From NCBI GenBank assembly GCA_900299145.1, contig OMIN01000072.1, forward strand, positions 1 through 54,135: a stretch of 54,135 nucleotides of DNA, given 5' to 3'. A program made the position numbers and the translations under genes. This stretch comes from Betaproteobacteria bacterium (GTDB lineage: Bacteria; Pseudomonadota; Gammaproteobacteria; Burkholderiales; SG8-41). Shown piece after piece: positions 1 through 54,135 of the stretch. How positions within the stretch are numbered: position 1 is the stretch's first letter; the number at the start of each line of letters is the position of its first letter. The notes below the pieces were generated by a model. The model worked only from the letters and a program-made list of their open reading frames with translations. It searched no databases and had not been told where the DNA came from.

Positions 1-156
1 CGCGCTGTTGCCACCCAGCACACCGTAGAAGGCACTGCCAGTGACACGCAAACCGCCATGGATCACGTAAATTGCACGCACCGAATTAACCGCAGGCAGA
101 TGTATCGGCGCCTTCGGCGCGGCTTCGTCCTTGTAAAGACTCAGTTGAAAACTCAT
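1..156 (-). CDS. Partial cupin-like protein (N-terminus only)
   Basis: An open frame starts at the ATG complementary to 154-156 and runs off the left edge, giving 52 residues that begin MSFQLSLYKDE. The stretch RAIYVIHGGLRVTG resembles the first beta strands of small cupin-fold proteins, but too little is visible to name a function. Its start overlaps the stop of the upstream PEP mutase-like gene by four bases (ATGA), so the two are probably translated from one message. A role in the same acid-metabolism pathway is inference. Confidence 0.55.
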   Translation of the reverse strand, partial: MSFQLSLYKDEAAPKAPIHLPAVNSVRAIYVIHGGLRVTGSAFYGVLGGNSA

Positions 157-1049
157 AAACCAGCCCGCTGGTCTTCCGGCAGGCCATATTTTTCTTCGAG
201 TTGCTGGATTTCGGGCAAGCCGGCGATTTCGGTAAATTCTTTGAAGTTGGCAGCCTTGCCGCGCAGCCCGGCGATCGAGCCGCTTTGCTTCAATTCACGC
301 AGTGCGCCACGCATCGCGGGAATCGCCGCGAGGATCACCCAGTTCGGGTAAATCGCCAGTTTGAATCCGAGCCTGCCGAGCTCGTCGGCGGGTAAATCCG
401 GCGTCTTGCCGCTGGCCGCCATGTTGTAGAGCAGAGGCACGCCCTTGAAGCGCTTCGAGACTATTTCCACCTGCTCACGGCCCACCGGCGCTTCGATAAA
501 CAGCACGTCTGCACCTGCTTCACGATAGCGCTCGCCGCGCTCCAGCGCCGGCTCCAGCCCTTCGACGGCGATGGCGTCACAGCGCGCGATAATCACAAAA
601 TCCCTGTCACGCCGCGCGTCACATGCGGCTTTAATTTTTGCGACCATTTCCGCCGTGGGGATAACGCGCTTGCCCGCCAGATGCCCGCAACGTTTGGGCC
701 ACTGCTGGTCTTCGATGTGCACGCCGGCAACACCGGCTTTTTCATAGTCGCGAATCGTGCGCCGCGTGTTGATCGGGTTGCCGTAGCCGGTGTCGGCATC
801 GGCGACGAGCGGCAACTCGCTGGCGTCGGCAATGCGGCTCGCGTTGTCGATCATTTCACTGGCGGTCAACAGGCCCACATCGGGCATGCCCAGGCGCGTC
901 AAGCTGGTGCCAAAGCCGGTCATGTAAATCGCCTTGAAGCCTTCGAGCTTGACCAGCCGCGCGGCAAAGGCGTCGGCCACGCCGGGCGCGACCACGCATC
1001 CGGGCTCGGCTAACAGTTTACGCAGGGTGGTGGTGGCGCGCTCGGACAT
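153..1049 (-). CDS. Isocitrate lyase/PEP mutase superfamily protein
   Basis: A 298-residue protein of the isocitrate lyase/phosphoenolpyruvate mutase superfamily (TIM barrel, Mg-dependent C-C or C-P bond chemistry on 2-oxo or carboxyvinyl acids). It shows the Mg-binding DADTGYGNP segment near residues 84-92 and the flexible active-site loop KRCGH near 119-123, the form seen in oxaloacetate decarboxylase, methylisocitrate lyase-like and carboxyphosphonoenolpyruvate mutase relatives. Length is normal for the family. It overlaps a cupin-like gene by 4 bp and is divergent from a Bug receptor gene, suggesting uptake and cleavage of a small carboxylic acid. The exact substrate cannot be told from sequence. 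Confidence 0.85.
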   Translation of the reverse strand: MSERATTTLRKLLAEPGCVVAPGVADAFAARLVKLEGFKAIYMTGFGTSLTRLGMPDVGLLTASEMIDNASRIADASELPLVADADTGYGNPINTRRTIRDYEKAGVAGVHIEDQQWPKRCGHLAGKRVIPTAEMVAKIKAACDARRDRDFVIIARCDAIAVEGLEPALERGERYREAGADVLFIEAPVGREQVEIVSKRFKGVPLLYNMAASGKTPDLPADELGRLGFKLAIYPNWVILAAIPAMRGALRELKQSGSIAGLRGKAANFKEFTEIAGLPEIQQLEEKYGLPEDQRAGL

Positions 1050-1096
1050 GACAGCCTCGCTGAGTTGGAATGTGACAATCGGAAGAAGAGACTACA

Positions 1097-1102
1097 ATTA
1101 TA
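1097..1102 (-). promoter_or_regulatory. Possible -10 box for the PEP mutase-like gene
   Basis: The minus strand reads TATAAT, about 48 bases before the ATG at 1049, in the divergent gap with the Bug receptor gene. I see no good -35 hexamer at the usual distance, so the call rests on the -10 match only. Confidence 0.3.
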
Positions 1103-1152
1103 GCCGCCGCAATTATTGACCACGCCGCTGTTCACACCCTCTGGAGTTTGTC

Positions 1153-2109
1153 TTGCGCTATCGAGTTTGCTGGCTTGTGCTGATGCTTGGCCATACCACG
1201 GCCATTTGCGCGCAGGCTTTCCCCGAGCGGCCGCTGCGCATTGTCGTGGCCTTCAGCACGGGCACGGCCGCCGACATCGTGGCGCGGCAGGTTGCCCTGA
1301 AAATGACCGACGATTTCGGCAAGCAGGTGGTTGTTGAAAACCGCGACGGCGCGGCTGGCACCATCGGCGCGGGGCTGGCCGCGCGCGCCACGCCCGACGG
1401 ACACACCATGCTCATCGCCTCGCCGTCGATTATCGTCAGCCCGCTGCTCATCAAGAACCTGCCCTATGACCCGATGAAGGATTTTGCCTCGGTGGCGTTC
1501 ATGGCGACGTTTCCCACCGCGCTGGTGGTGGGCGCGCAGGTCAAAGCCGTGTCGGTTGGCGAGTTGATTGATCTCGCCAAAGCCGCCCCCGGCAAACTGA
1601 ACTACGCCAACGCCGGCCGCGGCACGGCAAGCCATCTGTCGGCGGAACTCTTCCGTAAAATGACCAACACCAACATTGTCGCCGTGGCCTATCGGGCCAC
1701 CGCCCAGGCGTTGAACGACACCATTTCGGGCGAAGTGGCGATGTATTTCCCGAATCTCGTGTCGGCCATGCCGCACATCAAAAGCGCGCACCTGAAGGGG
1801 CTTGCGGTAACCAGTGAAAAACGCTCGCAGGCCGCGCCGGAAATTCCCGCACTGGCCGAAACGCTGCCGGGCTTTGAAGCGGCCAGTTGGTATGGCATCG
1901 TCGTGCCCGTGCAAACACCCAAGCCCATCGTCGCCAGATTGCACGAGTCAATTAACAAAGCCCTGCGTGAGGCCGATGTGCGCCAGCGGTTCCTGTCGCT
2001 GGGGGGTGACATTGTCGCGGGCGGGCCAGCCGAACTGGACAAGGCCATGCGCGGCGGCACGGCCAAATGGGGCGCGTTGGTAAAGGAAATCGAGGCGCAG
2101 GGGCGGTGA
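1153..2109 (+). CDS. Bug-family (TctC) periplasmic substrate-binding protein
   Basis: A 318-residue secreted receptor of the Bug/TctC family, which binds carboxylates and related small molecules in the periplasm, classically for tripartite tricarboxylate transporters. Residues 1-20 form a signal peptide ending in CAQA, followed by the family opening FPERPLRIVVAFSTGT, then the GQVVVENRDGAAG-type segment and the C-terminal WGALVKEI helix. The best start is TTG at 1153, with GGAG about 7 bases upstream. No TctA or TctB membrane subunit is nearby, so it is an orphan receptor. It is divergent from the PEP mutase-like gene, which may act on its ligand. Confidence 0.88.
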   Translation: MRYRVCWLVLMLGHTTAICAQAFPERPLRIVVAFSTGTAADIVARQVALKMTDDFGKQVVVENRDGAAGTIGAGLAARATPDGHTMLIASPSIIVSPLLIKNLPYDPMKDFASVAFMATFPTALVVGAQVKAVSVGELIDLAKAAPGKLNYANAGRGTASHLSAELFRKMTNTNIVAVAYRATAQALNDTISGEVAMYFPNLVSAMPHIKSAHLKGLAVTSEKRSQAAPEIPALAETLPGFEAASWYGIVVPVQTPKPIVARLHESINKALREADVRQRFLSLGGDIVAGGPAELDKAMRGGTAKWGALVKEIEAQGR

Positions 2110-2150
2110 CGTGCCGCGTTTATTCGTGAATTTACGGCAAAAGAATTGTT

Positions 2151-2178
2151 ATTAACTATCTGTTTTTAAAGGAATTTT
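2151..2178 (-). repeat. Dispersed AT-rich motif, degenerate copy
   Basis: On the minus strand this gap contains AAAAACAGATAGTTA, matching the right half of the dispersed motif (compare 32881-32908). The left half is poorly conserved, about 18 of 28 positions overall. It lies between the Bug gene stop and the ATG at 2183. Confidence 0.5.
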
Positions 2179-2182
2179 AATC

Positions 2183-3202
2183 ATGGCGCTCGGGCCACAC
2201 AAAATCGAATACGAAGTGATCAAGGGCTGGGAGCAAATGCCCGAAGGGTATGCGTTCGTCGAGGTTGCGGGTGTCGCATGCGACTCCAAAGACCGCGTGT
2301 ATGTGTTCTGCCGCGGCAAGCATCCGATCATTGTGTTCGACAAAGAGGGCAAATTTTTGAACGCGTGGGGCGAAGGCCAATTCGTCGGCCCGCACGGCAT
2401 ATTCATCGACCGCGAAGACAACCTGTGGCTCGCCGATGACAAAAACCACGTCGTGCACAAGTACACCACCGACGGCAAAAAGCTGATGACGCTGGGCGAG
2501 CCGGGAAAGGCCGCCGACACCGGTTACAAGATTGGTGTGAGTCCGGTGCTGCGTGCGGCGGGGCCGTTTCACCGCGTCACCAATGTGGCGGTGTTGCCTG
2601 ACGGCGACATGTACATCGCCGACGGTTACGGCAACGCGCGCGTTCACAAGTATTCGAAGGACGGAAAGCTGTTGTTCTCGTGGGGCGAGCCGGGCAGCGG
2701 GCCGGGGCAATTCATGCTGCCGCATGGCATTGCCGTCGACAGCGCGGGCCTTGTCTACGTGGCCGACCGCGAGAACTCGCGCGTGCAGGTGTTCAAGGGC
2801 AATGGTGAATACGTGCGCGAGTGGGGCTGGTTGAACCGCCCGTACGACATTTTCATCGACGATCAGGACATGCTGCATATCGCCGAGGGCGGCTTTCACA
2901 ACTACATGATGAAACGCAGCGAAGGCCCGTTGCCCGCGCACGACCAGACCATGATTTACCCGCCGTGCGGCCACTCGCCGATTGCGCGCGTCACCGTGTG
3001 TGACCCCGACGGCAAGATCGCCGCGCAGGTTGGCGGCGAAAACCCCGTGCTGCCCGGCAACTTCGTCGCACCCCACGGCATCTGGGCCGACAAGCGCGGT
3101 GATTTTTATGTGGGCGAAGTCATCGTCAATGCGGGTGCGGTCAAGCGCATGGCGCCGCTGCGGCCAGCCGGGTTTCAGAAGTTCCGGCGGCGCGCGGGGT
3201 AG
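2183..3202 (+). CDS. NHL-repeat beta-propeller protein
   Basis: A 339-residue protein built of NHL-type repeats, the six-bladed propeller fold also found in peptidyl-alpha-hydroxyglycine alpha-amidating lyases. Repeated blade signatures are visible: FVGPHGIFIDREDNLWLAD, VTNVAVLPDGDMYIADGYGN, FMLPHGIAVDSAGLVYVADR and FVAPHGIWADKRGDFYVGE. There is no convincing signal peptide, so it may be cytoplasmic. The start ATG follows AAAGGAATTTTAATC, a good ribosome site. Relatives are common near Bug receptors in Burkholderiales. The enzymatic or binding role cannot be read from sequence. Confidence 0.82.
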   Translation: MALGPHKIEYEVIKGWEQMPEGYAFVEVAGVACDSKDRVYVFCRGKHPIIVFDKEGKFLNAWGEGQFVGPHGIFIDREDNLWLADDKNHVVHKYTTDGKKLMTLGEPGKAADTGYKIGVSPVLRAAGPFHRVTNVAVLPDGDMYIADGYGNARVHKYSKDGKLLFSWGEPGSGPGQFMLPHGIAVDSAGLVYVADRENSRVQVFKGNGEYVREWGWLNRPYDIFIDDQDMLHIAEGGFHNYMMKRSEGPLPAHDQTMIYPPCGHSPIARVTVCDPDGKIAAQVGGENPVLPGNFVAPHGIWADKRGDFYVGEVIVNAGAVKRMAPLRPAGFQKFRRRAG

Positions 3203-3255
3203 ATTTTTCCAATCAGTCCAACGCGGCACGATGTGAGCAAGGTGCCCTGCCAAAC

Positions 3256-3285
3256 CTGTCGTTCCCGCGTAGGCGGGAACCCATA
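3256..3285 (+). repeat. REP-like palindrome, left arm of GIY-YIG frame
   Basis: A short palindrome with arms TTCCCGC and GCGGGAA within a 30-bp unit. Its reverse complement matches 3591-3620 at 28 of 30 positions, so the two copies form an inverted frame around the GIY-YIG gene. A related pair sits at 25996-26076. Confidence 0.85.
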
Positions 3286-3290
3286 ACACA

Positions 3291-3584
3291 GTGACGAAGA
3301 GTAGTTACGTATACATGCTCGCAAGCGGTCGCTATGGCGCGATCTACACCGGTGTAACTTCTGACCTGATCAAACGCACTTGGGAACACAAGGAAGGCTT
3401 CATCAAAGGATTCACCAACGAATACGACATAAAGTACTTGGTTTGGTACGAAGCGCACGAAGACATCCACTCCGCCATCACCCGTGAAAAGCAAATCAAG
3501 AAATGGAACCGAGCGTGGAAAATCCGATTGATACAAGCGAAGAATCCTCTGTGGCGGGATTTGTATGTTGAAGTGGTAGGGTAA
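3291..3584 (+). CDS. GIY-YIG endonuclease domain protein
   Basis: A 97-residue single-domain GIY-YIG protein of the small UPF0213-like type. The hallmark elements are YVYML (residues 6-10), AIYTGVTSDL (17-26), Arg29 in the DLIKR helix, and Glu66 in TREKQIKKW, the expected metal ligand. The start is GTG at 3291, six bases beyond the left palindrome, and the stop lies six bases before the right palindrome, so the gene almost fills the space between inverted REP-like repeats. GIY-YIG domains cut DNA. That this one acts on the flanking palindromes, as a mobility or maintenance nuclease, is inference from the arrangement. Confidence 0.88.
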   Translation: MTKSSYVYMLASGRYGAIYTGVTSDLIKRTWEHKEGFIKGFTNEYDIKYLVWYEAHEDIHSAITREKQIKKWNRAWKIRLIQAKNPLWRDLYVEVVG

Positions 3585-3590
3585 GGGGTT

Positions 3591-3620
3591 TATGGGTTCC
3601 CGCCTGCGCGGGAACGACGG
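3591..3620 (-). repeat. REP-like palindrome, right arm of GIY-YIG frame
   Basis: Inverted copy of 3256-3285 (28 of 30 identical), beginning six bases after the GIY-YIG stop codon. The inner arms GGGTTCCCGC and GCGGGAACGAC can fold as a hairpin. Confidence 0.85.
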
Positions 3621-3667
3621 TAGGGATAATTTCGACACTTTGAAACAAAACTATTTGGGAGATCAAG

Positions 3668-4588
3668 ATGGGCAACAGCGTACAGGACAAAGTCGTCGTA
3701 GTAACCGGCGCGGGCGGTGGCATCGGCCGTGAAATGGCCTTGGCAATGGCCGCCAACGGCGCAAAAGTCGTGGTCAACGACATCGGGGCAGCCCTTTCAG
3801 GCGCGGCAGATGCCGCCATGGAAGGCGCCGCACAAAAAGTGGTGAACGAAATCAAGGCCGCGGGCGGCACGGCGGTGGCCAACACCGATTCGGTTTCCAC
3901 CTGGGCCTCGGCCGAACACATCATCCAGTGCGCGCTCGACACCTACGGCCGCATCGACGGCGTGGTCAACAACGCCGGCATTCTGCGCGACCGCATTTTT
4001 CACAAAATGTCGGAAGACGACTGGAACTCGGTCATCGCGGTGCATTTGAATGGTGCGTTTTACATGAGCCGCGCCGCCGCCAACCCCATGCGCGCGCAGA
4101 ACAGCGGCGCGTTCGTGCACATGACTTCCACGTCCGGCCTGATCGGCAACTTCGGTCAGGCAAACTACAGCGCGGCCAAGCTCGGCATCGCGGCATTGTC
4201 GAAAAGCATCGCCCTCGACATGGGCCGCAACCGCGTGCGCAGCAACTGCATCGCGCCGTTCGCGTGGAGCCGCATGACCAGCTCCATCCCCACCAACACG
4301 CCAGAAGAAAAAGAACGCGCCGGCCAACTGCAAAAAATGGAAGCGCGCAAAGTCGCACCCATGGCGGTTTACCTGATCAGCGACGCGGCCGCCGCCGTCA
4401 CCGGCCAGATTTTTGGCGTGCGCGCCAACGAAATCATGCTCTTCAGCCAGCCGCGCCCGATCCGCAGCGTGCACCACACACCGGAGTGGACGCCCGAGGC
4501 CATCGCCAAAGTGGCAATGCCGTCGATGGAAAAACAGTTCTATCCGCTGGACCGGTCGCCGGATGTGGTTTGTTGGGATCCGATTTGA
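3668..4588 (+). CDS. Short-chain dehydrogenase/reductase
   Basis: A 306-residue classical SDR, an NAD(P)-dependent oxidoreductase with a Rossmann fold. It has the cofactor loop TGAGGGIG (residues 14-21), NNAG near 101, a catalytic Ser in the MTSTSG segment and the YSAAK active-site tetrad piece near 168-172. The extended C-terminal part and the GILRDR segment after NNAG recall the dehydrogenase domain of peroxisomal multifunctional enzyme type 2 and bacterial 3-hydroxyacyl-CoA dehydrogenase relatives. A GGGAG ribosome site lies before the ATG. It stands alone between the GIY-YIG gene and the Xre/ImmA pair, so its substrate is unknown. Confidence 0.85.
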   Translation: MGNSVQDKVVVVTGAGGGIGREMALAMAANGAKVVVNDIGAALSGAADAAMEGAAQKVVNEIKAAGGTAVANTDSVSTWASAEHIIQCALDTYGRIDGVVNNAGILRDRIFHKMSEDDWNSVIAVHLNGAFYMSRAAANPMRAQNSGAFVHMTSTSGLIGNFGQANYSAAKLGIAALSKSIALDMGRNRVRSNCIAPFAWSRMTSSIPTNTPEEKERAGQLQKMEARKVAPMAVYLISDAAAAVTGQIFGVRANEIMLFSQPRPIRSVHHTPEWTPEAIAKVAMPSMEKQFYPLDRSPDVVCWDPI

Positions 4589-4616
4589 AATAATCCAATA
4601 AAGTCATATGCTTACA
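4588..4616 (+). repeat. Dispersed AT-rich motif
   Basis: Begins with AAATAATC, as other copies do, and ends with GCTTACA. It matches the consensus at most positions with one inserted base. It starts on the last base of the SDR stop codon and precedes the Xre gene. Confidence 0.65.
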
Positions 4617-4717
4617 ATTATTTTTCCGGATTGGTTAAATAATTTACCATTTGTGTATAATTGAATTGTAGCGGTGTTGGCGAACGCGAACCGCAAACAG
4701 AATCCAAAGGCATCTGC

Positions 4718-5095
4718 ATGATCACCACGAAACTAACGCCATTTGGGAAGCAAGTAAGACATTACAGAATTGAAGCCGATACGACGCTCGGGGAGATGGC
4801 TAGCACACTAGGGATTTCCTCCTCGTACCTGTCGTCGCTTGAAGTAGGTAGAAAGCCACTTAGCGACCTAACGGTGAGATCGATCGTCGACTACTTTCGA
4901 AAGAAGGGGATTAATGCTGACGATTTAGTTTCACTAGCCGACCGTACGCGTGCCGCCATCAAAGTAGATTCACTTGATGATCGCTCGCGCGAAATGGTTG
5001 CGACATTCGCTCGTCGCGTGCCCACGCTCTCACCCGAGCAGAGAAATTTATTGAACAACGAGCTAGAAAGGTTCTTTAACAAAGGGGAAAAGTAG
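4718..5095 (+). CDS. Xre-family helix-turn-helix regulator
   Basis: A 125-residue protein with an N-terminal helix-turn-helix of the Xre/Cro type: TLGEMASTLGISSSYLSSLE (residues 23-42) contains the recognition helix. The C-terminal half is acidic and basic without a named domain. ATG at 4718 is preferred over a TTG at 4661 because the HTH proteins normally start close to this point. The stop codon abuts the ATG of the ImmA/IrrE peptidase gene, so the two form a pair. Both genes are richer in A+T than their neighbours, a sign of acquisition. Confidence 0.87.
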   Translation: MITTKLTPFGKQVRHYRIEADTTLGEMASTLGISSSYLSSLEVGRKPLSDLTVRSIVDYFRKKGINADDLVSLADRTRAAIKVDSLDDRSREMVATFARRVPTLSPEQRNLLNNELERFFNKGEK

Positions 5096-5662
5096 ATGGC
5101 AAGAACAAATAATCATCCTCGTGGAATTCGAGTCCCACCGCTGCGGCGCATAGCAATCCGTGACCAAGCAATGAAGGTAAGGGAGGCCTATGGACTCAAC
5201 CAGCCCATTGTCGATTTAGCTAAATTCGTAGAATGTGAGTTGTCTAATTCGGGTTATGTTTACGATATCGTATCTGGCGATGAGATGGGTGATGATGAAG
5301 CTCAGGCGTTTCCGGACTCATGCGTGTTACGAATTCGTGAAGACATATACGAAGCGTTAATTCGCCAAGATCGAAGAGCGCGATTTACCATAGCTCATGA
5401 GATTGGCCATCTAGCCCTGCACCAAGGTATTCCACTGAGGTGGGCCGGAACGCCTCAAAATAATGCATCGCGAACGCACGCATTTTATGAAGATAGCGAA
5501 TGGCAAGCTGATACATTCGCCGCAGAGTTTCTAATGCCGGTTGATTTGATTCGCAAATATTGCACAAAAGCCGTGGAAATTTCTGACGTGTTTGGTGTTT
5601 CGTTGGATGCTGCTCTTATACGAATCAGTGCGCTACGGGCAGAACGATTATTACCTTGGTAA
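5096..5662 (+). CDS. ImmA/IrrE-family metallopeptidase
   Basis: A 188-residue COG2856-type protein. The zinc motif HEIGH is at residues 101-105 and a likely third ligand lies in EDSEWQADTFAAEF near Glu135, the ImmA/IrrE pattern. Family members cleave or inactivate a partner Xre repressor (ImmA/ImmR of ICEBs1, IrrE/DdrO of Deinococcus), and Xre-COG2856 pairs have also been proposed as toxin-antitoxin-like modules. Its start directly follows the Xre gene stop, which makes that regulator the natural substrate. No integrase or phage gene is close by. Confidence 0.88.
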   Translation: MARTNNHPRGIRVPPLRRIAIRDQAMKVREAYGLNQPIVDLAKFVECELSNSGYVYDIVSGDEMGDDEAQAFPDSCVLRIREDIYEALIRQDRRARFTIAHEIGHLALHQGIPLRWAGTPQNNASRTHAFYEDSEWQADTFAAEFLMPVDLIRKYCTKAVEISDVFGVSLDAALIRISALRAERLLPW

Positions 5663-5759
5663 GTGACTTACTATGATTTGTTTTTTGAAACCCTAAAGTA
5701 ATATTGAAGTTTTGCTACGCATGTAACATAGGTGAGTACACATCCGTCTAAATGTGCTC

Positions 5760-6836
5760 ATGAATCTAGTTCAAATATCGTCCCAAGTCGAACACATAAA
5801 ACCCCAAAGCGAGGCCCAAGCCTACGCCGGGGCGGAAAGCCTGACCTACGTCCGCTGTCAGGTCACCACTGACGACGGCATTACAGGCTACGGTGTCACG
5901 GGCCGCTTTCTCGCCGATCAGGTGGCGCATTTGCTCAACAACGGCATTGCCGAAACGCTGAAGGGGCTTAAAGGGACAGACGCACTGGATATCGAGGCCC
6001 TCACCACGCAGCTCGCCAAGAAATTCAACCCGCGCCAGTCGACAGGCGTGTTTGTATCCGCAATGTCGGCACTCGACTTGGCGCTGTGGGACATCAAGGG
6101 CAAGGCGCTGGGGCAGCCGGTGGCGCGGCTGATCGGCGGCGCGCGCAATGCGGTGCCGGCGTATGCGACAGTGGGGCTGCCGGCTTACTCGGAAGCGGAA
6201 TTGGTCAATGCCTGCAAGACGGCGCTGGCCGAAGGTTTTCAGGGCGTGAAGATACTGGTGGGTGCGGGGCGTGGCATCGCGGAGGACGCGCAACGCGTTC
6301 GTGCGGTGCGTGCGGCGATAGGCAATGCGGCGCTGATGCTGGACGCCAATTGCGCTTACACAGTGGCAGAAGCCAAGCGGCTCGCTACGCTGGTTGCTGA
6401 TTGTGATATCGCGTTTTTCGAGGAGCCGCTCAAAGGCAACGATATTCCGTCGCTCGCCGAACTACGCCGCGCGATCAATATTCCGCTGGCGTCGGGGCAG
6501 ATGATTCAGTCGGTAACGTGGTTTCGCGATGTGTTGGCGGCGGGCGCGCTGGATATTTTGCAGCCCAATGCGGCGTTCTGTGGCGGTATTTCGGCGATGT
6601 TGCGCATCATGGCGCTGGCCGAGGCGCACGGCGTGCCGGTCACTGGCGCGGGCGGGTTTGAGTCAGCCAATTTGCCGGTGATGGCGGGCCACGCCCACGG
6701 CGGCATGCTGGAAGTGCACGGCGCGCACGTGGCGATCAAGGCGCGCTTTGCCACGCATCCTGAGTTCCGGGACGGCAAGCTGCATGTGCCCGATGCGCCG
6801 GGGCTGGGATTTACGCTGAAGGATGGGCCGCCATAG
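5760..6836 (+). CDS. Enolase-superfamily protein with altered active site
   Basis: A 358-residue protein of the mandelate racemase/muconate lactonizing enzyme branch of the enolase superfamily. The N-terminal capping domain, the barrel and the terminal DAPGLGFTL segment are all present. By eye, using mandelate racemase numbering, Lys164, Asp195 and Glu221 are kept, but position 166 is Leu instead of Lys, 247 is Gln instead of Glu (ASGQM), 270 is Asn instead of Asp (LQPNAAF) and 297 is Ala instead of His. The usual acid/base residues and one metal ligand therefore look lost. The start could also be GTG at 5754; no clear ribosome site decides it. Function is unknown. Confidence 0.8.
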   Translation: MNLVQISSQVEHIKPQSEAQAYAGAESLTYVRCQVTTDDGITGYGVTGRFLADQVAHLLNNGIAETLKGLKGTDALDIEALTTQLAKKFNPRQSTGVFVSAMSALDLALWDIKGKALGQPVARLIGGARNAVPAYATVGLPAYSEAELVNACKTALAEGFQGVKILVGAGRGIAEDAQRVRAVRAAIGNAALMLDANCAYTVAEAKRLATLVADCDIAFFEEPLKGNDIPSLAELRRAINIPLASGQMIQSVTWFRDVLAAGALDILQPNAAFCGGISAMLRIMALAEAHGVPVTGAGGFESANLPVMAGHAHGGMLEVHGAHVAIKARFATHPEFRDGKLHVPDAPGLGFTLKDGPP

Positions 6837-6871
6837 ACCGGCCACACGCTTTGGGTTGGGTCAGCGCTGCG

Positions 6872-7522
6872 TCAATATCTGCGCAGTAACAAACACGCCA
6901 CGGCTACGGCGGCCAACTGTGCCACGATAAAGCCTGCCACGTCCGCCGGTTGTATGCCCGCAAACGTGTTGCTGAACGCGCGCGCAATCGTCACCGCCGG
7001 GTTGGAGAAAAACGTGCTGGCGGTAAACCAGTAACCCGCAGTGACGATCAGCGCCACCATCAGGGGCACTTTCCCGGCGGCGTTGCGCAAGCCCAGGTGA
7101 ATGGTGGCAAGCAGCACGCCGGTAGCCAGAAACTCGGATATCCACTGCGGCACGCCGCTGCGCACCTTGGCGGAAAACTGCATCACTGGCAGATCGAACA
7201 TGAGATGCGTAATCCACACGCCGATCACGCCGCCGCTAATTTGCGCGGCGATGTAGGCCATGCACAGCGCCGCCGGCAATTCGCCGCACCGCCAAAAGGT
7301 GAGCGACACCGCCGGGTTGAAGTGCGCGCCGGAAATCGGGCCAAGTATCGTAATCAGCACGTAGAGCCCCGCGCCGGTGGCGATGGAATTGCCCAGCAGC
7401 GCCACCGCCGCATTGCCGCCGGCCAGTGTCTCCCCCATGATGCCGGAGCCGACGACGATGGCGAGCAGCAGTGCGGTGCCGGCGAATTCTGCGGTGATTT
7501 TTTGCAGTGAAGATGCGTTCAT
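6872..7522 (-). CDS. MIP-family channel (aquaporin), probably arsenite-linked
   Basis: A 216-residue six-helix membrane channel with the two pore motifs of the MIP family: an NPA in GAHFNPAVSLTF and a second in FFSNPAVTIARAF. It lies directly after arsC. In some bacteria (aqpS of Sinorhizobium) an aquaporin replaces the arsenite pump and lets arsenite made by ArsC leave the cell, and the same role is inferred here. ATG at 7522 fits the usual N-terminus. A TTG at 7537 would overlap the arsC stop (TTGA) and is the alternative. Confidence 0.85.
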   Translation of the reverse strand: MNASSLQKITAEFAGTALLLAIVVGSGIMGETLAGGNAAVALLGNSIATGAGLYVLITILGPISGAHFNPAVSLTFWRCGELPAALCMAYIAAQISGGVIGVWITHLMFDLPVMQFSAKVRSGVPQWISEFLATGVLLATIHLGLRNAAGKVPLMVALIVTAGYWFTASTFFSNPAVTIARAFSNTFAGIQPADVAGFIVAQLAAVAVACLLLRRY

Positions 7523-7533
7523 GACTTTGCCGC

Positions 7534-8061
7534 TCAACGTGACGGAAACAGTTTTTCCACCGCCGGATCCAGCACCGCTGTTTCACCGATGCGCCGCATT
7601 TCAGCCCGCCGTGCGTCGGGTGTCATGAGTTCAATAGGCAGTGCGAGCAGCATTTCGATACGCCGCGCCATTGCGTCATGTATTGCGCGAAACGCCGCAC
7701 GCTTGTCATCATCCGTGCCGGTCACCGCGGCCGGATCAGGCAAGCCCCAGTGCGCAGTGGCCGGATGGCCCAGCCACACCGGGCACGCTTCACCGGCTGC
7801 GCTGTCGCACACGGTGACGATCAAATCCATCACGGGCGCGTCCGGCACGCCAAATTCATCCCACGATTTCGAACGCAGATTTTCCGCCGGGTAATGCATT
7901 TGCGCACATAACTCAGCCGCAAACGGATTGACACGGCCGCCCGGGTGCGAGCCCGCCGAATAGCCGCGCAACCGTCCGTTGGATAAGGTGGTGGCCAGCG
8001 CCTCGCCCAGGATCGAACGCGCGCTGTTGCCGGTGCAGACAAACAGAATGTTGAGGGGCAT
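7534..8061 (-). CDS. arsC: Arsenate reductase ArsC (LMW-phosphatase type)
   Basis: A 175-residue protein of the low-molecular-weight tyrosine phosphatase fold. The P-loop CTGNSARS starts at Cys9, and a second cysteine pair (Cys85 and Cys93 in VCDSAAGEACP) matches the redox relay of thioredoxin-coupled arsenate reductases rather than true phosphatases. It reduces arsenate to arsenite in the cytoplasm. It sits between phoR and the aquaporin gene on the same strand, so arsenate handling is attached to the phosphate-starvation cluster. No arsR regulator is present in the window. A dispersed AT-rich motif lies 20 bases before its start. Confidence 0.85.
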   Translation of the reverse strand: MPLNILFVCTGNSARSILGEALATTLSNGRLRGYSAGSHPGGRVNPFAAELCAQMHYPAENLRSKSWDEFGVPDAPVMDLIVTVCDSAAGEACPVWLGHPATAHWGLPDPAAVTGTDDDKRAAFRAIHDAMARRIEMLLALPIELMTPDARRAEMRRIGETAVLDPAVEKLFPSR

Positions 8062-8080
8062 AACGAATTAAACCAAATTA

Positions 8081-8108
8081 AAATAATCAATAAAAACAAA
8101 TAGTTATA
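8081..8108 (+). repeat. Dispersed AT-rich motif
   Basis: 25 of 28 positions match the consensus: AAATAATCAA on the left and ACAAATAGTTATA on the right. It lies in the gap between the phoR stop and the arsC start. Confidence 0.75.
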
Positions 8109-8124
8109 AGAATATCGGCCGGCG

Positions 8125-9450
8125 TCAGGCCGCGTCCGCGCGAGCCGCCGGCTTATCAACCACGCCACGCCACACCGGAAACACAATACGAAATTCACTG
8201 CCCTTGCCCGGCTCCGATTGAATGTGTAACGCGGCCTGATGCCGCAGCAGCACGTGCTTGACGATGGCCAGCCCCAGTCCGGTACCACCGGTCTCGCGCG
8301 AGCGTCCGCGGTCGACGCGGTAAAACCGCTCGGTGAGCCGTGGAATGTGTTCGGCGGCAATGCCGATGCCGCTATCGGCCACGCTGAATACGCCGCGATT
8401 TTGTTCGTCGACGCACCAGGTCAGCGCGATGGCCCCGCCCGGCGGCGTGTAGCGCACGGCATTGCTGGCAAGATTGCCGAAGGCGCTGCGCAACTCATCG
8501 GCACTGCCGGAAATGGCGGCGTCCTCGTCCACAGTCACATTAATGGTGTGCTGGCCCGCGCTCAGTGCGCGCGCGTCGTCCGCCAGGGCGTGCAGCATCG
8601 CGTGCACATCCACCCGCTCTTCGCGCTGCGGCGCGTCGCTGCCCTCCAGCCGCGACAGCATCAGCAAATCGTCCACCAGCTTTAACATGCGATCCGACTG
8701 CTGCACCATCAGCGCGATGTGGCGGCGCACCTGCTCGGCCGGCATCACCGTGGCGTCACTCATGTGTTCAAGAAAGCCATGGATCACCGTGAGCGGCGTG
8801 CGCAATTCGTGCGACACGTTGGCGATGAAGTCACGGCGAGTGGTGTCAGCACGCTCGATTTTGGTGATGTCAAAGCTCACCAGCAGCTTGCGACCGTCGC
8901 TGAATGGGATCGCTTTCAGCGACAACAGTTGGCCCGCGTTGTGCGCGGGGTGAAAATCCAGCGTTTCTTCCGCCGGCACGTCTTGCAGAAAAGCCGCCAG
9001 CCGCGGCACGCGCACGATGTTGGTGACGCGCAAACCGTAATCGCGGCCCGGTTGCAAACCCAGGTGCTGCGCGGCGGTGTCGTTGCACCACAGCAGTTGA
9101 TCGCCGCTGTCGAGCATGGCGATACCGTCGGGCAAGGCCTGCGCGGCCTGCGTGAAAAGCTCCAGATCGCGGCTGACTTCGTCACGCTTGCGCGACTCCA
9201 TGCGCAATGCACGGTAAACGCCGGCGAACACCGCGCCCCACATGCCCCACGGGTCCGGCAACTCGTCGGCCTTGGGTGATTGCAGCCAGCGTTGCAGGCG
9301 CGCCAACTGATAGACATGCAGCACGTGCAGCAGGGCCAGCCCCGCACAGGCCGCCACCCAGCCGGCGGTTTCGCCCAGCCACAGGCCCACCGAAACCGCG
9401 CCAAACGCGATCAGCAGCAACTTAAACGTCAGGGAAAACCCTATGGGCAT
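8125..9450 (-). CDS. phoR: Phosphate regulon sensor kinase PhoR
   Basis: A 441-residue membrane histidine kinase. Two hydrophobic segments occupy about residues 5-45, followed by a PAS domain (LPDGIAMLDSGD), a HisKA domain with the phosphoacceptor in NVSHELRTPL, and an ATPase domain with N box (LASNAVRYTPPGG) and G boxes (DSGIGI, GGTGLGLAIV). It phosphorylates PhoB when phosphate is low and is held off by PstSCAB and PhoU. ATG at 9450 puts the first membrane segment near the N-terminus as in E. coli. A GTG at 9522 overlapping phoB by 14 bases is possible. It is the last gene of the pst-pho set. Confidence 0.93.
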   Translation of the reverse strand: MPIGFSLTFKLLLIAFGAVSVGLWLGETAGWVAACAGLALLHVLHVYQLARLQRWLQSPKADELPDPWGMWGAVFAGVYRALRMESRKRDEVSRDLELFTQAAQALPDGIAMLDSGDQLLWCNDTAAQHLGLQPGRDYGLRVTNIVRVPRLAAFLQDVPAEETLDFHPAHNAGQLLSLKAIPFSDGRKLLVSFDITKIERADTTRRDFIANVSHELRTPLTVIHGFLEHMSDATVMPAEQVRRHIALMVQQSDRMLKLVDDLLMLSRLEGSDAPQREERVDVHAMLHALADDARALSAGQHTINVTVDEDAAISGSADELRSAFGNLASNAVRYTPPGGAIALTWCVDEQNRGVFSVADSGIGIAAEHIPRLTERFYRVDRGRSRETGGTGLGLAIVKHVLLRHQAALHIQSEPGKGSEFRIVFPVWRGVVDKPAARADAA

Positions 9451-9508
9451 CGGGGCGCAGCCGCTGGTTGATTGCGAAAAAAGGGGCGTTTCTATTTTAC
9501 TGCGGCGC

Positions 9509-10237
9509 TCAATCTGGCCCACCCTGCGCTGCCGCTGCAGATGCCGCTTGCGGCCGCGCCGCGGAAAATTTGTAACCGGCGCCGCGCACGGTTTTGATCA
9601 AGTCTTCGCCATCGTCACCGAGCGCCTGCCGCAGACGCCGGATATGCACGTCCACCGTGCGTTCCTCGATGAAAACATGGTCGCCCCACACCTGGTCGAG
9701 CAATTGCGTGCGCGAGTAAACACGCTCCGGATGGGAGAGGAAAAAATGCATCAGCCGGAATTCCGTCGGCCCCAGTGCAACGGGCTGGCCGTTAAGCGTG
9801 ACTTCATGGCTCACCGGGTTGAGCACCAACCCGCCCGCCGAGAGCGCAGCATCCGACGCATGCGGCGCGCGTCGCCGCAACACCGCCTGTATGCGCGCCA
9901 CCAGCTCACGCGGGCTGAAGGGCTTTACCACATAGTCGTCGGCGCCCTGATCGAGCCCTTTCACGCGATCGGCTTCCTCGCCGCGCGCAGTGACCAGAAT
10001 CAGCGGCAGATCGGCGGTGCGCGCGGTTTCCCGCAATTCGCGCGCCAGCGCGAGCCCCGATTTATGGGGCAGCATCCAGTCGATCAACACCGCGTCGGGC
10101 AATTCTTCGCGCAGCAGTGCCAGCGCGTCCTCCGCACTCGCCACGGTGGTTGGATCCATGCCGGCCTGCTCGAGCGTGTAACGCATCAGCTCCTGCACCG
10201 CGGGCTCGTCCTCCACCACCAGAATGCGCGCCGCCAT
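9509..10237 (-). CDS. phoB: Phosphate regulon response regulator PhoB
   Basis: A 242-residue OmpR/PhoB-family regulator. The receiver domain has the acidic pair in VVEDEP, the phosphorylation site Asp53 in LIDWMLP and the conserved Lys in DDYVVKPFSPREL. The C-terminal winged helix follows, with RTVDVHIRRLRQALG as the recognition region. Phosphorylated PhoB binds Pho boxes, and a good array is present before pstS at 14905-14944. Its ATG shares one base with the phoU stop (TGATG), indicating coupled translation. Confidence 0.95.
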   Translation of the reverse strand: MAARILVVEDEPAVQELMRYTLEQAGMDPTTVASAEDALALLREELPDAVLIDWMLPHKSGLALARELRETARTADLPLILVTARGEEADRVKGLDQGADDYVVKPFSPRELVARIQAVLRRRAPHASDAALSAGGLVLNPVSHEVTLNGQPVALGPTEFRLMHFFLSHPERVYSRTQLLDQVWGDHVFIEERTVDVHIRRLRQALGDDGEDLIKTVRGAGYKFSAARPQAASAAAAQGGPD

Positions 10238-10947
10238 CAGGCTGACTCCTCCGGCGCTGGCGCGGGCGGCAAGCCGGTGTGCCGGATATCGATGCCGTCA
10301 ACGATATAGATCACCTGCTCTGCGATGTTTTCGGCGTGATCACCCACGCGCTCAATCGACTTGGCGATCCACACAATGTCGAGCGCGGTGGTGATGGTGC
10401 GCGGGTCTTCCATCATGTAAGTGATCAGTTGCCGAAGAATGCCGCGAAACTCGGTGTCAATCAGCTTGCCCTCGGCAATTACTTTTTCCGCCTCGGCTGT
10501 GTCGAGCCTCGCCTTCGCGTCCAGCACGCGGCGCAGGATCATCGCTGCCTTGTTGCCTGCTTGCCGCAGATCAATGGAACGCGGGATGGTCAGCGCGCCG
10601 CGGCCATAAATGCTGCGCGCCATGCGCGCGATTTTCTCGGCCTCGTCGCCCATGCGCTCCAGATCGGTGACGATCTTCGACACCGACATGATGAGCCGCA
10701 GGTCGCTTGCCGCCGGCTGGCGCCGCGCCACGACATGCACGCAGGCGTCGTCGATTTCCTTTTCATAGTTGTTCACGCGCCGCTCGGTTTCGATGACGCG
10801 CGAAATGATGTCCTCGCCGCCGGTGGCAAGCCCTTCGATGACCGTGGTGAGCTGAATCTCGACCAGTCCGCCCATCTGCAGCACGCGCGAGCGGATATCC
10901 TCCAGATCGGCATCGAATTGTTTTGAAGTGTGTTCGCTGTTGGCCAT
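10237..10947 (-). CDS. phoU: Phosphate signalling protein PhoU
   Basis: A 236-residue all-helical protein with the two PhoU repeats. Each carries the acidic metal-binding signature (VIETERRVNNYEKEIDD, ERMGDEAEKIARM and SIERVGDHAENIAEQVIY). PhoU links the Pst transporter to PhoR and damps the Pho response when phosphate is plentiful. It lies between pstB and phoB, the usual betaproteobacterial order, with only about 30 bases to pstB. Confidence 0.95.
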   Translation of the reverse strand: MANSEHTSKQFDADLEDIRSRVLQMGGLVEIQLTTVIEGLATGGEDIISRVIETERRVNNYEKEIDDACVHVVARRQPAASDLRLIMSVSKIVTDLERMGDEAEKIARMARSIYGRGALTIPRSIDLRQAGNKAAMILRRVLDAKARLDTAEAEKVIAEGKLIDTEFRGILRQLITYMMEDPRTITTALDIVWIAKSIERVGDHAENIAEQVIYIVDGIDIRHTGLPPAPAPEESA

Positions 10948-10978
10948 AATATTTTCGCCTTGAGAGTGTGCGAAGCGT

Positions 10979-11785
10979 TCAGCCGAAGCGGCCCGTGATG
11001 TAGTCTTCGGTTTCTTTCTTTTTGGGCTTGATGAACAGCGTGTCGGTGAGATCGAATTCCACCACCTCGCCCAGATACATATACGCGGTGTAATCCGACA
11101 CGCGCGCCGCCTGCTGCATGTTGTGGGTGACGATCACGATCGTGAAATCCTTTTTCAGATCATGTATCAGCTCTTCGATGCGCAGCGTCGAAATCGGGTC
11201 GAGCGCGGAAGTGGGTTCGTCCAGCAGCAGGATTTCCGGCTTGACCGCAATGCCGCGCGCGATGCACAACCGCTGCTGCTGCCCGCCGGAAAGGCTCATG
11301 CCACTCTGGTTCAGTTTGTCCTTCACCTCGTTCCACAGCGCCGCGCGCTGCAACGCCCATTCAACGCGCTCATCCATCTGGCCGCGCGACATTTTTTCAT
11401 GCAGCCGCACGCCAAAGGCGATATTGTCGTAAATCGACATCGGAAACGGCGTGGGCTTCTGGAACACCATGCCGATGCGCGCGCGCAGGTCGTTCAGATC
11501 CAGATCGCTGTCGAGCAGATTCTTGCCGTCGAGCAGCAGTTCGCCCTCGGCGCGCTGTTCGGGATACAGCGAATACATGCGGTTCAGCGTGCGTAGCAGC
11601 GTCGATTTGCCGCAGCCCGACGGGCCAATAAAGGCGGTTACGCGGCCCTTGTAAATATCCATGTTGATATTCTTCAGCGCATGGAACCCGCCGTAGTAAA
11701 AATTGAAATTGCGAATAACCAATTGCGCCTGTGGCGCGAGTGGCGGCTTTACAGTGGATGCGGCTTGCAATGTAACGTTGGCCAT
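10979..11785 (-). CDS. pstB: Phosphate ABC transporter ATP-binding protein PstB
   Basis: A 268-residue ABC ATPase. It has Walker [10 protein letters not shown], the PstB-typical [10 protein letters not shown] segment after the Q-loop, signature LSGGQQQRL and Walker [14 protein letters not shown]. It energises phosphate import through PstC and PstA. ATG at 11785 ([10 protein letters not shown]) is preferred because the longer frame to 11854 would overlap pstA and add a non-homologous leader. Confidence 0.95.
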
Positions 11786-11813
11786 GATTGCCCTGGTAAC
11801 CGTGATCCGGGAT

Positions 11814-12653
11814 TCACGAGGTGATTTTTTGTTTAAACAGCGTGCGTGCCGCAATATTCAGAATCAACACGCCCATGGTGATCAACAGCACCCCCGCCCA
11901 CGCCAGCTCCTGCCAATCTTTGAACGGGCTCATGGCGAAGCGGAAAATGGTCATTGGCAGATTCGCCATCGGCTCCGTCAACGCGGTACTCCAGAACTGA
12001 TTGGAAAGCGCCGTGAACATCAGCGGCGCCGTTTCGCCCGCGATGCGCGCCACGGCCAATAACACGCCGGTGATAATGCCTGCCTGCGAGGCGCGCACGG
12101 TGACTTGCAAAATCATCACCCATTTCGGTGCGCCCAGCGCGGCGGCGGCTTCGCGCAGCGAATCGGGCACCAGCCGCAGCATGTTTTCCGTGGTGCGTAT
12201 CACCACGGGCATCACCAGCAACGCCAGCGCCAGCACGCCCGCGAAGCCTGAAAATTTACCCATTGGCACCACCACCGCGGCGTAGACAAACAGGCCGATC
12301 ACGATGGACGGCGCTGACAGCAGGATGTCATTGATGAATCGCGTTACATGGCCGAGTACCGTACTGCGGCCATACTCGGCGAGGTAAACCCCGGCAAGAA
12401 TGCCAACCGGAGTGCCGATCAACGTGGCAAGCCCCACCATGACAAAGCTGCCGAATATGGCGTTTGCCAGTCCACCCGCGCTACCTGGAGGTGGCGTCAT
12501 CTGCGTAAACACCGCGACCGACAAGCCGGCGATGCCCAGTTGCAGGATGGTGATCAAGATCCAGGCCAGCCAGAACAGGCCAAACGACATCGCCGCCAGC
12601 GATAGGGCCAGCGCTATATTGTTGATTAATTTGCGTTTTTTATGGAGTTCCAT
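11814..12653 (-). CDS. pstA: Phosphate ABC transporter permease PstA
   Basis: A 279-residue inner-membrane permease with about six hydrophobic segments and the EAA-type loop near [20 protein letters not shown]. It pairs with PstC to form the phosphate channel. ATG at 12653 (MELHKKRKL) is chosen over a TTG four codons upstream. The codons for KRKLINNI at the N-terminus are unusually AT-rich and may hold a very degenerate copy of the dispersed motif. Confidence 0.95.
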
Positions 12654-12668
12654 GTTGCTTTTCAAGAC

Positions 12669-13679
12669 TTACGTCTTGCGCCCTTCCTGACGTTCCAGCC
12701 GCAGCAACAGCACTTTGGAAATCGCCAGCACCACAAACGTGATCACAAACAGAATCAAGCCCAGCTCAATCAACGCGGCGGTATGCAAACCCTGTTCGGC
12801 CTCGGCGAATTCATTGGCGAGCGCCGAGGTGATGCTGTTGCCGGGGGAAAACAGCGACGCGTTCGATAGAAAGTTAGTGTTGCCGATCACAAACGTGACG
12901 GCCATGGTCTCGCCCAGCGCACGGCCCAGCCCGAGGATGATGCCGCCGATGACGCCCGCCTTGGTGTAGGGCAGCACCACATTCCAGACGACTTCCCACG
13001 TCGTTGCACCCACGCCGTACGCGGATTCCTTGAGCATTTGCGGTGTGATTTCAAACACGTCCCTCATCACAGAGGCGATGAACGGAATAATCATGATCGC
13101 CAGAATAATGCCTGCCGACAGCAGGCCTACGCCGATGGTGGGGCCGGCGAAAAGTTGGCCGATCACCGGCAGTTGTCCCAAGCTCGCCGCAAGTGCAGGC
13201 TGAATGGTTTTGCCGAAAATCGGCGCGAATACCAGGAGGCCCCACATGCCGTAGACGATGCTCGGAATCGCCGCCAGCAGTTCAATCGCCGTGCCGAGCG
13301 GCCGGCGCAGCCATGGCGGCGACAGTTCTGTGAGAAATATCGCGATGCCGAACGACACCGGCACTGCGATCACCAGTGCGATGATCGACGTCACCAGCGT
13401 GCCGTAAATCGGAATCAGCGCGCCGAACTTCGCCATCGGCGGGTTCCAGTCGGCGCTCCACAGGAACGGCAGTCCGAATTTTTGAATCGACGGCCACGCG
13501 CCATAAATCAGCGAGACAATGATGCCCGCCAGCGAGGCCAACGCGAGTATCGCGAAGCCACGCGTGAGATTGGCGAAAATGACATCGCCCAACTGTGACG
13601 GCGCTCTACGCACGGGGCTTACTTTCAGGCCGGCGCCCGCCGCGACTGCGACAGCCGCACCGGATTCGGGAAGTGTCAT
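12669..13679 (-). CDS. pstC: Phosphate ABC transporter permease PstC
   Basis: A 336-residue inner-membrane permease, slightly longer than PstA, with an extra N-terminal hydrophobic segment ([20 protein letters not shown]) and the conserved loop [24 protein letters not shown] at 13679 (MTLPESGAA) is preferred over TTG at 13700. The gene lies 15 bases before pstA and is separated from pstS by a strong hairpin, which probably lowers its expression relative to pstS. Confidence 0.95.
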
Positions 13680-13691
13680 GTGATATGCGGG

Positions 13692-13736
13692 AAAAAACAA
13701 GGGGGCGGAGCCGCTCGCAGGCCCACTCCGCGCCCC
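13692..13736 (-). terminator. Hairpin attenuator between pstS and pstC
   Basis: On the minus strand GGGGCGCGGAG pairs with CTCCGCCCCC around a loop of about 16 bases and is followed by TTGTTTTTT. This is a rho-independent terminator shape right after pstS, likely letting only part of the transcripts continue into pstC. Confidence 0.75.
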
Positions 13737-13779
13737 GGTTTTAAGGGATCGACGGGATTGATGGGATCGGCGAGGCGAA

Positions 13780-14853
13780 TTATTTGCCCGCCCACACCGG
13801 CTTGCCGCCCGTATCCTTGACTTGCGTCGCCCACGCGCCGCGAATCTGCTTGGTCAGCGTGTCAGGCAACGGCACATAGTCGAGATCCGCCGCCAGCTTG
13901 CTGCCGTTGTTGTACGACCAGTCGAAAAACTTCAGCACTTCCGTCGCCTGTTGCGGCTTGGCCGGCGCTTTGTGCATCAAGATAAAAGTGGCGCCGGTGA
14001 TGGGCCAGCTTTCCTTGCCCTTTTGCTCGGTCAGAATCGCGCCGAACGCCGCCTTGCTCCAGTCCGCGCCTGCGGCGGCCGCCTTGAACGTCAGATCATC
14101 CGGGCCGACAAACTGGCCGTCGGCGTTTTTCATCAATACATACGCCAGCTTGTTTTGCTTGGCGTAGGCATATTCGACATAGCCAAGAGCGCCGGGCAGA
14201 CGCTGCACGAAAGCGGCCACGCCCTCATTGCCCTTGCCGCCCATGCCCACCGGCCATTGCACGGCCTGACCTTCGCCAATTTTGCCTTTCCACTCGGCGT
14301 TCACTTTGGCCAGATAGTTGGTGAATATGAAGGTGGTGCCCGATCCGTCGGCGCGCCGCACCAAGGCAATGTCCTGCGCGGGCAGCTTCAGTTTCGGGTT
14401 GAGTTCGGCGATGGCCTTGTCGTTCCACTTGGTAATCTTGCCCATGTAAATGTCGCCAAGCACCTGGCCGGTCAAGCGCATGTCGCCCGGCTTTACGTCG
14501 GTGATATTTACCACCGGCACCACGCCGCCGATCACGGCGGGAAACTGCATCAGACCGTCCTTGTCGAGTTGCTCTTGTGTAAGCGGCGCATCGGACGCGC
14601 CGAAATCCACGGTCTTGGCATTAATCTGGCGAATGCCACCGCTGGAGCCGATGGATTGATAATTCATTTTCACGCCGGTGGCCTTCTGATAGGCCTCGGC
14701 CCACTTGGCGTAAATCGGAGCAGGGAAGGTCGCGCCGGCGCCGGTGATTTCTTGGGCGAACGCCGCGCCCGCGCCGATACCCGTTCCAACTCCAACCGCA
14801 CTCAAGTTGGCCGCAATGCCTGCGGCAAGCAACCATTTAATCGGTTTGAACAT
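13780..14853 (-). CDS. pstS: Phosphate-binding protein PstS
   Basis: A 357-residue periplasmic receptor. An N-terminal signal peptide ends near AGAAFAQE, and the phosphate-contact segments [28 protein letters not shown] and [11 protein letters not shown] follow. It captures inorganic phosphate for PstCAB. A Pho box array lies 50-90 bases before the start. AGAGGAAG is the ribosome site. Confidence 0.96.
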
Positions 14854-14904
14854 GATCGTACTTCCTCTTTAACATTGAAAATTTGTTTGGTCTCTGATGG
14901 TCTG

Positions 14905-14944
14905 GGATGCAGTTTATGACGGAAATATTTCAATTTAATGACAG
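14905..14944 (-). promoter_or_regulatory. Pho box array upstream of pstS
   Basis: Read on the minus strand, four 7-base half-sites spaced by 4 AT-rich bases occur in an 11-base period: CTGTCAT, TTGAAAT, CCGTCAT, TGCATCC. The first and third match the PhoB half-site consensus CTGTCAT at 7 and 6 of 7 positions. The direct-repeat period is the known PhoB arrangement. Confidence 0.85.
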
Positions 14945-14963
14945 CGGCGGCGTGAGGAGTCAC

Positions 14964-14991
14964 TTTAAATATCTGATTTTATTGATTATTT
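14964..14991 (-). repeat. Dispersed AT-rich motif
   Basis: The minus strand reads AAATAATCAATAAAATCAGA then TATTTAAA, matching 24 of 28 positions of the copy at 32881. It lies just upstream of the Pho box array. Confidence 0.7.
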
Positions 14992-15177
14992 TTGTTTGTG
15001 ACGGCCCGCTCTTGGCAATCAGTCGCGCGCGTACTGCGGGTTTGTTGCGGGCAGTTGCTTTTGCCGCCAGCAACGCCGCCATAGTTGCCATCGCGGTACA
15101 CACGGGCGCGGCAAGCCGCCGGACCAGCGGCGCCGATCACAAAATATGCATAAAATCAGCTGCTTACGATATATCCA
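14992..15177. other. Remainder of the gap upstream of pstS
   Basis: Between the pst regulatory region and the next gene I see no coding sequence. The stretch holds the second, weaker copy of the AT-rich motif (15142-15169) and otherwise featureless GC-rich DNA. Confidence 0.4.
15142..15169 (+). repeat. Dispersed AT-rich motif, degenerate copy
   Basis: AAATATGCATAAAATCAG followed by CTGCTTACG aligns with the motif if one base is deleted. It is only 150 bases from the copy at 14964-14991 and lies in opposite orientation to it. Confidence 0.45.
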
Positions 15178-15513
15178 TCAAAATACAAGCGCCCGCGCCG
15201 TGGCGCTCGGGGTATGCGAGCGGGCTTGCAGTGCCTGCATGCGCGCCAGTGCGCTGCCGAAGACTTCCGCCGCTTCATGTACGACCGCCTGCGCATGCAC
15301 GCCGCCCGGCGCGGCGCAGCCGCTCAGTTCGAGATCAAGCAGCGCTTCAAATCGTCCGCGAACGTCATCTACACCCGCCACCGGCAACGCCGTCACGCCG
15401 CCCGGCAAGCCGTTTCCGCTGACGCGCCGTTGCAGGGATTCTGCATACGCGGACAACAGGAACCGCACGGCGTTTTCCGAATCCAGCCTGCGAATGATTT
15501 CCAGCATTTGCAT
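15178..15513 (-). CDS. Hypothetical protein, 111 aa
   Basis: A small frame starting at ATG 15513 behind a strong AGGAG site. The protein opens MQMLEIIRRLDSENAVRFLL and is mostly helical, with no membrane segment, signal peptide or motif I recognise. GC content and codon use match the surrounding genes, and the ribosome site supports it as real. It lies downstream of the DUF2721-type gene on the same strand. Function unknown. Confidence 0.55.
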   Translation of the reverse strand: MQMLEIIRRLDSENAVRFLLSAYAESLQRRVSGNGLPGGVTALPVAGVDDVRGRFEALLDLELSGCAAPGGVHAQAVVHEAAEVFGSALARMQALQARSHTPSATARALVF

Positions 15514-15653
15514 GAGGGATCTCCTGTGATTGATCAAACCCTGTTTTTCGGGCGGCCACGTAAGGCCAGACCCGCGAGTCGTACGGTACGCGCCATTTGT
15601 GACCGCGTGATGACGACTATCAGCGGCTTTCGCGGCCCGTGCACGCGGGCGCG

Positions 15654-16076
15654 TCATTTGCGGCCTACCCGCAGATTGGCCGTGGCAATCAGCACCTCCT
15701 GCAAAAAGCAGGTAAAGGCGCCAATGAATGAAAGCATGGCCAGAACAAACAACACCGCGATCAGGATGGACAGTTCGATGCCCAACAGATCGCCCACAAA
15801 AAGCGCCACGATGACCATGCAAACCAGCATGCCCGCGCAGATCCCCAGCGAAATGGCGCGGTCAATCACGCGCGAGCGCAGCGACAATTTATCCAGTTCC
15901 TGCTGAACATCCTGTTCCGGCAGTCTGCCCGCGGCGCCGAGCCGTTCCTCCAGCACGCGGGCGCGATCCACAATTCTCGACAACCGTCCGGTGAAGACAG
16001 AAAGCATGACACCCACGCCCGATAGCAGAAATACCGGCGCAACCGCAATTTGAATGACCTTGGCTATGCTGTTCAT
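15654..16076 (-). CDS. DUF2721-type membrane protein
   Basis: A 140-residue protein with the DUF2721 pattern: an N-terminal membrane segment (VIQIAVAPVFLLSGVGVML), the conserved loop GRLSRIVDRARVLEERL, then two further hydrophobic segments (ISLGICAGMLVCMVIVALFV and LIAVLFVLAMLSFIGAFTCF). Family function is unknown. ATG at 16076 is chosen because the longer frame to 16229 adds only a non-conserved leader. Confidence 0.75.
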   Translation of the reverse strand: MNSIAKVIQIAVAPVFLLSGVGVMLSVFTGRLSRIVDRARVLEERLGAAGRLPEQDVQQELDKLSLRSRVIDRAISLGICAGMLVCMVIVALFVGDLLGIELSILIAVLFVLAMLSFIGAFTCFLQEVLIATANLRVGRK

Positions 16077-16239
16077 GGAAGTAGACTGCGCCTGCCTCGG
16101 AAATGTGGGTTGCGCCGCGGAGACGCGGGCCGAATTTGTCTGAACACGGCATCGAACCTTACCGGGCCTTGATTGCAAAGCAGTGACAAGAGGAAGGCCA
16201 ATTCGTAACACTCGCGCGAAACCCCGCATCGCGAGTCGC

Positions 16240-16245
16240 TATAAT
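16240..16245 (+). promoter_or_regulatory. Possible -10 box before sapC-like gene
   Basis: TATAAT lies 30 bases before the ATG at 16275. No strong -35 hexamer is visible at 16-18 bases upstream. Confidence 0.35.
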
Positions 16246-16274
16246 GCGAAAAATCACTGAAAGCCCCGTACATC

Positions 16275-17039
16275 ATGGACATCACCCCGCCCTACGGCTA
16301 TCAGGAAGTCGTGCCGCTGACCAAGGAGCACCGCGTGGTGCTGCCCGCCGAAAACAAATTGCCGCCGGTGTTTCGCGGCATGATGGTGATACCGCTGTCG
16401 TACACCGAGTTCAGCCTGGCGTGCCACGATTACCCGGTGGTGTTCGTCAGCGGCGATCAGGGCAAAACCGCCGTGGCGATGGCGGTAGTGGGGCTGGAGC
16501 AGCAGCAAAATCTTTTTGTCGCGCCCGATCTCACCTGGGATCGCAATGCGTATGTGCCCGCCTACGTGCGCCGCTACCCTTTCTGCATGACGCGCGTCAA
16601 CGTCAGCGGGCAGGAGCAGGCCGAGCGCATCGCCTGTGTGGAAAAGCGCGCGTTGAGCGCCAAGGGCGACGCGCTTTACGACGACAAGGGCGAACCGCTG
16701 CCGGTGTGGGACAACATGCGAAAGCTGCTGTTTGAATTCGAAGCCGACCTCGCGCGCACCGAAGCGATGTGCAAAATGGTGATCGAACTCGGCCTGCTGG
16801 AACCCTTCACCATGCAGGCCAAGCCGCAACAGGGCGACCCGTTCACGCTCGCCGGCATGTTCCGCGTTACCGAACAGAAGCTCACCGAGCTGCCCGCTGA
16901 AAAACTCAAGGAACTGGTCACCAACGGCGTGCTGCCGCGCGTGTACGCGCACCTGATGTCCATGTCGAACTTTACGCGTCTCCTGGCGCGCAAGGCAGCA
17001 CGGGCGCGGCCTCAGCGCAAGGTGGAAGCCAAGGCTTGA
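16275..17039 (+). CDS. SapC family protein
   Basis: A 254-residue protein of the SapC family, named from an S-layer gene cluster of Campylobacter. It shows the family-typical VVPLTKEHRVVL opening, FRGMMVIPLSYTEF and a lysine-rich end. There is no signal peptide. Its biochemical role is not established. It is divergent from the DUF2721-type gene and is followed by the MoxR operon after about 95 bases. Confidence 0.82.
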   Translation: MDITPPYGYQEVVPLTKEHRVVLPAENKLPPVFRGMMVIPLSYTEFSLACHDYPVVFVSGDQGKTAVAMAVVGLEQQQNLFVAPDLTWDRNAYVPAYVRRYPFCMTRVNVSGQEQAERIACVEKRALSAKGDALYDDKGEPLPVWDNMRKLLFEFEADLARTEAMCKMVIELGLLEPFTMQAKPQQGDPFTLAGMFRVTEQKLTELPAEKLKELVTNGVLPRVYAHLMSMSNFTRLLARKAARARPQRKVEAKA

Positions 17040-17133
17040 TACGCCGGATTGCTGGTTCGCGGTTCCGCCAATACTGCACGTTAACCGCGTAGCGTAAAAT
17101 CTCCCGCAGCCACTTTCTGCAAGGACAACCCGC

Positions 17134-18078
17134 GTGAGCCAGAACCCGACTCCACAAGCCACCGCAGCCAGCATCCGCGCCAACATTGAGCGTGTGATGT
17201 CGGGCCAGACGCACACAGTCGACAAGGTGCTGGCGGCGTTTCTCGCCGGCGGGCATGTGTTGCTGGAGGACAACCCCGGCACCGGCAAGACCACGCTCGC
17301 CAAGGCGCTGGCAAAGAGCGTTGGCGGTGAATTTCGCCGTGTGCAGTTCACGCCCGATTTGCTGCCGTCGGATATTCTCGGCGTGTCGGTGTTCAATCCG
17401 CGCGATCAGGACTTCAAGTTTCACGCCGGACCGATTTTCACGCAGGTCCTGCTGGCCGACGAAATCAACCGCGCCAGTCCGCGCACGCAGTCAGCGCTGC
17501 TCGAGGCGATGGCCGAGGGGCAGGTCAGCATCGAGGGCAAAACGCACGCGTTGGACTATCTTTTCTTCGTCATTGCTACGCAGAACCCGGTGGAGTTTCG
17601 CGGCACCTATCCGCTGCCCGAAGCGCAGATGGATCGCTTCGCGGTACGGCTTTCGCTGGGTTATGTGAGCGCCGAGGCCGAGGTGGCCATCGTTAATGCG
17701 CAAGCGCAGGCGCATCCCCTCGACGGCCTACAGGCTTGCGTGACGACGCAGCAAATTCGTGAATTAAAACAACAGGTTAAAGCCATCCGCGTCAGCGACG
17801 AACTGAAGCGCTACGCGGTTGATCTGGCGCGTGCCACGCGCGGTGCGCCGTCGGTGCAACTGGGCGCCGGGCCGCGTGCGTCACTTGCGCTGGTGCACAT
17901 GGCACAGGCGCTGGCGCTGGTGCAAGGCGGTGAGTTCGTCACACCCGATCACATCCGCGACATGGCGGTAAGCGTGCTTGCGCACCGGCTGTCGATCGAT
18001 CCGGCGGCGAAGTTTTCCGGGCGCACGGCGCAGGACGTGGTGGCGGATGTTTTGAAAAGCGTGCCGGCGCCGGTCTGA
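17134..18078 (+). CDS. MoxR-family AAA+ ATPase
   Basis: A 314-residue MoxR ATPase. It has Walker A DNPGTGKTTLAKAL, Walker B LLADEINRASPRTQSALLEAM, sensor 1 ATQNPVEFRGTYPLPEAQMDRF and the C-terminal lid domain. GTG at 17134 follows AAGGACAA. MoxR proteins act as chaperone-like ATPases for partner complexes. The next two genes (DUF58 and a membrane transglutaminase) are its standard partners and are probably cotranscribed. The segment ELKQQVKAI is encoded by an AT-rich patch faintly like the dispersed motif. Confidence 0.92.
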   Translation: MSQNPTPQATAASIRANIERVMSGQTHTVDKVLAAFLAGGHVLLEDNPGTGKTTLAKALAKSVGGEFRRVQFTPDLLPSDILGVSVFNPRDQDFKFHAGPIFTQVLLADEINRASPRTQSALLEAMAEGQVSIEGKTHALDYLFFVIATQNPVEFRGTYPLPEAQMDRFAVRLSLGYVSAEAEVAIVNAQAQAHPLDGLQACVTTQQIRELKQQVKAIRVSDELKRYAVDLARATRGAPSVQLGAGPRASLALVHMAQALALVQGGEFVTPDHIRDMAVSVLAHRLSIDPAAKFSGRTAQDVVADVLKSVPAPV

Positions 18079-18108
18079 TAACAACCCTGCCGCGCCGCGC
18101 CCGAACCC

Positions 18109-19428
18109 ATGTGGAAATTCTTTCACTGGCTGTTCAGCAAAATCGCCGCCGGCCAGCGCGTGATTGACCGGCGCTTTACCCCAGCGGGCATGCTGGTGGG
18201 CGGCATGCTAATCGCCGGAGCAACACTGGGCGCGGATACCAATCAGACCATGGCGTACCGCATTTCCGCGTTCGCCGTGGCGCTGCTATTGGTGGCTGCT
18301 GCCGGCGCGTGGCTGCAACGCGGGCGTTACACGGTAACGCGCCAGTTGCCACGCGCGGTATCGGCGGGTGAGGCGTTTCACTATCGTGTAACCGTGGGCA
18401 ATCTGGAAAACGCGGCGCGCGATGGCCTTGCGCTGATTGATGAGCTGGCCGATCCGCGCCCGCCGCTGGCGGAGTTTCGCGCGCGCTACAAGGTGCCCAC
18501 GTATCGCGCATGGAAGCAAATGATCCGCAACAAAAATGCTTGCGAAATCAAAGAGATGGCAATTCCCGAAATCGCGCCACGCAGCTCGGTGGAAGTCACC
18601 GTGGCAGGCTTCGCGCAGCATCGCGGCAACCAGCATTTTCGCGGGGCGGTGGTGGCGCGCGCCGATCCATTGGGCCTGGTGCGCGGCCTCACGCTACACG
18701 AAGCGCCCGGCAATCTGCTGGTGCTACCCAAACGCTACACCCTGCCGCCGATCAATCTGCCCGGCTCGCGCCGTCATCAGCCCGGCGGCGTCACGCTTGC
18801 CACTGGCGTCGGCGATTCAGAGGAATTTGTCGGCCTGCGCGATTACCGGCCCGGCGATCCGCTGCAACGCATCCACTGGAAAAGTTACGCACGCGTCGGC
18901 GAGCCGGTGGTGCGTGAATATCAGGACGAATATTTTGAGCGCCACGCGCTGATTCTCGACACCTTCGGCAACATCACGCGCGCGGGGTCGATTGCGCAGG
19001 CTGCTTCCACAACCGCAGCGTTTGAAGAGGCGGTGTCGGTGGCCGCCTCGCTCGCCTACACGGTGAACACTCAGGAATGTCTGCTCGACTTGATGTTCGT
19101 CGGCAATGAGTCGTATTGCTATACCGCCGGACGAGGCCAACTGTCGTCGGGCAGTTTGATGGAAGTGCTGGCAGGCGTGCAGCTGTGCGCGAGCCAGCCG
19201 TTCAAGACGCTGCACGACGCGGTGATCGCGCGGCGCGCGCTGCTGACAGGCAGCATCTGCGTACTACTGGCGTGGGACGAAGCGCGGCAGGACTTCATCC
19301 GCGACTTGCAGAAATTCGGCGTACCGTTGCTGGTGTTGCTGGTGGCAAATGAAGCACCGCCGGATCGGCCGCCATGGTTGCGGGTGATCGAGCCGGGGAA
19401 GGTGGCGGAAGGGTTGGCCGGGTTATGA
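18109..19428 (+). CDS. DUF58 domain protein
   Basis: A 439-residue membrane-anchored protein. Two N-terminal hydrophobic segments (TPAGMLVGGMLIAGATLGA and AFAVALLLVAAAGAWL) are followed by a beta-rich region. The DUF58 signature lies near residues 240-270: GVGDSEEFVGLRDYRPGDPLQRIHWKS is a von Willebrand A-related region (cited in parts as EFVGLRDYRPGD and IHWKSYAR). It lies between moxR and the transglutaminase gene and overlaps the latter by 4 bp (ATGA). Such trios are linked to envelope functions, but the molecular role is not settled. Confidence 0.88.
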   Translation: MWKFFHWLFSKIAAGQRVIDRRFTPAGMLVGGMLIAGATLGADTNQTMAYRISAFAVALLLVAAAGAWLQRGRYTVTRQLPRAVSAGEAFHYRVTVGNLENAARDGLALIDELADPRPPLAEFRARYKVPTYRAWKQMIRNKNACEIKEMAIPEIAPRSSVEVTVAGFAQHRGNQHFRGAVVARADPLGLVRGLTLHEAPGNLLVLPKRYTLPPINLPGSRRHQPGGVTLATGVGDSEEFVGLRDYRPGDPLQRIHWKSYARVGEPVVREYQDEYFERHALILDTFGNITRAGSIAQAASTTAAFEEAVSVAASLAYTVNTQECLLDLMFVGNESYCYTAGRGQLSSGSLMEVLAGVQLCASQPFKTLHDAVIARRALLTGSICVLLAWDEARQDFIRDLQKFGVPLLVLLVANEAPPDRPPWLRVIEPGKVAEGLAGL

Positions 19429-21434
19429 ACCACACCTCCAGCGTCATGAAAATCCACCCTCTGATGCTCGCCGCTGCCATCGCCTTCTGGGGCTGGCAAA
19501 GCGGCCAATGGCTGGCTGCGGCAGTCGCCGCACCGCTGTTGTGTGCTTCGTTTTACGTGTCGTTGCATTGGGAACAAACCACCGCGACGCTGTGCCGTGT
19601 GGCGGATTTTTGTGGTGTGTTCGCATTGCTGCTGGGCGTTTATTTTTACGTGGTGAACGGCAATCCGCAGGCGATAATCCTGTTTTTTCTGTGGCTGCCA
19701 ATGCTGTTTTTGCCGCTGGCGCTGACGCACGCCTACAGTGCCAGCGAGCGCATGGACGCGAGCGTGCTGTTCTGGAGTTTACGGCGCGATCCGCTGGCAA
19801 GGCCGGCGACGTTTGATCCCTGGTTTGCGTATTACGCCGTGTGGCTGTTTTCGGCCTCTGCCGCCAACAACCGCAGCGAGTGGTTCTACGTCGGGCTGGT
19901 GGCGCTGGTCAGCTGGCCGTTGGTGCGCATCCGCCCGTGGTCGTATCGCGTCGGCACTTGGGGCGTGGCGTTTTCGCTGGCGATAGGCATGGGCTACGGC
20001 CTGCATCTGGGGCTCGCCGAAACGCAGCGCTGGCTGGAAACCGCCGTGCCGGAATGGATATCGGGCGACGGCTCGCGCACCGACCCCTATCGCGCCACCA
20101 CCGACATCGGCCACATCGGCAAGCTGAAGGATTCCGACGCCATTGTGCTGCGGGTATTTCCGGCGGCGGGAGCCAAGCCGCCAGCGCTGCTGCATCGCGC
20201 GAGTTACAACACATATTTCGGTAATGCCTGGATCGCGCGCGGCGTGGCGTTCGCCAACGTGAACGGCGAGACCGGCGATATCTGGCCGCTGAACAAGGCC
20301 GACGCCGCGGGAGCCAGCATGCGCGTGACCCTCCATGATTACACCGTGCGGCCTAACCCGGTACTGAGTCTGCCCACGGGCGCGGTGGCGGTGGAAGCAT
20401 TGAAGGCGGTAAACATGCAGCGCAATCCGCTGGGCGCAGTGCAGATCGTGCGCGAGCCGGGGTTTTTTTCCTACACCGTTGCCTATAACAGCGGGCGCGC
20501 GGTGGAAGGGCTGCCCAACGAGGACGACACGCGCCTGCCACCGAAAGAACGCGAGGCCTTTGCCGCGCTGGCGGCGGAACTCGGCCTCAAGCAACTCAAG
20601 CCTGACGAAGCGGCGCTTACCGTCAAACAATATTTTGCACTGGGCTACCGCTATTCAACGTATCAGAAGGACACACCGCTGGTGGGCTCGGCCATCGTGG
20701 ATTTTCTGCTTCGCTCGAAATCGGGCCACTGCGAATACTTCGCCACCGCGACGGCGTTATTGCTGCGCGCGGGTGGCATCCCCGCGCGTTACGCCACCGG
20801 CTTCGGCGTGCTCGAGAAAAGCGATCTCGAAAACGGCTGGCTCGTGCGCACGCGCCACGCGCACGCGTGGGTGCGCGCTTACGTCAACGGCGCGTGGATC
20901 GACATCGACACTACGCCACCGGCGTGGGGCGACGTCGAAGCGGACGCGGGCAGCGGCTGGGCAAAATCGTGGTCAAAGGTTACCGACGTATGGTCGTGGC
21001 TGCGCTTTCGCATTTCACAAGCATGGGCCAACAGCGATGAACGCAAACTGCTGATCGGCGGCTTGATTGTGGTACTGCCATTTGCGCTGTGGCTGGCGTG
21101 GCGCTTATTCCGCAGCCGGCGCGTTGCAAAAAATAATCAAATAAAACAAATACTTACAGACAACAGCCACACAGGCGCCGATTCCGAGTTTTACCGCGTT
21201 GAGCAGCGGCTTGCGCAAGCCGGCCTGCGCCGCCAGCCGCACGAAACCGCGCGTGCGTGGCTGGCGCGGCTGGAGCAGGATGCAAACGTGGATACGTCAC
21301 CATTGCTGGAAATCGTCACGCTGCATAACCGCTATCGCTTTGATCCCGGCGGATTGCCGGCGGAGTTGCGCACGCAATTGCGTGAGCGCGTGCAGCAATG
21401 GTTGGCCGCGCAGCCGGCGGCACAAAAATCGTAG
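19425..21434 (+). CDS. TgpA-like membrane transglutaminase (DUF3488/DUF4129)
   Basis: A 669-residue protein with about six N-terminal membrane segments (DUF3488 region), a periplasmic transglutaminase-like domain and a C-terminal membrane segment plus DUF4129 tail. The catalytic Cys is in SGHCEYFATATALLLR, the His in TRHAHAWVRAYV and the Asp in WIDIDTTPPA, so the triad is intact. Pseudomonas TgpA is essential and acts in the periplasm. The linker after the last membrane helix (KNNQIKQILTDN) is encoded by a near-perfect copy of the dispersed AT-rich motif. ATG at 19425 overlaps the DUF58 stop. Confidence 0.9.
   Translation: MNHTSSVMKIHPLMLAAAIAFWGWQSGQWLAAAVAAPLLCASFYVSLHWEQTTATLCRVADFCGVFALLLGVYFYVVNGNPQAIILFFLWLPMLFLPLALTHAYSASERMDASVLFWSLRRDPLARPATFDPWFAYYAVWLFSASAANNRSEWFYVGLVALVSWPLVRIRPWSYRVGTWGVAFSLAIGMGYGLHLGLAETQRWLETAVPEWISGDGSRTDPYRATTDIGHIGKLKDSDAIVLRVFPAAGAKPPALLHRASYNTYFGNAWIARGVAFANVNGETGDIWPLNKADAAGASMRVTLHDYTVRPNPVLSLPTGAVAVEALKAVNMQRNPLGAVQIVREPGFFSYTVAYNSGRAVEGLPNEDDTRLPPKEREAFAALAAELGLKQLKPDEAALTVKQYFALGYRYSTYQKDTPLVGSAIVDFLLRSKSGHCEYFATATALLLRAGGIPARYATGFGVLEKSDLENGWLVRTRHAHAWVRAYVNGAWIDIDTTPPAWGDVEADAGSGWAKSWSKVTDVWSWLRFRISQAWANSDERKLLIGGLIVVLPFALWLAWRLFRSRRVAKNNQIKQILTDNSHTGADSEFYRVEQRLAQAGLRRQPHETARAWLARLEQDANVDTSPLLEIVTLHNRYRFDPGGLPAELRTQLRERVQQWLAAQPAAQKS
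21131..21158 (+). repeat. Dispersed AT-rich motif inside transglutaminase gene
   Basis: 27 of 28 positions match the consensus. It is read in the frame AAA-TAA shifted so that it encodes NNQIKQILT in the cytoplasmic linker. It stands out as an AT-only patch in a GC-rich gene. Confidence 0.85.
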
Positions 21435-21442
21435 CGCGCGAA

Positions 21443-22423
21443 ATGCCGATGACGCCTGTCACGTCGCGCCTTGTTTACGCTACCGTATTTGTCACGGTGC
21501 TGATCACTCCATTTGCACAAGCACAAAACTACCCCACCCGCCCGATACGCATGGTGATCCCGTTTTCGCCCGGCGGCGCAACCGATGTGCCGGGCCGGGT
21601 GCTGGCGCAAAAACTGTCGGAGCAATTCGGCCAGCAGGTGGTGGTGGACAACCGCCCCGGTGCGGGCAGCGTGGTGGGCACTGAGGTTGTCGCGCACGCC
21701 GCGCCCGATGGCTACACCATTTTGATGACCGGCACGCCGTTTGCCGTCAGCCCGGCGATTTACCGCAAGTTGCCGTATCACCCGGTGAAGGATTTTGCGC
21801 CGGTGGGGCAGTTCGGTTCCGCACCGAATACGCTGACCGTGCATCCTTCGCTGAATGTGCGCACCACGCAGGAACTGATCACGCTCGCCAAATCGCAGCC
21901 GGGCAAACTCGATTGGGCGTCGTCGGGCACGGGCGGCGCGCAACATTTGTTCGGCGCGCTGTTCATGTCGATGGCGGGCATCAACGTAACGCACATCCCC
22001 TATAAAGGCAGCGGCCCGGCCAGTGCGGACTTGCTGGGCGGGCAGGTGAAAATCGGCTTTCCCGGCATCGCCATCGTTTTGCCGCATCACAAGGCGGGGC
22101 GGCTGCGCGTGCTCGGCGTCACCAGTGCCAAACGGTCCGCGCAGGCGCCGGATATTCCGAGCATTGCCGAAGGCGGCGTTGCGGGTTACGGCGCGACGAT
22201 CTGGTTCGGCATCGTCGTGCCGGCCCGCACGCCGGAGCCAATCATCAACCAGCTGCACGCGGCAATTGGCCGCGCATTGCAGTCACCCGATTTACGCCAG
22301 AGCTTCGCGGGCGCAGGCACCGACGTAGTGTCGGGCACGCCAGCGGAACTTGCTGCGCTGGTGAAACAGGAGATAGAAACCTGGGGGCGTGTAGTGCGCG
22401 AAGCAGGGATCGCTGCGAACTAA
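21443..22423 (+). CDS. Bug-family (TctC) periplasmic substrate-binding protein
   Basis: A 326-residue orphan receptor. The signal peptide ends at FAQAQ, followed by NYPTRPIRMVIPFSPGGATDV, the usual Bug opening, then VVDNRPGAGSVVGTE and the C-terminal WGRVVREAGI. ATG at 21443 is 9 bases after the transglutaminase stop, so it may be cotranscribed by proximity although the functions look unrelated. No transporter membrane genes are nearby. Confidence 0.9.
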   Translation: MPMTPVTSRLVYATVFVTVLITPFAQAQNYPTRPIRMVIPFSPGGATDVPGRVLAQKLSEQFGQQVVVDNRPGAGSVVGTEVVAHAAPDGYTILMTGTPFAVSPAIYRKLPYHPVKDFAPVGQFGSAPNTLTVHPSLNVRTTQELITLAKSQPGKLDWASSGTGGAQHLFGALFMSMAGINVTHIPYKGSGPASADLLGGQVKIGFPGIAIVLPHHKAGRLRVLGVTSAKRSAQAPDIPSIAEGGVAGYGATIWFGIVVPARTPEPIINQLHAAIGRALQSPDLRQSFAGAGTDVVSGTPAELAALVKQEIETWGRVVREAGIAAN

Positions 22424-22450
22424 AAATTGTTAATAACTATAAATTGGTAG
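22421..22450 (-). repeat. Dispersed AT-rich motif, degenerate copy
   Basis: The minus strand reads AATTTATAGTTATTAACAAT, which resembles the right half and following bases of the copy at 2151-2178. It begins at the stop codon of the Bug gene. Confidence 0.35.
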
Positions 22451-22792
22451 GCCGGCCTACAAAATTATGGATTACACACATGTGGTAAATTGAAGAAGGT
22501 AAATCATCGACAATTCAAGACGTTAGGCGATGGGGCCACTGTCAGTAAGCGACAAACTACAAAAGCATATCGCTCTTCTACTGCCTAAAAAGAGACGGTA
22601 CACGAGGAGCTATTGAGCAATTTGCACCGGGCGGACAAGCTGGACTTTTCGCGGACTCCTCATCAAGGCACAGGGCAACCCGGTTCTGGATATCGGCACG
22701 CCGTTCACGCTCTGACCATCCGACCATGGCTGCGACCTGGTCAAGACACTCTGGTCAAGAACATTTGAGTTCATTTCATTTGGCGCGCCTAT
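22451..22792. other. Noncoding gap before hybrid kinase gene
   Basis: About 340 bases without a supportable gene, tRNA, hairpin terminator or repeat that I can see. Base composition is lower in GC than in the genes to the left. Confidence 0.4.
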
Positions 22793-24943
22793 ATGAATGA
22801 CACCCCCGATGTGACCCCGGAACACGGCCTGAAGAGTTACCTGTTCATCGGGCTTTCGGCCACAGTTCTGATCGCGCTAATTTGGTCAAGCATTTACTAC
22901 AAGATCCAGCAGGAATTGGAAACCGAGTTGGCGGTTATCGACCGGGTAACACTCAATCTCTCCCGGGTTTTTGAGGAACATACGGTTCGCACCCTTCAGG
23001 GTATCGATCAATCAGCCCTGTTCCTCAGGTACCAGTACGAAAAGGTCGGTGACAAGATTTCCATCGCCGAACACCTGAAAGAAGGCATGTTCCAGATGCG
23101 CCTGTTCAACCAAATGGGCATCATGAACGAGCACGGTATCCTCACACACAGTAGCGTCGACCAGGGTATAGGCATTGATCTCTCGGACCGCGAACACTTC
23201 AAAGTGCATATCCCGGCCGACACCGAGAAAATTTTTATCAGCAAACCCGTGCTCGGGCGTGCCTCCGGAAAATGGTCGTTGCAGATCTCACGCCGTATCA
23301 ACAAGAAGGATGGTAGTTTCGGCGGAGTCGTTGTTGTGTCCCTGGATCCGGATTACCTGACCAGTTTCTATCGACAGATCGACATTGGTAAAACAGGTAT
23401 TGTTGCCCTTTCCGGTGCCGATGGCGTCGTCCGGGCGCGCCGCATAGGCAATGAAGTCAGCTATGGACAGGATTTATCGCAATCCCCAATCATCAAGAAG
23501 GCCTTGATTGACGGGGTAGGCACGGCTGTCAATGTCAGCGCCATCGATGGCGTGCGGCGCCGGTACGGTTACCGCAAGGTCCACGACTATCCCCTTTGGG
23601 TCTTCGTGGCTGTCGGGGAGGAAGAGGCGTTAACTGAAGCCAATAGCCGCAGGCGTATCTACCTTGCCTTTGGCGGTTTATTGTCTATCCTGATCGCCGG
23701 CTTCGCGCTCGCAGTTACGCAAATCCTGCGACGGCAGGTCAGAATCGCCACCCAGTTCCGCCTTAGCCAGGAACAGGCCGAAGTCGCCAATCTCGCCAAG
23801 AGCCAGTTCCTGGCGACCATGTCGCACGAGATTCGCACGCCGCTAAATGGCATCCTGGGAATGGCGCAGGTACTGATGGACGACAAAATGGGCGACGAGC
23901 AGCGCAGGGACTACGCCCGCATCATCCTCAATTCAGGGCAGACCCTGCTTACGCTGCTGAATGACGTCCTCGACCTTTCCAAGGTGGAGGCCGGCAAGAT
24001 TGAGCTGTCGAACACGGTCTTCGAAGCGAAACAACTGGTCGAGGAAACCACCAGGCTGTTTGCCCTGTCCGCCGAGGAGAAAGGGTTGAGCATCGAGGCA
24101 AAATGGAAAGGGCCCCCGGGCGAACGTTACGAAGCAGATGCTGTCCGCCTGCGGCAGATGCTCTCAAATCTGATCAACAATGCCATCAAGTTCACAAACC
24201 AGGGCTTTGTGCATGTCGAAGCCTTTGTCGTCGGGCAAGACGATCAGCAAGCCATGCTCGAATTCTCGGTTTCCGACAGCGGCATCGGCATCTCGCCAGA
24301 AAAGCAGGCCGGGTTGTTCCATCCGTTCAGCCAGGTCGACGGCTCGACTACCCGTGAATATGGCGGTACTGGGCTCGGCCTGTCCATCATTCACAGGCTG
24401 GCGCACCTCATGGGCGGAACCGTTGGCGTGGAAAGCCAGCCGGGCCAGGGGTCACGCTTCTGGTTTCGTGTCCGGGTGGACATCCGCAAGGGCAAGCAAG
24501 GCAGCGATACGCAAGAAATCCCCGCATCGGTTGGGCAATCGGACTCGTTGATGCGAACCGGGCAGGTGATGCTGGTTGAGGACAATGTCGTCAACCGCAA
24601 GGTGGCCGAATTTCTACTGAAGAAACTGGGGCTTGAATTCCTGTCCGTAGAGAATGGGCAGGAAGCCGTCAACGCGCTGCGAAACGGGGCGCGCCCGAAC
24701 CTGATACTCATGGACATGCAAATGCCGGTGATGGATGGCGTCACGGCAACCGAGCACATCCGTGCCATGGAGGCTCAGGCGGGGACGGGGCGGCTCCCCA
24801 TCATTGCCTTGACGGCAAATGCATTCGAAGATGACAGGCAGCGTTGCCGCGAGGCTGGCATGGACGATTTCATCACCAAGCCAATCAACATGGAAGCGCT
24901 CAAGGCAGTCATTGCCAAGTGGATTAACACAACAGGCGCTTGA
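22793..24943 (+). CDS. Hybrid sensor histidine kinase/response regulator
   Basis: A 716-residue orphan hybrid kinase. A membrane helix at about residues 16-36 is followed by a periplasmic double-Cache-like sensor region (DLSDREHFKVH, ISKPVLGRASGKWSLQISRRI), a second helix near 283-305, a HisKA domain (MSHEIRTPLNGILGMAQVL), an ATPase domain (NNAIKFTNQG, DSGIGISPEKQAGLFHPFSQ, GGTGLGLSI) and a receiver domain (VEDNVVNRKV, LILMDMQMPVMDG, DDFITKPIN). No partner regulator gene is adjacent. Codon use and flanking gaps of about 370 and 200 bases suggest an independent unit. The ligand is unknown; Cache domains commonly bind small organic acids or amino acids. Confidence 0.93.
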   Translation: MNDTPDVTPEHGLKSYLFIGLSATVLIALIWSSIYYKIQQELETELAVIDRVTLNLSRVFEEHTVRTLQGIDQSALFLRYQYEKVGDKISIAEHLKEGMFQMRLFNQMGIMNEHGILTHSSVDQGIGIDLSDREHFKVHIPADTEKIFISKPVLGRASGKWSLQISRRINKKDGSFGGVVVVSLDPDYLTSFYRQIDIGKTGIVALSGADGVVRARRIGNEVSYGQDLSQSPIIKKALIDGVGTAVNVSAIDGVRRRYGYRKVHDYPLWVFVAVGEEEALTEANSRRRIYLAFGGLLSILIAGFALAVTQILRRQVRIATQFRLSQEQAEVANLAKSQFLATMSHEIRTPLNGILGMAQVLMDDKMGDEQRRDYARIILNSGQTLLTLLNDVLDLSKVEAGKIELSNTVFEAKQLVEETTRLFALSAEEKGLSIEAKWKGPPGERYEADAVRLRQMLSNLINNAIKFTNQGFVHVEAFVVGQDDQQAMLEFSVSDSGIGISPEKQAGLFHPFSQVDGSTTREYGGTGLGLSIIHRLAHLMGGTVGVESQPGQGSRFWFRVRVDIRKGKQGSDTQEIPASVGQSDSLMRTGQVMLVEDNVVNRKVAEFLLKKLGLEFLSVENGQEAVNALRNGARPNLILMDMQMPVMDGVTATEHIRAMEAQAGTGRLPIIALTANAFEDDRQRCREAGMDDFITKPINMEALKAVIAKWINTTGA

Positions 24944-25142
24944 CCGCTCCCCAACGCTAGGGCACCCAAATCCCGTGTGACTAGCTGTAACTTGCTTGTG
25001 GTTGGATGCAGTCGCGCCTACCCAGCTATAGGCAATCGACGAAAATCTTCACAAACTGTCGGCAGCATGTTGATTCATGCGCCGGAATCTTTTATTGCTG
25101 GACGCAGCCTGGACAGACCCGCCTGGATTCTGTCCATTGTCC

Positions 25143-25931
25143 CTAAATTCGCTGCGGCGCGTGGCAGGCCCACGCCAGCATCCCCACACCGACGACGATC
25201 ATTGGCAGCGAGAGCCACTGGCCCATCGACCAGCCCATCGCCAGCAGCCCAAGAAAACTGTCCGGCTCGCGCGCGTATTCGACGATGAAGCGAAAGGCAC
25301 CGTAGCCGATCAGGAACATTGCCGACACCTTGCCGCGCTGGCGCGGCTTGGCGGAGTAGAACCACAAAATCACAAACAGCAGCAAGCCTTCCAGCGCAAA
25401 CTGATAAAGCTGCGACGGGTGGCGCGGCTGCTTGTCCACCAGCGGAAAAATCATCGCCCACGCCACGTCGGTGGGACGGCCCCACAACTCCGCGTTGATG
25501 AAATTGCCGATGCGCCCGGCGGCCAGACCCAGCGGCACCAAGGGCGCCATGAAATCGGTGACATCAAGCCAGTGCTGCTTTCGGCTCCTTGCAAACCACG
25601 CCAGCGCCACGATCACGCCCAGCATGCCGCCGTGAAACGACATACCACCTTCCCACACGTAGAAAATTTTCCATGGCACGTTGATGTAGTCGCCAAGTTT
25701 ATAGAACAGCACGTAGCCGATGCGCCCACCGAGGATGACGCCGAGGATGCCGTAGAACATCACGTCGTCGAGGTCTTGCTGCTTCCAGAGGCCGTTCGGG
25801 TTGGCCTTGATCCGCAGACGTCCGAACCACCACACCAGCGCAAAGCCGACGATATACATCAGGCCATACCAGCGCACGGCAAGCGGGCCAAGGCTGACGG
25901 CGATGGGGTCGAAACCGGGGTGGACGAACAT
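25143..25931 (-). CDS. lgt: Prolipoprotein diacylglyceryl transferase Lgt
   Basis: A 262-residue multi-pass inner-membrane enzyme that transfers diacylglycerol from phosphatidylglycerol to the lipobox cysteine of prolipoproteins. The family signature [16 protein letters not shown] is intact, as are the [10 protein letters not shown] and VRWYGLMYI segments. Length is normal. It is convergent with the hybrid kinase gene and divergent from ilvD. Confidence 0.96.
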
Positions 25932-25995
25932 GGGTGGTGATTCAGGGATGGGTTAAAATTCCGCGCTCATTATATAACCCTCTATAACCTTCACC

Positions 25996-26076
25996 TGTCA
26001 TTCCCGCGAAAGCGGGAATCCATGAGTCGCGCCAGATGGCACAGTGTTATGGATTCCCGCTTTCACGGGAATGACA
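25996..26076. repeat. Inverted pair of REP-like palindromes
   Basis: Two copies (25996-26023 and 26049-26076) of a 28-bp unit with arms TTCCCGC and GCGGGAAT face each other across 25 bases. Reverse complement identity is 27 of 28. The unit is the same family as the palindromes framing the GIY-YIG gene at 3.3 kb, but here no gene lies between. It sits between lgt and ilvD. Confidence 0.85.
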
Positions 26077-26118
26077 AGGTTGGTGTTTGAATGCTTTGCA
26101 AATTTCCGGAGAAACGTC

Positions 26119-27801
26119 ATGCCCGCCAAACCCTTAAACAAGCGCAGCCAACTCATCACCGCCGGAGTCGCGCGCTCGCCCAACCGCGCGATGCTGCGAG
26201 CCGTCGGCTTTGGCGATAAGGATTTTGTGAAGCCCATCGTGGGCGTCGCCAACGGGCATTCGACGATGAACCCGTGCAACGCGGGCATTCAACCGCTGGT
26301 GGATCGCGCCATCGATGCGTTGAAAAAGGCCGGCGCGATGCCGCAGGTGTTCGGTGTACCGACGATTACCGACGGCATCGGCATGGGCACTGAGGCCATG
26401 AAATATTCGCTGGTGTCGCGCGAAGTGATTGCCGATTGCATCGAAACGGCGGTAAACGGGCAAGCGATGGACGGCGTGCTGGTGTGCGGCGGATGCGACA
26501 AGAACATGCCCGGCGGCATGATCGCCATGCTGCGCATGAACGTGCCGGCCGTTTACGTTTACGCCGGCACCATCAAACCCGGCAAATGGAAGGGTATTGA
26601 TCTCACCATCGTCAGCTCGTTTGAAGCCGTCGGTTCGTACGCCGCCGGTAAAATGAGCAAGGAAGATTTCATCGGCATTGAAAAAAATGCCTGTCCCTCG
26701 GTGGGTGCATGCGGCGGCATGTACACCGCCAATACCATGTCTAGCTCGTTCGAGGCACTGGGCATGAGCGTGCTGGGTTCGTCACAAATGGCTTCGCCCG
26801 ATCCGGAGAAGGCTGATTCTGCCGCGGATTCCGCGCGCGTGCTGGTCAATGCCATCAAGAAGGACATCAAGCCGCGCGATATTGTCACGCGCAAATCCAT
26901 CGAAAACGCGGTGGCGCTGATCATGGCGACTGGCGGCTCGACCAACGCCGTGCTGCATTACCTCGCCATCGCGCACGCTGCCGAAGTGAAATGGACCATC
27001 GATGACTTTGAACGCATGCGTAAAACAGTGCCGGTGCTGTGCGATCTGAAGCCCTCCGGGCGCTATGTCGCGGTGGATTTCCATCGTGCGGGCGGCGTGC
27101 CGCAAGTGTTGAAGATACTGTTGAAGCACGGCCTGCTGCATGGTGATTGCATGACCATCACCGGCGAGACCATGGCGCAAGCGCTGGCGAAAGTGCCCGA
27201 TGCGCCGCGCAAAAATCAGGATGTCATTCGCCAATGGGACAACCCGATGTACAAGCAGGGCCATCTGGCGATTCTGAAGGGCAATCTCGCGCCCGAGGGT
27301 TGTGTGGCAAAAATCACCGGTTTGAAATCACCGAAGATCACCGGCCCGGCGCGCGTTTTCAACAGCGAGCGCGAGACCATGGACGCCATCATGGCGAAAA
27401 AGATCAAACACGGCGACGTGGTGGTGATCCGTTACGAAGGCCCGAAGGGCGGCCCCGGCATGCAGGAAATGCTCGCCCCCACCGGTGCGTTGATTGGGCA
27501 GGGCCTGGGCGAGACTGTGGGGCTGATTACCGACGGGCGCTTCTCCGGCGGCACCTGGGGCATGGTGGTCGGCCACGTCGCACCGGAAGCCTACGTCGGC
27601 GGCCCCATTGCGCTGGTGAAGGAAGGCGATTCGATTACCATCGATGCCACTAAGCTATTGATTCAATTGAATATTTCTGCCGCCGAAATGAGCAAGCGCA
27701 AGAAGGCGTGGAAGCAACCCAAGCCCAAGTACACGCGCGGCGCGCTGGCGAAGTTCATGAAGACCGTTTCGACGGCAAGCAAGGGGGCGGTGACGGACTA
27801 G
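26119..27801 (+). CDS. ilvD: Dihydroxy-acid dehydratase
   Basis: A 560-residue iron-sulfur dehydratase that converts 2,3-dihydroxy-3-methylvalerate or -isovalerate to the 2-oxo acids of isoleucine and valine synthesis. Cluster cysteines are visible in [10 protein letters not shown] and in [16 protein letters not shown]. The C-terminal segments [11 protein letters not shown] and GHVAPEA are typical. ATG at 26119 follows CCGGAG. A Bug receptor gene starts 4 bases after its stop. The codons for KLLIQLNI near the end hold a degenerate AT-rich motif. Confidence 0.95.
27651..27677 (-). repeat. Dispersed AT-rich motif inside ilvD, degenerate
   Basis: The minus strand reads AAATATTCAATTGAATCAA then TAGCTTA, about 22 of 27 positions matching with one gap. 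The encoded KLLIQLNI fits the family alignment, so this copy is less certain than those in livG and waaC. Confidence 0.45.
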
Positions 27802-27805
27802 CTTC

Positions 27806-28798
27806 ATGAAGCGCAATTTTGCAGTAGGTCTCTGCGGCGCGGTGCTGACGCTTGCTGCAATATCAGCGCCCGCACAAACCCCGTCGACAAGCGCAGGACT
27901 GGCTTTTCCCACCAAACCGCTGCGCATTATCGTTACCGCCGTTGCTGGCAGTGCGCCCGATGTGCGTGCGCGGCAAATCGGGCCCAAGCTCGCGGAGGCG
28001 CTGGGGCAGACCGTCATCATCGACAACCGGCCCGGCGCCAATGGCAGCATCGCTGCACAGCTCGCGGCCCGCGCACAGCCCGACGGCCACACGCTGATGT
28101 CGGCGCTGATCAACAACGCCATCAATGATTTGCTGCACCCGGAGTCGTGCTGCCGCTTGAACCGCGAGCTGATGCCGGTAGCGCAATTCAGTCTGTCGCC
28201 GCTGGTAATGGTGACGCACCCCGGTGTCGCGGCGAATTCGCTGCAGGAATATCTTGCCCTCGCCAGGGCCAAACCCGGCACGTTGACATACGCGTCCGCA
28301 GGCCCCGGCAGCATCACCCAATTGCTCGGCGAGTGGATAAAACTGCGCGGCGGCGTGAACATTCTTGATGTGCCGTACAAATCCGTCGGCGCGGAAATGC
28401 CCGATCTGCTCGGCGGGCAAATCCACACGGCGTATCTCGTCGCCACGGTGGTCGCCGCGCATATCCAGTCCGGCAAGCTGCGCGGCCTCGCGCACTCCGG
28501 CGCCAAGCGCATGCCGATGTTCAAGGACATGCCGACGATCAGCGAAGCGGGCCTGCCCGGCGTCGAAGCCAGCGCGTGGAGCGGCTATGTCGTGCCGGCG
28601 GGCGTGCCGCAACCCGTAGTGCAGCGGCTAAACCGTGAATTGATCCGCGCCTTCAACGCACCGGATGTGCGTGATCTCGCGTTGATGACAGGCACCGAAG
28701 TCATCGGCGGCAAACCCGAGGATTTTGCCGCGTTTATCCGTGCCGAGATTGTGAAATGGGGCCGCATCATTAAAGAGGCGGGCATCAAACCGCAGTAG
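27806..28798 (+). CDS. Bug-family (TctC) periplasmic substrate-binding protein
   Basis: A 330-residue orphan receptor. The signal peptide ends at ISAPAQT, followed by FPTKPLRIIVTAVAGSAPD, IIDNRPGANGSIAAQ and the C-terminal WGRIIKEAGI. It begins 4 bases after ilvD and is probably on the same message. A link between branched-chain acid synthesis and this receptor is suggestive only. Confidence 0.9.
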   Translation: MKRNFAVGLCGAVLTLAAISAPAQTPSTSAGLAFPTKPLRIIVTAVAGSAPDVRARQIGPKLAEALGQTVIIDNRPGANGSIAAQLAARAQPDGHTLMSALINNAINDLLHPESCCRLNRELMPVAQFSLSPLVMVTHPGVAANSLQEYLALARAKPGTLTYASAGPGSITQLLGEWIKLRGGVNILDVPYKSVGAEMPDLLGGQIHTAYLVATVVAAHIQSGKLRGLAHSGAKRMPMFKDMPTISEAGLPGVEASAWSGYVVPAGVPQPVVQRLNRELIRAFNAPDVRDLALMTGTEVIGGKPEDFAAFIRAEIVKWGRIIKEAGIKPQ

Positions 28799-28805
28799 CG
28801 CCACC

Positions 28806-29207
28806 ATGCTCAATCGCCGAATCGTGATACTTATCTCGGACCAAGAATTCTACGCAGTCACGCCCAAGATGACAGAAGCCCAAGTCATGCGATTTGAAAA
28901 CAATACTTCGGGATTGCATAGTTTCGTCATCTGGGCACTCCCTCAATTGGGGCTATGGAGATGGCTTCGATACGCTTGGATACCCGAGATTTGTGTCATA
29001 GAAAGCAAAGAAAATGCAAATTCTTTATCCCCTATTGCATATGCAATCTCTAGGTCGGCGCCCCCGGTAAATAGACTGGAGCCGTTTCACAGTTCCTATA
29101 CCCCTCTGAATGCTTTGGAAAAAAAGAAACGCGGCATTGAAAATCGAACGATTCAAGATGCTATTGAATACGCAAAGCGTGGAGCTATAGCGTTTTTGGT
29201 GTTGTAA
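28806..29207 (+). CDS. Hypothetical protein, 133 aa, AT-rich
   Basis: An open frame from ATG 28806, 7 bases after the Bug gene stop, ending 3 bases before the yyaL-like start. The product opens MLNRRIVILISDQEFYAV and contains LPQLGLWRWLRYAWIPE. I recognise no domain. Its base composition is much more AT-rich than either neighbour, suggesting a recent insert. The tight fit between two genes argues that it is translated. Function unknown. Confidence 0.5.
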   Translation: MLNRRIVILISDQEFYAVTPKMTEAQVMRFENNTSGLHSFVIWALPQLGLWRWLRYAWIPEICVIESKENANSLSPIAYAISRSAPPVNRLEPFHSSYTPLNALEKKKRGIENRTIQDAIEYAKRGAIAFLVL

Positions 29208-29210
29208 GCC

Positions 29211-31247
29211 ATGCCCAACCGCTTAACGCTAGAGACCAGTCCCTACCTCCAGCAACACGCCGGCAACCCCGTCGATTGGTACCCATGGGGCGAGGAGGCG
29301 TTGAAACTCGCACGCGAGCAGGACAAGCCAATACTGTTGTCGGTTGGCTACTCGGCTTGCCACTGGTGCCACGTGATGGCGCACGAATCGTTCGAGGATG
29401 CCGCCGTGGCCGCCGAGATGAACCGGCTTTACGTCAACATCAAGGTGGACCGCGAGGAGCGGCCCGACATCGATCAGATTTACCAGACTGCGCATCACAT
29501 GCTCACGCGCCGTAACGGCGGCTGGCCGCTGACGATGTTTTTGATGCCGGATGGCACGCCGTTTTTTGGCGGCACGTATTTTCCGAAGGCGCCACGCTAC
29601 AACATGCCAGGGTTTTTGGATTTGCTGCCGCGCATTGCGCAGGCGTATCACGCGCAGCGCACGGAAATTAACAAACAAAATCAATCACTTATTGCTGCGC
29701 TTGCGGACACGGCCCCAAAGGTGGCCGAAGCTGGCGCGTTTTCACGTGCGGTACTCGACAAAGCCCTCGCCGAATACGCGCAGGTGTTTGACCGCGAACA
29801 CGGCGGCATTGGTCACGCACCGAAGTTTCCGCATCCGTATGAGCTGGCGTTTTGTTTGCGCCGGCATTCGTTGGACGCTGACCCAACAGGCCTCGACATT
29901 GCGCATGTCACGCTCACGCACATGGCTGAGGGCGGCATTTACGATCATCTGGGTGGCGGCTTTGCGCGCTACAGTGTGGATGAAACGTGGACGATTCCGC
30001 ATTTCGAGAAAATGCTCTACGACAACGGGCCATTGCTGGCGCTCTACAGCGACGCGTGGCTGGTCACGCAATCGCCGCGCTATAAAGCTGTTTGCGCGGA
30101 GACGGCGACTTGGGTGATGCGCGAGATGCAATCGCCGGTTCACGCCAATGAGGGAGGATACTTCTCCTCGTTCGATGCCGATTCGGAGCACGTCGAAGGC
30201 AGGTTTTATGTGTGGACACCGGAGGAAGTGAAAGCGTTGCTTACGCCGGAGGAATACGCAGTGCTGGCGCCGCACTACGGGTTGGCTGCCGCGCCGAATT
30301 TCGAGAATGAACATTGGCACCTGCGCGTCAACCAGCCGTTGCCGCCGGGCGGTGATGCCATACTTGCCCCGGCACGTGCGAAACTTCTGGCTCATCGCAA
30401 CCAACGTGTGTGGCCTGGCCGCGACGACAAAATCCTCACCAGCTGGAACGCGCTGATGATCAAGGGCATGGCGCGCGCGGCTCGGGTGTTCGATGGACCG
30501 GCGTGGCTTGCTTCCGCGCAAAACGCGCTGGATTTTATCCGCTGTACGCTGTGGCGCGATCAGCGCCTGCTGGCCACCTATAAAGACGGCAAGGCGCATC
30601 TCAATGCCTATCTCGATGACTACGCGTTTTTGCTGGATGCGCTGCTGGAGTTGATGCAGACCGAATTCCGCGCGGACGATCTCGCGTTCGCGCAGGCGCT
30701 GGCCGAGCGGCTGCTCGATCAGTTTGAAGATAAGGCGGATCACCACGGCGGCGGGTTTTTCTTCACCAGCCACGATCACGAAAAACTGATTCATCGCAAC
30801 AAGCCCGGCTTCGACAACGCCACACCGTCGGGTAACGGCATCGCCGCATTTGCGCTGCAACGGCTGGGGCACTTGATTGGCGAGCCGCGCTATCTCGACG
30901 CGGCGGAGCGCGCGATACGCCTTTTTTACGGCGCGATGCAGCGCCAGCCCAGTGCCTTTGTCAGCCTGCTCACGGCCATGGAAGAAGCGCTGACGCCGCC
31001 GCGCATCGTCTTCCTGCGCGGCGAAGCCGCCGCAACCCGGCAGTGGCAGCGCGCGCTGCAAGCGCGTTACCGGCCCGATACGCTGGTGCTGGCACTGCCT
31101 GCCGATTTGCAAGGATTACCGCCTGCGCTCGACAAACCTTTGCCGTCTGAAAACGCCGCCGTCAACGCGTACGTTTGCCAAGGCGTTAGTTGCTTGCCGC
31201 CTCAGTCAGATTTGGGCACAATCGAGCGCCTGCTGGCTGAGGCTTAG
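29211..31247 (+). CDS. YyaL-like thioredoxin-fold/DUF255 protein
   Basis: A 678-residue protein of the YyaL/SSP411 family: an N-terminal thioredoxin-like domain (about residues 1-165) with Cys50-His-Trp-Cys53 in [10 protein letters not shown], then an alpha/alpha toroid related to N-acylglucosamine epimerase and cellobiose epimerase folds, with the segments [23 protein letters not shown] and [12 protein letters not shown]. Length is normal. The family is widespread but has no settled reaction. The codons around INKQNQSLI carry a degenerate AT-rich motif. Confidence 0.9.
29665..29693 (+). repeat. Dispersed AT-rich motif inside yyaL-like gene, degenerate
   Basis: AAATTAACAAAC followed by AAAATCAATCACTTATT aligns with the motif with several substitutions. 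It encodes [10 protein letters not shown], an AT-rich patch in a GC-rich gene. Confidence 0.4.
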
Positions 31248-31249
31248 CA

Positions 31250-31277
31250 AAATTATCAATTAAATCAAATACTTACA
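31250..31277 (+). repeat. Dispersed AT-rich motif
   Basis: 26 of 28 positions match the consensus, with the end TCAAATACTTACA. It fills the gap between the yyaL-like stop and the ribosome site (AGGAAA) of the cytochrome gene. Confidence 0.8.
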
Positions 31278-31286
31278 GGAAAATCT

Positions 31287-31607
31287 ATGAAACTCGCCAT
31301 CGCGGCCAGCGCCGCAACTCTGGGTTTGCTGCTTGCCGGCGGCGCTGACCGTGCGCAGGCCGACGAAAAACTCGCGCAAGCCAACGGCTGCATGACCTGC
31401 CATCAGATCGATAAAAAGGTGCTGGGCCCCGGCTTCAAGGACGTCGCCGCAAAATACAGAGGCGACAAAGCCGCCGAAGCTAATCTGATCAAGAAAGTGA
31501 AGGAAGGCGGCAAAGGCGCCTGGGGCGACATGATGATGCCGCCCAACGCACATGTGAAAGACCCCGACATCGCCACGCTGGTGAAGTGGATTCTGGCGCA
31601 GAAGTAA
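31287..31607 (+). CDS. Class I cytochrome c (c551/c8-like)
   Basis: A 106-residue periplasmic monoheme cytochrome. The signal peptide ends near ADRAQA. The heme motif is Cys35-Met-Thr-Cys38-His39 and the axial Met is among Met82-84 in DMMMPPNA. The short VKWILAQK end matches c551-type electron carriers. It is followed by a clear intrinsic terminator. It would shuttle electrons to a periplasmic reductase or oxidase not in this window. Confidence 0.92.
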   Translation: MKLAIAASAATLGLLLAGGADRAQADEKLAQANGCMTCHQIDKKVLGPGFKDVAAKYRGDKAAEANLIKKVKEGGKGAWGDMMMPPNAHVKDPDIATLVKWILAQK

Positions 31608-31641
31608 GCGCCCGGCACTTTCGCCTTTCGCGAAACAGAAA

Positions 31642-31672
31642 AGCCAGCCGGATAGCTCCGGCTGGCTTTTTT
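31642..31672 (+). terminator. Rho-independent terminator after cytochrome c gene
   Basis: AGCCAGCCGGA and TCCGGCTGGCT pair perfectly around the loop TAGC and are followed by a run of six T residues (beginning with the last stem base). Confidence 0.92.
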
Positions 31673-31695
31673 ATTGCCCGCGCAAGCCTGCGAAA

Positions 31696-31953
31696 TTAGA
31701 ACACTCGCCACCTGATCAGAAGGTAACCGAGCAACACGACCAATACGGCAATCAGCGGCAGCACAATTTTTGTGACCAGGGATTGCCGCTCAACCGCCGT
31801 GCGTTGCAACTGAATACTTTCCTGTATGGTTTGATTCGTGCGGTCAAGCTGCGCCTGCGCCAGTGCAAGCTGCTGCTGTTGAAGTTCCATTGCCTTGCGC
31901 TGATTTTCCTCGATGCGCTTCAGCAACGATACGGTGTCTTCGCGCTCGCCCAT
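31696..31953 (-). CDS. Small coiled-coil membrane protein, 85 aa
   Basis: Residues 1-58 are a charged, Gln-rich coiled coil (SLLKRIEENQRKAMELQQQQ) and residues 62-80 a single membrane helix (IVLPLIAVLVVLLGYLLI) ending in basic RWRVF. It starts 6 bases after the stop of the CmcJ-like gene on the same strand and is probably cotranscribed. It is convergent with the cytochrome gene. No family name can be given. Confidence 0.65.
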   Translation of the reverse strand: MGEREDTVSLLKRIEENQRKAMELQQQQLALAQAQLDRTNQTIQESIQLQRTAVERQSLVTKIVLPLIAVLVVLLGYLLIRWRVF

Positions 31954-31959
31954 GCCCGT

Positions 31960-32775
31960 TCAAAAAAACACCAGCGCGCGCATCTCGATGCTTTGCCGCG
32001 GCTCGGCGTTCGGCGGCGTGGTCGGGTCAACGAAAGCGGTGTGTGCGGTGAAACGCGCGCGGCCATCCTTGGCGGAATCGTAAACCTTGAACACAAACGC
32101 CTCGTCGCGCGCCATTTTCGGAAAATAAATCCAGCGGTGCTTCGGGTTGTAGGCGAGACGGTAAGTCTGCCCCACGCGGTTCGGATAGCGCCGTTCGGCG
32201 ACCAGTAAATCCTGCGGCTCAATGGTGCGTGCATCCACCATCGCCAGCGGATCTGACTCGATGGGTTTGTTGATGGCGCGCCATACCTGAATAATCGCAA
32301 AGCGCTTTTTGAGCAGCGTCTCGGCTTCATCGGGCAGCAAATCGCGCACGCGCTGCGGGCCTGACCACTCAGTGTAATCGTTGTGCGCGGAAATCACCGG
32401 TTCGCGGATCAGTTTTTCCTGCCGCTCGCCGTGATTGCCCGAACGCAGCGTGTGATCAAATATATGCACGCGCGTGCCGCCGGATTCTTTCTTGATCAGC
32501 GCTTCGACTTCCGGGTAGTACACCGATTTCAATTCGGCTTCGTCGAAAAAACTCTTCATCTTCGTTTTGTGCTCGACGAAGACAAAACCCGCTTCTTCGA
32601 GCTTGAAGCTGTCCGCGATCGGACGGCCGTTTTCCATGGGCATGGTGCGCGGCGCGATCGTGCCCACGCGATGGCGTTCCAGATTGCCATGGCCAAAGGT
32701 TTCGTTTACCAGCTTTTCGCCGTTGTCGAGCGTGTAGGGAATGTCGACCAGCAACTGGGGGTGGGGCGCGTTCAT
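31960..32775 (-). CDS. CmcJ/NvfI-like oxidoreductase
   Basis: A 271-residue protein of the CmcJ/NvfI/asaB family, fungal and bacterial proteins related to 2-oxoglutarate/Fe(II) enzymes and seen in secondary metabolism (CmcJ in cephamycin methoxylation). Family blocks visible are HIFDHTLR, HNDYTEWSGPQRVRDLL, IQVWRAINKPIESDPLAM and YRLAYNPKHRWIYFPKM. ATG at 32775 follows AAGGTGA, whereas the longer frame adds an unrelated leader. Its substrate here is unknown. Confidence 0.82.
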   Translation of the reverse strand: MNAPHPQLLVDIPYTLDNGEKLVNETFGHGNLERHRVGTIAPRTMPMENGRPIADSFKLEEAGFVFVEHKTKMKSFFDEAELKSVYYPEVEALIKKESGGTRVHIFDHTLRSGNHGERQEKLIREPVISAHNDYTEWSGPQRVRDLLPDEAETLLKKRFAIIQVWRAINKPIESDPLAMVDARTIEPQDLLVAERRYPNRVGQTYRLAYNPKHRWIYFPKMARDEAFVFKVYDSAKDGRARFTAHTAFVDPTTPPNAEPRQSIEMRALVFF

Positions 32776-32880
32776 GGGATCACCTTTCGCGGAGCAGGGC
32801 CGCAAGACTAGAGTACCTTGGGTCAGCCGGTCAAATCGTCCGGCGGATTTGAGCGTGCAGCGCTCTCTAACCGACAAGAA

Positions 32881-32908
32881 AAATAATCAATTAAAACAGA
32901 TAGTTATA
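32881..32908 (+). repeat. Dispersed AT-rich motif
   Basis: 25 of 28 positions match: AAATAATCAATTAAAACAGA then TAGTTATA. It lies between the Bug gene stop and the CmcJ-like start, both on the minus strand. Confidence 0.8.
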
Positions 32909-32920
32909 AACCAACGCCTT

Positions 32921-33892
32921 TCAATTCACCTGCAAACCCATTTCCTTGATAATGGCCGTGAACGCCGCGATGTCCGCGCGCAGCTTTTTGTCGTGCTCCT
33001 CCGGTGTGCGCGGCGTGATGTGAAACGCCACGGCGGCCAGCCGCTCGCGCACGTCCGGCAGGGCAAGGATGCGGCCTACCTCCTTGCTCAACATTTGACG
33101 AATTTCCATCGGCGTGCCCGAGCGCACGAGAAAGGCTTGCGTACCCATCGGCTTCCAGCCGGGCACCACGTCAGCCGCGGCCGGCACGTTGGGCAACCCC
33201 GGTACCAGTTGCACCAGCGGGATCAGCTTGCCGTCCTGTATCAACGGCATCGCCGCCGTCAGCCCCGTCGAGCTGAAATGCGCGCGCCCGGCCGAGGCTT
33301 CGAGCAGCGATTCAATGCTGCCCTTGAAACTGACGGGCTTGGATTTGATACCGGCGAAATACTTGAAGCGCTCCGCCGTCAGGTAATCGGCGCCGCCGGG
33401 AACACCCGTTGCATTCAACACCTTGCCGGGCCGCGCGTTCGCATATTCAACGAGTTCTTTGAGCGACTTGACGCCCAGGCCGGGGCCGACGACGACCACA
33501 ACATTGGAATAGCCGATTTCAGTGACACCGGCAAAATCTTTCAGCGTGTCATAGGGCAGGTTGCGTGTCATCGCAGCGTGAATGGCGATGCCGGGCGCCG
33601 CCAGCGACAGGGTATAGCCGTCCGGCGTCGACTTTGCCACCGAATTGTAGGCGAGCACGCCACTGGCGCCGGGGCGATTTTCCACCACCACCGGCTGCTT
33701 CCAGCTTTCGCTGAGCTTGTTGCCGATCAGCCGCGCGAGCACATCCGGCGAGGCGCCCGCTGTGGTGCCGATAATGATGCGTATCGGTTTGCTGGGATAT
33801 CGATCACGATCAGCGGCATACACCACCGAGATCAGACTCGCAAGCAGCGCACATCCGGCCACGGCGGATACGAAACTTCGCATGTTGGGCAT
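32921..33892 (-). CDS. Bug-family (TctC) periplasmic substrate-binding protein
   Basis: A 323-residue orphan receptor. The signal peptide runs to SVVYAADRD, then YPSKPIRIIIGTTAGASPDV and VVENRPGASGVLAYN. The start is decided by the ribosome site: GGAGGA abuts the ATG at 33898, too close, and stands 6 bases before the in-frame ATG at 33892. It is divergent from the hydroxyisobutyrate-dehydrogenase-like gene. Confidence 0.88.
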   Translation of the reverse strand: MPNMRSFVSAVAGCALLASLISVVYAADRDRYPSKPIRIIIGTTAGASPDVLARLIGNKLSESWKQPVVVENRPGASGVLAYNSVAKSTPDGYTLSLAAPGIAIHAAMTRNLPYDTLKDFAGVTEIGYSNVVVVVGPGLGVKSLKELVEYANARPGKVLNATGVPGGADYLTAERFKYFAGIKSKPVSFKGSIESLLEASAGRAHFSSTGLTAAMPLIQDGKLIPLVQLVPGLPNVPAAADVVPGWKPMGTQAFLVRSGTPMEIRQMLSKEVGRILALPDVRERLAAVAFHITPRTPEEHDKKLRADIAAFTAIIKEMGLQVN

Positions 33893-34049
33893 GTCCATTC
33901 CTCCAAGTGTCTAACTAATCTATGCCCGAAAGGCAGCGCTTGCAAGAATCCGGTGTGGTGGTGTTCAGGCGCGGCTGGGTCTAATGATGGCCCGTTTGCG
34001 ACGCAGTGCCTGAGGCCATTCAACCAGCGCCCGCACGTCGCCGCACTAT

Positions 34050-34077
34050 CATAACTATCTGATTTAATATGCTATTT
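34050..34077 (-). repeat. Dispersed AT-rich motif
   Basis: The minus strand ends TTAAATCAGATAGTTAT, and 22 of 28 positions match the copy at 32881. It lies in the divergent gap between the Bug and dehydrogenase genes. Confidence 0.65.
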
Positions 34078-34145
34078 TGTGTTGGTCGCCGCAGAGCTAA
34101 ATCCGCGTACAATCCGCGCCTTCAGCGCAAAAACAGGGGGCTCCC

Positions 34146-35096
34146 GTGGCGGCAAATAAGCAAACTTTGGGTTTCATCGGCCTGGGCGTGATGGGCTCGC
34201 GCATGGCACGGCGGCTGCGCGACGCGGGTTACCCGCTGGTGGTGCACGACATCAATCCGGTGGCCGTTGCAACACTGGTAAAGGCGGGCGCGCGGGCGGC
34301 AAAAAGTGCGCGCGATGTGGCGGATCGCGCGGGCATCGTGTTCGCCAGCGTGCCTTCCCCGCAGGTGTTGCGCGACATCTCGCTCGGCGCTCAAGGCGTG
34401 ATTCACGGCAAAGCCATCAAGACACTGGTGGATTTGTCCACCACCGGTTCAGCGGTCGAAAAGGAAGTCGCGGCGGGGCTGGCGAAACGGCGCATCACGC
34501 TGGTTGACGCGCTGGTGTCGGGCGGCGCCACGGGCGCGGAGAAAGGTACGCTGGCGGTGATGGTGGCGGGCAAGGCCGCCGCCATTGAGAGCCTGCGCGA
34601 CATGCTCGCCGTGCTCGGCAAGGTGTTCGTCGCGGGCAACACGCCGGGGCAGGCGCAGATGATGAAGCTCCTGAACAACATGCTGTCGCAGTCGGCGCTG
34701 GCGATGAGCCTTGAGGCCTTTGTTGCAGGCGCGAAAGCCGGGCTTGATCTCGACACGATGGCGGCGGTGATCAACGCCGGCAGCGGCCGCAACACCGCCA
34801 CCGAAGACAAGATTCCGCGCTGCGTGCTGACGCGCAATTTCGACTTCGGCTTTCCCGTCGCCGGGGCCTGCAAGGATATAGGACTGGCGATCGAAGAATG
34901 TCAGGCACTGGGCCTGCCGATGATCGTCGGCAGCGCCGCGCGGCAGTTATGGCAGTTCGCCTACAACCAGGGCGGCGGCAAGCGCGACATGACTGAGCTG
35001 GTGAAATATCTGGAGCCGTGGGCGGGCGTTACGGTGCAGGGCAAGGCGGCGCGTAACCCATCACCCAAGGCCCCAAAATCCCGCCGCCGCGTTTGA
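34146..35096 (+). CDS. 3-hydroxyisobutyrate dehydrogenase family protein
   Basis: A 316-residue NAD(P)-dependent beta-hydroxyacid dehydrogenase. It has the Rossmann start GFIGLGVMGSRMARRL, the substrate-binding DALVSGGATGAEKGTLAVM, and the catalytic Lys in AQMMKLLNNML. It belongs with 3-hydroxyisobutyrate dehydrogenase and tartronate semialdehyde reductase relatives, and the substrate cannot be chosen from sequence. GTG at 34146 follows a GGGGG site. The C-terminus is unusually basic (PKAPKSRRRV). Confidence 0.88.
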   Translation: MAANKQTLGFIGLGVMGSRMARRLRDAGYPLVVHDINPVAVATLVKAGARAAKSARDVADRAGIVFASVPSPQVLRDISLGAQGVIHGKAIKTLVDLSTTGSAVEKEVAAGLAKRRITLVDALVSGGATGAEKGTLAVMVAGKAAAIESLRDMLAVLGKVFVAGNTPGQAQMMKLLNNMLSQSALAMSLEAFVAGAKAGLDLDTMAAVINAGSGRNTATEDKIPRCVLTRNFDFGFPVAGACKDIGLAIEECQALGLPMIVGSAARQLWQFAYNQGGGKRDMTELVKYLEPWAGVTVQGKAARNPSPKAPKSRRRV

Positions 35097-35121
35097 CTTC
35101 TACCATAGCGGCAACGATAAT

Positions 35122-35149
35122 AAATTTAATCAATTACACAATGGCTTGA
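35122..35149 (+). repeat. Dispersed AT-rich motif, degenerate copy
   Basis: TTTAATCAATTACACAATG aligns with the central part of the motif, with weaker ends. It lies 15 bases before the livJ ATG. Confidence 0.4.
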
Positions 35150-35164
35150 CCTAGGGATCCCAAC

Positions 35165-36451
35165 ATGAATCGCAGACATCTTATTCTTTCAGCGGTTGCT
35201 GCCGCCACCGCATTGGCTCTGGCCGCTTGCGGGGACAAGGCACCGCCGCCCGCGCCCAAGGCGGAAGCGCCAAAGGCGCCCGAAGTGCAGGTAGTGAAAA
35301 TTGGTCCAGCCTCGCCGCTGACCGGCGCACAAGCGCACATCGGCATCGACATCCGCAACGGCGGGCAACTGGCGATAGAAGACGCCAACAAAGCGGGTGT
35401 CACCATCGGCGGCAAGCCGGTGAAGCTGGAAATGGTGGCCGAGGACGATGAAGCGAATCCGACCAAGGCTGCGACCGTTGCGCAAAAGCTGGCCGATGCC
35501 AAAGTTGCTGCGGTTGTGGGCCACTTCAACTCCGGCGCGTCGATTCCGGCTTCAAAGATTTACGCCGATGCCGGCATTCCGCAAATTTCGCCTTCCAGTA
35601 CCAACCCGGATTACACACTGAAGGGTTACAAGACAACCTTTCGCGTGGTGGCGCATGACGGCCAGCAAGGGCCGGTGTTGGGCAATTACGCGCTCAACAG
35701 TCTGAAAGCAAAAACCATCGCGGTGATCGACGACAGCACGGCGTACGGCCAGGGGCTGGCCGATAACTTTGAGGCCACGGTGAAAGCGGGTGGCGCGAAA
35801 GTGGTGGCACGCGAGCACACCACCGACAAGGACACCGACTTCAAGGCGATTCTCACCAAGATCAAGGGCCTGAAACCGGACCTCATCATGTTTGGCGGCA
35901 TCGATCCGCAGGCCGGCCCCATGGTCAAGCAAATGGCCGAGCTTGGGATCAAGGCCAAGTTCATCGGCGGCGACGGCATGCAAACGCCGAACTTTATCAA
36001 GCTCGCGGGTGATTCCGCCGAGGGCGCGATGGCGTCGATTCCCGGATTGCCCAAAGACAAGATGCCGGGCGGCGCGGATTTCCTCGCCAAGTACAAAGCC
36101 AAATTCAACGCCGAAGTGGAGCTGTTCGCGCCCATGGGTTACGACGCGGTGATGGTGTTCATCGAAGCCATGAAGCGCGCCAACTCGGCCGACCCGGCGA
36201 AATTCTTGCCGGAAGTGGGCAAGACCAACTACAACGGCGTGATCGGCCCCATTGCGTTTGACGACAAGGGCGATCTCAAGAATGGCCCCATTACGATTTA
36301 CGTGGTGAAGGGCGGCAAGTGGGAGCCGCTGGAAACGGTGACGCCCGCGGCTGCACCCGCTGCGGAAGCGAAAAAGGACGAGCCGAAGAAGGATGAACCG
36401 AAAAAGGATGAGCCCAAGGCGGAAGCGCCCAAGGACGCGGCGAAGAAGTAA
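35165..36451 (+). CDS. livJ: Branched-chain amino acid ABC transporter receptor (lipoprotein)
   Basis: A 428-residue LivJ-type binding protein. The signal peptide ends in the lipobox Leu-Ala-Ala-Cys22, so it is a lipoprotein, and a Pro/Ala/Lys linker follows. The type I periplasmic-binding fold is clear (IGPASPLTGAQAHIGIDIRNG, PQISPSSTNPDYT, YGQGLADNFE). The last 35 or so residues are an added low-complexity tail with three KKDEP units (KKDEPKKDEP then KKDEPKAEAPKD), absent from the standard family. It heads the livJHMGF operon, with a hairpin after it. The ligand could be an amino acid or a related compound. Confidence 0.9.
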   Translation: MNRRHLILSAVAAATALALAACGDKAPPPAPKAEAPKAPEVQVVKIGPASPLTGAQAHIGIDIRNGGQLAIEDANKAGVTIGGKPVKLEMVAEDDEANPTKAATVAQKLADAKVAAVVGHFNSGASIPASKIYADAGIPQISPSSTNPDYTLKGYKTTFRVVAHDGQQGPVLGNYALNSLKAKTIAVIDDSTAYGQGLADNFEATVKAGGAKVVAREHTTDKDTDFKAILTKIKGLKPDLIMFGGIDPQAGPMVKQMAELGIKAKFIGGDGMQTPNFIKLAGDSAEGAMASIPGLPKDKMPGGADFLAKYKAKFNAEVELFAPMGYDAVMVFIEAMKRANSADPAKFLPEVGKTNYNGVIGPIAFDDKGDLKNGPITIYVVKGGKWEPLETVTPAAAPAAEAKKDEPKKDEPKKDEPKAEAPKDAAKK

Positions 36452-36477
36452 GCCTCCCTTGCGTCATCCGGTCATGG

Positions 36478-36501
36478 AACGGCACCCGCGTGGTGCCGTT
36501 T
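36478..36501 (+). terminator. Hairpin between livJ and livH
   Basis: AACGGCACC and GGTGCCGTT pair around the loop CGCGT and are followed by only a short T run. It looks like a weak terminator or RNA-stabilising hairpin that would raise livJ expression over the membrane genes. Confidence 0.6.
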
Positions 36502-36536
36502 TCACGTGTGTTTAGCGCCACGATCGCGGCCCATCC

Positions 36537-37457
36537 GTGGACATTTTCTTCCAGCAAATTCTGAACGGCTTGTTGCTCGGCAGCATCTATGCGCTGGTGG
36601 CGCTGGGCTACACCATGGTCTACGGCATTCTCGATCTGCTCAATTTCGCGCACGGCGACATTGTGATGATCGGCGCGATGGTGGCGTTGTCGGTGGTGAT
36701 GTCGCTGGGCACGACGCTGCCGATAGCAGCCGTGCTGCTGATCGCGACGGCAGCTGCCATGATCGTCTGCGTGGCACTGGGGGTTGGCATCGAGCGCGTG
36801 GCGTACCGGCCACTACGCCGTGCGCCTCGTCTGGCGCCGCTGATTACGGGCATCGGCATGTCGATCCTGCTGCAATATTCAGCGGCGCTGATCTGGGGCC
36901 GGCAGTACATTTCGCTGCCGGAAATCATCAAGCCGGGCAAAATCGTCTTGGGCGGCGCGCAGATCACCACTACGCAGGCGTGCATCTTTCTCCTCGCGTG
37001 CGCCATCATGGCAGCACTCCTGTGGTTTATCAAAACAAGCCGCATGGGACGCGCCATGCGCGCCACCGAACAAAACCCCGATGTCGCTGGCTTGATGGGC
37101 GTCGACACCACGCGCGTCATCGTATTTACCTTTGCACTGGGCGCGGCACTGGGCGCCGTCGCCGGGGTGATGGTGGTGCTGTATTACGGCCAGGGCCATT
37201 ACTTCATGGGCGCCATGCTGGGGCTTAAAGCGTTCACCGCGGCAGTGCTCGGCGGCATCGGCAGCATCCCCGGCGCGATGTTGGGCGGATTGCTGTTGGG
37301 GCTGATCGAGAGCCTGGCGGCCGGCTACATCGGCGACATCACCGGCGGTTTGTTCGGCAGCAATTACCGCGACGTGTTCGCTTTTTTTGTGCTGGTGGGC
37401 GTGCTGATGCTGCGTCCGGCGGGGCTGATGGGCGTGCGCAGCGGAGACCGGGCGTAA
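36537..37457 (+). CDS. livH: Branched-chain amino acid ABC permease LivH
   Basis: A 306-residue permease with about eight hydrophobic segments and the LivH signatures NGLLLGSIYALVALGYTMVYG, FAHGDIVMIGAMV and the EAA-like loop RAMRATEQNPDVAGLMGV. GTG at 36537 is the start. It forms the membrane channel with LivM. Confidence 0.93.
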   Translation: MDIFFQQILNGLLLGSIYALVALGYTMVYGILDLLNFAHGDIVMIGAMVALSVVMSLGTTLPIAAVLLIATAAAMIVCVALGVGIERVAYRPLRRAPRLAPLITGIGMSILLQYSAALIWGRQYISLPEIIKPGKIVLGGAQITTTQACIFLLACAIMAALLWFIKTSRMGRAMRATEQNPDVAGLMGVDTTRVIVFTFALGAALGAVAGVMVVLYYGQGHYFMGAMLGLKAFTAAVLGGIGSIPGAMLGGLLLGLIESLAAGYIGDITGGLFGSNYRDVFAFFVLVGVLMLRPAGLMGVRSGDRA

Positions 37458-37462
37458 TGTTC

Positions 37463-37483
37463 GTGAGGCGTGAGGCGTGAGGC
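37463..37483 (+). repeat. Triple heptanucleotide repeat at livM start
   Basis: Three exact tandem copies of GTGAGGC. The third copy supplies the livM GTG start codon and the first supplies GAGG at ribosome-binding distance. Because the unit is 7 bases, copy number changes would alter the spacing of candidate starts. Confidence 0.85.
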
Positions 37484-38565
37484 GATTTGATCTGGAGCAT
37501 TGGGGCAAGTTTTTGCTGCTGGCTATTGCGCTGGTGGCGTTGCCCTTTTTGATCGACGCCGCCCTCGGCCGCGCGTGGGTGCGCATTATCGATATTGCAC
37601 TGCTGTTTGTAATGCTGGCGCTGGGGCTGAATATTGTGGTGGGCTTCGCGGGCCTGCTGGATCTCGGGTACATCGCTTTTTTTGCCGTGGGTGCGTATAG
37701 CTATGCGTTGCTGGCCTCGCCGCACTTTGGCGTCCATTGGCCGTTTCTGGCGTTATTGCCAATCGGGGCGATGTTCGCGGCGGTGTTTGGCGTGTTGCTC
37801 GGTGCGCCGACATTGAAACTGCGTGGGGATTATCTGGCAATCGTCACGTTGGGGTTCGGCGAGATCATCCGCATATTCATGAACAACCTTAACCGGCCTG
37901 TCAACATTACCAACGGGCCGCAAGGCATTACGCTGATCGATCCGCTGCAGGTGGCAGGCTTTTCGCTGTCGAAAACCTACATGCTGGGTGGTTTGACGCT
38001 AGCCCCGGTACACCTCTATTACTTCGTGTTTCTGGCATGTGCGCTGCTGACGATTTTCATTTCGCTGCGGCTGGAAAATTCACGCATCGGCCGCGCGTGG
38101 GTGGCAATCCGTGAAGACGAGCTCGCCGCCAGCGCGATGGGCATCAACACGCGCAATGTCAAACTGCTGGCGTTTGCAATGGGCGCGACCTTCGGCGGCG
38201 TGGCGGGTGGCCTCTTCGCGTCGTTTCAGGGCTTTATCAGCCCGGAAAGTTTTGCGCTGCTCGATTCGATCATGGTGCTGGCAATGGTGGTGCTCGGCGG
38301 CATCGGCAATGTCGGCGGCGTGGTGTTGGGCGCGATTTTGCTCACGGCATTGCCGGAAGCGCTGCGCTACCTCGGCCCGATGCAGGAGCAGTGGCTGGGG
38401 CGCGTGGTGGTGGATCCTTCCGGTTTGCGCATGCTGATGTTCGGGCTGGCGCTGGTACTGATAATGCTGTTTCGCCCGGCCGGCTTGTGGCCCTCCAAAA
38501 CGCGGCAGCGCGAACTGGCCGGGCTGACTGTGCAGCCCGCTGCCTCCGGGAAGCACGATGGCTGA
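37477..38565 (+). CDS. livM: Branched-chain amino acid ABC permease LivM
   Basis: A 362-residue permease with the LivM blocks GLNIVVGFAGLLDLGYIAFFA, RGDYLAIVTLGFGEIIR and the loop RAWVAIREDELAASAMGIN. The start is GTG at 37477 within a triple GTGAGGC repeat. The stop overlaps livG by 8 bases. Confidence 0.93.
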   Translation: MRRFDLEHWGKFLLLAIALVALPFLIDAALGRAWVRIIDIALLFVMLALGLNIVVGFAGLLDLGYIAFFAVGAYSYALLASPHFGVHWPFLALLPIGAMFAAVFGVLLGAPTLKLRGDYLAIVTLGFGEIIRIFMNNLNRPVNITNGPQGITLIDPLQVAGFSLSKTYMLGGLTLAPVHLYYFVFLACALLTIFISLRLENSRIGRAWVAIREDELAASAMGINTRNVKLLAFAMGATFGGVAGGLFASFQGFISPESFALLDSIMVLAMVVLGGIGNVGGVVLGAILLTALPEALRYLGPMQEQWLGRVVVDPSGLRMLMFGLALVLIMLFRPAGLWPSKTRQRELAGLTVQPAASGKHDG

Positions 38566-39355
38566 GGCGCTGCTGGCCGTCAGCGGCATCACCAAACGTT
38601 TCGGCGGATTGACCGCGCTCGAAGATGTATCGCTCAGCGTGAGTCCCGGCGATATCTATGGCCTGATCGGCCCCAATGGCGCGGGCAAAACCACTTTGTT
38701 CAATATTCTGACCGGTGTCTATGCCTGCGATACCGGTAAAATATTATTTAAAAACAAATACTTACAAAACACCAAACCACATGAGGTGGCGAGCGCGGGT
38801 ATCGCGCGCACGTTCCAGAACATACGTCTCTTTGCCAACATGACGGCGCTGGAAAACGTGATGGTGGGGCGCCATGTGCGCACGCGCACGGGAGTCATCG
38901 GCGCGATATTGCGCAACCGCGTCACACGTAATGAAGAACGTGCGACCGAACAGCGGGCGCACGAGTTGCTCGACTACTGCGGCATCGCGCCCCACGCCAA
39001 TGCACTTGCACGCCATCTGGCGTACGGCGATCAGCGGCGGCTGGAGATCGCGCGCGCGCTCGCCACCGAGCCGTCGCTGCTGGCGCTGGATGAACCGGCC
39101 GCCGGGATGAACGCCACGGAGACCGGCGCACTGCGCGGCTTGCTTGAACGCATCCGTGCCGATGGCATCACGCTGCTCCTGATCGAGCATGACGTGAAGT
39201 TGGTGATGGGTTTGTGTGACCGCTTGGCAGTGCTCGATTACGGCAGGAAAATCGCGGAAGGCACGCCAGCTGAAGTGCAGCGCGATGCGCGCGTGATCGA
39301 GGCCTATCTGGGGACTGGTGCCACCGAGGCTGCTGAGGCTGCCGATGCTACTTGA
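38558..39355 (+). CDS. livG: Branched-chain amino acid ABC ATPase LivG
   Basis: A 265-residue ABC ATPase. It has Walker A GPNGAGKTTLFN, the RTFQNIRLF Q-loop, signature LAYGDQRRLEIARAL and Walker B LLALDEPAAGMN. From memory of E. coli LivG, the sequence is collinear from Walker A through the Q-loop, even though codons for ILFKNKYLQ lie in a copy of the dispersed AT-rich motif identical over 25 bases to one in waaC. Confidence 0.94.
   Translation: MAEALLAVSGITKRFGGLTALEDVSLSVSPGDIYGLIGPNGAGKTTLFNILTGVYACDTGKILFKNKYLQNTKPHEVASAGIARTFQNIRLFANMTALENVMVGRHVRTRTGVIGAILRNRVTRNEERATEQRAHELLDYCGIAPHANALARHLAYGDQRRLEIARALATEPSLLALDEPAAGMNATETGALRGLLERIRADGITLLLIEHDVKLVMGLCDRLAVLDYGRKIAEGTPAEVQRDARVIEAYLGTGATEAAEAADAT
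38739..38766 (+). repeat. Dispersed AT-rich motif inside livG
   Basis: AAATATTATTT joined to AAAAACAAATACTTACA. Bases 38740-38764 are identical to 41664-41688 in waaC. The reading frame is AAA-TAC-TTA-CAA, different from that of the copy in the transglutaminase gene. Confidence 0.9.
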
Positions 39356-40052
39356 AGTGCGCGGATTAAAAGTGGCTTACGGTGGCATCAACGCCGTCAA
39401 GGGCATTGATCTGGAGGTGCGCGCCGGCGAGCTGGTGGCGCTGATTGGCGCCAATGGCGCGGGCAAAACCACCACGTTAAAGGCACTGGCGGGGCTCGTA
39501 GCACCCGCCGGGGGTAGCGTGCGTTACGACGGTGCAGATGTCACCGGAACGCCGTCGTTTGAACTGGTGCGGCACGGCCTAGCGCTGGTGCCTGAAGGGC
39601 GCGGTGTGTTTCCCCGCCTGACGGTGGCGGAAAATCTGGCGATGGGCGCTTACATTCGCGATGACAAAGCCCAGATCGCCGCCGACTGCGAACACGCCTA
39701 TGCAACCTTCCCACGTCTTGCGGAACGGCGCGCGCAACTCGCGGGCACGCTCTCCGGCGGTGAACAGCAGATGCTCGCCATCGCGCGCGCATTAATGTGC
39801 AGGCCCCGGCTGCTGTTGCTGGATGAGCCGAGCATGGGACTTGCGCCGATTGTGGTGCAAAAAATATTTGAGACGATTCGCACAGTCGCGCGCGAAGGGG
39901 TCACGCTGCTGCTGATTGAGCAAAACGCGCGGCTGGCGCTGCAGACCTGTGATCGCGGCTATGTGATGGAAAGCGGCCTGATTACGCTAAGCGGCGAGGC
40001 CAAGGCGCTGCTGAATAATCCTGACGTGCGGCGTGCTTATCTGGGTGAGTAG
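39345..40052 (+). CDS. livF: Branched-chain amino acid ABC ATPase LivF
   Basis: A 235-residue ABC ATPase. It has Walker A GANGAGKTTTLKAL, signature LSGGEQQMLAIARAL and Walker B LLLLDEPSMGLAP, all typical of LivF. ATG at 39345 overlaps the livG end by 11 bases and gives the normal N-terminus MLLEVRGLKV. It is the last gene of the liv operon and is convergent with waaA. Confidence 0.94.
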   Translation: MLLEVRGLKVAYGGINAVKGIDLEVRAGELVALIGANGAGKTTTLKALAGLVAPAGGSVRYDGADVTGTPSFELVRHGLALVPEGRGVFPRLTVAENLAMGAYIRDDKAQIAADCEHAYATFPRLAERRAQLAGTLSGGEQQMLAIARALMCRPRLLLLDEPSMGLAPIVVQKIFETIRTVAREGVTLLLIEQNARLALQTCDRGYVMESGLITLSGEAKALLNNPDVRRAYLGE

Positions 40053-40074
40053 TTGCCGCACCAAAAACTGGACA

Positions 40075-41322
40075 CTAAAAGTAGATCAAGTCCACCAGAC
40101 GCCGGGTAGCGCCCTGGTGTTCGCCGCTAAAGGCAAGCGCGGCGGCGCTCATGCGTTGCGTGACTTTGGGGTTGTCTAGTAACGCGGCGGCTTTACGCTG
40201 CAAATCCGGGCCGTCCGTCACGCGTAAGGCCGCGCCTGCGCCTACAGCGCCCTCGGTGGCCTGCGCAAAATTGTAGGTGTGCGGGCCGATCAGTACGGGT
40301 TTACCGAGCGCGCAGGCTTCGATCAGATTCTGTCCGCCAAACGGTAACAGGCTGCCGCCGATGAATGCGATGTCGCAGGCCGTGTAGTAAGCCGCCATCT
40401 CGCCCATGCTATCGCCAAGCAGCACTTGCGAATCGGCGCACACGGTTTCGCTGGCACTGCGGCGCTGATAGCGGATGTGATGCTGATCGAGCAGAGCCGC
40501 CACTTCGTCAAATCGCTGCGGGTGGCGCGGCCCGATGACCAGTAGCGTACCCGGCAGCTCATGTAACTTGTTGTTAATCAATAGTTTTTCTTCGCCATCC
40601 CGGGTGCTGGCGGCAAGCAGCACGCGGCGCGCGCCGAAACTCTCGCGCAGTTGTTCGCCCAACGCGCGCTGCGCGGCGGACGGCGCAACATCGAATTTCA
40701 GATTACCGGCTACCATGACGCTGGTTGCGCCCAGCGCTTCAAAGCGGCGCGCATCGTCACCACTTTGAGCGGCGATAGCGGATAACGCGCGCAACGTGGG
40801 CGTGGTGAGCGAGGCGAGACGCTGATAACCGGCGAAGGATTTTTCTGATAGACGCGCGTTGACAAGATACAGTGGGATGCCACGCGCCTTGCACGCGTGC
40901 ACCAGATTCGGCCAGATTTCGGTTTCCATCAACACGCCAGCACGCGGCTTGAAATGCGCGAGAAAACGCGTGACCGCGCCAGGGTAATCGTACGGCAAAT
41001 AGCAGCGCATGACACGCGGCGTGCCGGCGGGAAACAACGCATCGCCCGCCTCGCGCCCGGTGGGCGTCATGTGCGTGAGCAGAAGATGATGGTCCGGGTA
41101 GCGTTCAAGCAGCGCGCGCGCCAGCGGCTCAGCCGCCCGCGTTTCGCCCACGGAAACGGCATGCAGCCATAGCAGCGGCGCTGGTGGCGTTTGCTTTTGA
41201 TAAAAACCGAAGCGCTCGCTGACATGTTGCAGATAAGCCGGCTGGCGACGCGCGCGCCACCAAAGCCGCAGCACGATGAACGGCAGCGCCAGGGTGATCA
41301 GCAGACTGTAGAGGGTGCGCAC
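40075..41322 (-). CDS. waaA: Kdo transferase WaaA
   Basis: A 415-residue GT30 enzyme that adds Kdo from CMP-Kdo to lipid A precursor at the inner membrane. An N-terminal membrane anchor (LYSLLITLALPFIVLRLWW) is followed by WLHAVSVGETRAAEPL, MPTGREAGDALF, ETEIWPNLVHACKARGIPLYLVNARLSEKS and IGPRHPQRF. The codons for LLINNKLHE form an AT-rich patch that resembles the dispersed motif. It shares the strand with waaC, 11 bases upstream. Confidence 0.93.
   Translation of the reverse strand: MRTLYSLLITLALPFIVLRLWWRARRQPAYLQHVSERFGFYQKQTPPAPLLWLHAVSVGETRAAEPLARALLERYPDHHLLLTHMTPTGREAGDALFPAGTPRVMRCYLPYDYPGAVTRFLAHFKPRAGVLMETEIWPNLVHACKARGIPLYLVNARLSEKSFAGYQRLASLTTPTLRALSAIAAQSGDDARRFEALGATSVMVAGNLKFDVAPSAAQRALGEQLRESFGARRVLLAASTRDGEEKLLINNKLHELPGTLLVIGPRHPQRFDEVAALLDQHHIRYQRRSASETVCADSQVLLGDSMGEMAAYYTACDIAFIGGSLLPFGGQNLIEACALGKPVLIGPHTYNFAQATEGAVGAGAALRVTDGPDLQRKAAALLDNPKVTQRMSAAALAFSGEHQGATRRLVDLIYF
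40561..40590 (-). repeat. Dispersed AT-rich motif inside waaA, degenerate
   Basis: The minus strand reads AAAAACTATTGATTAACAAC then AAGTTACA, aligning with the livG copy with a one-base gap. The AT-rich patch encodes KLLINNKLH. Confidence 0.45.
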
Positions 41323-41333
41323 GGTAGTAGCGA

Positions 41334-42290
41334 TTACACGGGCATCAGCCGTTCAAGTGCGGCAATGACGTCTTGCACCGAAGGCGGCGCACCGATGCCA
41401 CCCAGATTGACCGCATGCGGCCCGGCGTGAATGCCGGTGGCCGCCGGATCGGTGGCGCCGTAAACGCCGACGGTCGGCACACCGAGCGCGGCGGCAAGAT
41501 GTGTGAGGCCGGTGTCCACGCCCACGACAGTATGCGCGCCAGCGATCAATCTGGCCGCGTCGTGCAGCGCCAAGGCTGGCGGAACAATCGCCTGTTGCAT
41601 CGCGGCCGCGAGGCGCTCGCTGCGGTCGCGCTCAACTGCGTTGCCCCATGGCAGCACACAAACAATATTATTTAAAAACAAATACTTAGATAGCTCCGCC
41701 CAAAGAGATTCCGACCACAATTTCGCGTCTGCGCTGGTCGCGTGCAAAAGCACCGCGTAGCGCCCGCCCGGTAGCCAGGGGAATCCTTTCGTAGGGCAGC
41801 CGATGCCGTAGTCAGCGGGGCTGATCACTGCGTATCCCAGCGCCTGCGCGGCCAGGCTACGGTTGCGGGTGACAGCGTGCTGTCCCCAAGGCACGGCGTA
41901 AGTGCGGTCGTAAAACAGCCTGAGCGGCTCTCGCGAGCTTTTCCAATCCAGGCCATGTTTAACACCGCGCGCGACACATGTGACCAGCGCACTTTTCAGC
42001 AACCCCTGGGTGTCGATGATGGCGTCGTACGCTTGGTGGCGAATGCGTTGCAGAAAGTTGCAGCATTCGCCGCGTGTCTGCCCGCTCAGCGGTGAGCGCC
42101 GCCAGCGGCGTATCGCCACGGGAATGACTTGCGCGACACCTGCGTGCAACTGCGGGATGGCGCTAAACGATTGTTCAACCACCCAGTCGATGCTTGCGCC
42201 GGGCATGTGCGCGAGGACATCGCTCACGACCGGCAAGTTGTGCACGACATCGCCCAGCGAAGAGGTCTTTACCAGAAGAATGCGCGCCAT
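41334..42290 (-). CDS. waaC: Lipopolysaccharide heptosyltransferase I
   Basis: A 318-residue GT9 enzyme that adds the first L-glycero-D-manno-heptose to Kdo. It has the start MARILLVKTSSLGDVVHNLP, the catalytic-site region IDTQGLLKSAL, the LPWGNAVERDRSE block and GVDTGLTHLAAALGVPTVGVYG. In E. coli WaaC the block between the W-rich motif and LPWG has the same length, so the AT-rich motif embedded there (encoding KYLFLNNIV) has not changed protein length. Confidence 0.92.
   Translation of the reverse strand: MARILLVKTSSLGDVVHNLPVVSDVLAHMPGASIDWVVEQSFSAIPQLHAGVAQVIPVAIRRWRRSPLSGQTRGECCNFLQRIRHQAYDAIIDTQGLLKSALVTCVARGVKHGLDWKSSREPLRLFYDRTYAVPWGQHAVTRNRSLAAQALGYAVISPADYGIGCPTKGFPWLPGGRYAVLLHATSADAKLWSESLWAELSKYLFLNNIVCVLPWGNAVERDRSERLAAAMQQAIVPPALALHDAARLIAGAHTVVGVDTGLTHLAAALGVPTVGVYGATDPAATGIHAGPHAVNLGGIGAPPSVQDVIAALERLMPV
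41663..41690 (+). repeat. Dispersed AT-rich motif inside waaC
   Basis: 26 of 28 positions match the livG copy, including 25 in a row. It lies on the strand opposite to waaC coding and encodes SKYLFLNNI in reverse complement. Confidence 0.9.
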
Positions 42291-42322
42291 GGTGTCCGGC
42301 GGGATGTGTTACACCTGTTTGT

Positions 42323-42328
42323 TATAAT
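42323..42328 (+). promoter_or_regulatory. Possible extended -10 box before rfbB
   Basis: TATAAT preceded by TTTGT, 95 bases before the rfbB ATG, in the divergent gap with waaC. No convincing -35 box. Confidence 0.35.
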
Positions 42329-42423
42329 GGGGCTTGACTGCCGCGCCTGCGTGGCAAGAGTAGCATCCGGGGGGGCGGCTTGCCTATTGCCGTGATGTTC
42401 ACAACAAGGGACACAGTTCAAAA

Positions 42424-43488
42424 ATGATACTGGTAACCGGCGGTGCGGGCTTTATTGGCTCGAATTTCGTGCTGGACTGGATGGCTGCCGAAGGGTCGCC
42501 CGTAGTCAATCTCGACAAATTGACCTACGCTGGTAACGCGGAGAATCTCGCAAGCCTGTCAAAAGACGTGCGCCATGTGTTCGTGCAAGGCGATATCGGC
42601 GACCGTGCGCTGGTCAGTGGCCTGCTTGACAAACACAAGCCCGAAGCCATCGTGCATTTTGCGGCGGAAAGCCATGTCGACCGCTCGATACTCGGCCCGG
42701 GCGAGTTTGTGCAAACCAATGTGGTGGGCACATTTAACCTGCTCGAAGCCGCACGTGCGTACTGGTCAGCGCTGGCCGAGCCGGCAAAAAGCCAGTTTCG
42801 CTTCCTGCATGTGTCGACAGATGAGGTTTATGGATCGCTCACAATGAGCGACCCGGCGTTTTCGGAAACCACGGCCTATGCACCCAACAGCCCCTATGCG
42901 GCGTCGAAGGCCGCATCCGATCACCTGGTGCGCGCGTATCACCACACTTACGGCATGCCCACGGTGACCACCAATTGCTCAAACAATTACGGGCCGTTGC
43001 AGTTTCCGGAAAAACTCATCCCATTAATGATACGCAACGCGCTACAGGGCAAGCCGCTACCGGTTTACGGCGATGGCAAGAACGTGCGCGACTGGTTGTA
43101 CGTAGGCGACCACTGTTCGGGTATACGCGCGGCGCTGAAAAAGGGCCGCCCCGGCGAAACCTACAATATCGGTGGCAACAGCGAACGCAATAATCTCGAA
43201 GTGGTGCACGCGCTGTGCGAGATTCTCGACGAGCTGCATCCGTCGGGTGCACCACACGCCAAACTCATTACGTTCGTCAAAGACCGGCCTGGCCACGACT
43301 GGCGCTATGCCATCAACGCCACCAAAATCAAAAACGAACTGGGCTGGCAACCCACCGAGAAATTTGAATCAGGACTGCGCAAGACCGTGCAGTGGTATCT
43401 GAACCACTCACAGTGGGTGGAAAACGTCACCAGCGGCGCCTATCGCAACTGGATTTCGCAGAACTACGAAGGTAGGAGCGCGGCATGA
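42424..43488 (+). CDS. rfbB: dTDP-glucose 4,6-dehydratase
   Basis: A 354-residue extended SDR that makes dTDP-4-keto-6-deoxyglucose. It shows [12 protein letters not shown], the catalytic STDEVYGSL with the Asp-Glu pair, [12 protein letters not shown] and [18 protein letters not shown]. It is the first gene of an rfbB-rfbA-rfbD set for dTDP-sugar (probably L-rhamnose) synthesis. Its stop overlaps rfbA by 4 bases. Confidence 0.95.
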
Positions 43489-44363
43489 AAGGTATCATCC
43501 TCGCCGGTGGCTCCGGCACGCGGTTGTACCCGGCGACACAGGTTGTTTCCAAGCAGCTGATCCCCATGTACGACAAGCCGATGGTGTATTACCCGCTGTC
43601 GACGCTGATGCTGGCAGGCATACGCGATATTTTGCTGATCTCGACCCCGCAGGATACGCCCCGGTTTGAGCAATTGCTTGGCGACGGCGCCAAGTGGGGG
43701 CTAAATATTTCCTATGCGGTGCAGGCCAAGCCGGAGGGGTTACCGCAGGCGTTTACCATTGGCGCCGATTTTATCGGCAAGGATCCGGTGGCATTGATTC
43801 TTGGCGACAACATTTTCTACGGCCACGATCTGACACGCGACCTGCAGGCCGCCATGCAGAAAAAAACCGGTGCTACGATTTTCGCATATCAGGTAAACGA
43901 TCCGGAGCGCTCCGGCGTTGTGGAGTTCGACAAAAATGGCAAGGTGCTGTCCATCGAAGAAAAACCCAAGCAGCCGAAGTCCCGGTATGCGGTCACCGGT
44001 TTTTTTGTTTACGACAACGACGTTATTGACATCGCGCGCAATTTGAAGCCTTCCGCTCGCGGCGAACTCGAAATCACGGACGTTAGTTTGGAGTATATGC
44101 GCCGTGGCACACTTTCGGTAACGCTACTGGGAAGGGGCGTGGCGTGGCTCGATACCGGCACGCACGCGTCACTACTGGAGGCGTCAATGTTCATCGAAAC
44201 CATTGAAAAACGACAGGGATTGAAGATTGCCTGTCCTGAGGAGATTGCCTATCGCATGGGGTATATCAATGCAGAGCAGTTGGTGGCATTGACCAAGCCC
44301 ATGGGAAACAATGGGTATGGAAAGTTTTTGAGGGATATTGTGCTGGAACAGGAGCTGGCATGA
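43485..44363 (+). CDS. rfbA: Glucose-1-phosphate thymidylyltransferase
   Basis: A 292-residue nucleotidyltransferase making dTDP-glucose from dTTP and glucose-1-phosphate. It shows the start motif [57 protein letters not shown] and [14 protein letters not shown]. The length is standard. ATG overlaps the rfbB stop. Confidence 0.96.
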
Positions 44364-44430
44364 GAGGTTGGCGCGAAGGCTTACTCGACAGATTGAGTTC
44401 GCACATTTTTGTCCGCACCGACCCGCTTTT

Positions 44431-45312
44431 GTGAAAAAAATACTGCTTACCGGCAAGACCGGACAGCTTGGCTGGGAACTGCAACATTCGTTGGCGCCGC
44501 TTGGCTTAGTCGTCACGCCCGGTCGCGAACATCTGGATTTGGCCAATCCGCGCAGCATACGAACCTACATTCGCGAGTTGGCTCCCGATATCATAGTCAA
44601 CGCAGCCGGCTACACGATGGTGGACAAGGCTGAGATAGAACGCGATTTGGCATATCAAATCAACACCGTCGCGCCTGAAGTCATCGCCGAAGAAGCTCGC
44701 CGGGCAAATGCATTGCTTGTGCACTATTCGACGGACTACGTTTACGATGGCACAAAAAATACGCCATATGAGGAGAACGACGCGCCGAATCCGATAAATT
44801 ATTATGGGAAATCAAAACTCGAAGGCGAACAGGCCATCATTGCTACACGATGCGCTCACTTGATATTGCGTGCGAGCTGGATCTACAGTGTACGAGGCAC
44901 GAACTTTGTGCTTACCATGCTGCGGCTTGCACGGGAGAGGGCTGAGGTATTCGTGGTAAACGACCAGGTTGGATCGCCATCCTGGGCAAAGTCACTGGCT
45001 GTGGCATCGGCAGAAATTATTAATAAGATCCGAGGGTTAGATGAACCCTTAGGGATTTACCATTTGTCTCCCATGACACATGTCACCCGCCTTGATTTTG
45101 CCCGGCTTATAGTCGAAACAGCGAGACAATCTTCAGACCCCGGTACGAAATGGGCGAAGATACATTCAGCCAGTACCGTGAACTATCCATTGCCCGCCAA
45201 ACGACCGCTCTACGCTGCAACCAGCAAGGCAAAGGTAATGGAGCGGTTTGGAGTAGTAATGCCCGCTTGGCAAGATCAACTCAGAGCGTTTATGAATACC
45301 ATTCACCTGTAG
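44431..45312 (+). CDS. rfbD: dTDP-4-dehydrorhamnose reductase
   Basis: A 293-residue SDR for the last step of dTDP-L-rhamnose synthesis. It shows LLTGKTGQLGWEL, IIVNAAGYTMVDKAE, HYSTDYVYDG and the catalytic YYGKSKLEGE. GTG at 44431 gives the normal N-terminus (VKKILLTGK); a longer frame overlapping rfbA does not match the family. The rfbC epimerase expected beside it is not in the window, and the 67 bases between rfbA and rfbD are too short to hold it. Confidence 0.9.
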   Translation: MKKILLTGKTGQLGWELQHSLAPLGLVVTPGREHLDLANPRSIRTYIRELAPDIIVNAAGYTMVDKAEIERDLAYQINTVAPEVIAEEARRANALLVHYSTDYVYDGTKNTPYEENDAPNPINYYGKSKLEGEQAIIATRCAHLILRASWIYSVRGTNFVLTMLRLARERAEVFVVNDQVGSPSWAKSLAVASAEIINKIRGLDEPLGIYHLSPMTHVTRLDFARLIVETARQSSDPGTKWAKIHSASTVNYPLPAKRPLYAATSKAKVMERFGVVMPAWQDQLRAFMNTIHL

Positions 45313-45362
45313 TGCAAATTTCGAGATCGCTCACACAATAAATACTCGACAAATGCAGATGG

Positions 45363-46106
45363 CTACTTTTCGGCCACGATAACCTTAACGCCCATTCCCC
45401 ACCACTCGCTGTATTCCACGGACACGAACCGAGCTTGCTGAAACCCGGACTTGCGCAGACGTTGCAATATGTCTTGGCCATAGTTGCGAAAGCATAAGAC
45501 TTTCCCATGGCCTCGAACAACGTCACCGTGGTATTCGGGAACAAGAATATGTTGCAAAGCGCCATCTACAACTCGCGCGCGTTCGACAGTTAGGAAATCG
45601 TCCGTTAGCGGCACTGTAAAAATCAGCCGTCCTCCAGGACGCAAAACGCGATGGACTTCAGTGAACCCGCGACAATCGTCCGGCACGTGCTCGAATACCT
45701 CCGTTGAGGTACAAAGATCAAATGAGTTATTGGCATACGTCAGGCGTTGTACATCCTGGCACTGTACGTGACCAGCAAACTCTCCAGGAGCGACATCGTC
45801 AAAAAACTCTGAACATGTAAGTGCCCCGGCCTGACGGCGAAGAAAGTCGTAGAGAGGGCCTCTTGACGACATCTCGTACACCACAAGGCGTGACATATCG
45901 GGATACAACTGCCGTACTACACGCGCAATTGACATATGAATTGCGCTGGCGCGACATCGAAGGCACCGCACGGCCACATTATTTTCTGCAAGTTTGACGA
46001 CAAGGGTTCGTCCGCACATGGGACAATCCGCCCGCTGCATGCGCAATTCGCCCGGGCGTGCCAATGCTAATAACTTGGACAACAGTTGCCGCCCGCGGCC
46101 GATCAT
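45363..46106 (-). CDS. SAM methyltransferase with N-terminal zinc-ribbon-like segment
   Basis: A 247-residue protein. Two Cys-x2-Cys pairs (Cys28/Cys31 and Cys48/Cys51; CPMCGRT and RCLRCRAS) suggest a small zinc ribbon. A class I methyltransferase-like domain of the methyltransferase 11 type follows (FDLCTSTEVFEHVPD, FTEVHRVLRPGGRLIFTVPL). It is the last gene of a minus-strand operon with 4-bp overlaps and probably methylates a sugar or glycan end. Substrate unknown. Confidence 0.8.
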   Translation of the reverse strand: MIGRGRQLLSKLLALARPGELRMQRADCPMCGRTLVVKLAENNVAVRCLRCRASAIHMSIARVVRQLYPDMSRLVVYEMSSRGPLYDFLRRQAGALTCSEFFDDVAPGEFAGHVQCQDVQRLTYANNSFDLCTSTEVFEHVPDDCRGFTEVHRVLRPGGRLIFTVPLTDDFLTVERARVVDGALQHILVPEYHGDVVRGHGKVLCFRNYGQDILQRLRKSGFQQARFVSVEYSEWWGMGVKVIVAEK

Positions 46107-47365
46107 GTTGACTCAGAGGACGACAGCAACGCTAAATACTTGCGCAGGAAAGCGGTTCCTACCCGCGACGCGGCACCATACGCATAGTGTCCCGGTCTAA
46201 ATAGTGCATCGTATGCGTGCTGATTTTTTTCGTCCGTGGCGTCCAACGAAAATCTTCCGTCTCCTCGATCCAGCATTTCCATCGCCATATCGCAAATTTC
46301 ATCTGGTGTATTTTCTATCACCTCAATGCCCGCCTCCGCGAACAATCTGGAATAACGAAAGTCGCCGACGCTACTCTCCATTGCGGCAGGAAACGATAGC
46401 AAGCGCTGCGTCCTTGTATCTCGCAACAGCTTCGGTATAAAGATATCACCAGGCAAGAACGCACGCACTGACAGTGGAACGAGATTCGCCAGTGCGCTCG
46501 GTACGCCGAATACCGAACTTACCAGAGCAATGCCAGAAGTATTGCCCAAGAAAAAACGCGCTCGCGCACACAAAAGAACGTCCAAGCGATCCGATCGTAG
46601 TGGATGGTGTGCGTAATCAATCACGCCGGGCATGGATCTCACTGGAGTCATGGACGGGTCGCCCATACGCACGCACCAGCCTCCGCGACGAACGATTTCC
46701 TCCATCGCCACATGAACTGCGCCTGGGTCGGCGTTTCGATAGGCATGCGCAGACTCATCTCCTGGGGAAAACCCTGCTTCGCGCACGTGAACGCAGACGT
46801 ACCAAGCATCCTTCGGCAGGCCCAGTGCGAGAAACTGTGAATCACTCCAGGCGATATCGGTGGGACTCAGTGCCAATAACGGCGCTCGACCCTTCCAAGC
46901 GGAATTGATTCGATAGATTTCTTGCGATGCATTCAACTTTAGGACGTAACGGCTCATGTCGTGACGCATCACCAGCCAACGACTCATGGCATTCAGCACC
47001 CAGCAAACGACAGGTTGGTCAATGGTCGTTATATGCGGACGCCAAAATTCCAACATCGCATGATTGGCAACGGATCTATGAGGGGCTGTCATGAAATAAC
47101 GTCCCTGCGTAACCATACCCAGTACACGCGCTTTTAAGAAACTGTCCGGTTCGGCCGCCAAATGTCCGATGCGTCCAACCAGCACTGTCAACCGCCGGAA
47201 CCCTGTGGCGTGCAAGACGAGCGTAACGGGCATAAGCGCCAGCCAAACTACGGCCGAAGCCATGTAGTCAATTGATTTCAAGACGGTCCGCCAGACACCT
47301 TCCACTCTGGCTTGGTCTATTCGCACCCTGGCACGCGCCACATATTGCGCCAGCAGTACCATCAT
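46103..47365 (-). CDS. TIGR04372-type glycosyltransferase
   Basis: A 420-residue protein with two hydrophobic N-terminal segments and the TIGR04372 family blocks YVCVHVRE, YRNADPGAVHVAMEEIVRRG, GGWCVRMGDPSMTPVRSMPG, VIDYAHHPLRSDRLDVLLC and ARFFLGNTSGIALVSSVFG. Members occur in surface polysaccharide clusters as putative glycosyltransferases. It overlaps both operon neighbours by 4 bases. Confidence 0.82.
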   Translation of the reverse strand: MMVLLAQYVARARVRIDQARVEGVWRTVLKSIDYMASAVVWLALMPVTLVLHATGFRRLTVLVGRIGHLAAEPDSFLKARVLGMVTQGRYFMTAPHRSVANHAMLEFWRPHITTIDQPVVCWVLNAMSRWLVMRHDMSRYVLKLNASQEIYRINSAWKGRAPLLALSPTDIAWSDSQFLALGLPKDAWYVCVHVREAGFSPGDESAHAYRNADPGAVHVAMEEIVRRGGWCVRMGDPSMTPVRSMPGVIDYAHHPLRSDRLDVLLCARARFFLGNTSGIALVSSVFGVPSALANLVPLSVRAFLPGDIFIPKLLRDTRTQRLLSFPAAMESSVGDFRYSRLFAEAGIEVIENTPDEICDMAMEMLDRGDGRFSLDATDEKNQHAYDALFRPGHYAYGAASRVGTAFLRKYLALLSSSEST

Positions 47366-48063
47366 TGGACAGCGTATTCCCGTTCAGCCTTCGCTAGGCT
47401 TTCCACCGTACCGATATCACGATGGTAGTCGGTATTGTGATACGTCGCGATGCGCCCCAGAAAAGCGGGTATGACTGCGGTACTAAGGTCAATAATTGAC
47501 CGCCCAGTTGCCCGCAAAAAATCAATGACTTCCGGCTGAAATATGTAAACGGCGCCATTCGCCCGAGTTCCCGGCGGATTGGGCGATTTCTCGTGGAATC
47601 GTTGCACGACGCCATCAGCATCCGTTTCAACGATGCCGCAGCTTTGTGGCGCATCCGTATCGAAAGTCATCATGGTCATGGCTGCAGCAGGAGGGCGGCG
47701 GCGATGGGCCGCGATGAAATTCTGAACGTTAAATCGCGACAAATTATCAGCATGCACCACCATGAATGCCTCATTGCCAAACCATTCGCCATTGTCAAGC
47801 ACCGTGCCGCCAGTGCCAAGCAATTGACGCTCGTAAACTGTAGTCAATTGATCACGCCAAACGGACTGTCGGATGAAAGATTCGACTTCCGAAGCGAAAT
47901 AATGCGTGTTTACCAGTGCCCGCTCTATACCATGCTGAAAAAGCAACTCAAACCAATAGTCAAGTAACGGTCGTCCGTGTATGGGCACAAGACACTTGGG
48001 AATAGTATTTGTAATCGGGCGCAAACGGGTGCCTAGCCCCGCCGCGAGCAGCAATGCCTTCAA
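47362..48063 (-). CDS. Sugar-phosphate nucleotidyltransferase
   Basis: A 233-residue nucleotidyltransferase: LLAAGLGTRLRPITNTIPKC is the nucleotide and metal loop, LVPIHGRPLLDYW and VVHADNLSRF follow. It resembles small guanylyl- or thymidylyltransferases such as HddC and RmlA-like proteins. Next to an HldE-like kinase fusion it may activate a heptose or related sugar, but the nucleotide preference cannot be read. It overlaps the HldE-like gene by 4 bases. Confidence 0.8.
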   Translation of the reverse strand: MKALLLAAGLGTRLRPITNTIPKCLVPIHGRPLLDYWFELLFQHGIERALVNTHYFASEVESFIRQSVWRDQLTTVYERQLLGTGGTVLDNGEWFGNEAFMVVHADNLSRFNVQNFIAAHRRRPPAAAMTMMTFDTDAPQSCGIVETDADGVVQRFHEKSPNPPGTRANGAVYIFQPEVIDFLRATGRSIIDLSTAVIPAFLGRIATYHNTDYHRDIGTVESLAKAEREYAVQ

Positions 48064-49559
48064 CTACGCAACTCGGTAATAAGCTCGTCAGCAGTGAGTG
48101 GGAGATTGCCAACGCGGCTGACCTGGCATGCCGCCGCAATGCACCCGAGATATGCAGCGGACCAGACATCGGCCCCTGCCGCTAGTGCCATGGATGCGCA
48201 GGTCAGTAGTGAATCTCCCGCACCTGAAACATCTTTGGGCGCAGTATTAAATGCCGGTAACTGATCCGTATGCATTTCCCCGCGCTCATCACAAGCATGT
48301 ATAAGCAAGCCCTCCGCGCCGAGAGTAACAAACAAATGCTGTGCTTCAGCCTGATTGCGTAGTCTTTCAGCAAGCACAACAAGCCCAGAACTCATATCGC
48401 GTACGGCAAGCCGCGCCTCGTGTTCGGTTGGGGTCAGCAGCCGCATGCCCCGGAATCGCGACACGTCACTTACTTGCGAAGACGCCTGACTATCAGCGAC
48501 CATCATAATATTCTTGCCTTTACAAAGCTCAATCGTCTTATCAACCAGCCCTTGCGGCAAGCAGCCATAGTTGAAATCAGAAAATATCAACAAATCACAG
48601 TCATTGACTCTACTCGATATCGCATTGAACATTTTTTCTACAAGTTCACTACTAATATCGTGTCCCTTTAGGTGACTGACCCTCAAAAGTGTCTTGCCAC
48701 TTGCACGATAACGCTGTTTTAGCGTGGTTGGCCGACTATCGTCCTCGACGAAGCTTTCGGCGACCCGAAACTTGGAAAGCGTATTTCGAGCGAACTTGCT
48801 CGTCGAATCGCTCCCCGTAACGCCAACGTAATGCACTTGCGCCCCCAGCCCTCGCGCGTGAGCGGCTACTATTCCAGCACCACCGATAAATCTATCCAGA
48901 TGAATCGGCGTAACCACTATTGTCGGATCTTCGTGTGACATGCCGAGCGGCTCGCAATTAATGTACTCGTCCACGATAAGATCACCAACCACCACGACCC
49001 GCAAATTGGCAAATCGCTTAATTACGCCAACCATATCCTCGAAACTAAATCCGTGTCGGAATAAAAAATCTCTTGGTTTCCGGATTGTTGAGAAATTTGT
49101 CTCTAGGAATTCGCGCTGCAATAAGTCTAACGACGAAAAACGAACCTCCCCAGAACCGAACAGAAGCTTACCCCCATATTGAGCCACCGCGCTAAGTTCG
49201 GAATTTTGGCGATTCTCGTACTCCTTGCCTTTCACTACTATTGACGGCTTTAATTTGGAAATAAAAGTCTCAGGGCGTTCATGCAGTAAAAAGGCGTAGT
49301 CAACGATACCTATCGCCTTGACCCCTTCTAGTCTTAGCTCCGCCGGCACAGATACCGCAGGTAGCGCATCCCCTGTGACCCCGACCACCAGAAAATCACC
49401 ACAATCCGCTGCGAATTGAAGCAGCCTAAGATGTCCAGGATGAACAATATTGAAGTTACCCGAGACAAACACTATACGCTTGCCGCGGCCAGTACGCCGC
49501 AATACCTCGGCAACCAAATCGTCGCCTTCACTATGCGGCTCGCGACCAAACTGGTTCAT
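48060..49559 (-). CDS. HldE-like fusion: nucleotidyltransferase then PfkB kinase
   Basis: A 499-residue two-domain protein. Residues about 28-165 are a cytidylyltransferase-like domain with GNFNIVHPGHLRLL (His40, His43 of the HxGH motif) and KGKEYENRQ. Residues about 188-499 are a PfkB sugar kinase with VVVGDLIVDEYI, FIGGAGIVAAHARGLGA and the catalytic SGAGDSLL (Asp449). E. coli HldE, the ADP-heptose synthase, has the same two activities in the opposite order (kinase first). Each domain looks intact. It starts an operon of overlapping genes for nucleotide sugar and glycan assembly. The sugar is probably a heptose, by inference. Confidence 0.82.
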   Translation of the reverse strand: MNQFGREPHSEGDDLVAEVLRRTGRGKRIVFVSGNFNIVHPGHLRLLQFAADCGDFLVVGVTGDALPAVSVPAELRLEGVKAIGIVDYAFLLHERPETFISKLKPSIVVKGKEYENRQNSELSAVAQYGGKLLFGSGEVRFSSLDLLQREFLETNFSTIRKPRDFLFRHGFSFEDMVGVIKRFANLRVVVVGDLIVDEYINCEPLGMSHEDPTIVVTPIHLDRFIGGAGIVAAHARGLGAQVHYVGVTGSDSTSKFARNTLSKFRVAESFVEDDSRPTTLKQRYRASGKTLLRVSHLKGHDISSELVEKMFNAISSRVNDCDLLIFSDFNYGCLPQGLVDKTIELCKGKNIMMVADSQASSQVSDVSRFRGMRLLTPTEHEARLAVRDMSSGLVVLAERLRNQAEAQHLFVTLGAEGLLIHACDERGEMHTDQLPAFNTAPKDVSGAGDSLLTCASMALAAGADVWSAAYLGCIAAACQVSRVGNLPLTADELITELRS

Positions 49560-49605
49560 CGATATTACTCGCTAAGACGGCCAGCGGAACAAAGGCGGCC
49601 CGTCG

Positions 49606-50319
49606 CTATTTTCTATTTGCCCCTAAGGCGAGGACATAGTGCGCCATTGGATAATAACCCGTATGCACTACTTCGTCATTCATCGAAAACATGAATACGT
49701 TGTGAAAATAGTTTTGCATTAATGACTTCAACGCGGGCATACTCTTGCAATTTACATGCCCAGCTCGGCTGGTAGGCGAAGCGTACGTTTGGCTTTCCAA
49801 AGACGGCATGCCAATAATGCCGACCCCAACAGGAGAAAGCGACGCAAATGCATTACTCAAAAAAATTTTCTCGTCCTTAGGCAAGATATGCTCGAGAACG
49901 TCTAACGCAAATATTCCGTCGTAACTACCAGGAACTGGCCCTGCCAACAAGTCATGCGTGAACGCGGGAAACCTCCAGCGATCTACCATGCGCGCCTTGA
50001 CATCATCAATAAAGAGTGCGTCAAAATCAGTGGCGCTCAGCGACTTTACTTCTTGCTGCACTATCCTCGTTCCAAACGCGTCACCACAACCAATCTCAAG
50101 CACATGCTCGCTACCTGCCAACATTTTTGCGACAAACTTGTATCGTGACAATCGAAACAAGATATGTTTTGGATCATCATGCCAGCTTTGGCTACTACGT
50201 AAGCCGAGCCGCTCAAAGCCTCTTGCCGACACGGCTTCAACACATTCTTGGTACTGCGGTTCGCGTGTCCTTGGCGTGCTTAAAACGGGAGGAACAGTAT
50301 TATTGATTGGCATAGGCAC
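49606..50319 (-). CDS. Class I SAM-dependent methyltransferase
   Basis: A 237-residue methyltransferase: motif I VLEIGCGDAFGTRIV, post-I ATDFDALFIDD, then FALDVLEHILP. It is the first gene of the minus-strand polysaccharide operon, 46 bases before the HldE-like gene. Acceptor unknown. Confidence 0.82.
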   Translation of the reverse strand: MPMPINNTVPPVLSTPRTREPQYQECVEAVSARGFERLGLRSSQSWHDDPKHILFRLSRYKFVAKMLAGSEHVLEIGCGDAFGTRIVQQEVKSLSATDFDALFIDDVKARMVDRWRFPAFTHDLLAGPVPGSYDGIFALDVLEHILPKDEKIFLSNAFASLSPVGVGIIGMPSLESQTYASPTSRAGHVNCKSMPALKSLMQNYFHNVFMFSMNDEVVHTGYYPMAHYVLALGANRK

Positions 50320-50453
50320 GCTCAGCGGTTTAATAGTCGACCCACCGTCATCATGTAGGCGGTGTATTTTATCGTGAATACGATAATGATAGCATGTACC
50401 AGCACCAGTTTCACATTACAGAGCGTCGTCATTATTCTTATCTGCCCCTCTAA

Positions 50454-52352
50454 ATGCCCACATCCAAACAAGAATTCGGTAGTGCGCAATTACACACCCA
50501 CCTAGTCATGCGACCTAAAACGAAGTTTCTCACGGTAGTCTGGGGACAATCCTATATCTCGCGATTTGCAACTCTAGCATTGCCGTCATTCCTCGCTCCA
50601 GGCAATTTGCCGGCATTGGCAAGAGCAACAGAGCTCGAAGTCGTTATTATGACTCGGCGCGACGACATAGATTTTTTCGAGAAACAAGCTGCGTTTCGAC
50701 TCTTACGCCAGATTTGCCCGGTTCAATTTGTCGAGATAGATGACCTTATAACCACGGCGGTTTACGGCGTTACACTAACCCTCGCATATGCCAGACCGAT
50801 TATTGCTTGCGGTCGTGACATGGTAAATATTCATTTTGTATTCATGAATGCTGATTTCGTATTGGCAGATGGGTCGTTGCAGGCGCTAAGTACACATATT
50901 TTGTCTGGCAGATCAATCGTGCTCGGCCCCAGTTTCAGATCTACAGCCGAAGCAATGGAGCCACTGTTGGAAGCAGCAATTGAAACTTCGACAGGCATCT
51001 TATCAATCCCGACGCGCAAGCTGACTTCGCTCGCGCTGGCGCACCCTCATCCGACCACAATAGCGAAAACGTTGAACCAGGACTTTTGTCATTCAACCCA
51101 AGTCAACCAGTTTTTCTGGCAAGTAAATGATCAAACTATTTTGGGGCGTTACTATTTGATATTCATGCTCGCACTAAAGCCGGAGCGTGTAATAACCACT
51201 ATTAATTCCTTCTGCGATTACGCATTAATACCGGAACTTTGCCCATCAGGTGATGAGGTGGCAATGGGTGACTCTGACAAATTTTTCATGCTGGAATTGC
51301 AGCAACGCAATCAGGAGATGAATCTATTGAGGCTAGGTAGGCAACGTGATAGCGAGATTGTAAATAGCCTCCAGTACTGGACCACGGCCGAACACCGCCG
51401 CGCGGCAACTCATGACATTGTGTTTCATGCCGGAGAAATACCGAAAGAGATCGATTCCGCAAAAGCCGATGCACGTGCTTTCGTCGAAAAAATTGCCAGA
51501 AAACTTGGTCGCCCTCGATTTCACGAAGGACACCGCTACTGGGTTCGCGGAGTAGAAGCTTGGAGAAACTATCGTGTATCTCAAGGCTTGTCCGCTGCCC
51601 CTATCGAGCTAGCGCCTTTAAAGAGCAGCCCTTTCAGTTGGTTGTGGGCCTTTCTCAACTTTTGGCGCAGAAAATTACGTGAACCACGAAAGACACCGTT
51701 CCATCCGTATTGGCTGGATCACTACCTGCTGAGTACAGTCATAGGGGATATACTTTGTTCTAATGACGCGAGGCTCCTGATCGTTCGAGAAAATGCAAGT
51801 TTAGTGGATCACTTAGTAGGACCAAACACCGCCGTGCAATTTGCTACACCACTCGAAACATTGAAAAACGGGCCTCCATCGCCTAGACAAAATTCAGACT
51901 CCTACACGCATGTACTCATCTATTTGCTACGTAAGGACTGCAGAAGTGCCCAAGAACTCGTGGCACAATGCCGATCGAAAATGCCACCATCGGGAACGTG
52001 TGTCTTATTTGTTCACCATCTTTACGGTGAAACCGAGAACAGCGACTTTTCGTGGGAATTGATTCAATACATCGAAGAAATTATTGGAGAAACCTCGCCG
52101 AATGCTTCGTGCACTTACGTCGGGGGCTCATTAAAACGCACACTTTCCAAGTCCTTTCGAAGCCTAACCAGCGCTTACGGCCGATTTGGATTCTTGTCTT
52201 TACCATGGGTCGTACCAATGATGATACTTGGGGCGCCAATTTCGCTGGTCTGCAACCTACTCCTCTCCATGCGACAGCCCAGCCGTCATTTTGTTTCCCA
52301 TTGCAGTAGTGTCGCAATACAGTTCAAAATGAGATCAAATTTGTTTCGTTAG
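50454..52352 (+). CDS. Unknown large protein of the polysaccharide region
   Basis: A 632-residue protein I cannot assign. The N-terminal 260 residues look like a glycosyltransferase-type alpha/beta domain (TKFLTVVWGQSYISRFATLA, FVFMNADFVLADGSLQALS). A middle part is charged and helical, and the C-terminal part (VIGDILCSNDARLLIVREN, HVLIYLLRKDCRSAQELV, TCVLFVHHLYGET) could be a second Rossmann-like domain. A hydrophobic helix lies near the end (LSLPWVVPMMILGAPISLVC). Starts at 50454 or at ATG 50508 are both possible; neither has a clear ribosome site. Composition is AT-rich like the surrounding operon. Context suggests glycan synthesis. Confidence 0.6.
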   Translation: MPTSKQEFGSAQLHTHLVMRPKTKFLTVVWGQSYISRFATLALPSFLAPGNLPALARATELEVVIMTRRDDIDFFEKQAAFRLLRQICPVQFVEIDDLITTAVYGVTLTLAYARPIIACGRDMVNIHFVFMNADFVLADGSLQALSTHILSGRSIVLGPSFRSTAEAMEPLLEAAIETSTGILSIPTRKLTSLALAHPHPTTIAKTLNQDFCHSTQVNQFFWQVNDQTILGRYYLIFMLALKPERVITTINSFCDYALIPELCPSGDEVAMGDSDKFFMLELQQRNQEMNLLRLGRQRDSEIVNSLQYWTTAEHRRAATHDIVFHAGEIPKEIDSAKADARAFVEKIARKLGRPRFHEGHRYWVRGVEAWRNYRVSQGLSAAPIELAPLKSSPFSWLWAFLNFWRRKLREPRKTPFHPYWLDHYLLSTVIGDILCSNDARLLIVRENASLVDHLVGPNTAVQFATPLETLKNGPPSPRQNSDSYTHVLIYLLRKDCRSAQELVAQCRSKMPPSGTCVLFVHHLYGETENSDFSWELIQYIEEIIGETSPNASCTYVGGSLKRTLSKSFRSLTSAYGRFGFLSLPWVVPMMILGAPISLVCNLLLSMRQPSRHFVSHCSSVAIQFKMRSNLFR

Positions 52353-53590
52353 GTACTTTTCGAATGAAGATCAGCCTGTTCAGGCTACAAAATGGACTTG
52401 CTAGGTACACAGTAATTTCGGAAGAGTTGGCCTATTAAGCAATGCGCCAGAATCGATTGGACACGAAGTGATTATAGTTTACAGCAGGACAATTTGATTT
52501 TGGCTTTGTCTGATAGTTTGCCTCGGCGTGTGCGTTCGTTAGGCCAACAATCGATTCACTTAGACAAGTCGCCTAATGGCTCTGCCAATGAATCGACCAG
52601 CTATTTTCTGAACAACGCCTGATAAAGAGCTTGCAGGCACGTCTTGTGGATGCGCTTACATGTACCGTAGGGTTGAGGGTGCTAACGACAGATATTGGAA
52701 ATTTCGATTTCACAAGCCAGCGAATTGTTGGGGAGCTCAAGACTGAGCTAGTCAGAGAATCGCTTCTACCGGAAGGATGAAGAGCGAGGTTGCGTTCAGT
52801 GTAGCGCAGCTTCAGATAAGCAATTCCGCCCCGTGAGCGGCGCTGGCACTGGACTCCCGCCCTGATTTGTTGGAAAAAATCAACATCACGCCCAAGCTCG
52901 GGCTGATACTGCACTATACAAGCATTCATAGCGATAAAATTCAGCGTCGGTCACGCCGTTGACTTCACAGATTGTCCTTCACCTAGCCCCGCGCAGGGTC
53001 AGTGGGCTTCCAACTCTGCGCAATCTCGTTGGCGACCATTGGCTGCGTAACTGCTATTTCGCACCTGCATTCACCGATTACTACGTCTCGTGTCACTGGC
53101 TTAAGAGACACCTATTTAGAGAATTTGCTGCGCTACGGGCAAAAGCTGGCCTCAGCCAAACCATACTTTCTACACAGATCTCAGCAAGTCATCCGCGTCC
53201 TTCCGCACTGCAATTATCTGCTTGCCGTAATCTGATAGGCCACGCCCAACCTCCTTACTAGGGCCTAGCAGATTCCAAGACTTTTTGCATCCAAATGCAA
53301 GGCAGAGCGTCACAATCGCCAAAGCAACCTGATTTGCTTTTCAAAACAATTAGTTATTGAGATACTGCAACAATATCTTGGGGATGCGCTTATAGATGGT
53401 TGCCGTCTGTACAAAGCTCCCAACCGGCAACTGTCAAATTTGCTCCGCGAGCCACATACCTAAAGATGACGCAGAAAATGATCCTTTAGTGTCGTCACCA
53501 ATCGCGATGCTTTTGCAATTGATCCCATCGTGGGACAATTCGCTCATAGACAATTTGCATTACGCAATAACACAATTATTTCGCATATTC
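52353..53590. other. Apparently noncoding or decayed region, 1.24 kb
   Basis: No frame here is long enough and ordered enough to be a convincing gene. A translated stretch near 52640-52780 (TCTVGLRVLTTDIGNFDFTS) could be a broken fragment, but stops interrupt both sides. One weak copy of the AT-rich motif lies at 53331-53359. Likely remnants of polysaccharide genes. Confidence 0.45.
53331..53359 (+). repeat. Dispersed AT-rich motif, weak copy
   Basis: TTTTCAAAACAATTAGTTATT matches the right half of the motif with one insertion. It is the only copy I see between 42 kb and the right edge. Confidence 0.35.
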
Positions 53591-54135
53591 ATGAGAACGC
53601 CACCCGAAATGCAAATTCGTAGTCACTATCTTGCATTTGGCAAACCTGATTTCGGCGAGGCCGAAATTGAAGCGCTTACACGCGTAATGCGCACGGGCTG
53701 GGTCGGTATGGGTCCAGAGACTATTTCATTCGAAGAGGAACTTGCCGCCTACATTGGCGTGCCCCATGTGGTCACTGTGAACTCATGTACATCAGCGCTG
53801 TTTTTGTCTCTTGTTGTGCACCGCATAGGTCCCGGTGACGAAGTGATTTGTCCCAGTCTCACTTGGTGCGCCACGGCCAATGTGGCGCTTTTTCTCGGTG
53901 CAACGCCGATTTTCTGTGACGTTGATCCCGGCACACTTTGCGTATCACCTGACTCTGTTGCCGCGAAGGTTACCCCAAAAACCAAAGCCGTCATGGTGGT
54001 TCATTACGGGGGGCTGGCAGCAGATGTGGCCGCCATTCGCCGTGCCTTACCTGACCACGTGGCAATTATCGAGGACGCCGCGCACGCATTGGGATCTAGG
54101 TTCAAGGACAATACCAATGTCGGCACATCGGGGAA
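53591..54135 (+). CDS. DegT/DnrJ/EryC1/StrS aminotransferase (partial)
   Basis: The frame from ATG 53591 runs off the right edge, giving 181 residues. It shows LAFGKPDFGEAEIEALTRVM, GWVGMGPETISFEEELAAYIGV, NSCTSALFLSLV, the PLP-contact IIEDAAHALGS and CPSLTWCATANVALF, the pattern of sugar aminotransferases that make amino-deoxysugars. The catalytic Lys lies beyond the window. ATG at 53609 is an alternative start. Confidence 0.88.
   Translation, partial: MRTPPEMQIRSHYLAFGKPDFGEAEIEALTRVMRTGWVGMGPETISFEEELAAYIGVPHVVTVNSCTSALFLSLVVHRIGPGDEVICPSLTWCATANVALFLGATPIFCDVDPGTLCVSPDSVAAKVTPKTKAVMVVHYGGLAADVAAIRRALPDHVAIIEDAAHALGSRFKDNTNVGTSG

Follow-up and report, generated by a model that had tools for sequence, protein, structure and literature searches.

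What is the function of a 28-nucleotide AT-rich motif that recurs on both strands, in gaps and inside genes, along a bacterial chromosome? The question was raised by the window, that is, the whole stretch of 54,135 nucleotides analyzed here, which comes from a betaproteobacterium of the Burkholderiales. The original prediction had proposed three readings: a site for a protein that organises the chromosome, an uptake signal, or a copying element. We followed the motif through the window's genome and related genomes and compared these readings with a transcription signal.

The motif and its copies

We built a position matrix on 454 kb of the genome that contains the window, counting only sites more than 20 bases away from the end of a stretch. 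The resulting consensus is AAAWAWTCAATAAAAACARATASTTAYR (28 nt, AT-rich). Some columns accept two letters: A or G at position 19, C or G about equally at position 23, and mostly C or T at position 27. The two right-hand variants distinguished in the original prediction correspond to these true degeneracies. With this matrix, 131 sites were detected in the 454 kb, one per 3.5 kb, from which we extrapolated a genome copy number of about 1,590. Over the same 454 kb, a shuffled control (one first-order draw) recovered 0 sites and the reversed control recovered 2 of at least 18 bits.

Genome-wide, a strict pattern tolerating at most 3 mismatches gave 228 matches, divided between the strands as 117 and 111, in agreement with the predicted occurrence on both strands; the same pattern written backwards gave 0. 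A looser, more degenerate pattern gave 956 matches, again against 0 backwards. Counts at chance level had been named as grounds for abandoning the motif, and the observed counts far exceed the controls. The copies number in the hundreds to thousands on both strands, as those of an uptake sequence would. Since many separately deposited MAGs contain exact matches, the motif is unlikely to stem from assembly or adapters. No exact match was found in viral contigs, a weak search since exact matches are a minority of the sites.

All nine good copies first described in the window were recovered with scores of 29.8 to 48.6 bits, the first fitting the matrix register better at 4589 than at 4588. Besides these, seven weaker copies score at least 18 bits:

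4589..4616, + strand, motif copy, 29.8 bits, directly after a stop codon
8081..8108, + strand, motif copy, 48.6 bits, in a 63-bp gap with minus-strand LMW-PTP-like and PhoR-like kinase genes on either side
14964..14991, - strand, motif copy, 41.8 bits, intergenic
21131..21158, + strand, motif copy, 44.8 bits, in frame before the DUF4129 domain of the transglutaminase-like gene 19425-21434
31250..31277, + strand, motif copy, 44.8 bits, in the 39-bp gap between the gene 29211-31247 and 31287
32881..32908, + strand, motif copy, 45.4 bits, intergenic, with a copy here in G007 too
34050..34077, - strand, motif copy, 34.0 bits, intergenic
38739..38766, + strand, motif copy, 42.2 bits, in frame in livG (38558-39355)
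41663..41690, + strand, motif copy, 35.4 bits, within the minus-strand heptosyltransferase-like gene 41334-42290
2151..2178, - strand, weaker copy, 34.3 bits, intergenic
15141..15168, + strand, weaker copy, 27.6 bits, intergenic
27649..27676, - strand, weak match, 26.7 bits, in ilvD, with alike letters in 9 congeners
29666..29693, + strand, weak match, 25.8 bits, within the thioredoxin-domain gene 29211-31247
17754..17781, + strand, doubtful match, 22.7 bits, coding
45014..45041, + strand, doubtful match, 21.1 bits
53331..53358, + strand, doubtful match, 19.7 bits

The matches at 27649, 29666, 17754, 45014 and 53331 are regarded as doubtful because the reversed control itself yielded two matches of at least 18 bits. 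The one at 27649 is also doubtful because its letters recur in the ilvD of 9 congeners, and it is probably a coincidence.

Judged by eye on the matrix consensus, the motif is not self-complementary, unlike the palindromes or stem-loops of REP and BIME repeats. REP-like repeats do occur in the window, but at other places than the motif.

Distribution among genomes and transformation genes

In genera g1, g6, g19 and g20, 38 of 39 genomes contain between 12 and 956 pattern matches, against 0 to 3 in all 35 genomes of the sister genera g2, g3, g4, g5 and g21. Within the genus, the congeners that retain the motif range from 67 to 956 matches. Counts can be low despite the presence of comEC, as in G031 (12 matches) and G004 (67). 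Dialects of the motif are confined to subclades of the family, with the exception of the form found in G452, a genome of another family with 180 pattern matches. The G452 dialect matrix was built from 22 sites, mostly out of 19 loci chosen as the best pattern matches. In 120 kb of other G452 DNA it detected 2 sites of at least 14 bits, where 180 in 3.3 Mb would lead one to expect 6 to 7. Both G462 and G463, of g163, possess comEC but lack the motif. A search for other dialects in motif-free genera covered 100 kb of G072 and 60 kb of G035, neither of which showed a 10-mer in strong excess. Separately, the frequent 10-mers of G062, G081 and the motif-bearing G032 resemble tandem or other repeats.

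Transformation genes are widespread in the motif-bearing genera: comEC was identified in 37 and dprA in 38 of their 39 genomes. Most motif-free genomes possess competence genes as well, so these genes do not predict the motif. Within the genus of 14 genomes, comEC and dprA are each found in 13, both being missing in G009 only, and G009 is also the only congener without the motif (3 pattern matches). G009 is not entirely devoid of sites: over 100 kb, the matrix detected 5 at a threshold of 16 bits, where the reversed control had 2, and at 20 bits these numbers fell to 2 and 0. An ilvD tree, covering 47 of the 74 family genomes with g6 (G018) and G008 left out, groups G009 with 8 motif-bearing congeners (96/93). 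On this tree the motif label needs two changes, which we interpret as a single gain and a single loss. The G009 genome is smaller (4.0 Mb) and of lower GC content (49%, measured over 100 kb); its branch has a length of 0.52, and the tree program flags it for an unsure long-row placement and a differing letter composition. G054, whose branch is also long (0.36), has 42 motif matches and retains dprA together with a partial match to comEC. The co-loss is seen only once, in G009, whose rapid evolution would erode any motif that is not needed.

We also considered the candidate receptor. The ComP_DUS pilin family was detected in 63 of the 74 genomes, including those of motif-free genera and G009. 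Motif-bearing congeners differ greatly in their minor pilin operon, and comparing that of G000 with 21 loci revealed no pattern tracking the motif.

Spacing, placement and origin of the copies

The median interval between sites is 3.4 kb, within the 2 to 4 kb originally estimated, and only 1 of 104 intervals is shorter than 500 bp. Spacing is even: over 104 intervals the coefficient of variation is 0.54, and under each of three null models none of 2000 draws fell that low (109 of 118 sites scoring at least 24 bits, a single 20-kb stretch of C121 being left out). In six groups of stretches from G000, the strand of the motif did not follow GC skew. A passage of PMC1939737 describes uptake sequences as significantly evenly spaced, but also known ones as less even than compaction would require, and PMC7811141 describes USS as unevenly distributed round the H. 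influenzae chromosome. Given the unevenness in these accounts, evenness is no sure mark of an uptake sequence.

The main rival is the chromosome-organising site of the original prediction, in which a clade-specific nucleoid protein would need a regular lattice of sites. This possible reading, which we hold to be unlikely without dismissing it, would account for the even spacing, the use of both strands, the mostly intergenic position, the clade restriction and the occupation of the same place across species at two sites; the loss of the motif in a fast-evolving small genome fits it equally. A range of 67 to 956 matches among motif-retaining congeners would, however, be odd for an essential lattice, and the replacement of coding sequence by copies and the coincidence of motif absence with that of comEC and dprA also argue against it. 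The sites of matS/MatP, SlmA and Noc are similarly dispersed and specific, each kind being read by one protein, but they number in the tens and are tied to chromosome parts, whereas here we estimate some 1,590, whose strand is not linked to GC skew. An IHF site, of consensus WATCAANNNNTTR, was also considered and rejected, just 15 of 118 copies matching it on either strand.

According to a home-made gene caller, 91 of the 131 sites are intergenic although 88% of the DNA codes, which bears out the predicted placement in both gaps and genes. Sites often lie directly after stop codons and in short gaps, as an operator, promoter element or terminator might. Such a transcription signal is nevertheless improbable, the sites showing no preferred orientation relative to genes (27 on the same strand, 30 on the opposite one). 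Among gaps of at least 15 bp, sites occur in 20 of 49 where the flanking genes converge, in 55 of 210 where they run in the same direction and in 5 of 54 where they diverge; none of the 20 divergent gaps of 60-150 bp has one. Furthermore, 19 of 118 sites lie deep inside predicted genes, on both strands, and an Rfam search of the window returned nothing at gathering score.

The livG copy at 38739, the sole site having a motif-free comparison, is common to three species (the window's genome, G007 and G001), whereas 9 other congeners have ordinary sequence there. All 12 sequences are of equal length at this one site, unlike what an IS or MITE insertion would leave. In livG the motif arises in place by substitution, in frame and without change of length. 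A livG tree computed without the motif columns clusters the three motif alleles (83/85), which does not tell descent from transfer. The copy at 21131, in frame within a variable linker, has a counterpart at the same position and on the same strand in all 8 alignable congeners, and the motif itself is ungapped across these 9 species; at 31250, copies of 19.8-43.6 bits occupy the equivalent place and strand in 11 congeners, the motif again being ungapped across 12 species. The many dispersed, similar copies and the patchy presence in a single genome outside the family could point to a short element able to move or copy itself (MITE, REP-like or retro-copied), but this reading is very improbable: the ungapped sites and the column-specific two-letter degeneracy, for instance C/G at 23, speak against it, and the equal-length livG alleles and the unrelated flanks among copies led us to reject the copying element of the original prediction.

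A candidate DNA uptake sequence

The uptake signal is the best supported reading, on the strength of the even spacing, the clade-wide dialects, the in-place substitution and the absence of the motif from G009, which lacks comEC and dprA. The motif behaves like a label by which cells would recognise their own DNA for uptake. From these sequence comparisons, we consider it fairly likely that it serves as a DNA uptake sequence that biased transformation has spread, a tag through which naturally transformable cells of the clade would favour DNA of their own kind.

By analogy with known systems, a surface receptor, perhaps a type IV minor pilin, would bind the 28-bp AT-rich site, and the pilus would draw the bound fragment in. 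ComEC and DprA would then pass it on to recombination, so that alleles nearer the consensus would enter cells and be incorporated into chromosomes at a higher rate. Such a molecular drive would strengthen sites where the sequence can change, in gaps and protein linkers, and would also space them evenly; sites would fade once transformation is lost. PMC7811141 likewise explains the spread of USS through molecular drive and reports uptake sequences as under-represented in coding DNA.

The motif resembles the DUS of Neisseriaceae in its many copies on both strands, in gaps and genes, and in dialects that follow phylogeny; motif-bearing genomes also have type IV pilin genes, comEC and dprA, as DUS hosts do. 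The DUS receptor is ComP, a type IV minor pilin in Neisseria, and the predicted USS receptor is ComN/PpdA. According to PMC12616744, DUS reach up to about 13 nt with a CTG core, unlike the 28-nt AT-rich motif, and USS span about 30 bp with AT-rich parts, a point of likeness between the motif and the USS of Pasteurellaceae. That paper also describes DUS and USS as often forming inverted repeats that work as terminators, unlike the copies here with their single interval below 500 bp. The motif also differs from USS with a GCGG inner core in being AT-rich throughout, with one C/G position. The DUS core GCCGTCTGAA occurs 2 times in the 454 kb, at chance level (0-2 in shuffles), and both USS cores are at shuffle level there. 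GTCTG or GCGG was found, on either strand, in 1 of 118 copies. Known DUS and USS dialects were rejected on these counts of their cores.

To our knowledge, self-DNA uptake tags have been reported from two bacterial families only. Going further, the motif might tentatively be seen as a third, independently evolved system of self-DNA recognition, 28 bp long, AT-rich and without a GC core, in apparently uncultured Burkholderiales, and the dialect in G452 may suggest that the recognition system has moved across a family boundary, so that unrelated species would share an uptake language. If the uptake reading is true, this would be a third case, with a signal of quite different build, in bacteria that are apparently environmental by their record names. 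One could then test whether receptor bias alone gives rise to uptake sequences or whether they serve to keep foreign DNA out, and which receptors recognise them. Frequent homologous recombination in this group would be a further implication.

Copies of the motif in the window's own genome

All nine good copies of the dispersed 28-bp AT-rich motif named in the original prediction are present in the window where it placed them. Starting from 21 close matches, a position matrix was built and then refined on a 454,135-base sample of the window's own genome, G000 (5.51 Mb in 158 contigs), made up of the window and 20 stretches of 20 kb. The matrix matched 134 times, against 0 in one first-order shuffle and 2 in the reversed sequence. 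Merging overlaps left 131 sites of at least 18 bits, or one per 3.5 kb, and extrapolation from this sample gives an estimate of about 1,590 sites genome-wide. Over the whole genome and with up to 3 mismatches, a strict IUPAC pattern was found 228 times and a degenerate one 956 times, the reversed-pattern controls both yielding 0. The matrix consensus is AAAWAWTCAATAAAAACARATASTTAYR; its least variable positions are AAA (13-15), CA (17-18) and TTA (24-26), and mainly two letters are found at positions 4 (A/T), 19 (A/G), 23 (C/G) and 27 (mostly C/T). Beyond a few AT-rich bases the flanks show little. REP-like inverted repeats of the type GTCATTCCCGCG...GCGGGAAT, distinct from the motif, occur at 3258-3618 and 25996-26076 of the window.

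Placement and spacing of the sites

Using a simple codon-usage gene caller, 91 of the 131 sites were intergenic, compared with 88% coding DNA. Orientations and gaps were analysed for the 118 sites of at least 24 bits. Between codirectional neighbours, no orientation preference was observed (27 sites on the same strand, 30 on the opposite one), and 19 of the 118 sites were located well within predicted genes, 11 on the strand of the gene and 8 on the other. Where the gap was at least 15 bp long, a site was present in 20 of 49 cases between convergent genes, in 55 of 210 between codirectional genes and in 5 of 54 between divergent genes; at gap lengths of 60-150 bp, 11 of the 14 convergent gaps had one and none of the 20 divergent gaps did. 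Site strand showed no correspondence with GC skew in G000.

The spacing is strikingly regular (CV 0.54), with only 3 of 104 intervals below 1 kb. The observed evenness was reached by none of 2000 draws under each null model (uniform, intergenic-weighted, no more than one site per gap). If a chromosome-organising protein bound a lattice of such sites, the same regularity would result; we regard this as an unlikely reading that still deserves a real share of the credence. According to a passage of PMC1939737 citing Karlin, known uptake sequences are significantly evenly spaced; another passage of this paper argues that they fall short of the evenness required for a compaction role. A part of PMC7811141 describes molecular drive, under-representation in constrained genes and an uneven distribution of USS (uptake signal sequences) round the chromosome.

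Evolution of the sites among congeners

The comparison with 13 congeners covered 20 kb of the window. The sites concerned are:

21131, copy in frame in a transglutaminase-like protein, in a variable segment before the DUF4129 domain
31250, site of 20-45 bits at the same place in 12 species
38739, copy in livG

In all 9 species whose sequence could be aligned, the 21131 copy occupies the same position on the same strand, without a gap inside the motif; two of the species have a one-codon gap nearby. Pairwise identity is 79% over the motif columns versus 67% and 57% in the adjoining 30 bases on each side, the next 30 bases further left being as conserved (82%). In the congener G012, the orthologous copy contains an in-frame TAA within the gene (L173 near 13609, minus strand); either the protein of this species may have lost its end through the motif, or there may be an assembly error at this point. 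At 31250, identity is 69% in the motif and 68% in the left flank, thus without sign of extra constraint, and the graded site strengths suggest gain or decay by substitution. At 38739, the livG products of G000, G007 and G001 carry the peptide GKILFKNKYL or one close to it, and the 9 other compared congeners have an ordinary livG of identical length; in livG the motif therefore replaces sequence and is not inserted.

Distribution among genomes and transformation genes

Within the family (74 genomes scanned), 38 of the 39 genomes of genera g1 (that of G000), g6, g19 and g20 contain 12-956 degenerate matches, the sole exception being G009, a member of g1, with 3. All 35 genomes of g2, g3, g4, g5 and g21 contain 0-3. 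In an order sample of 399 genomes, 387 of which are from outside the family, G452, from a different family, was the only out-of-family genome enriched (180 matches), the remaining ones having at most 5 each. Other orders of the class gave at most 2 matches in 365 genomes (369 class genomes sampled). The best-matching sites of G452 have the form AAATATTCAATAAAATCAAATACTTAYA, and visual inspection of 19 copies showed unrelated flanks in all 19. The five genomes of its genus have 180 (G452), 11 (G461) and 0 (the other three) matches. Many of the eleven weak G461 copies (L293-L313) have right ends like CAAATAATTACA or CAAATAGTTACA and might represent a further dialect or a set that is fading; a search of this genome (85% complete) detected no comEC. 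Very frequent 10-mers in stretches of G062 (TTTGCGTCCT), G032 (TCCTCTGTGT) and G081 (CGTTGTCGGT) look like tandem or other repeats.

Among the matches listed, exact matches to a 24-letter core come mostly from MAGs named Betaproteobacteria or Burkholderiales bacterium. Several motif-bearing MAGs among them are labelled Bordetella parapertussis (L069, L071, L080 and others) and are probably misnamed records, and the few single matches in unrelated bacteria look like chance. The window's clade is probably uncultured; the genome search uses group codes that could not be matched to these record names.

ComEC (PF03772) and DprA (PF02481) were each detected in 13 of the 14 genomes of g1, the missing one being in both cases G009, the only congener nearly without the motif and 97% complete by the tool's estimate. 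Family-wide, comEC was found in 68 and dprA in 70 of 74 genomes; both are absent only in G009 and in the motif-free G060 (estimated 86% complete). The relatives being MAGs or genome assemblies, single-gene absences may be gaps; a gap hitting both genes in G009 at such completeness is unlikely. Run on 100 kb of G009, the matrix at 8, 12, 16 and 20 bits matched 20, 10, 5 and 2 times; the reversed control gave 19, 8, 2 and 0, so that at most a small remnant of the motif is left. In an ilvD tree of 47 genomes the motif label needs two changes, which we interpret as a gain preceding g19, g20 and g1 followed by a loss in G009. There, G009 groups with G013 inside g1 on a branch of 0.52, a placement unsure according to the program's warning; G054, on a long branch (0.36), still has dprA and 42 motif matches, together with a partial match to comEC.

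Pilin-like genes are still present in G009, among them a weak match to ComP_DUS. It has the smallest genome of the 14 congeners (4.0 Mb), a GC content of 49% (over 100 kb) versus about 60% in G000, and long branches in both the ilvD and livG trees; it resembles a lineage undergoing genome reduction. The decisive correlation between motif and transformation comes from this single lineage, whose genome is also small, low in GC and quick to evolve, and comparable competence genes are found both in genera without the motif and in members of the G452 genus that lack it. Comparing the minor pilin operon among congeners revealed no receptor. In G000 this operon (L290, contig C69) encodes PilE-, FimU-, PilV-, PilW- and PilX-like proteins, named by resemblance only; the congeners (L324-L343) share 22%-79% identity with it, as if the operon had been swapped between species.

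Discrimination is known, according to a passage of PMC12616744, solely in Neisseriaceae and Pasteurellaceae, and no earlier report of such a signal in the window's group was found in the open-licence literature, which does not prove its absence. Taken together, the traits of the motif are those of DNA uptake sequences such as the DUS (DNA uptake sequence) of the former and the USS of the latter: it is abundant, lies in both orientations, favours sequence that is free to change, is evenly spaced, forms dialects within a clade, changes by substitution and, in the single lineage G009, seems to have gone along with transformation genes. We infer from these traits that it is probably a DNA uptake sequence, which would have a role in uptake.
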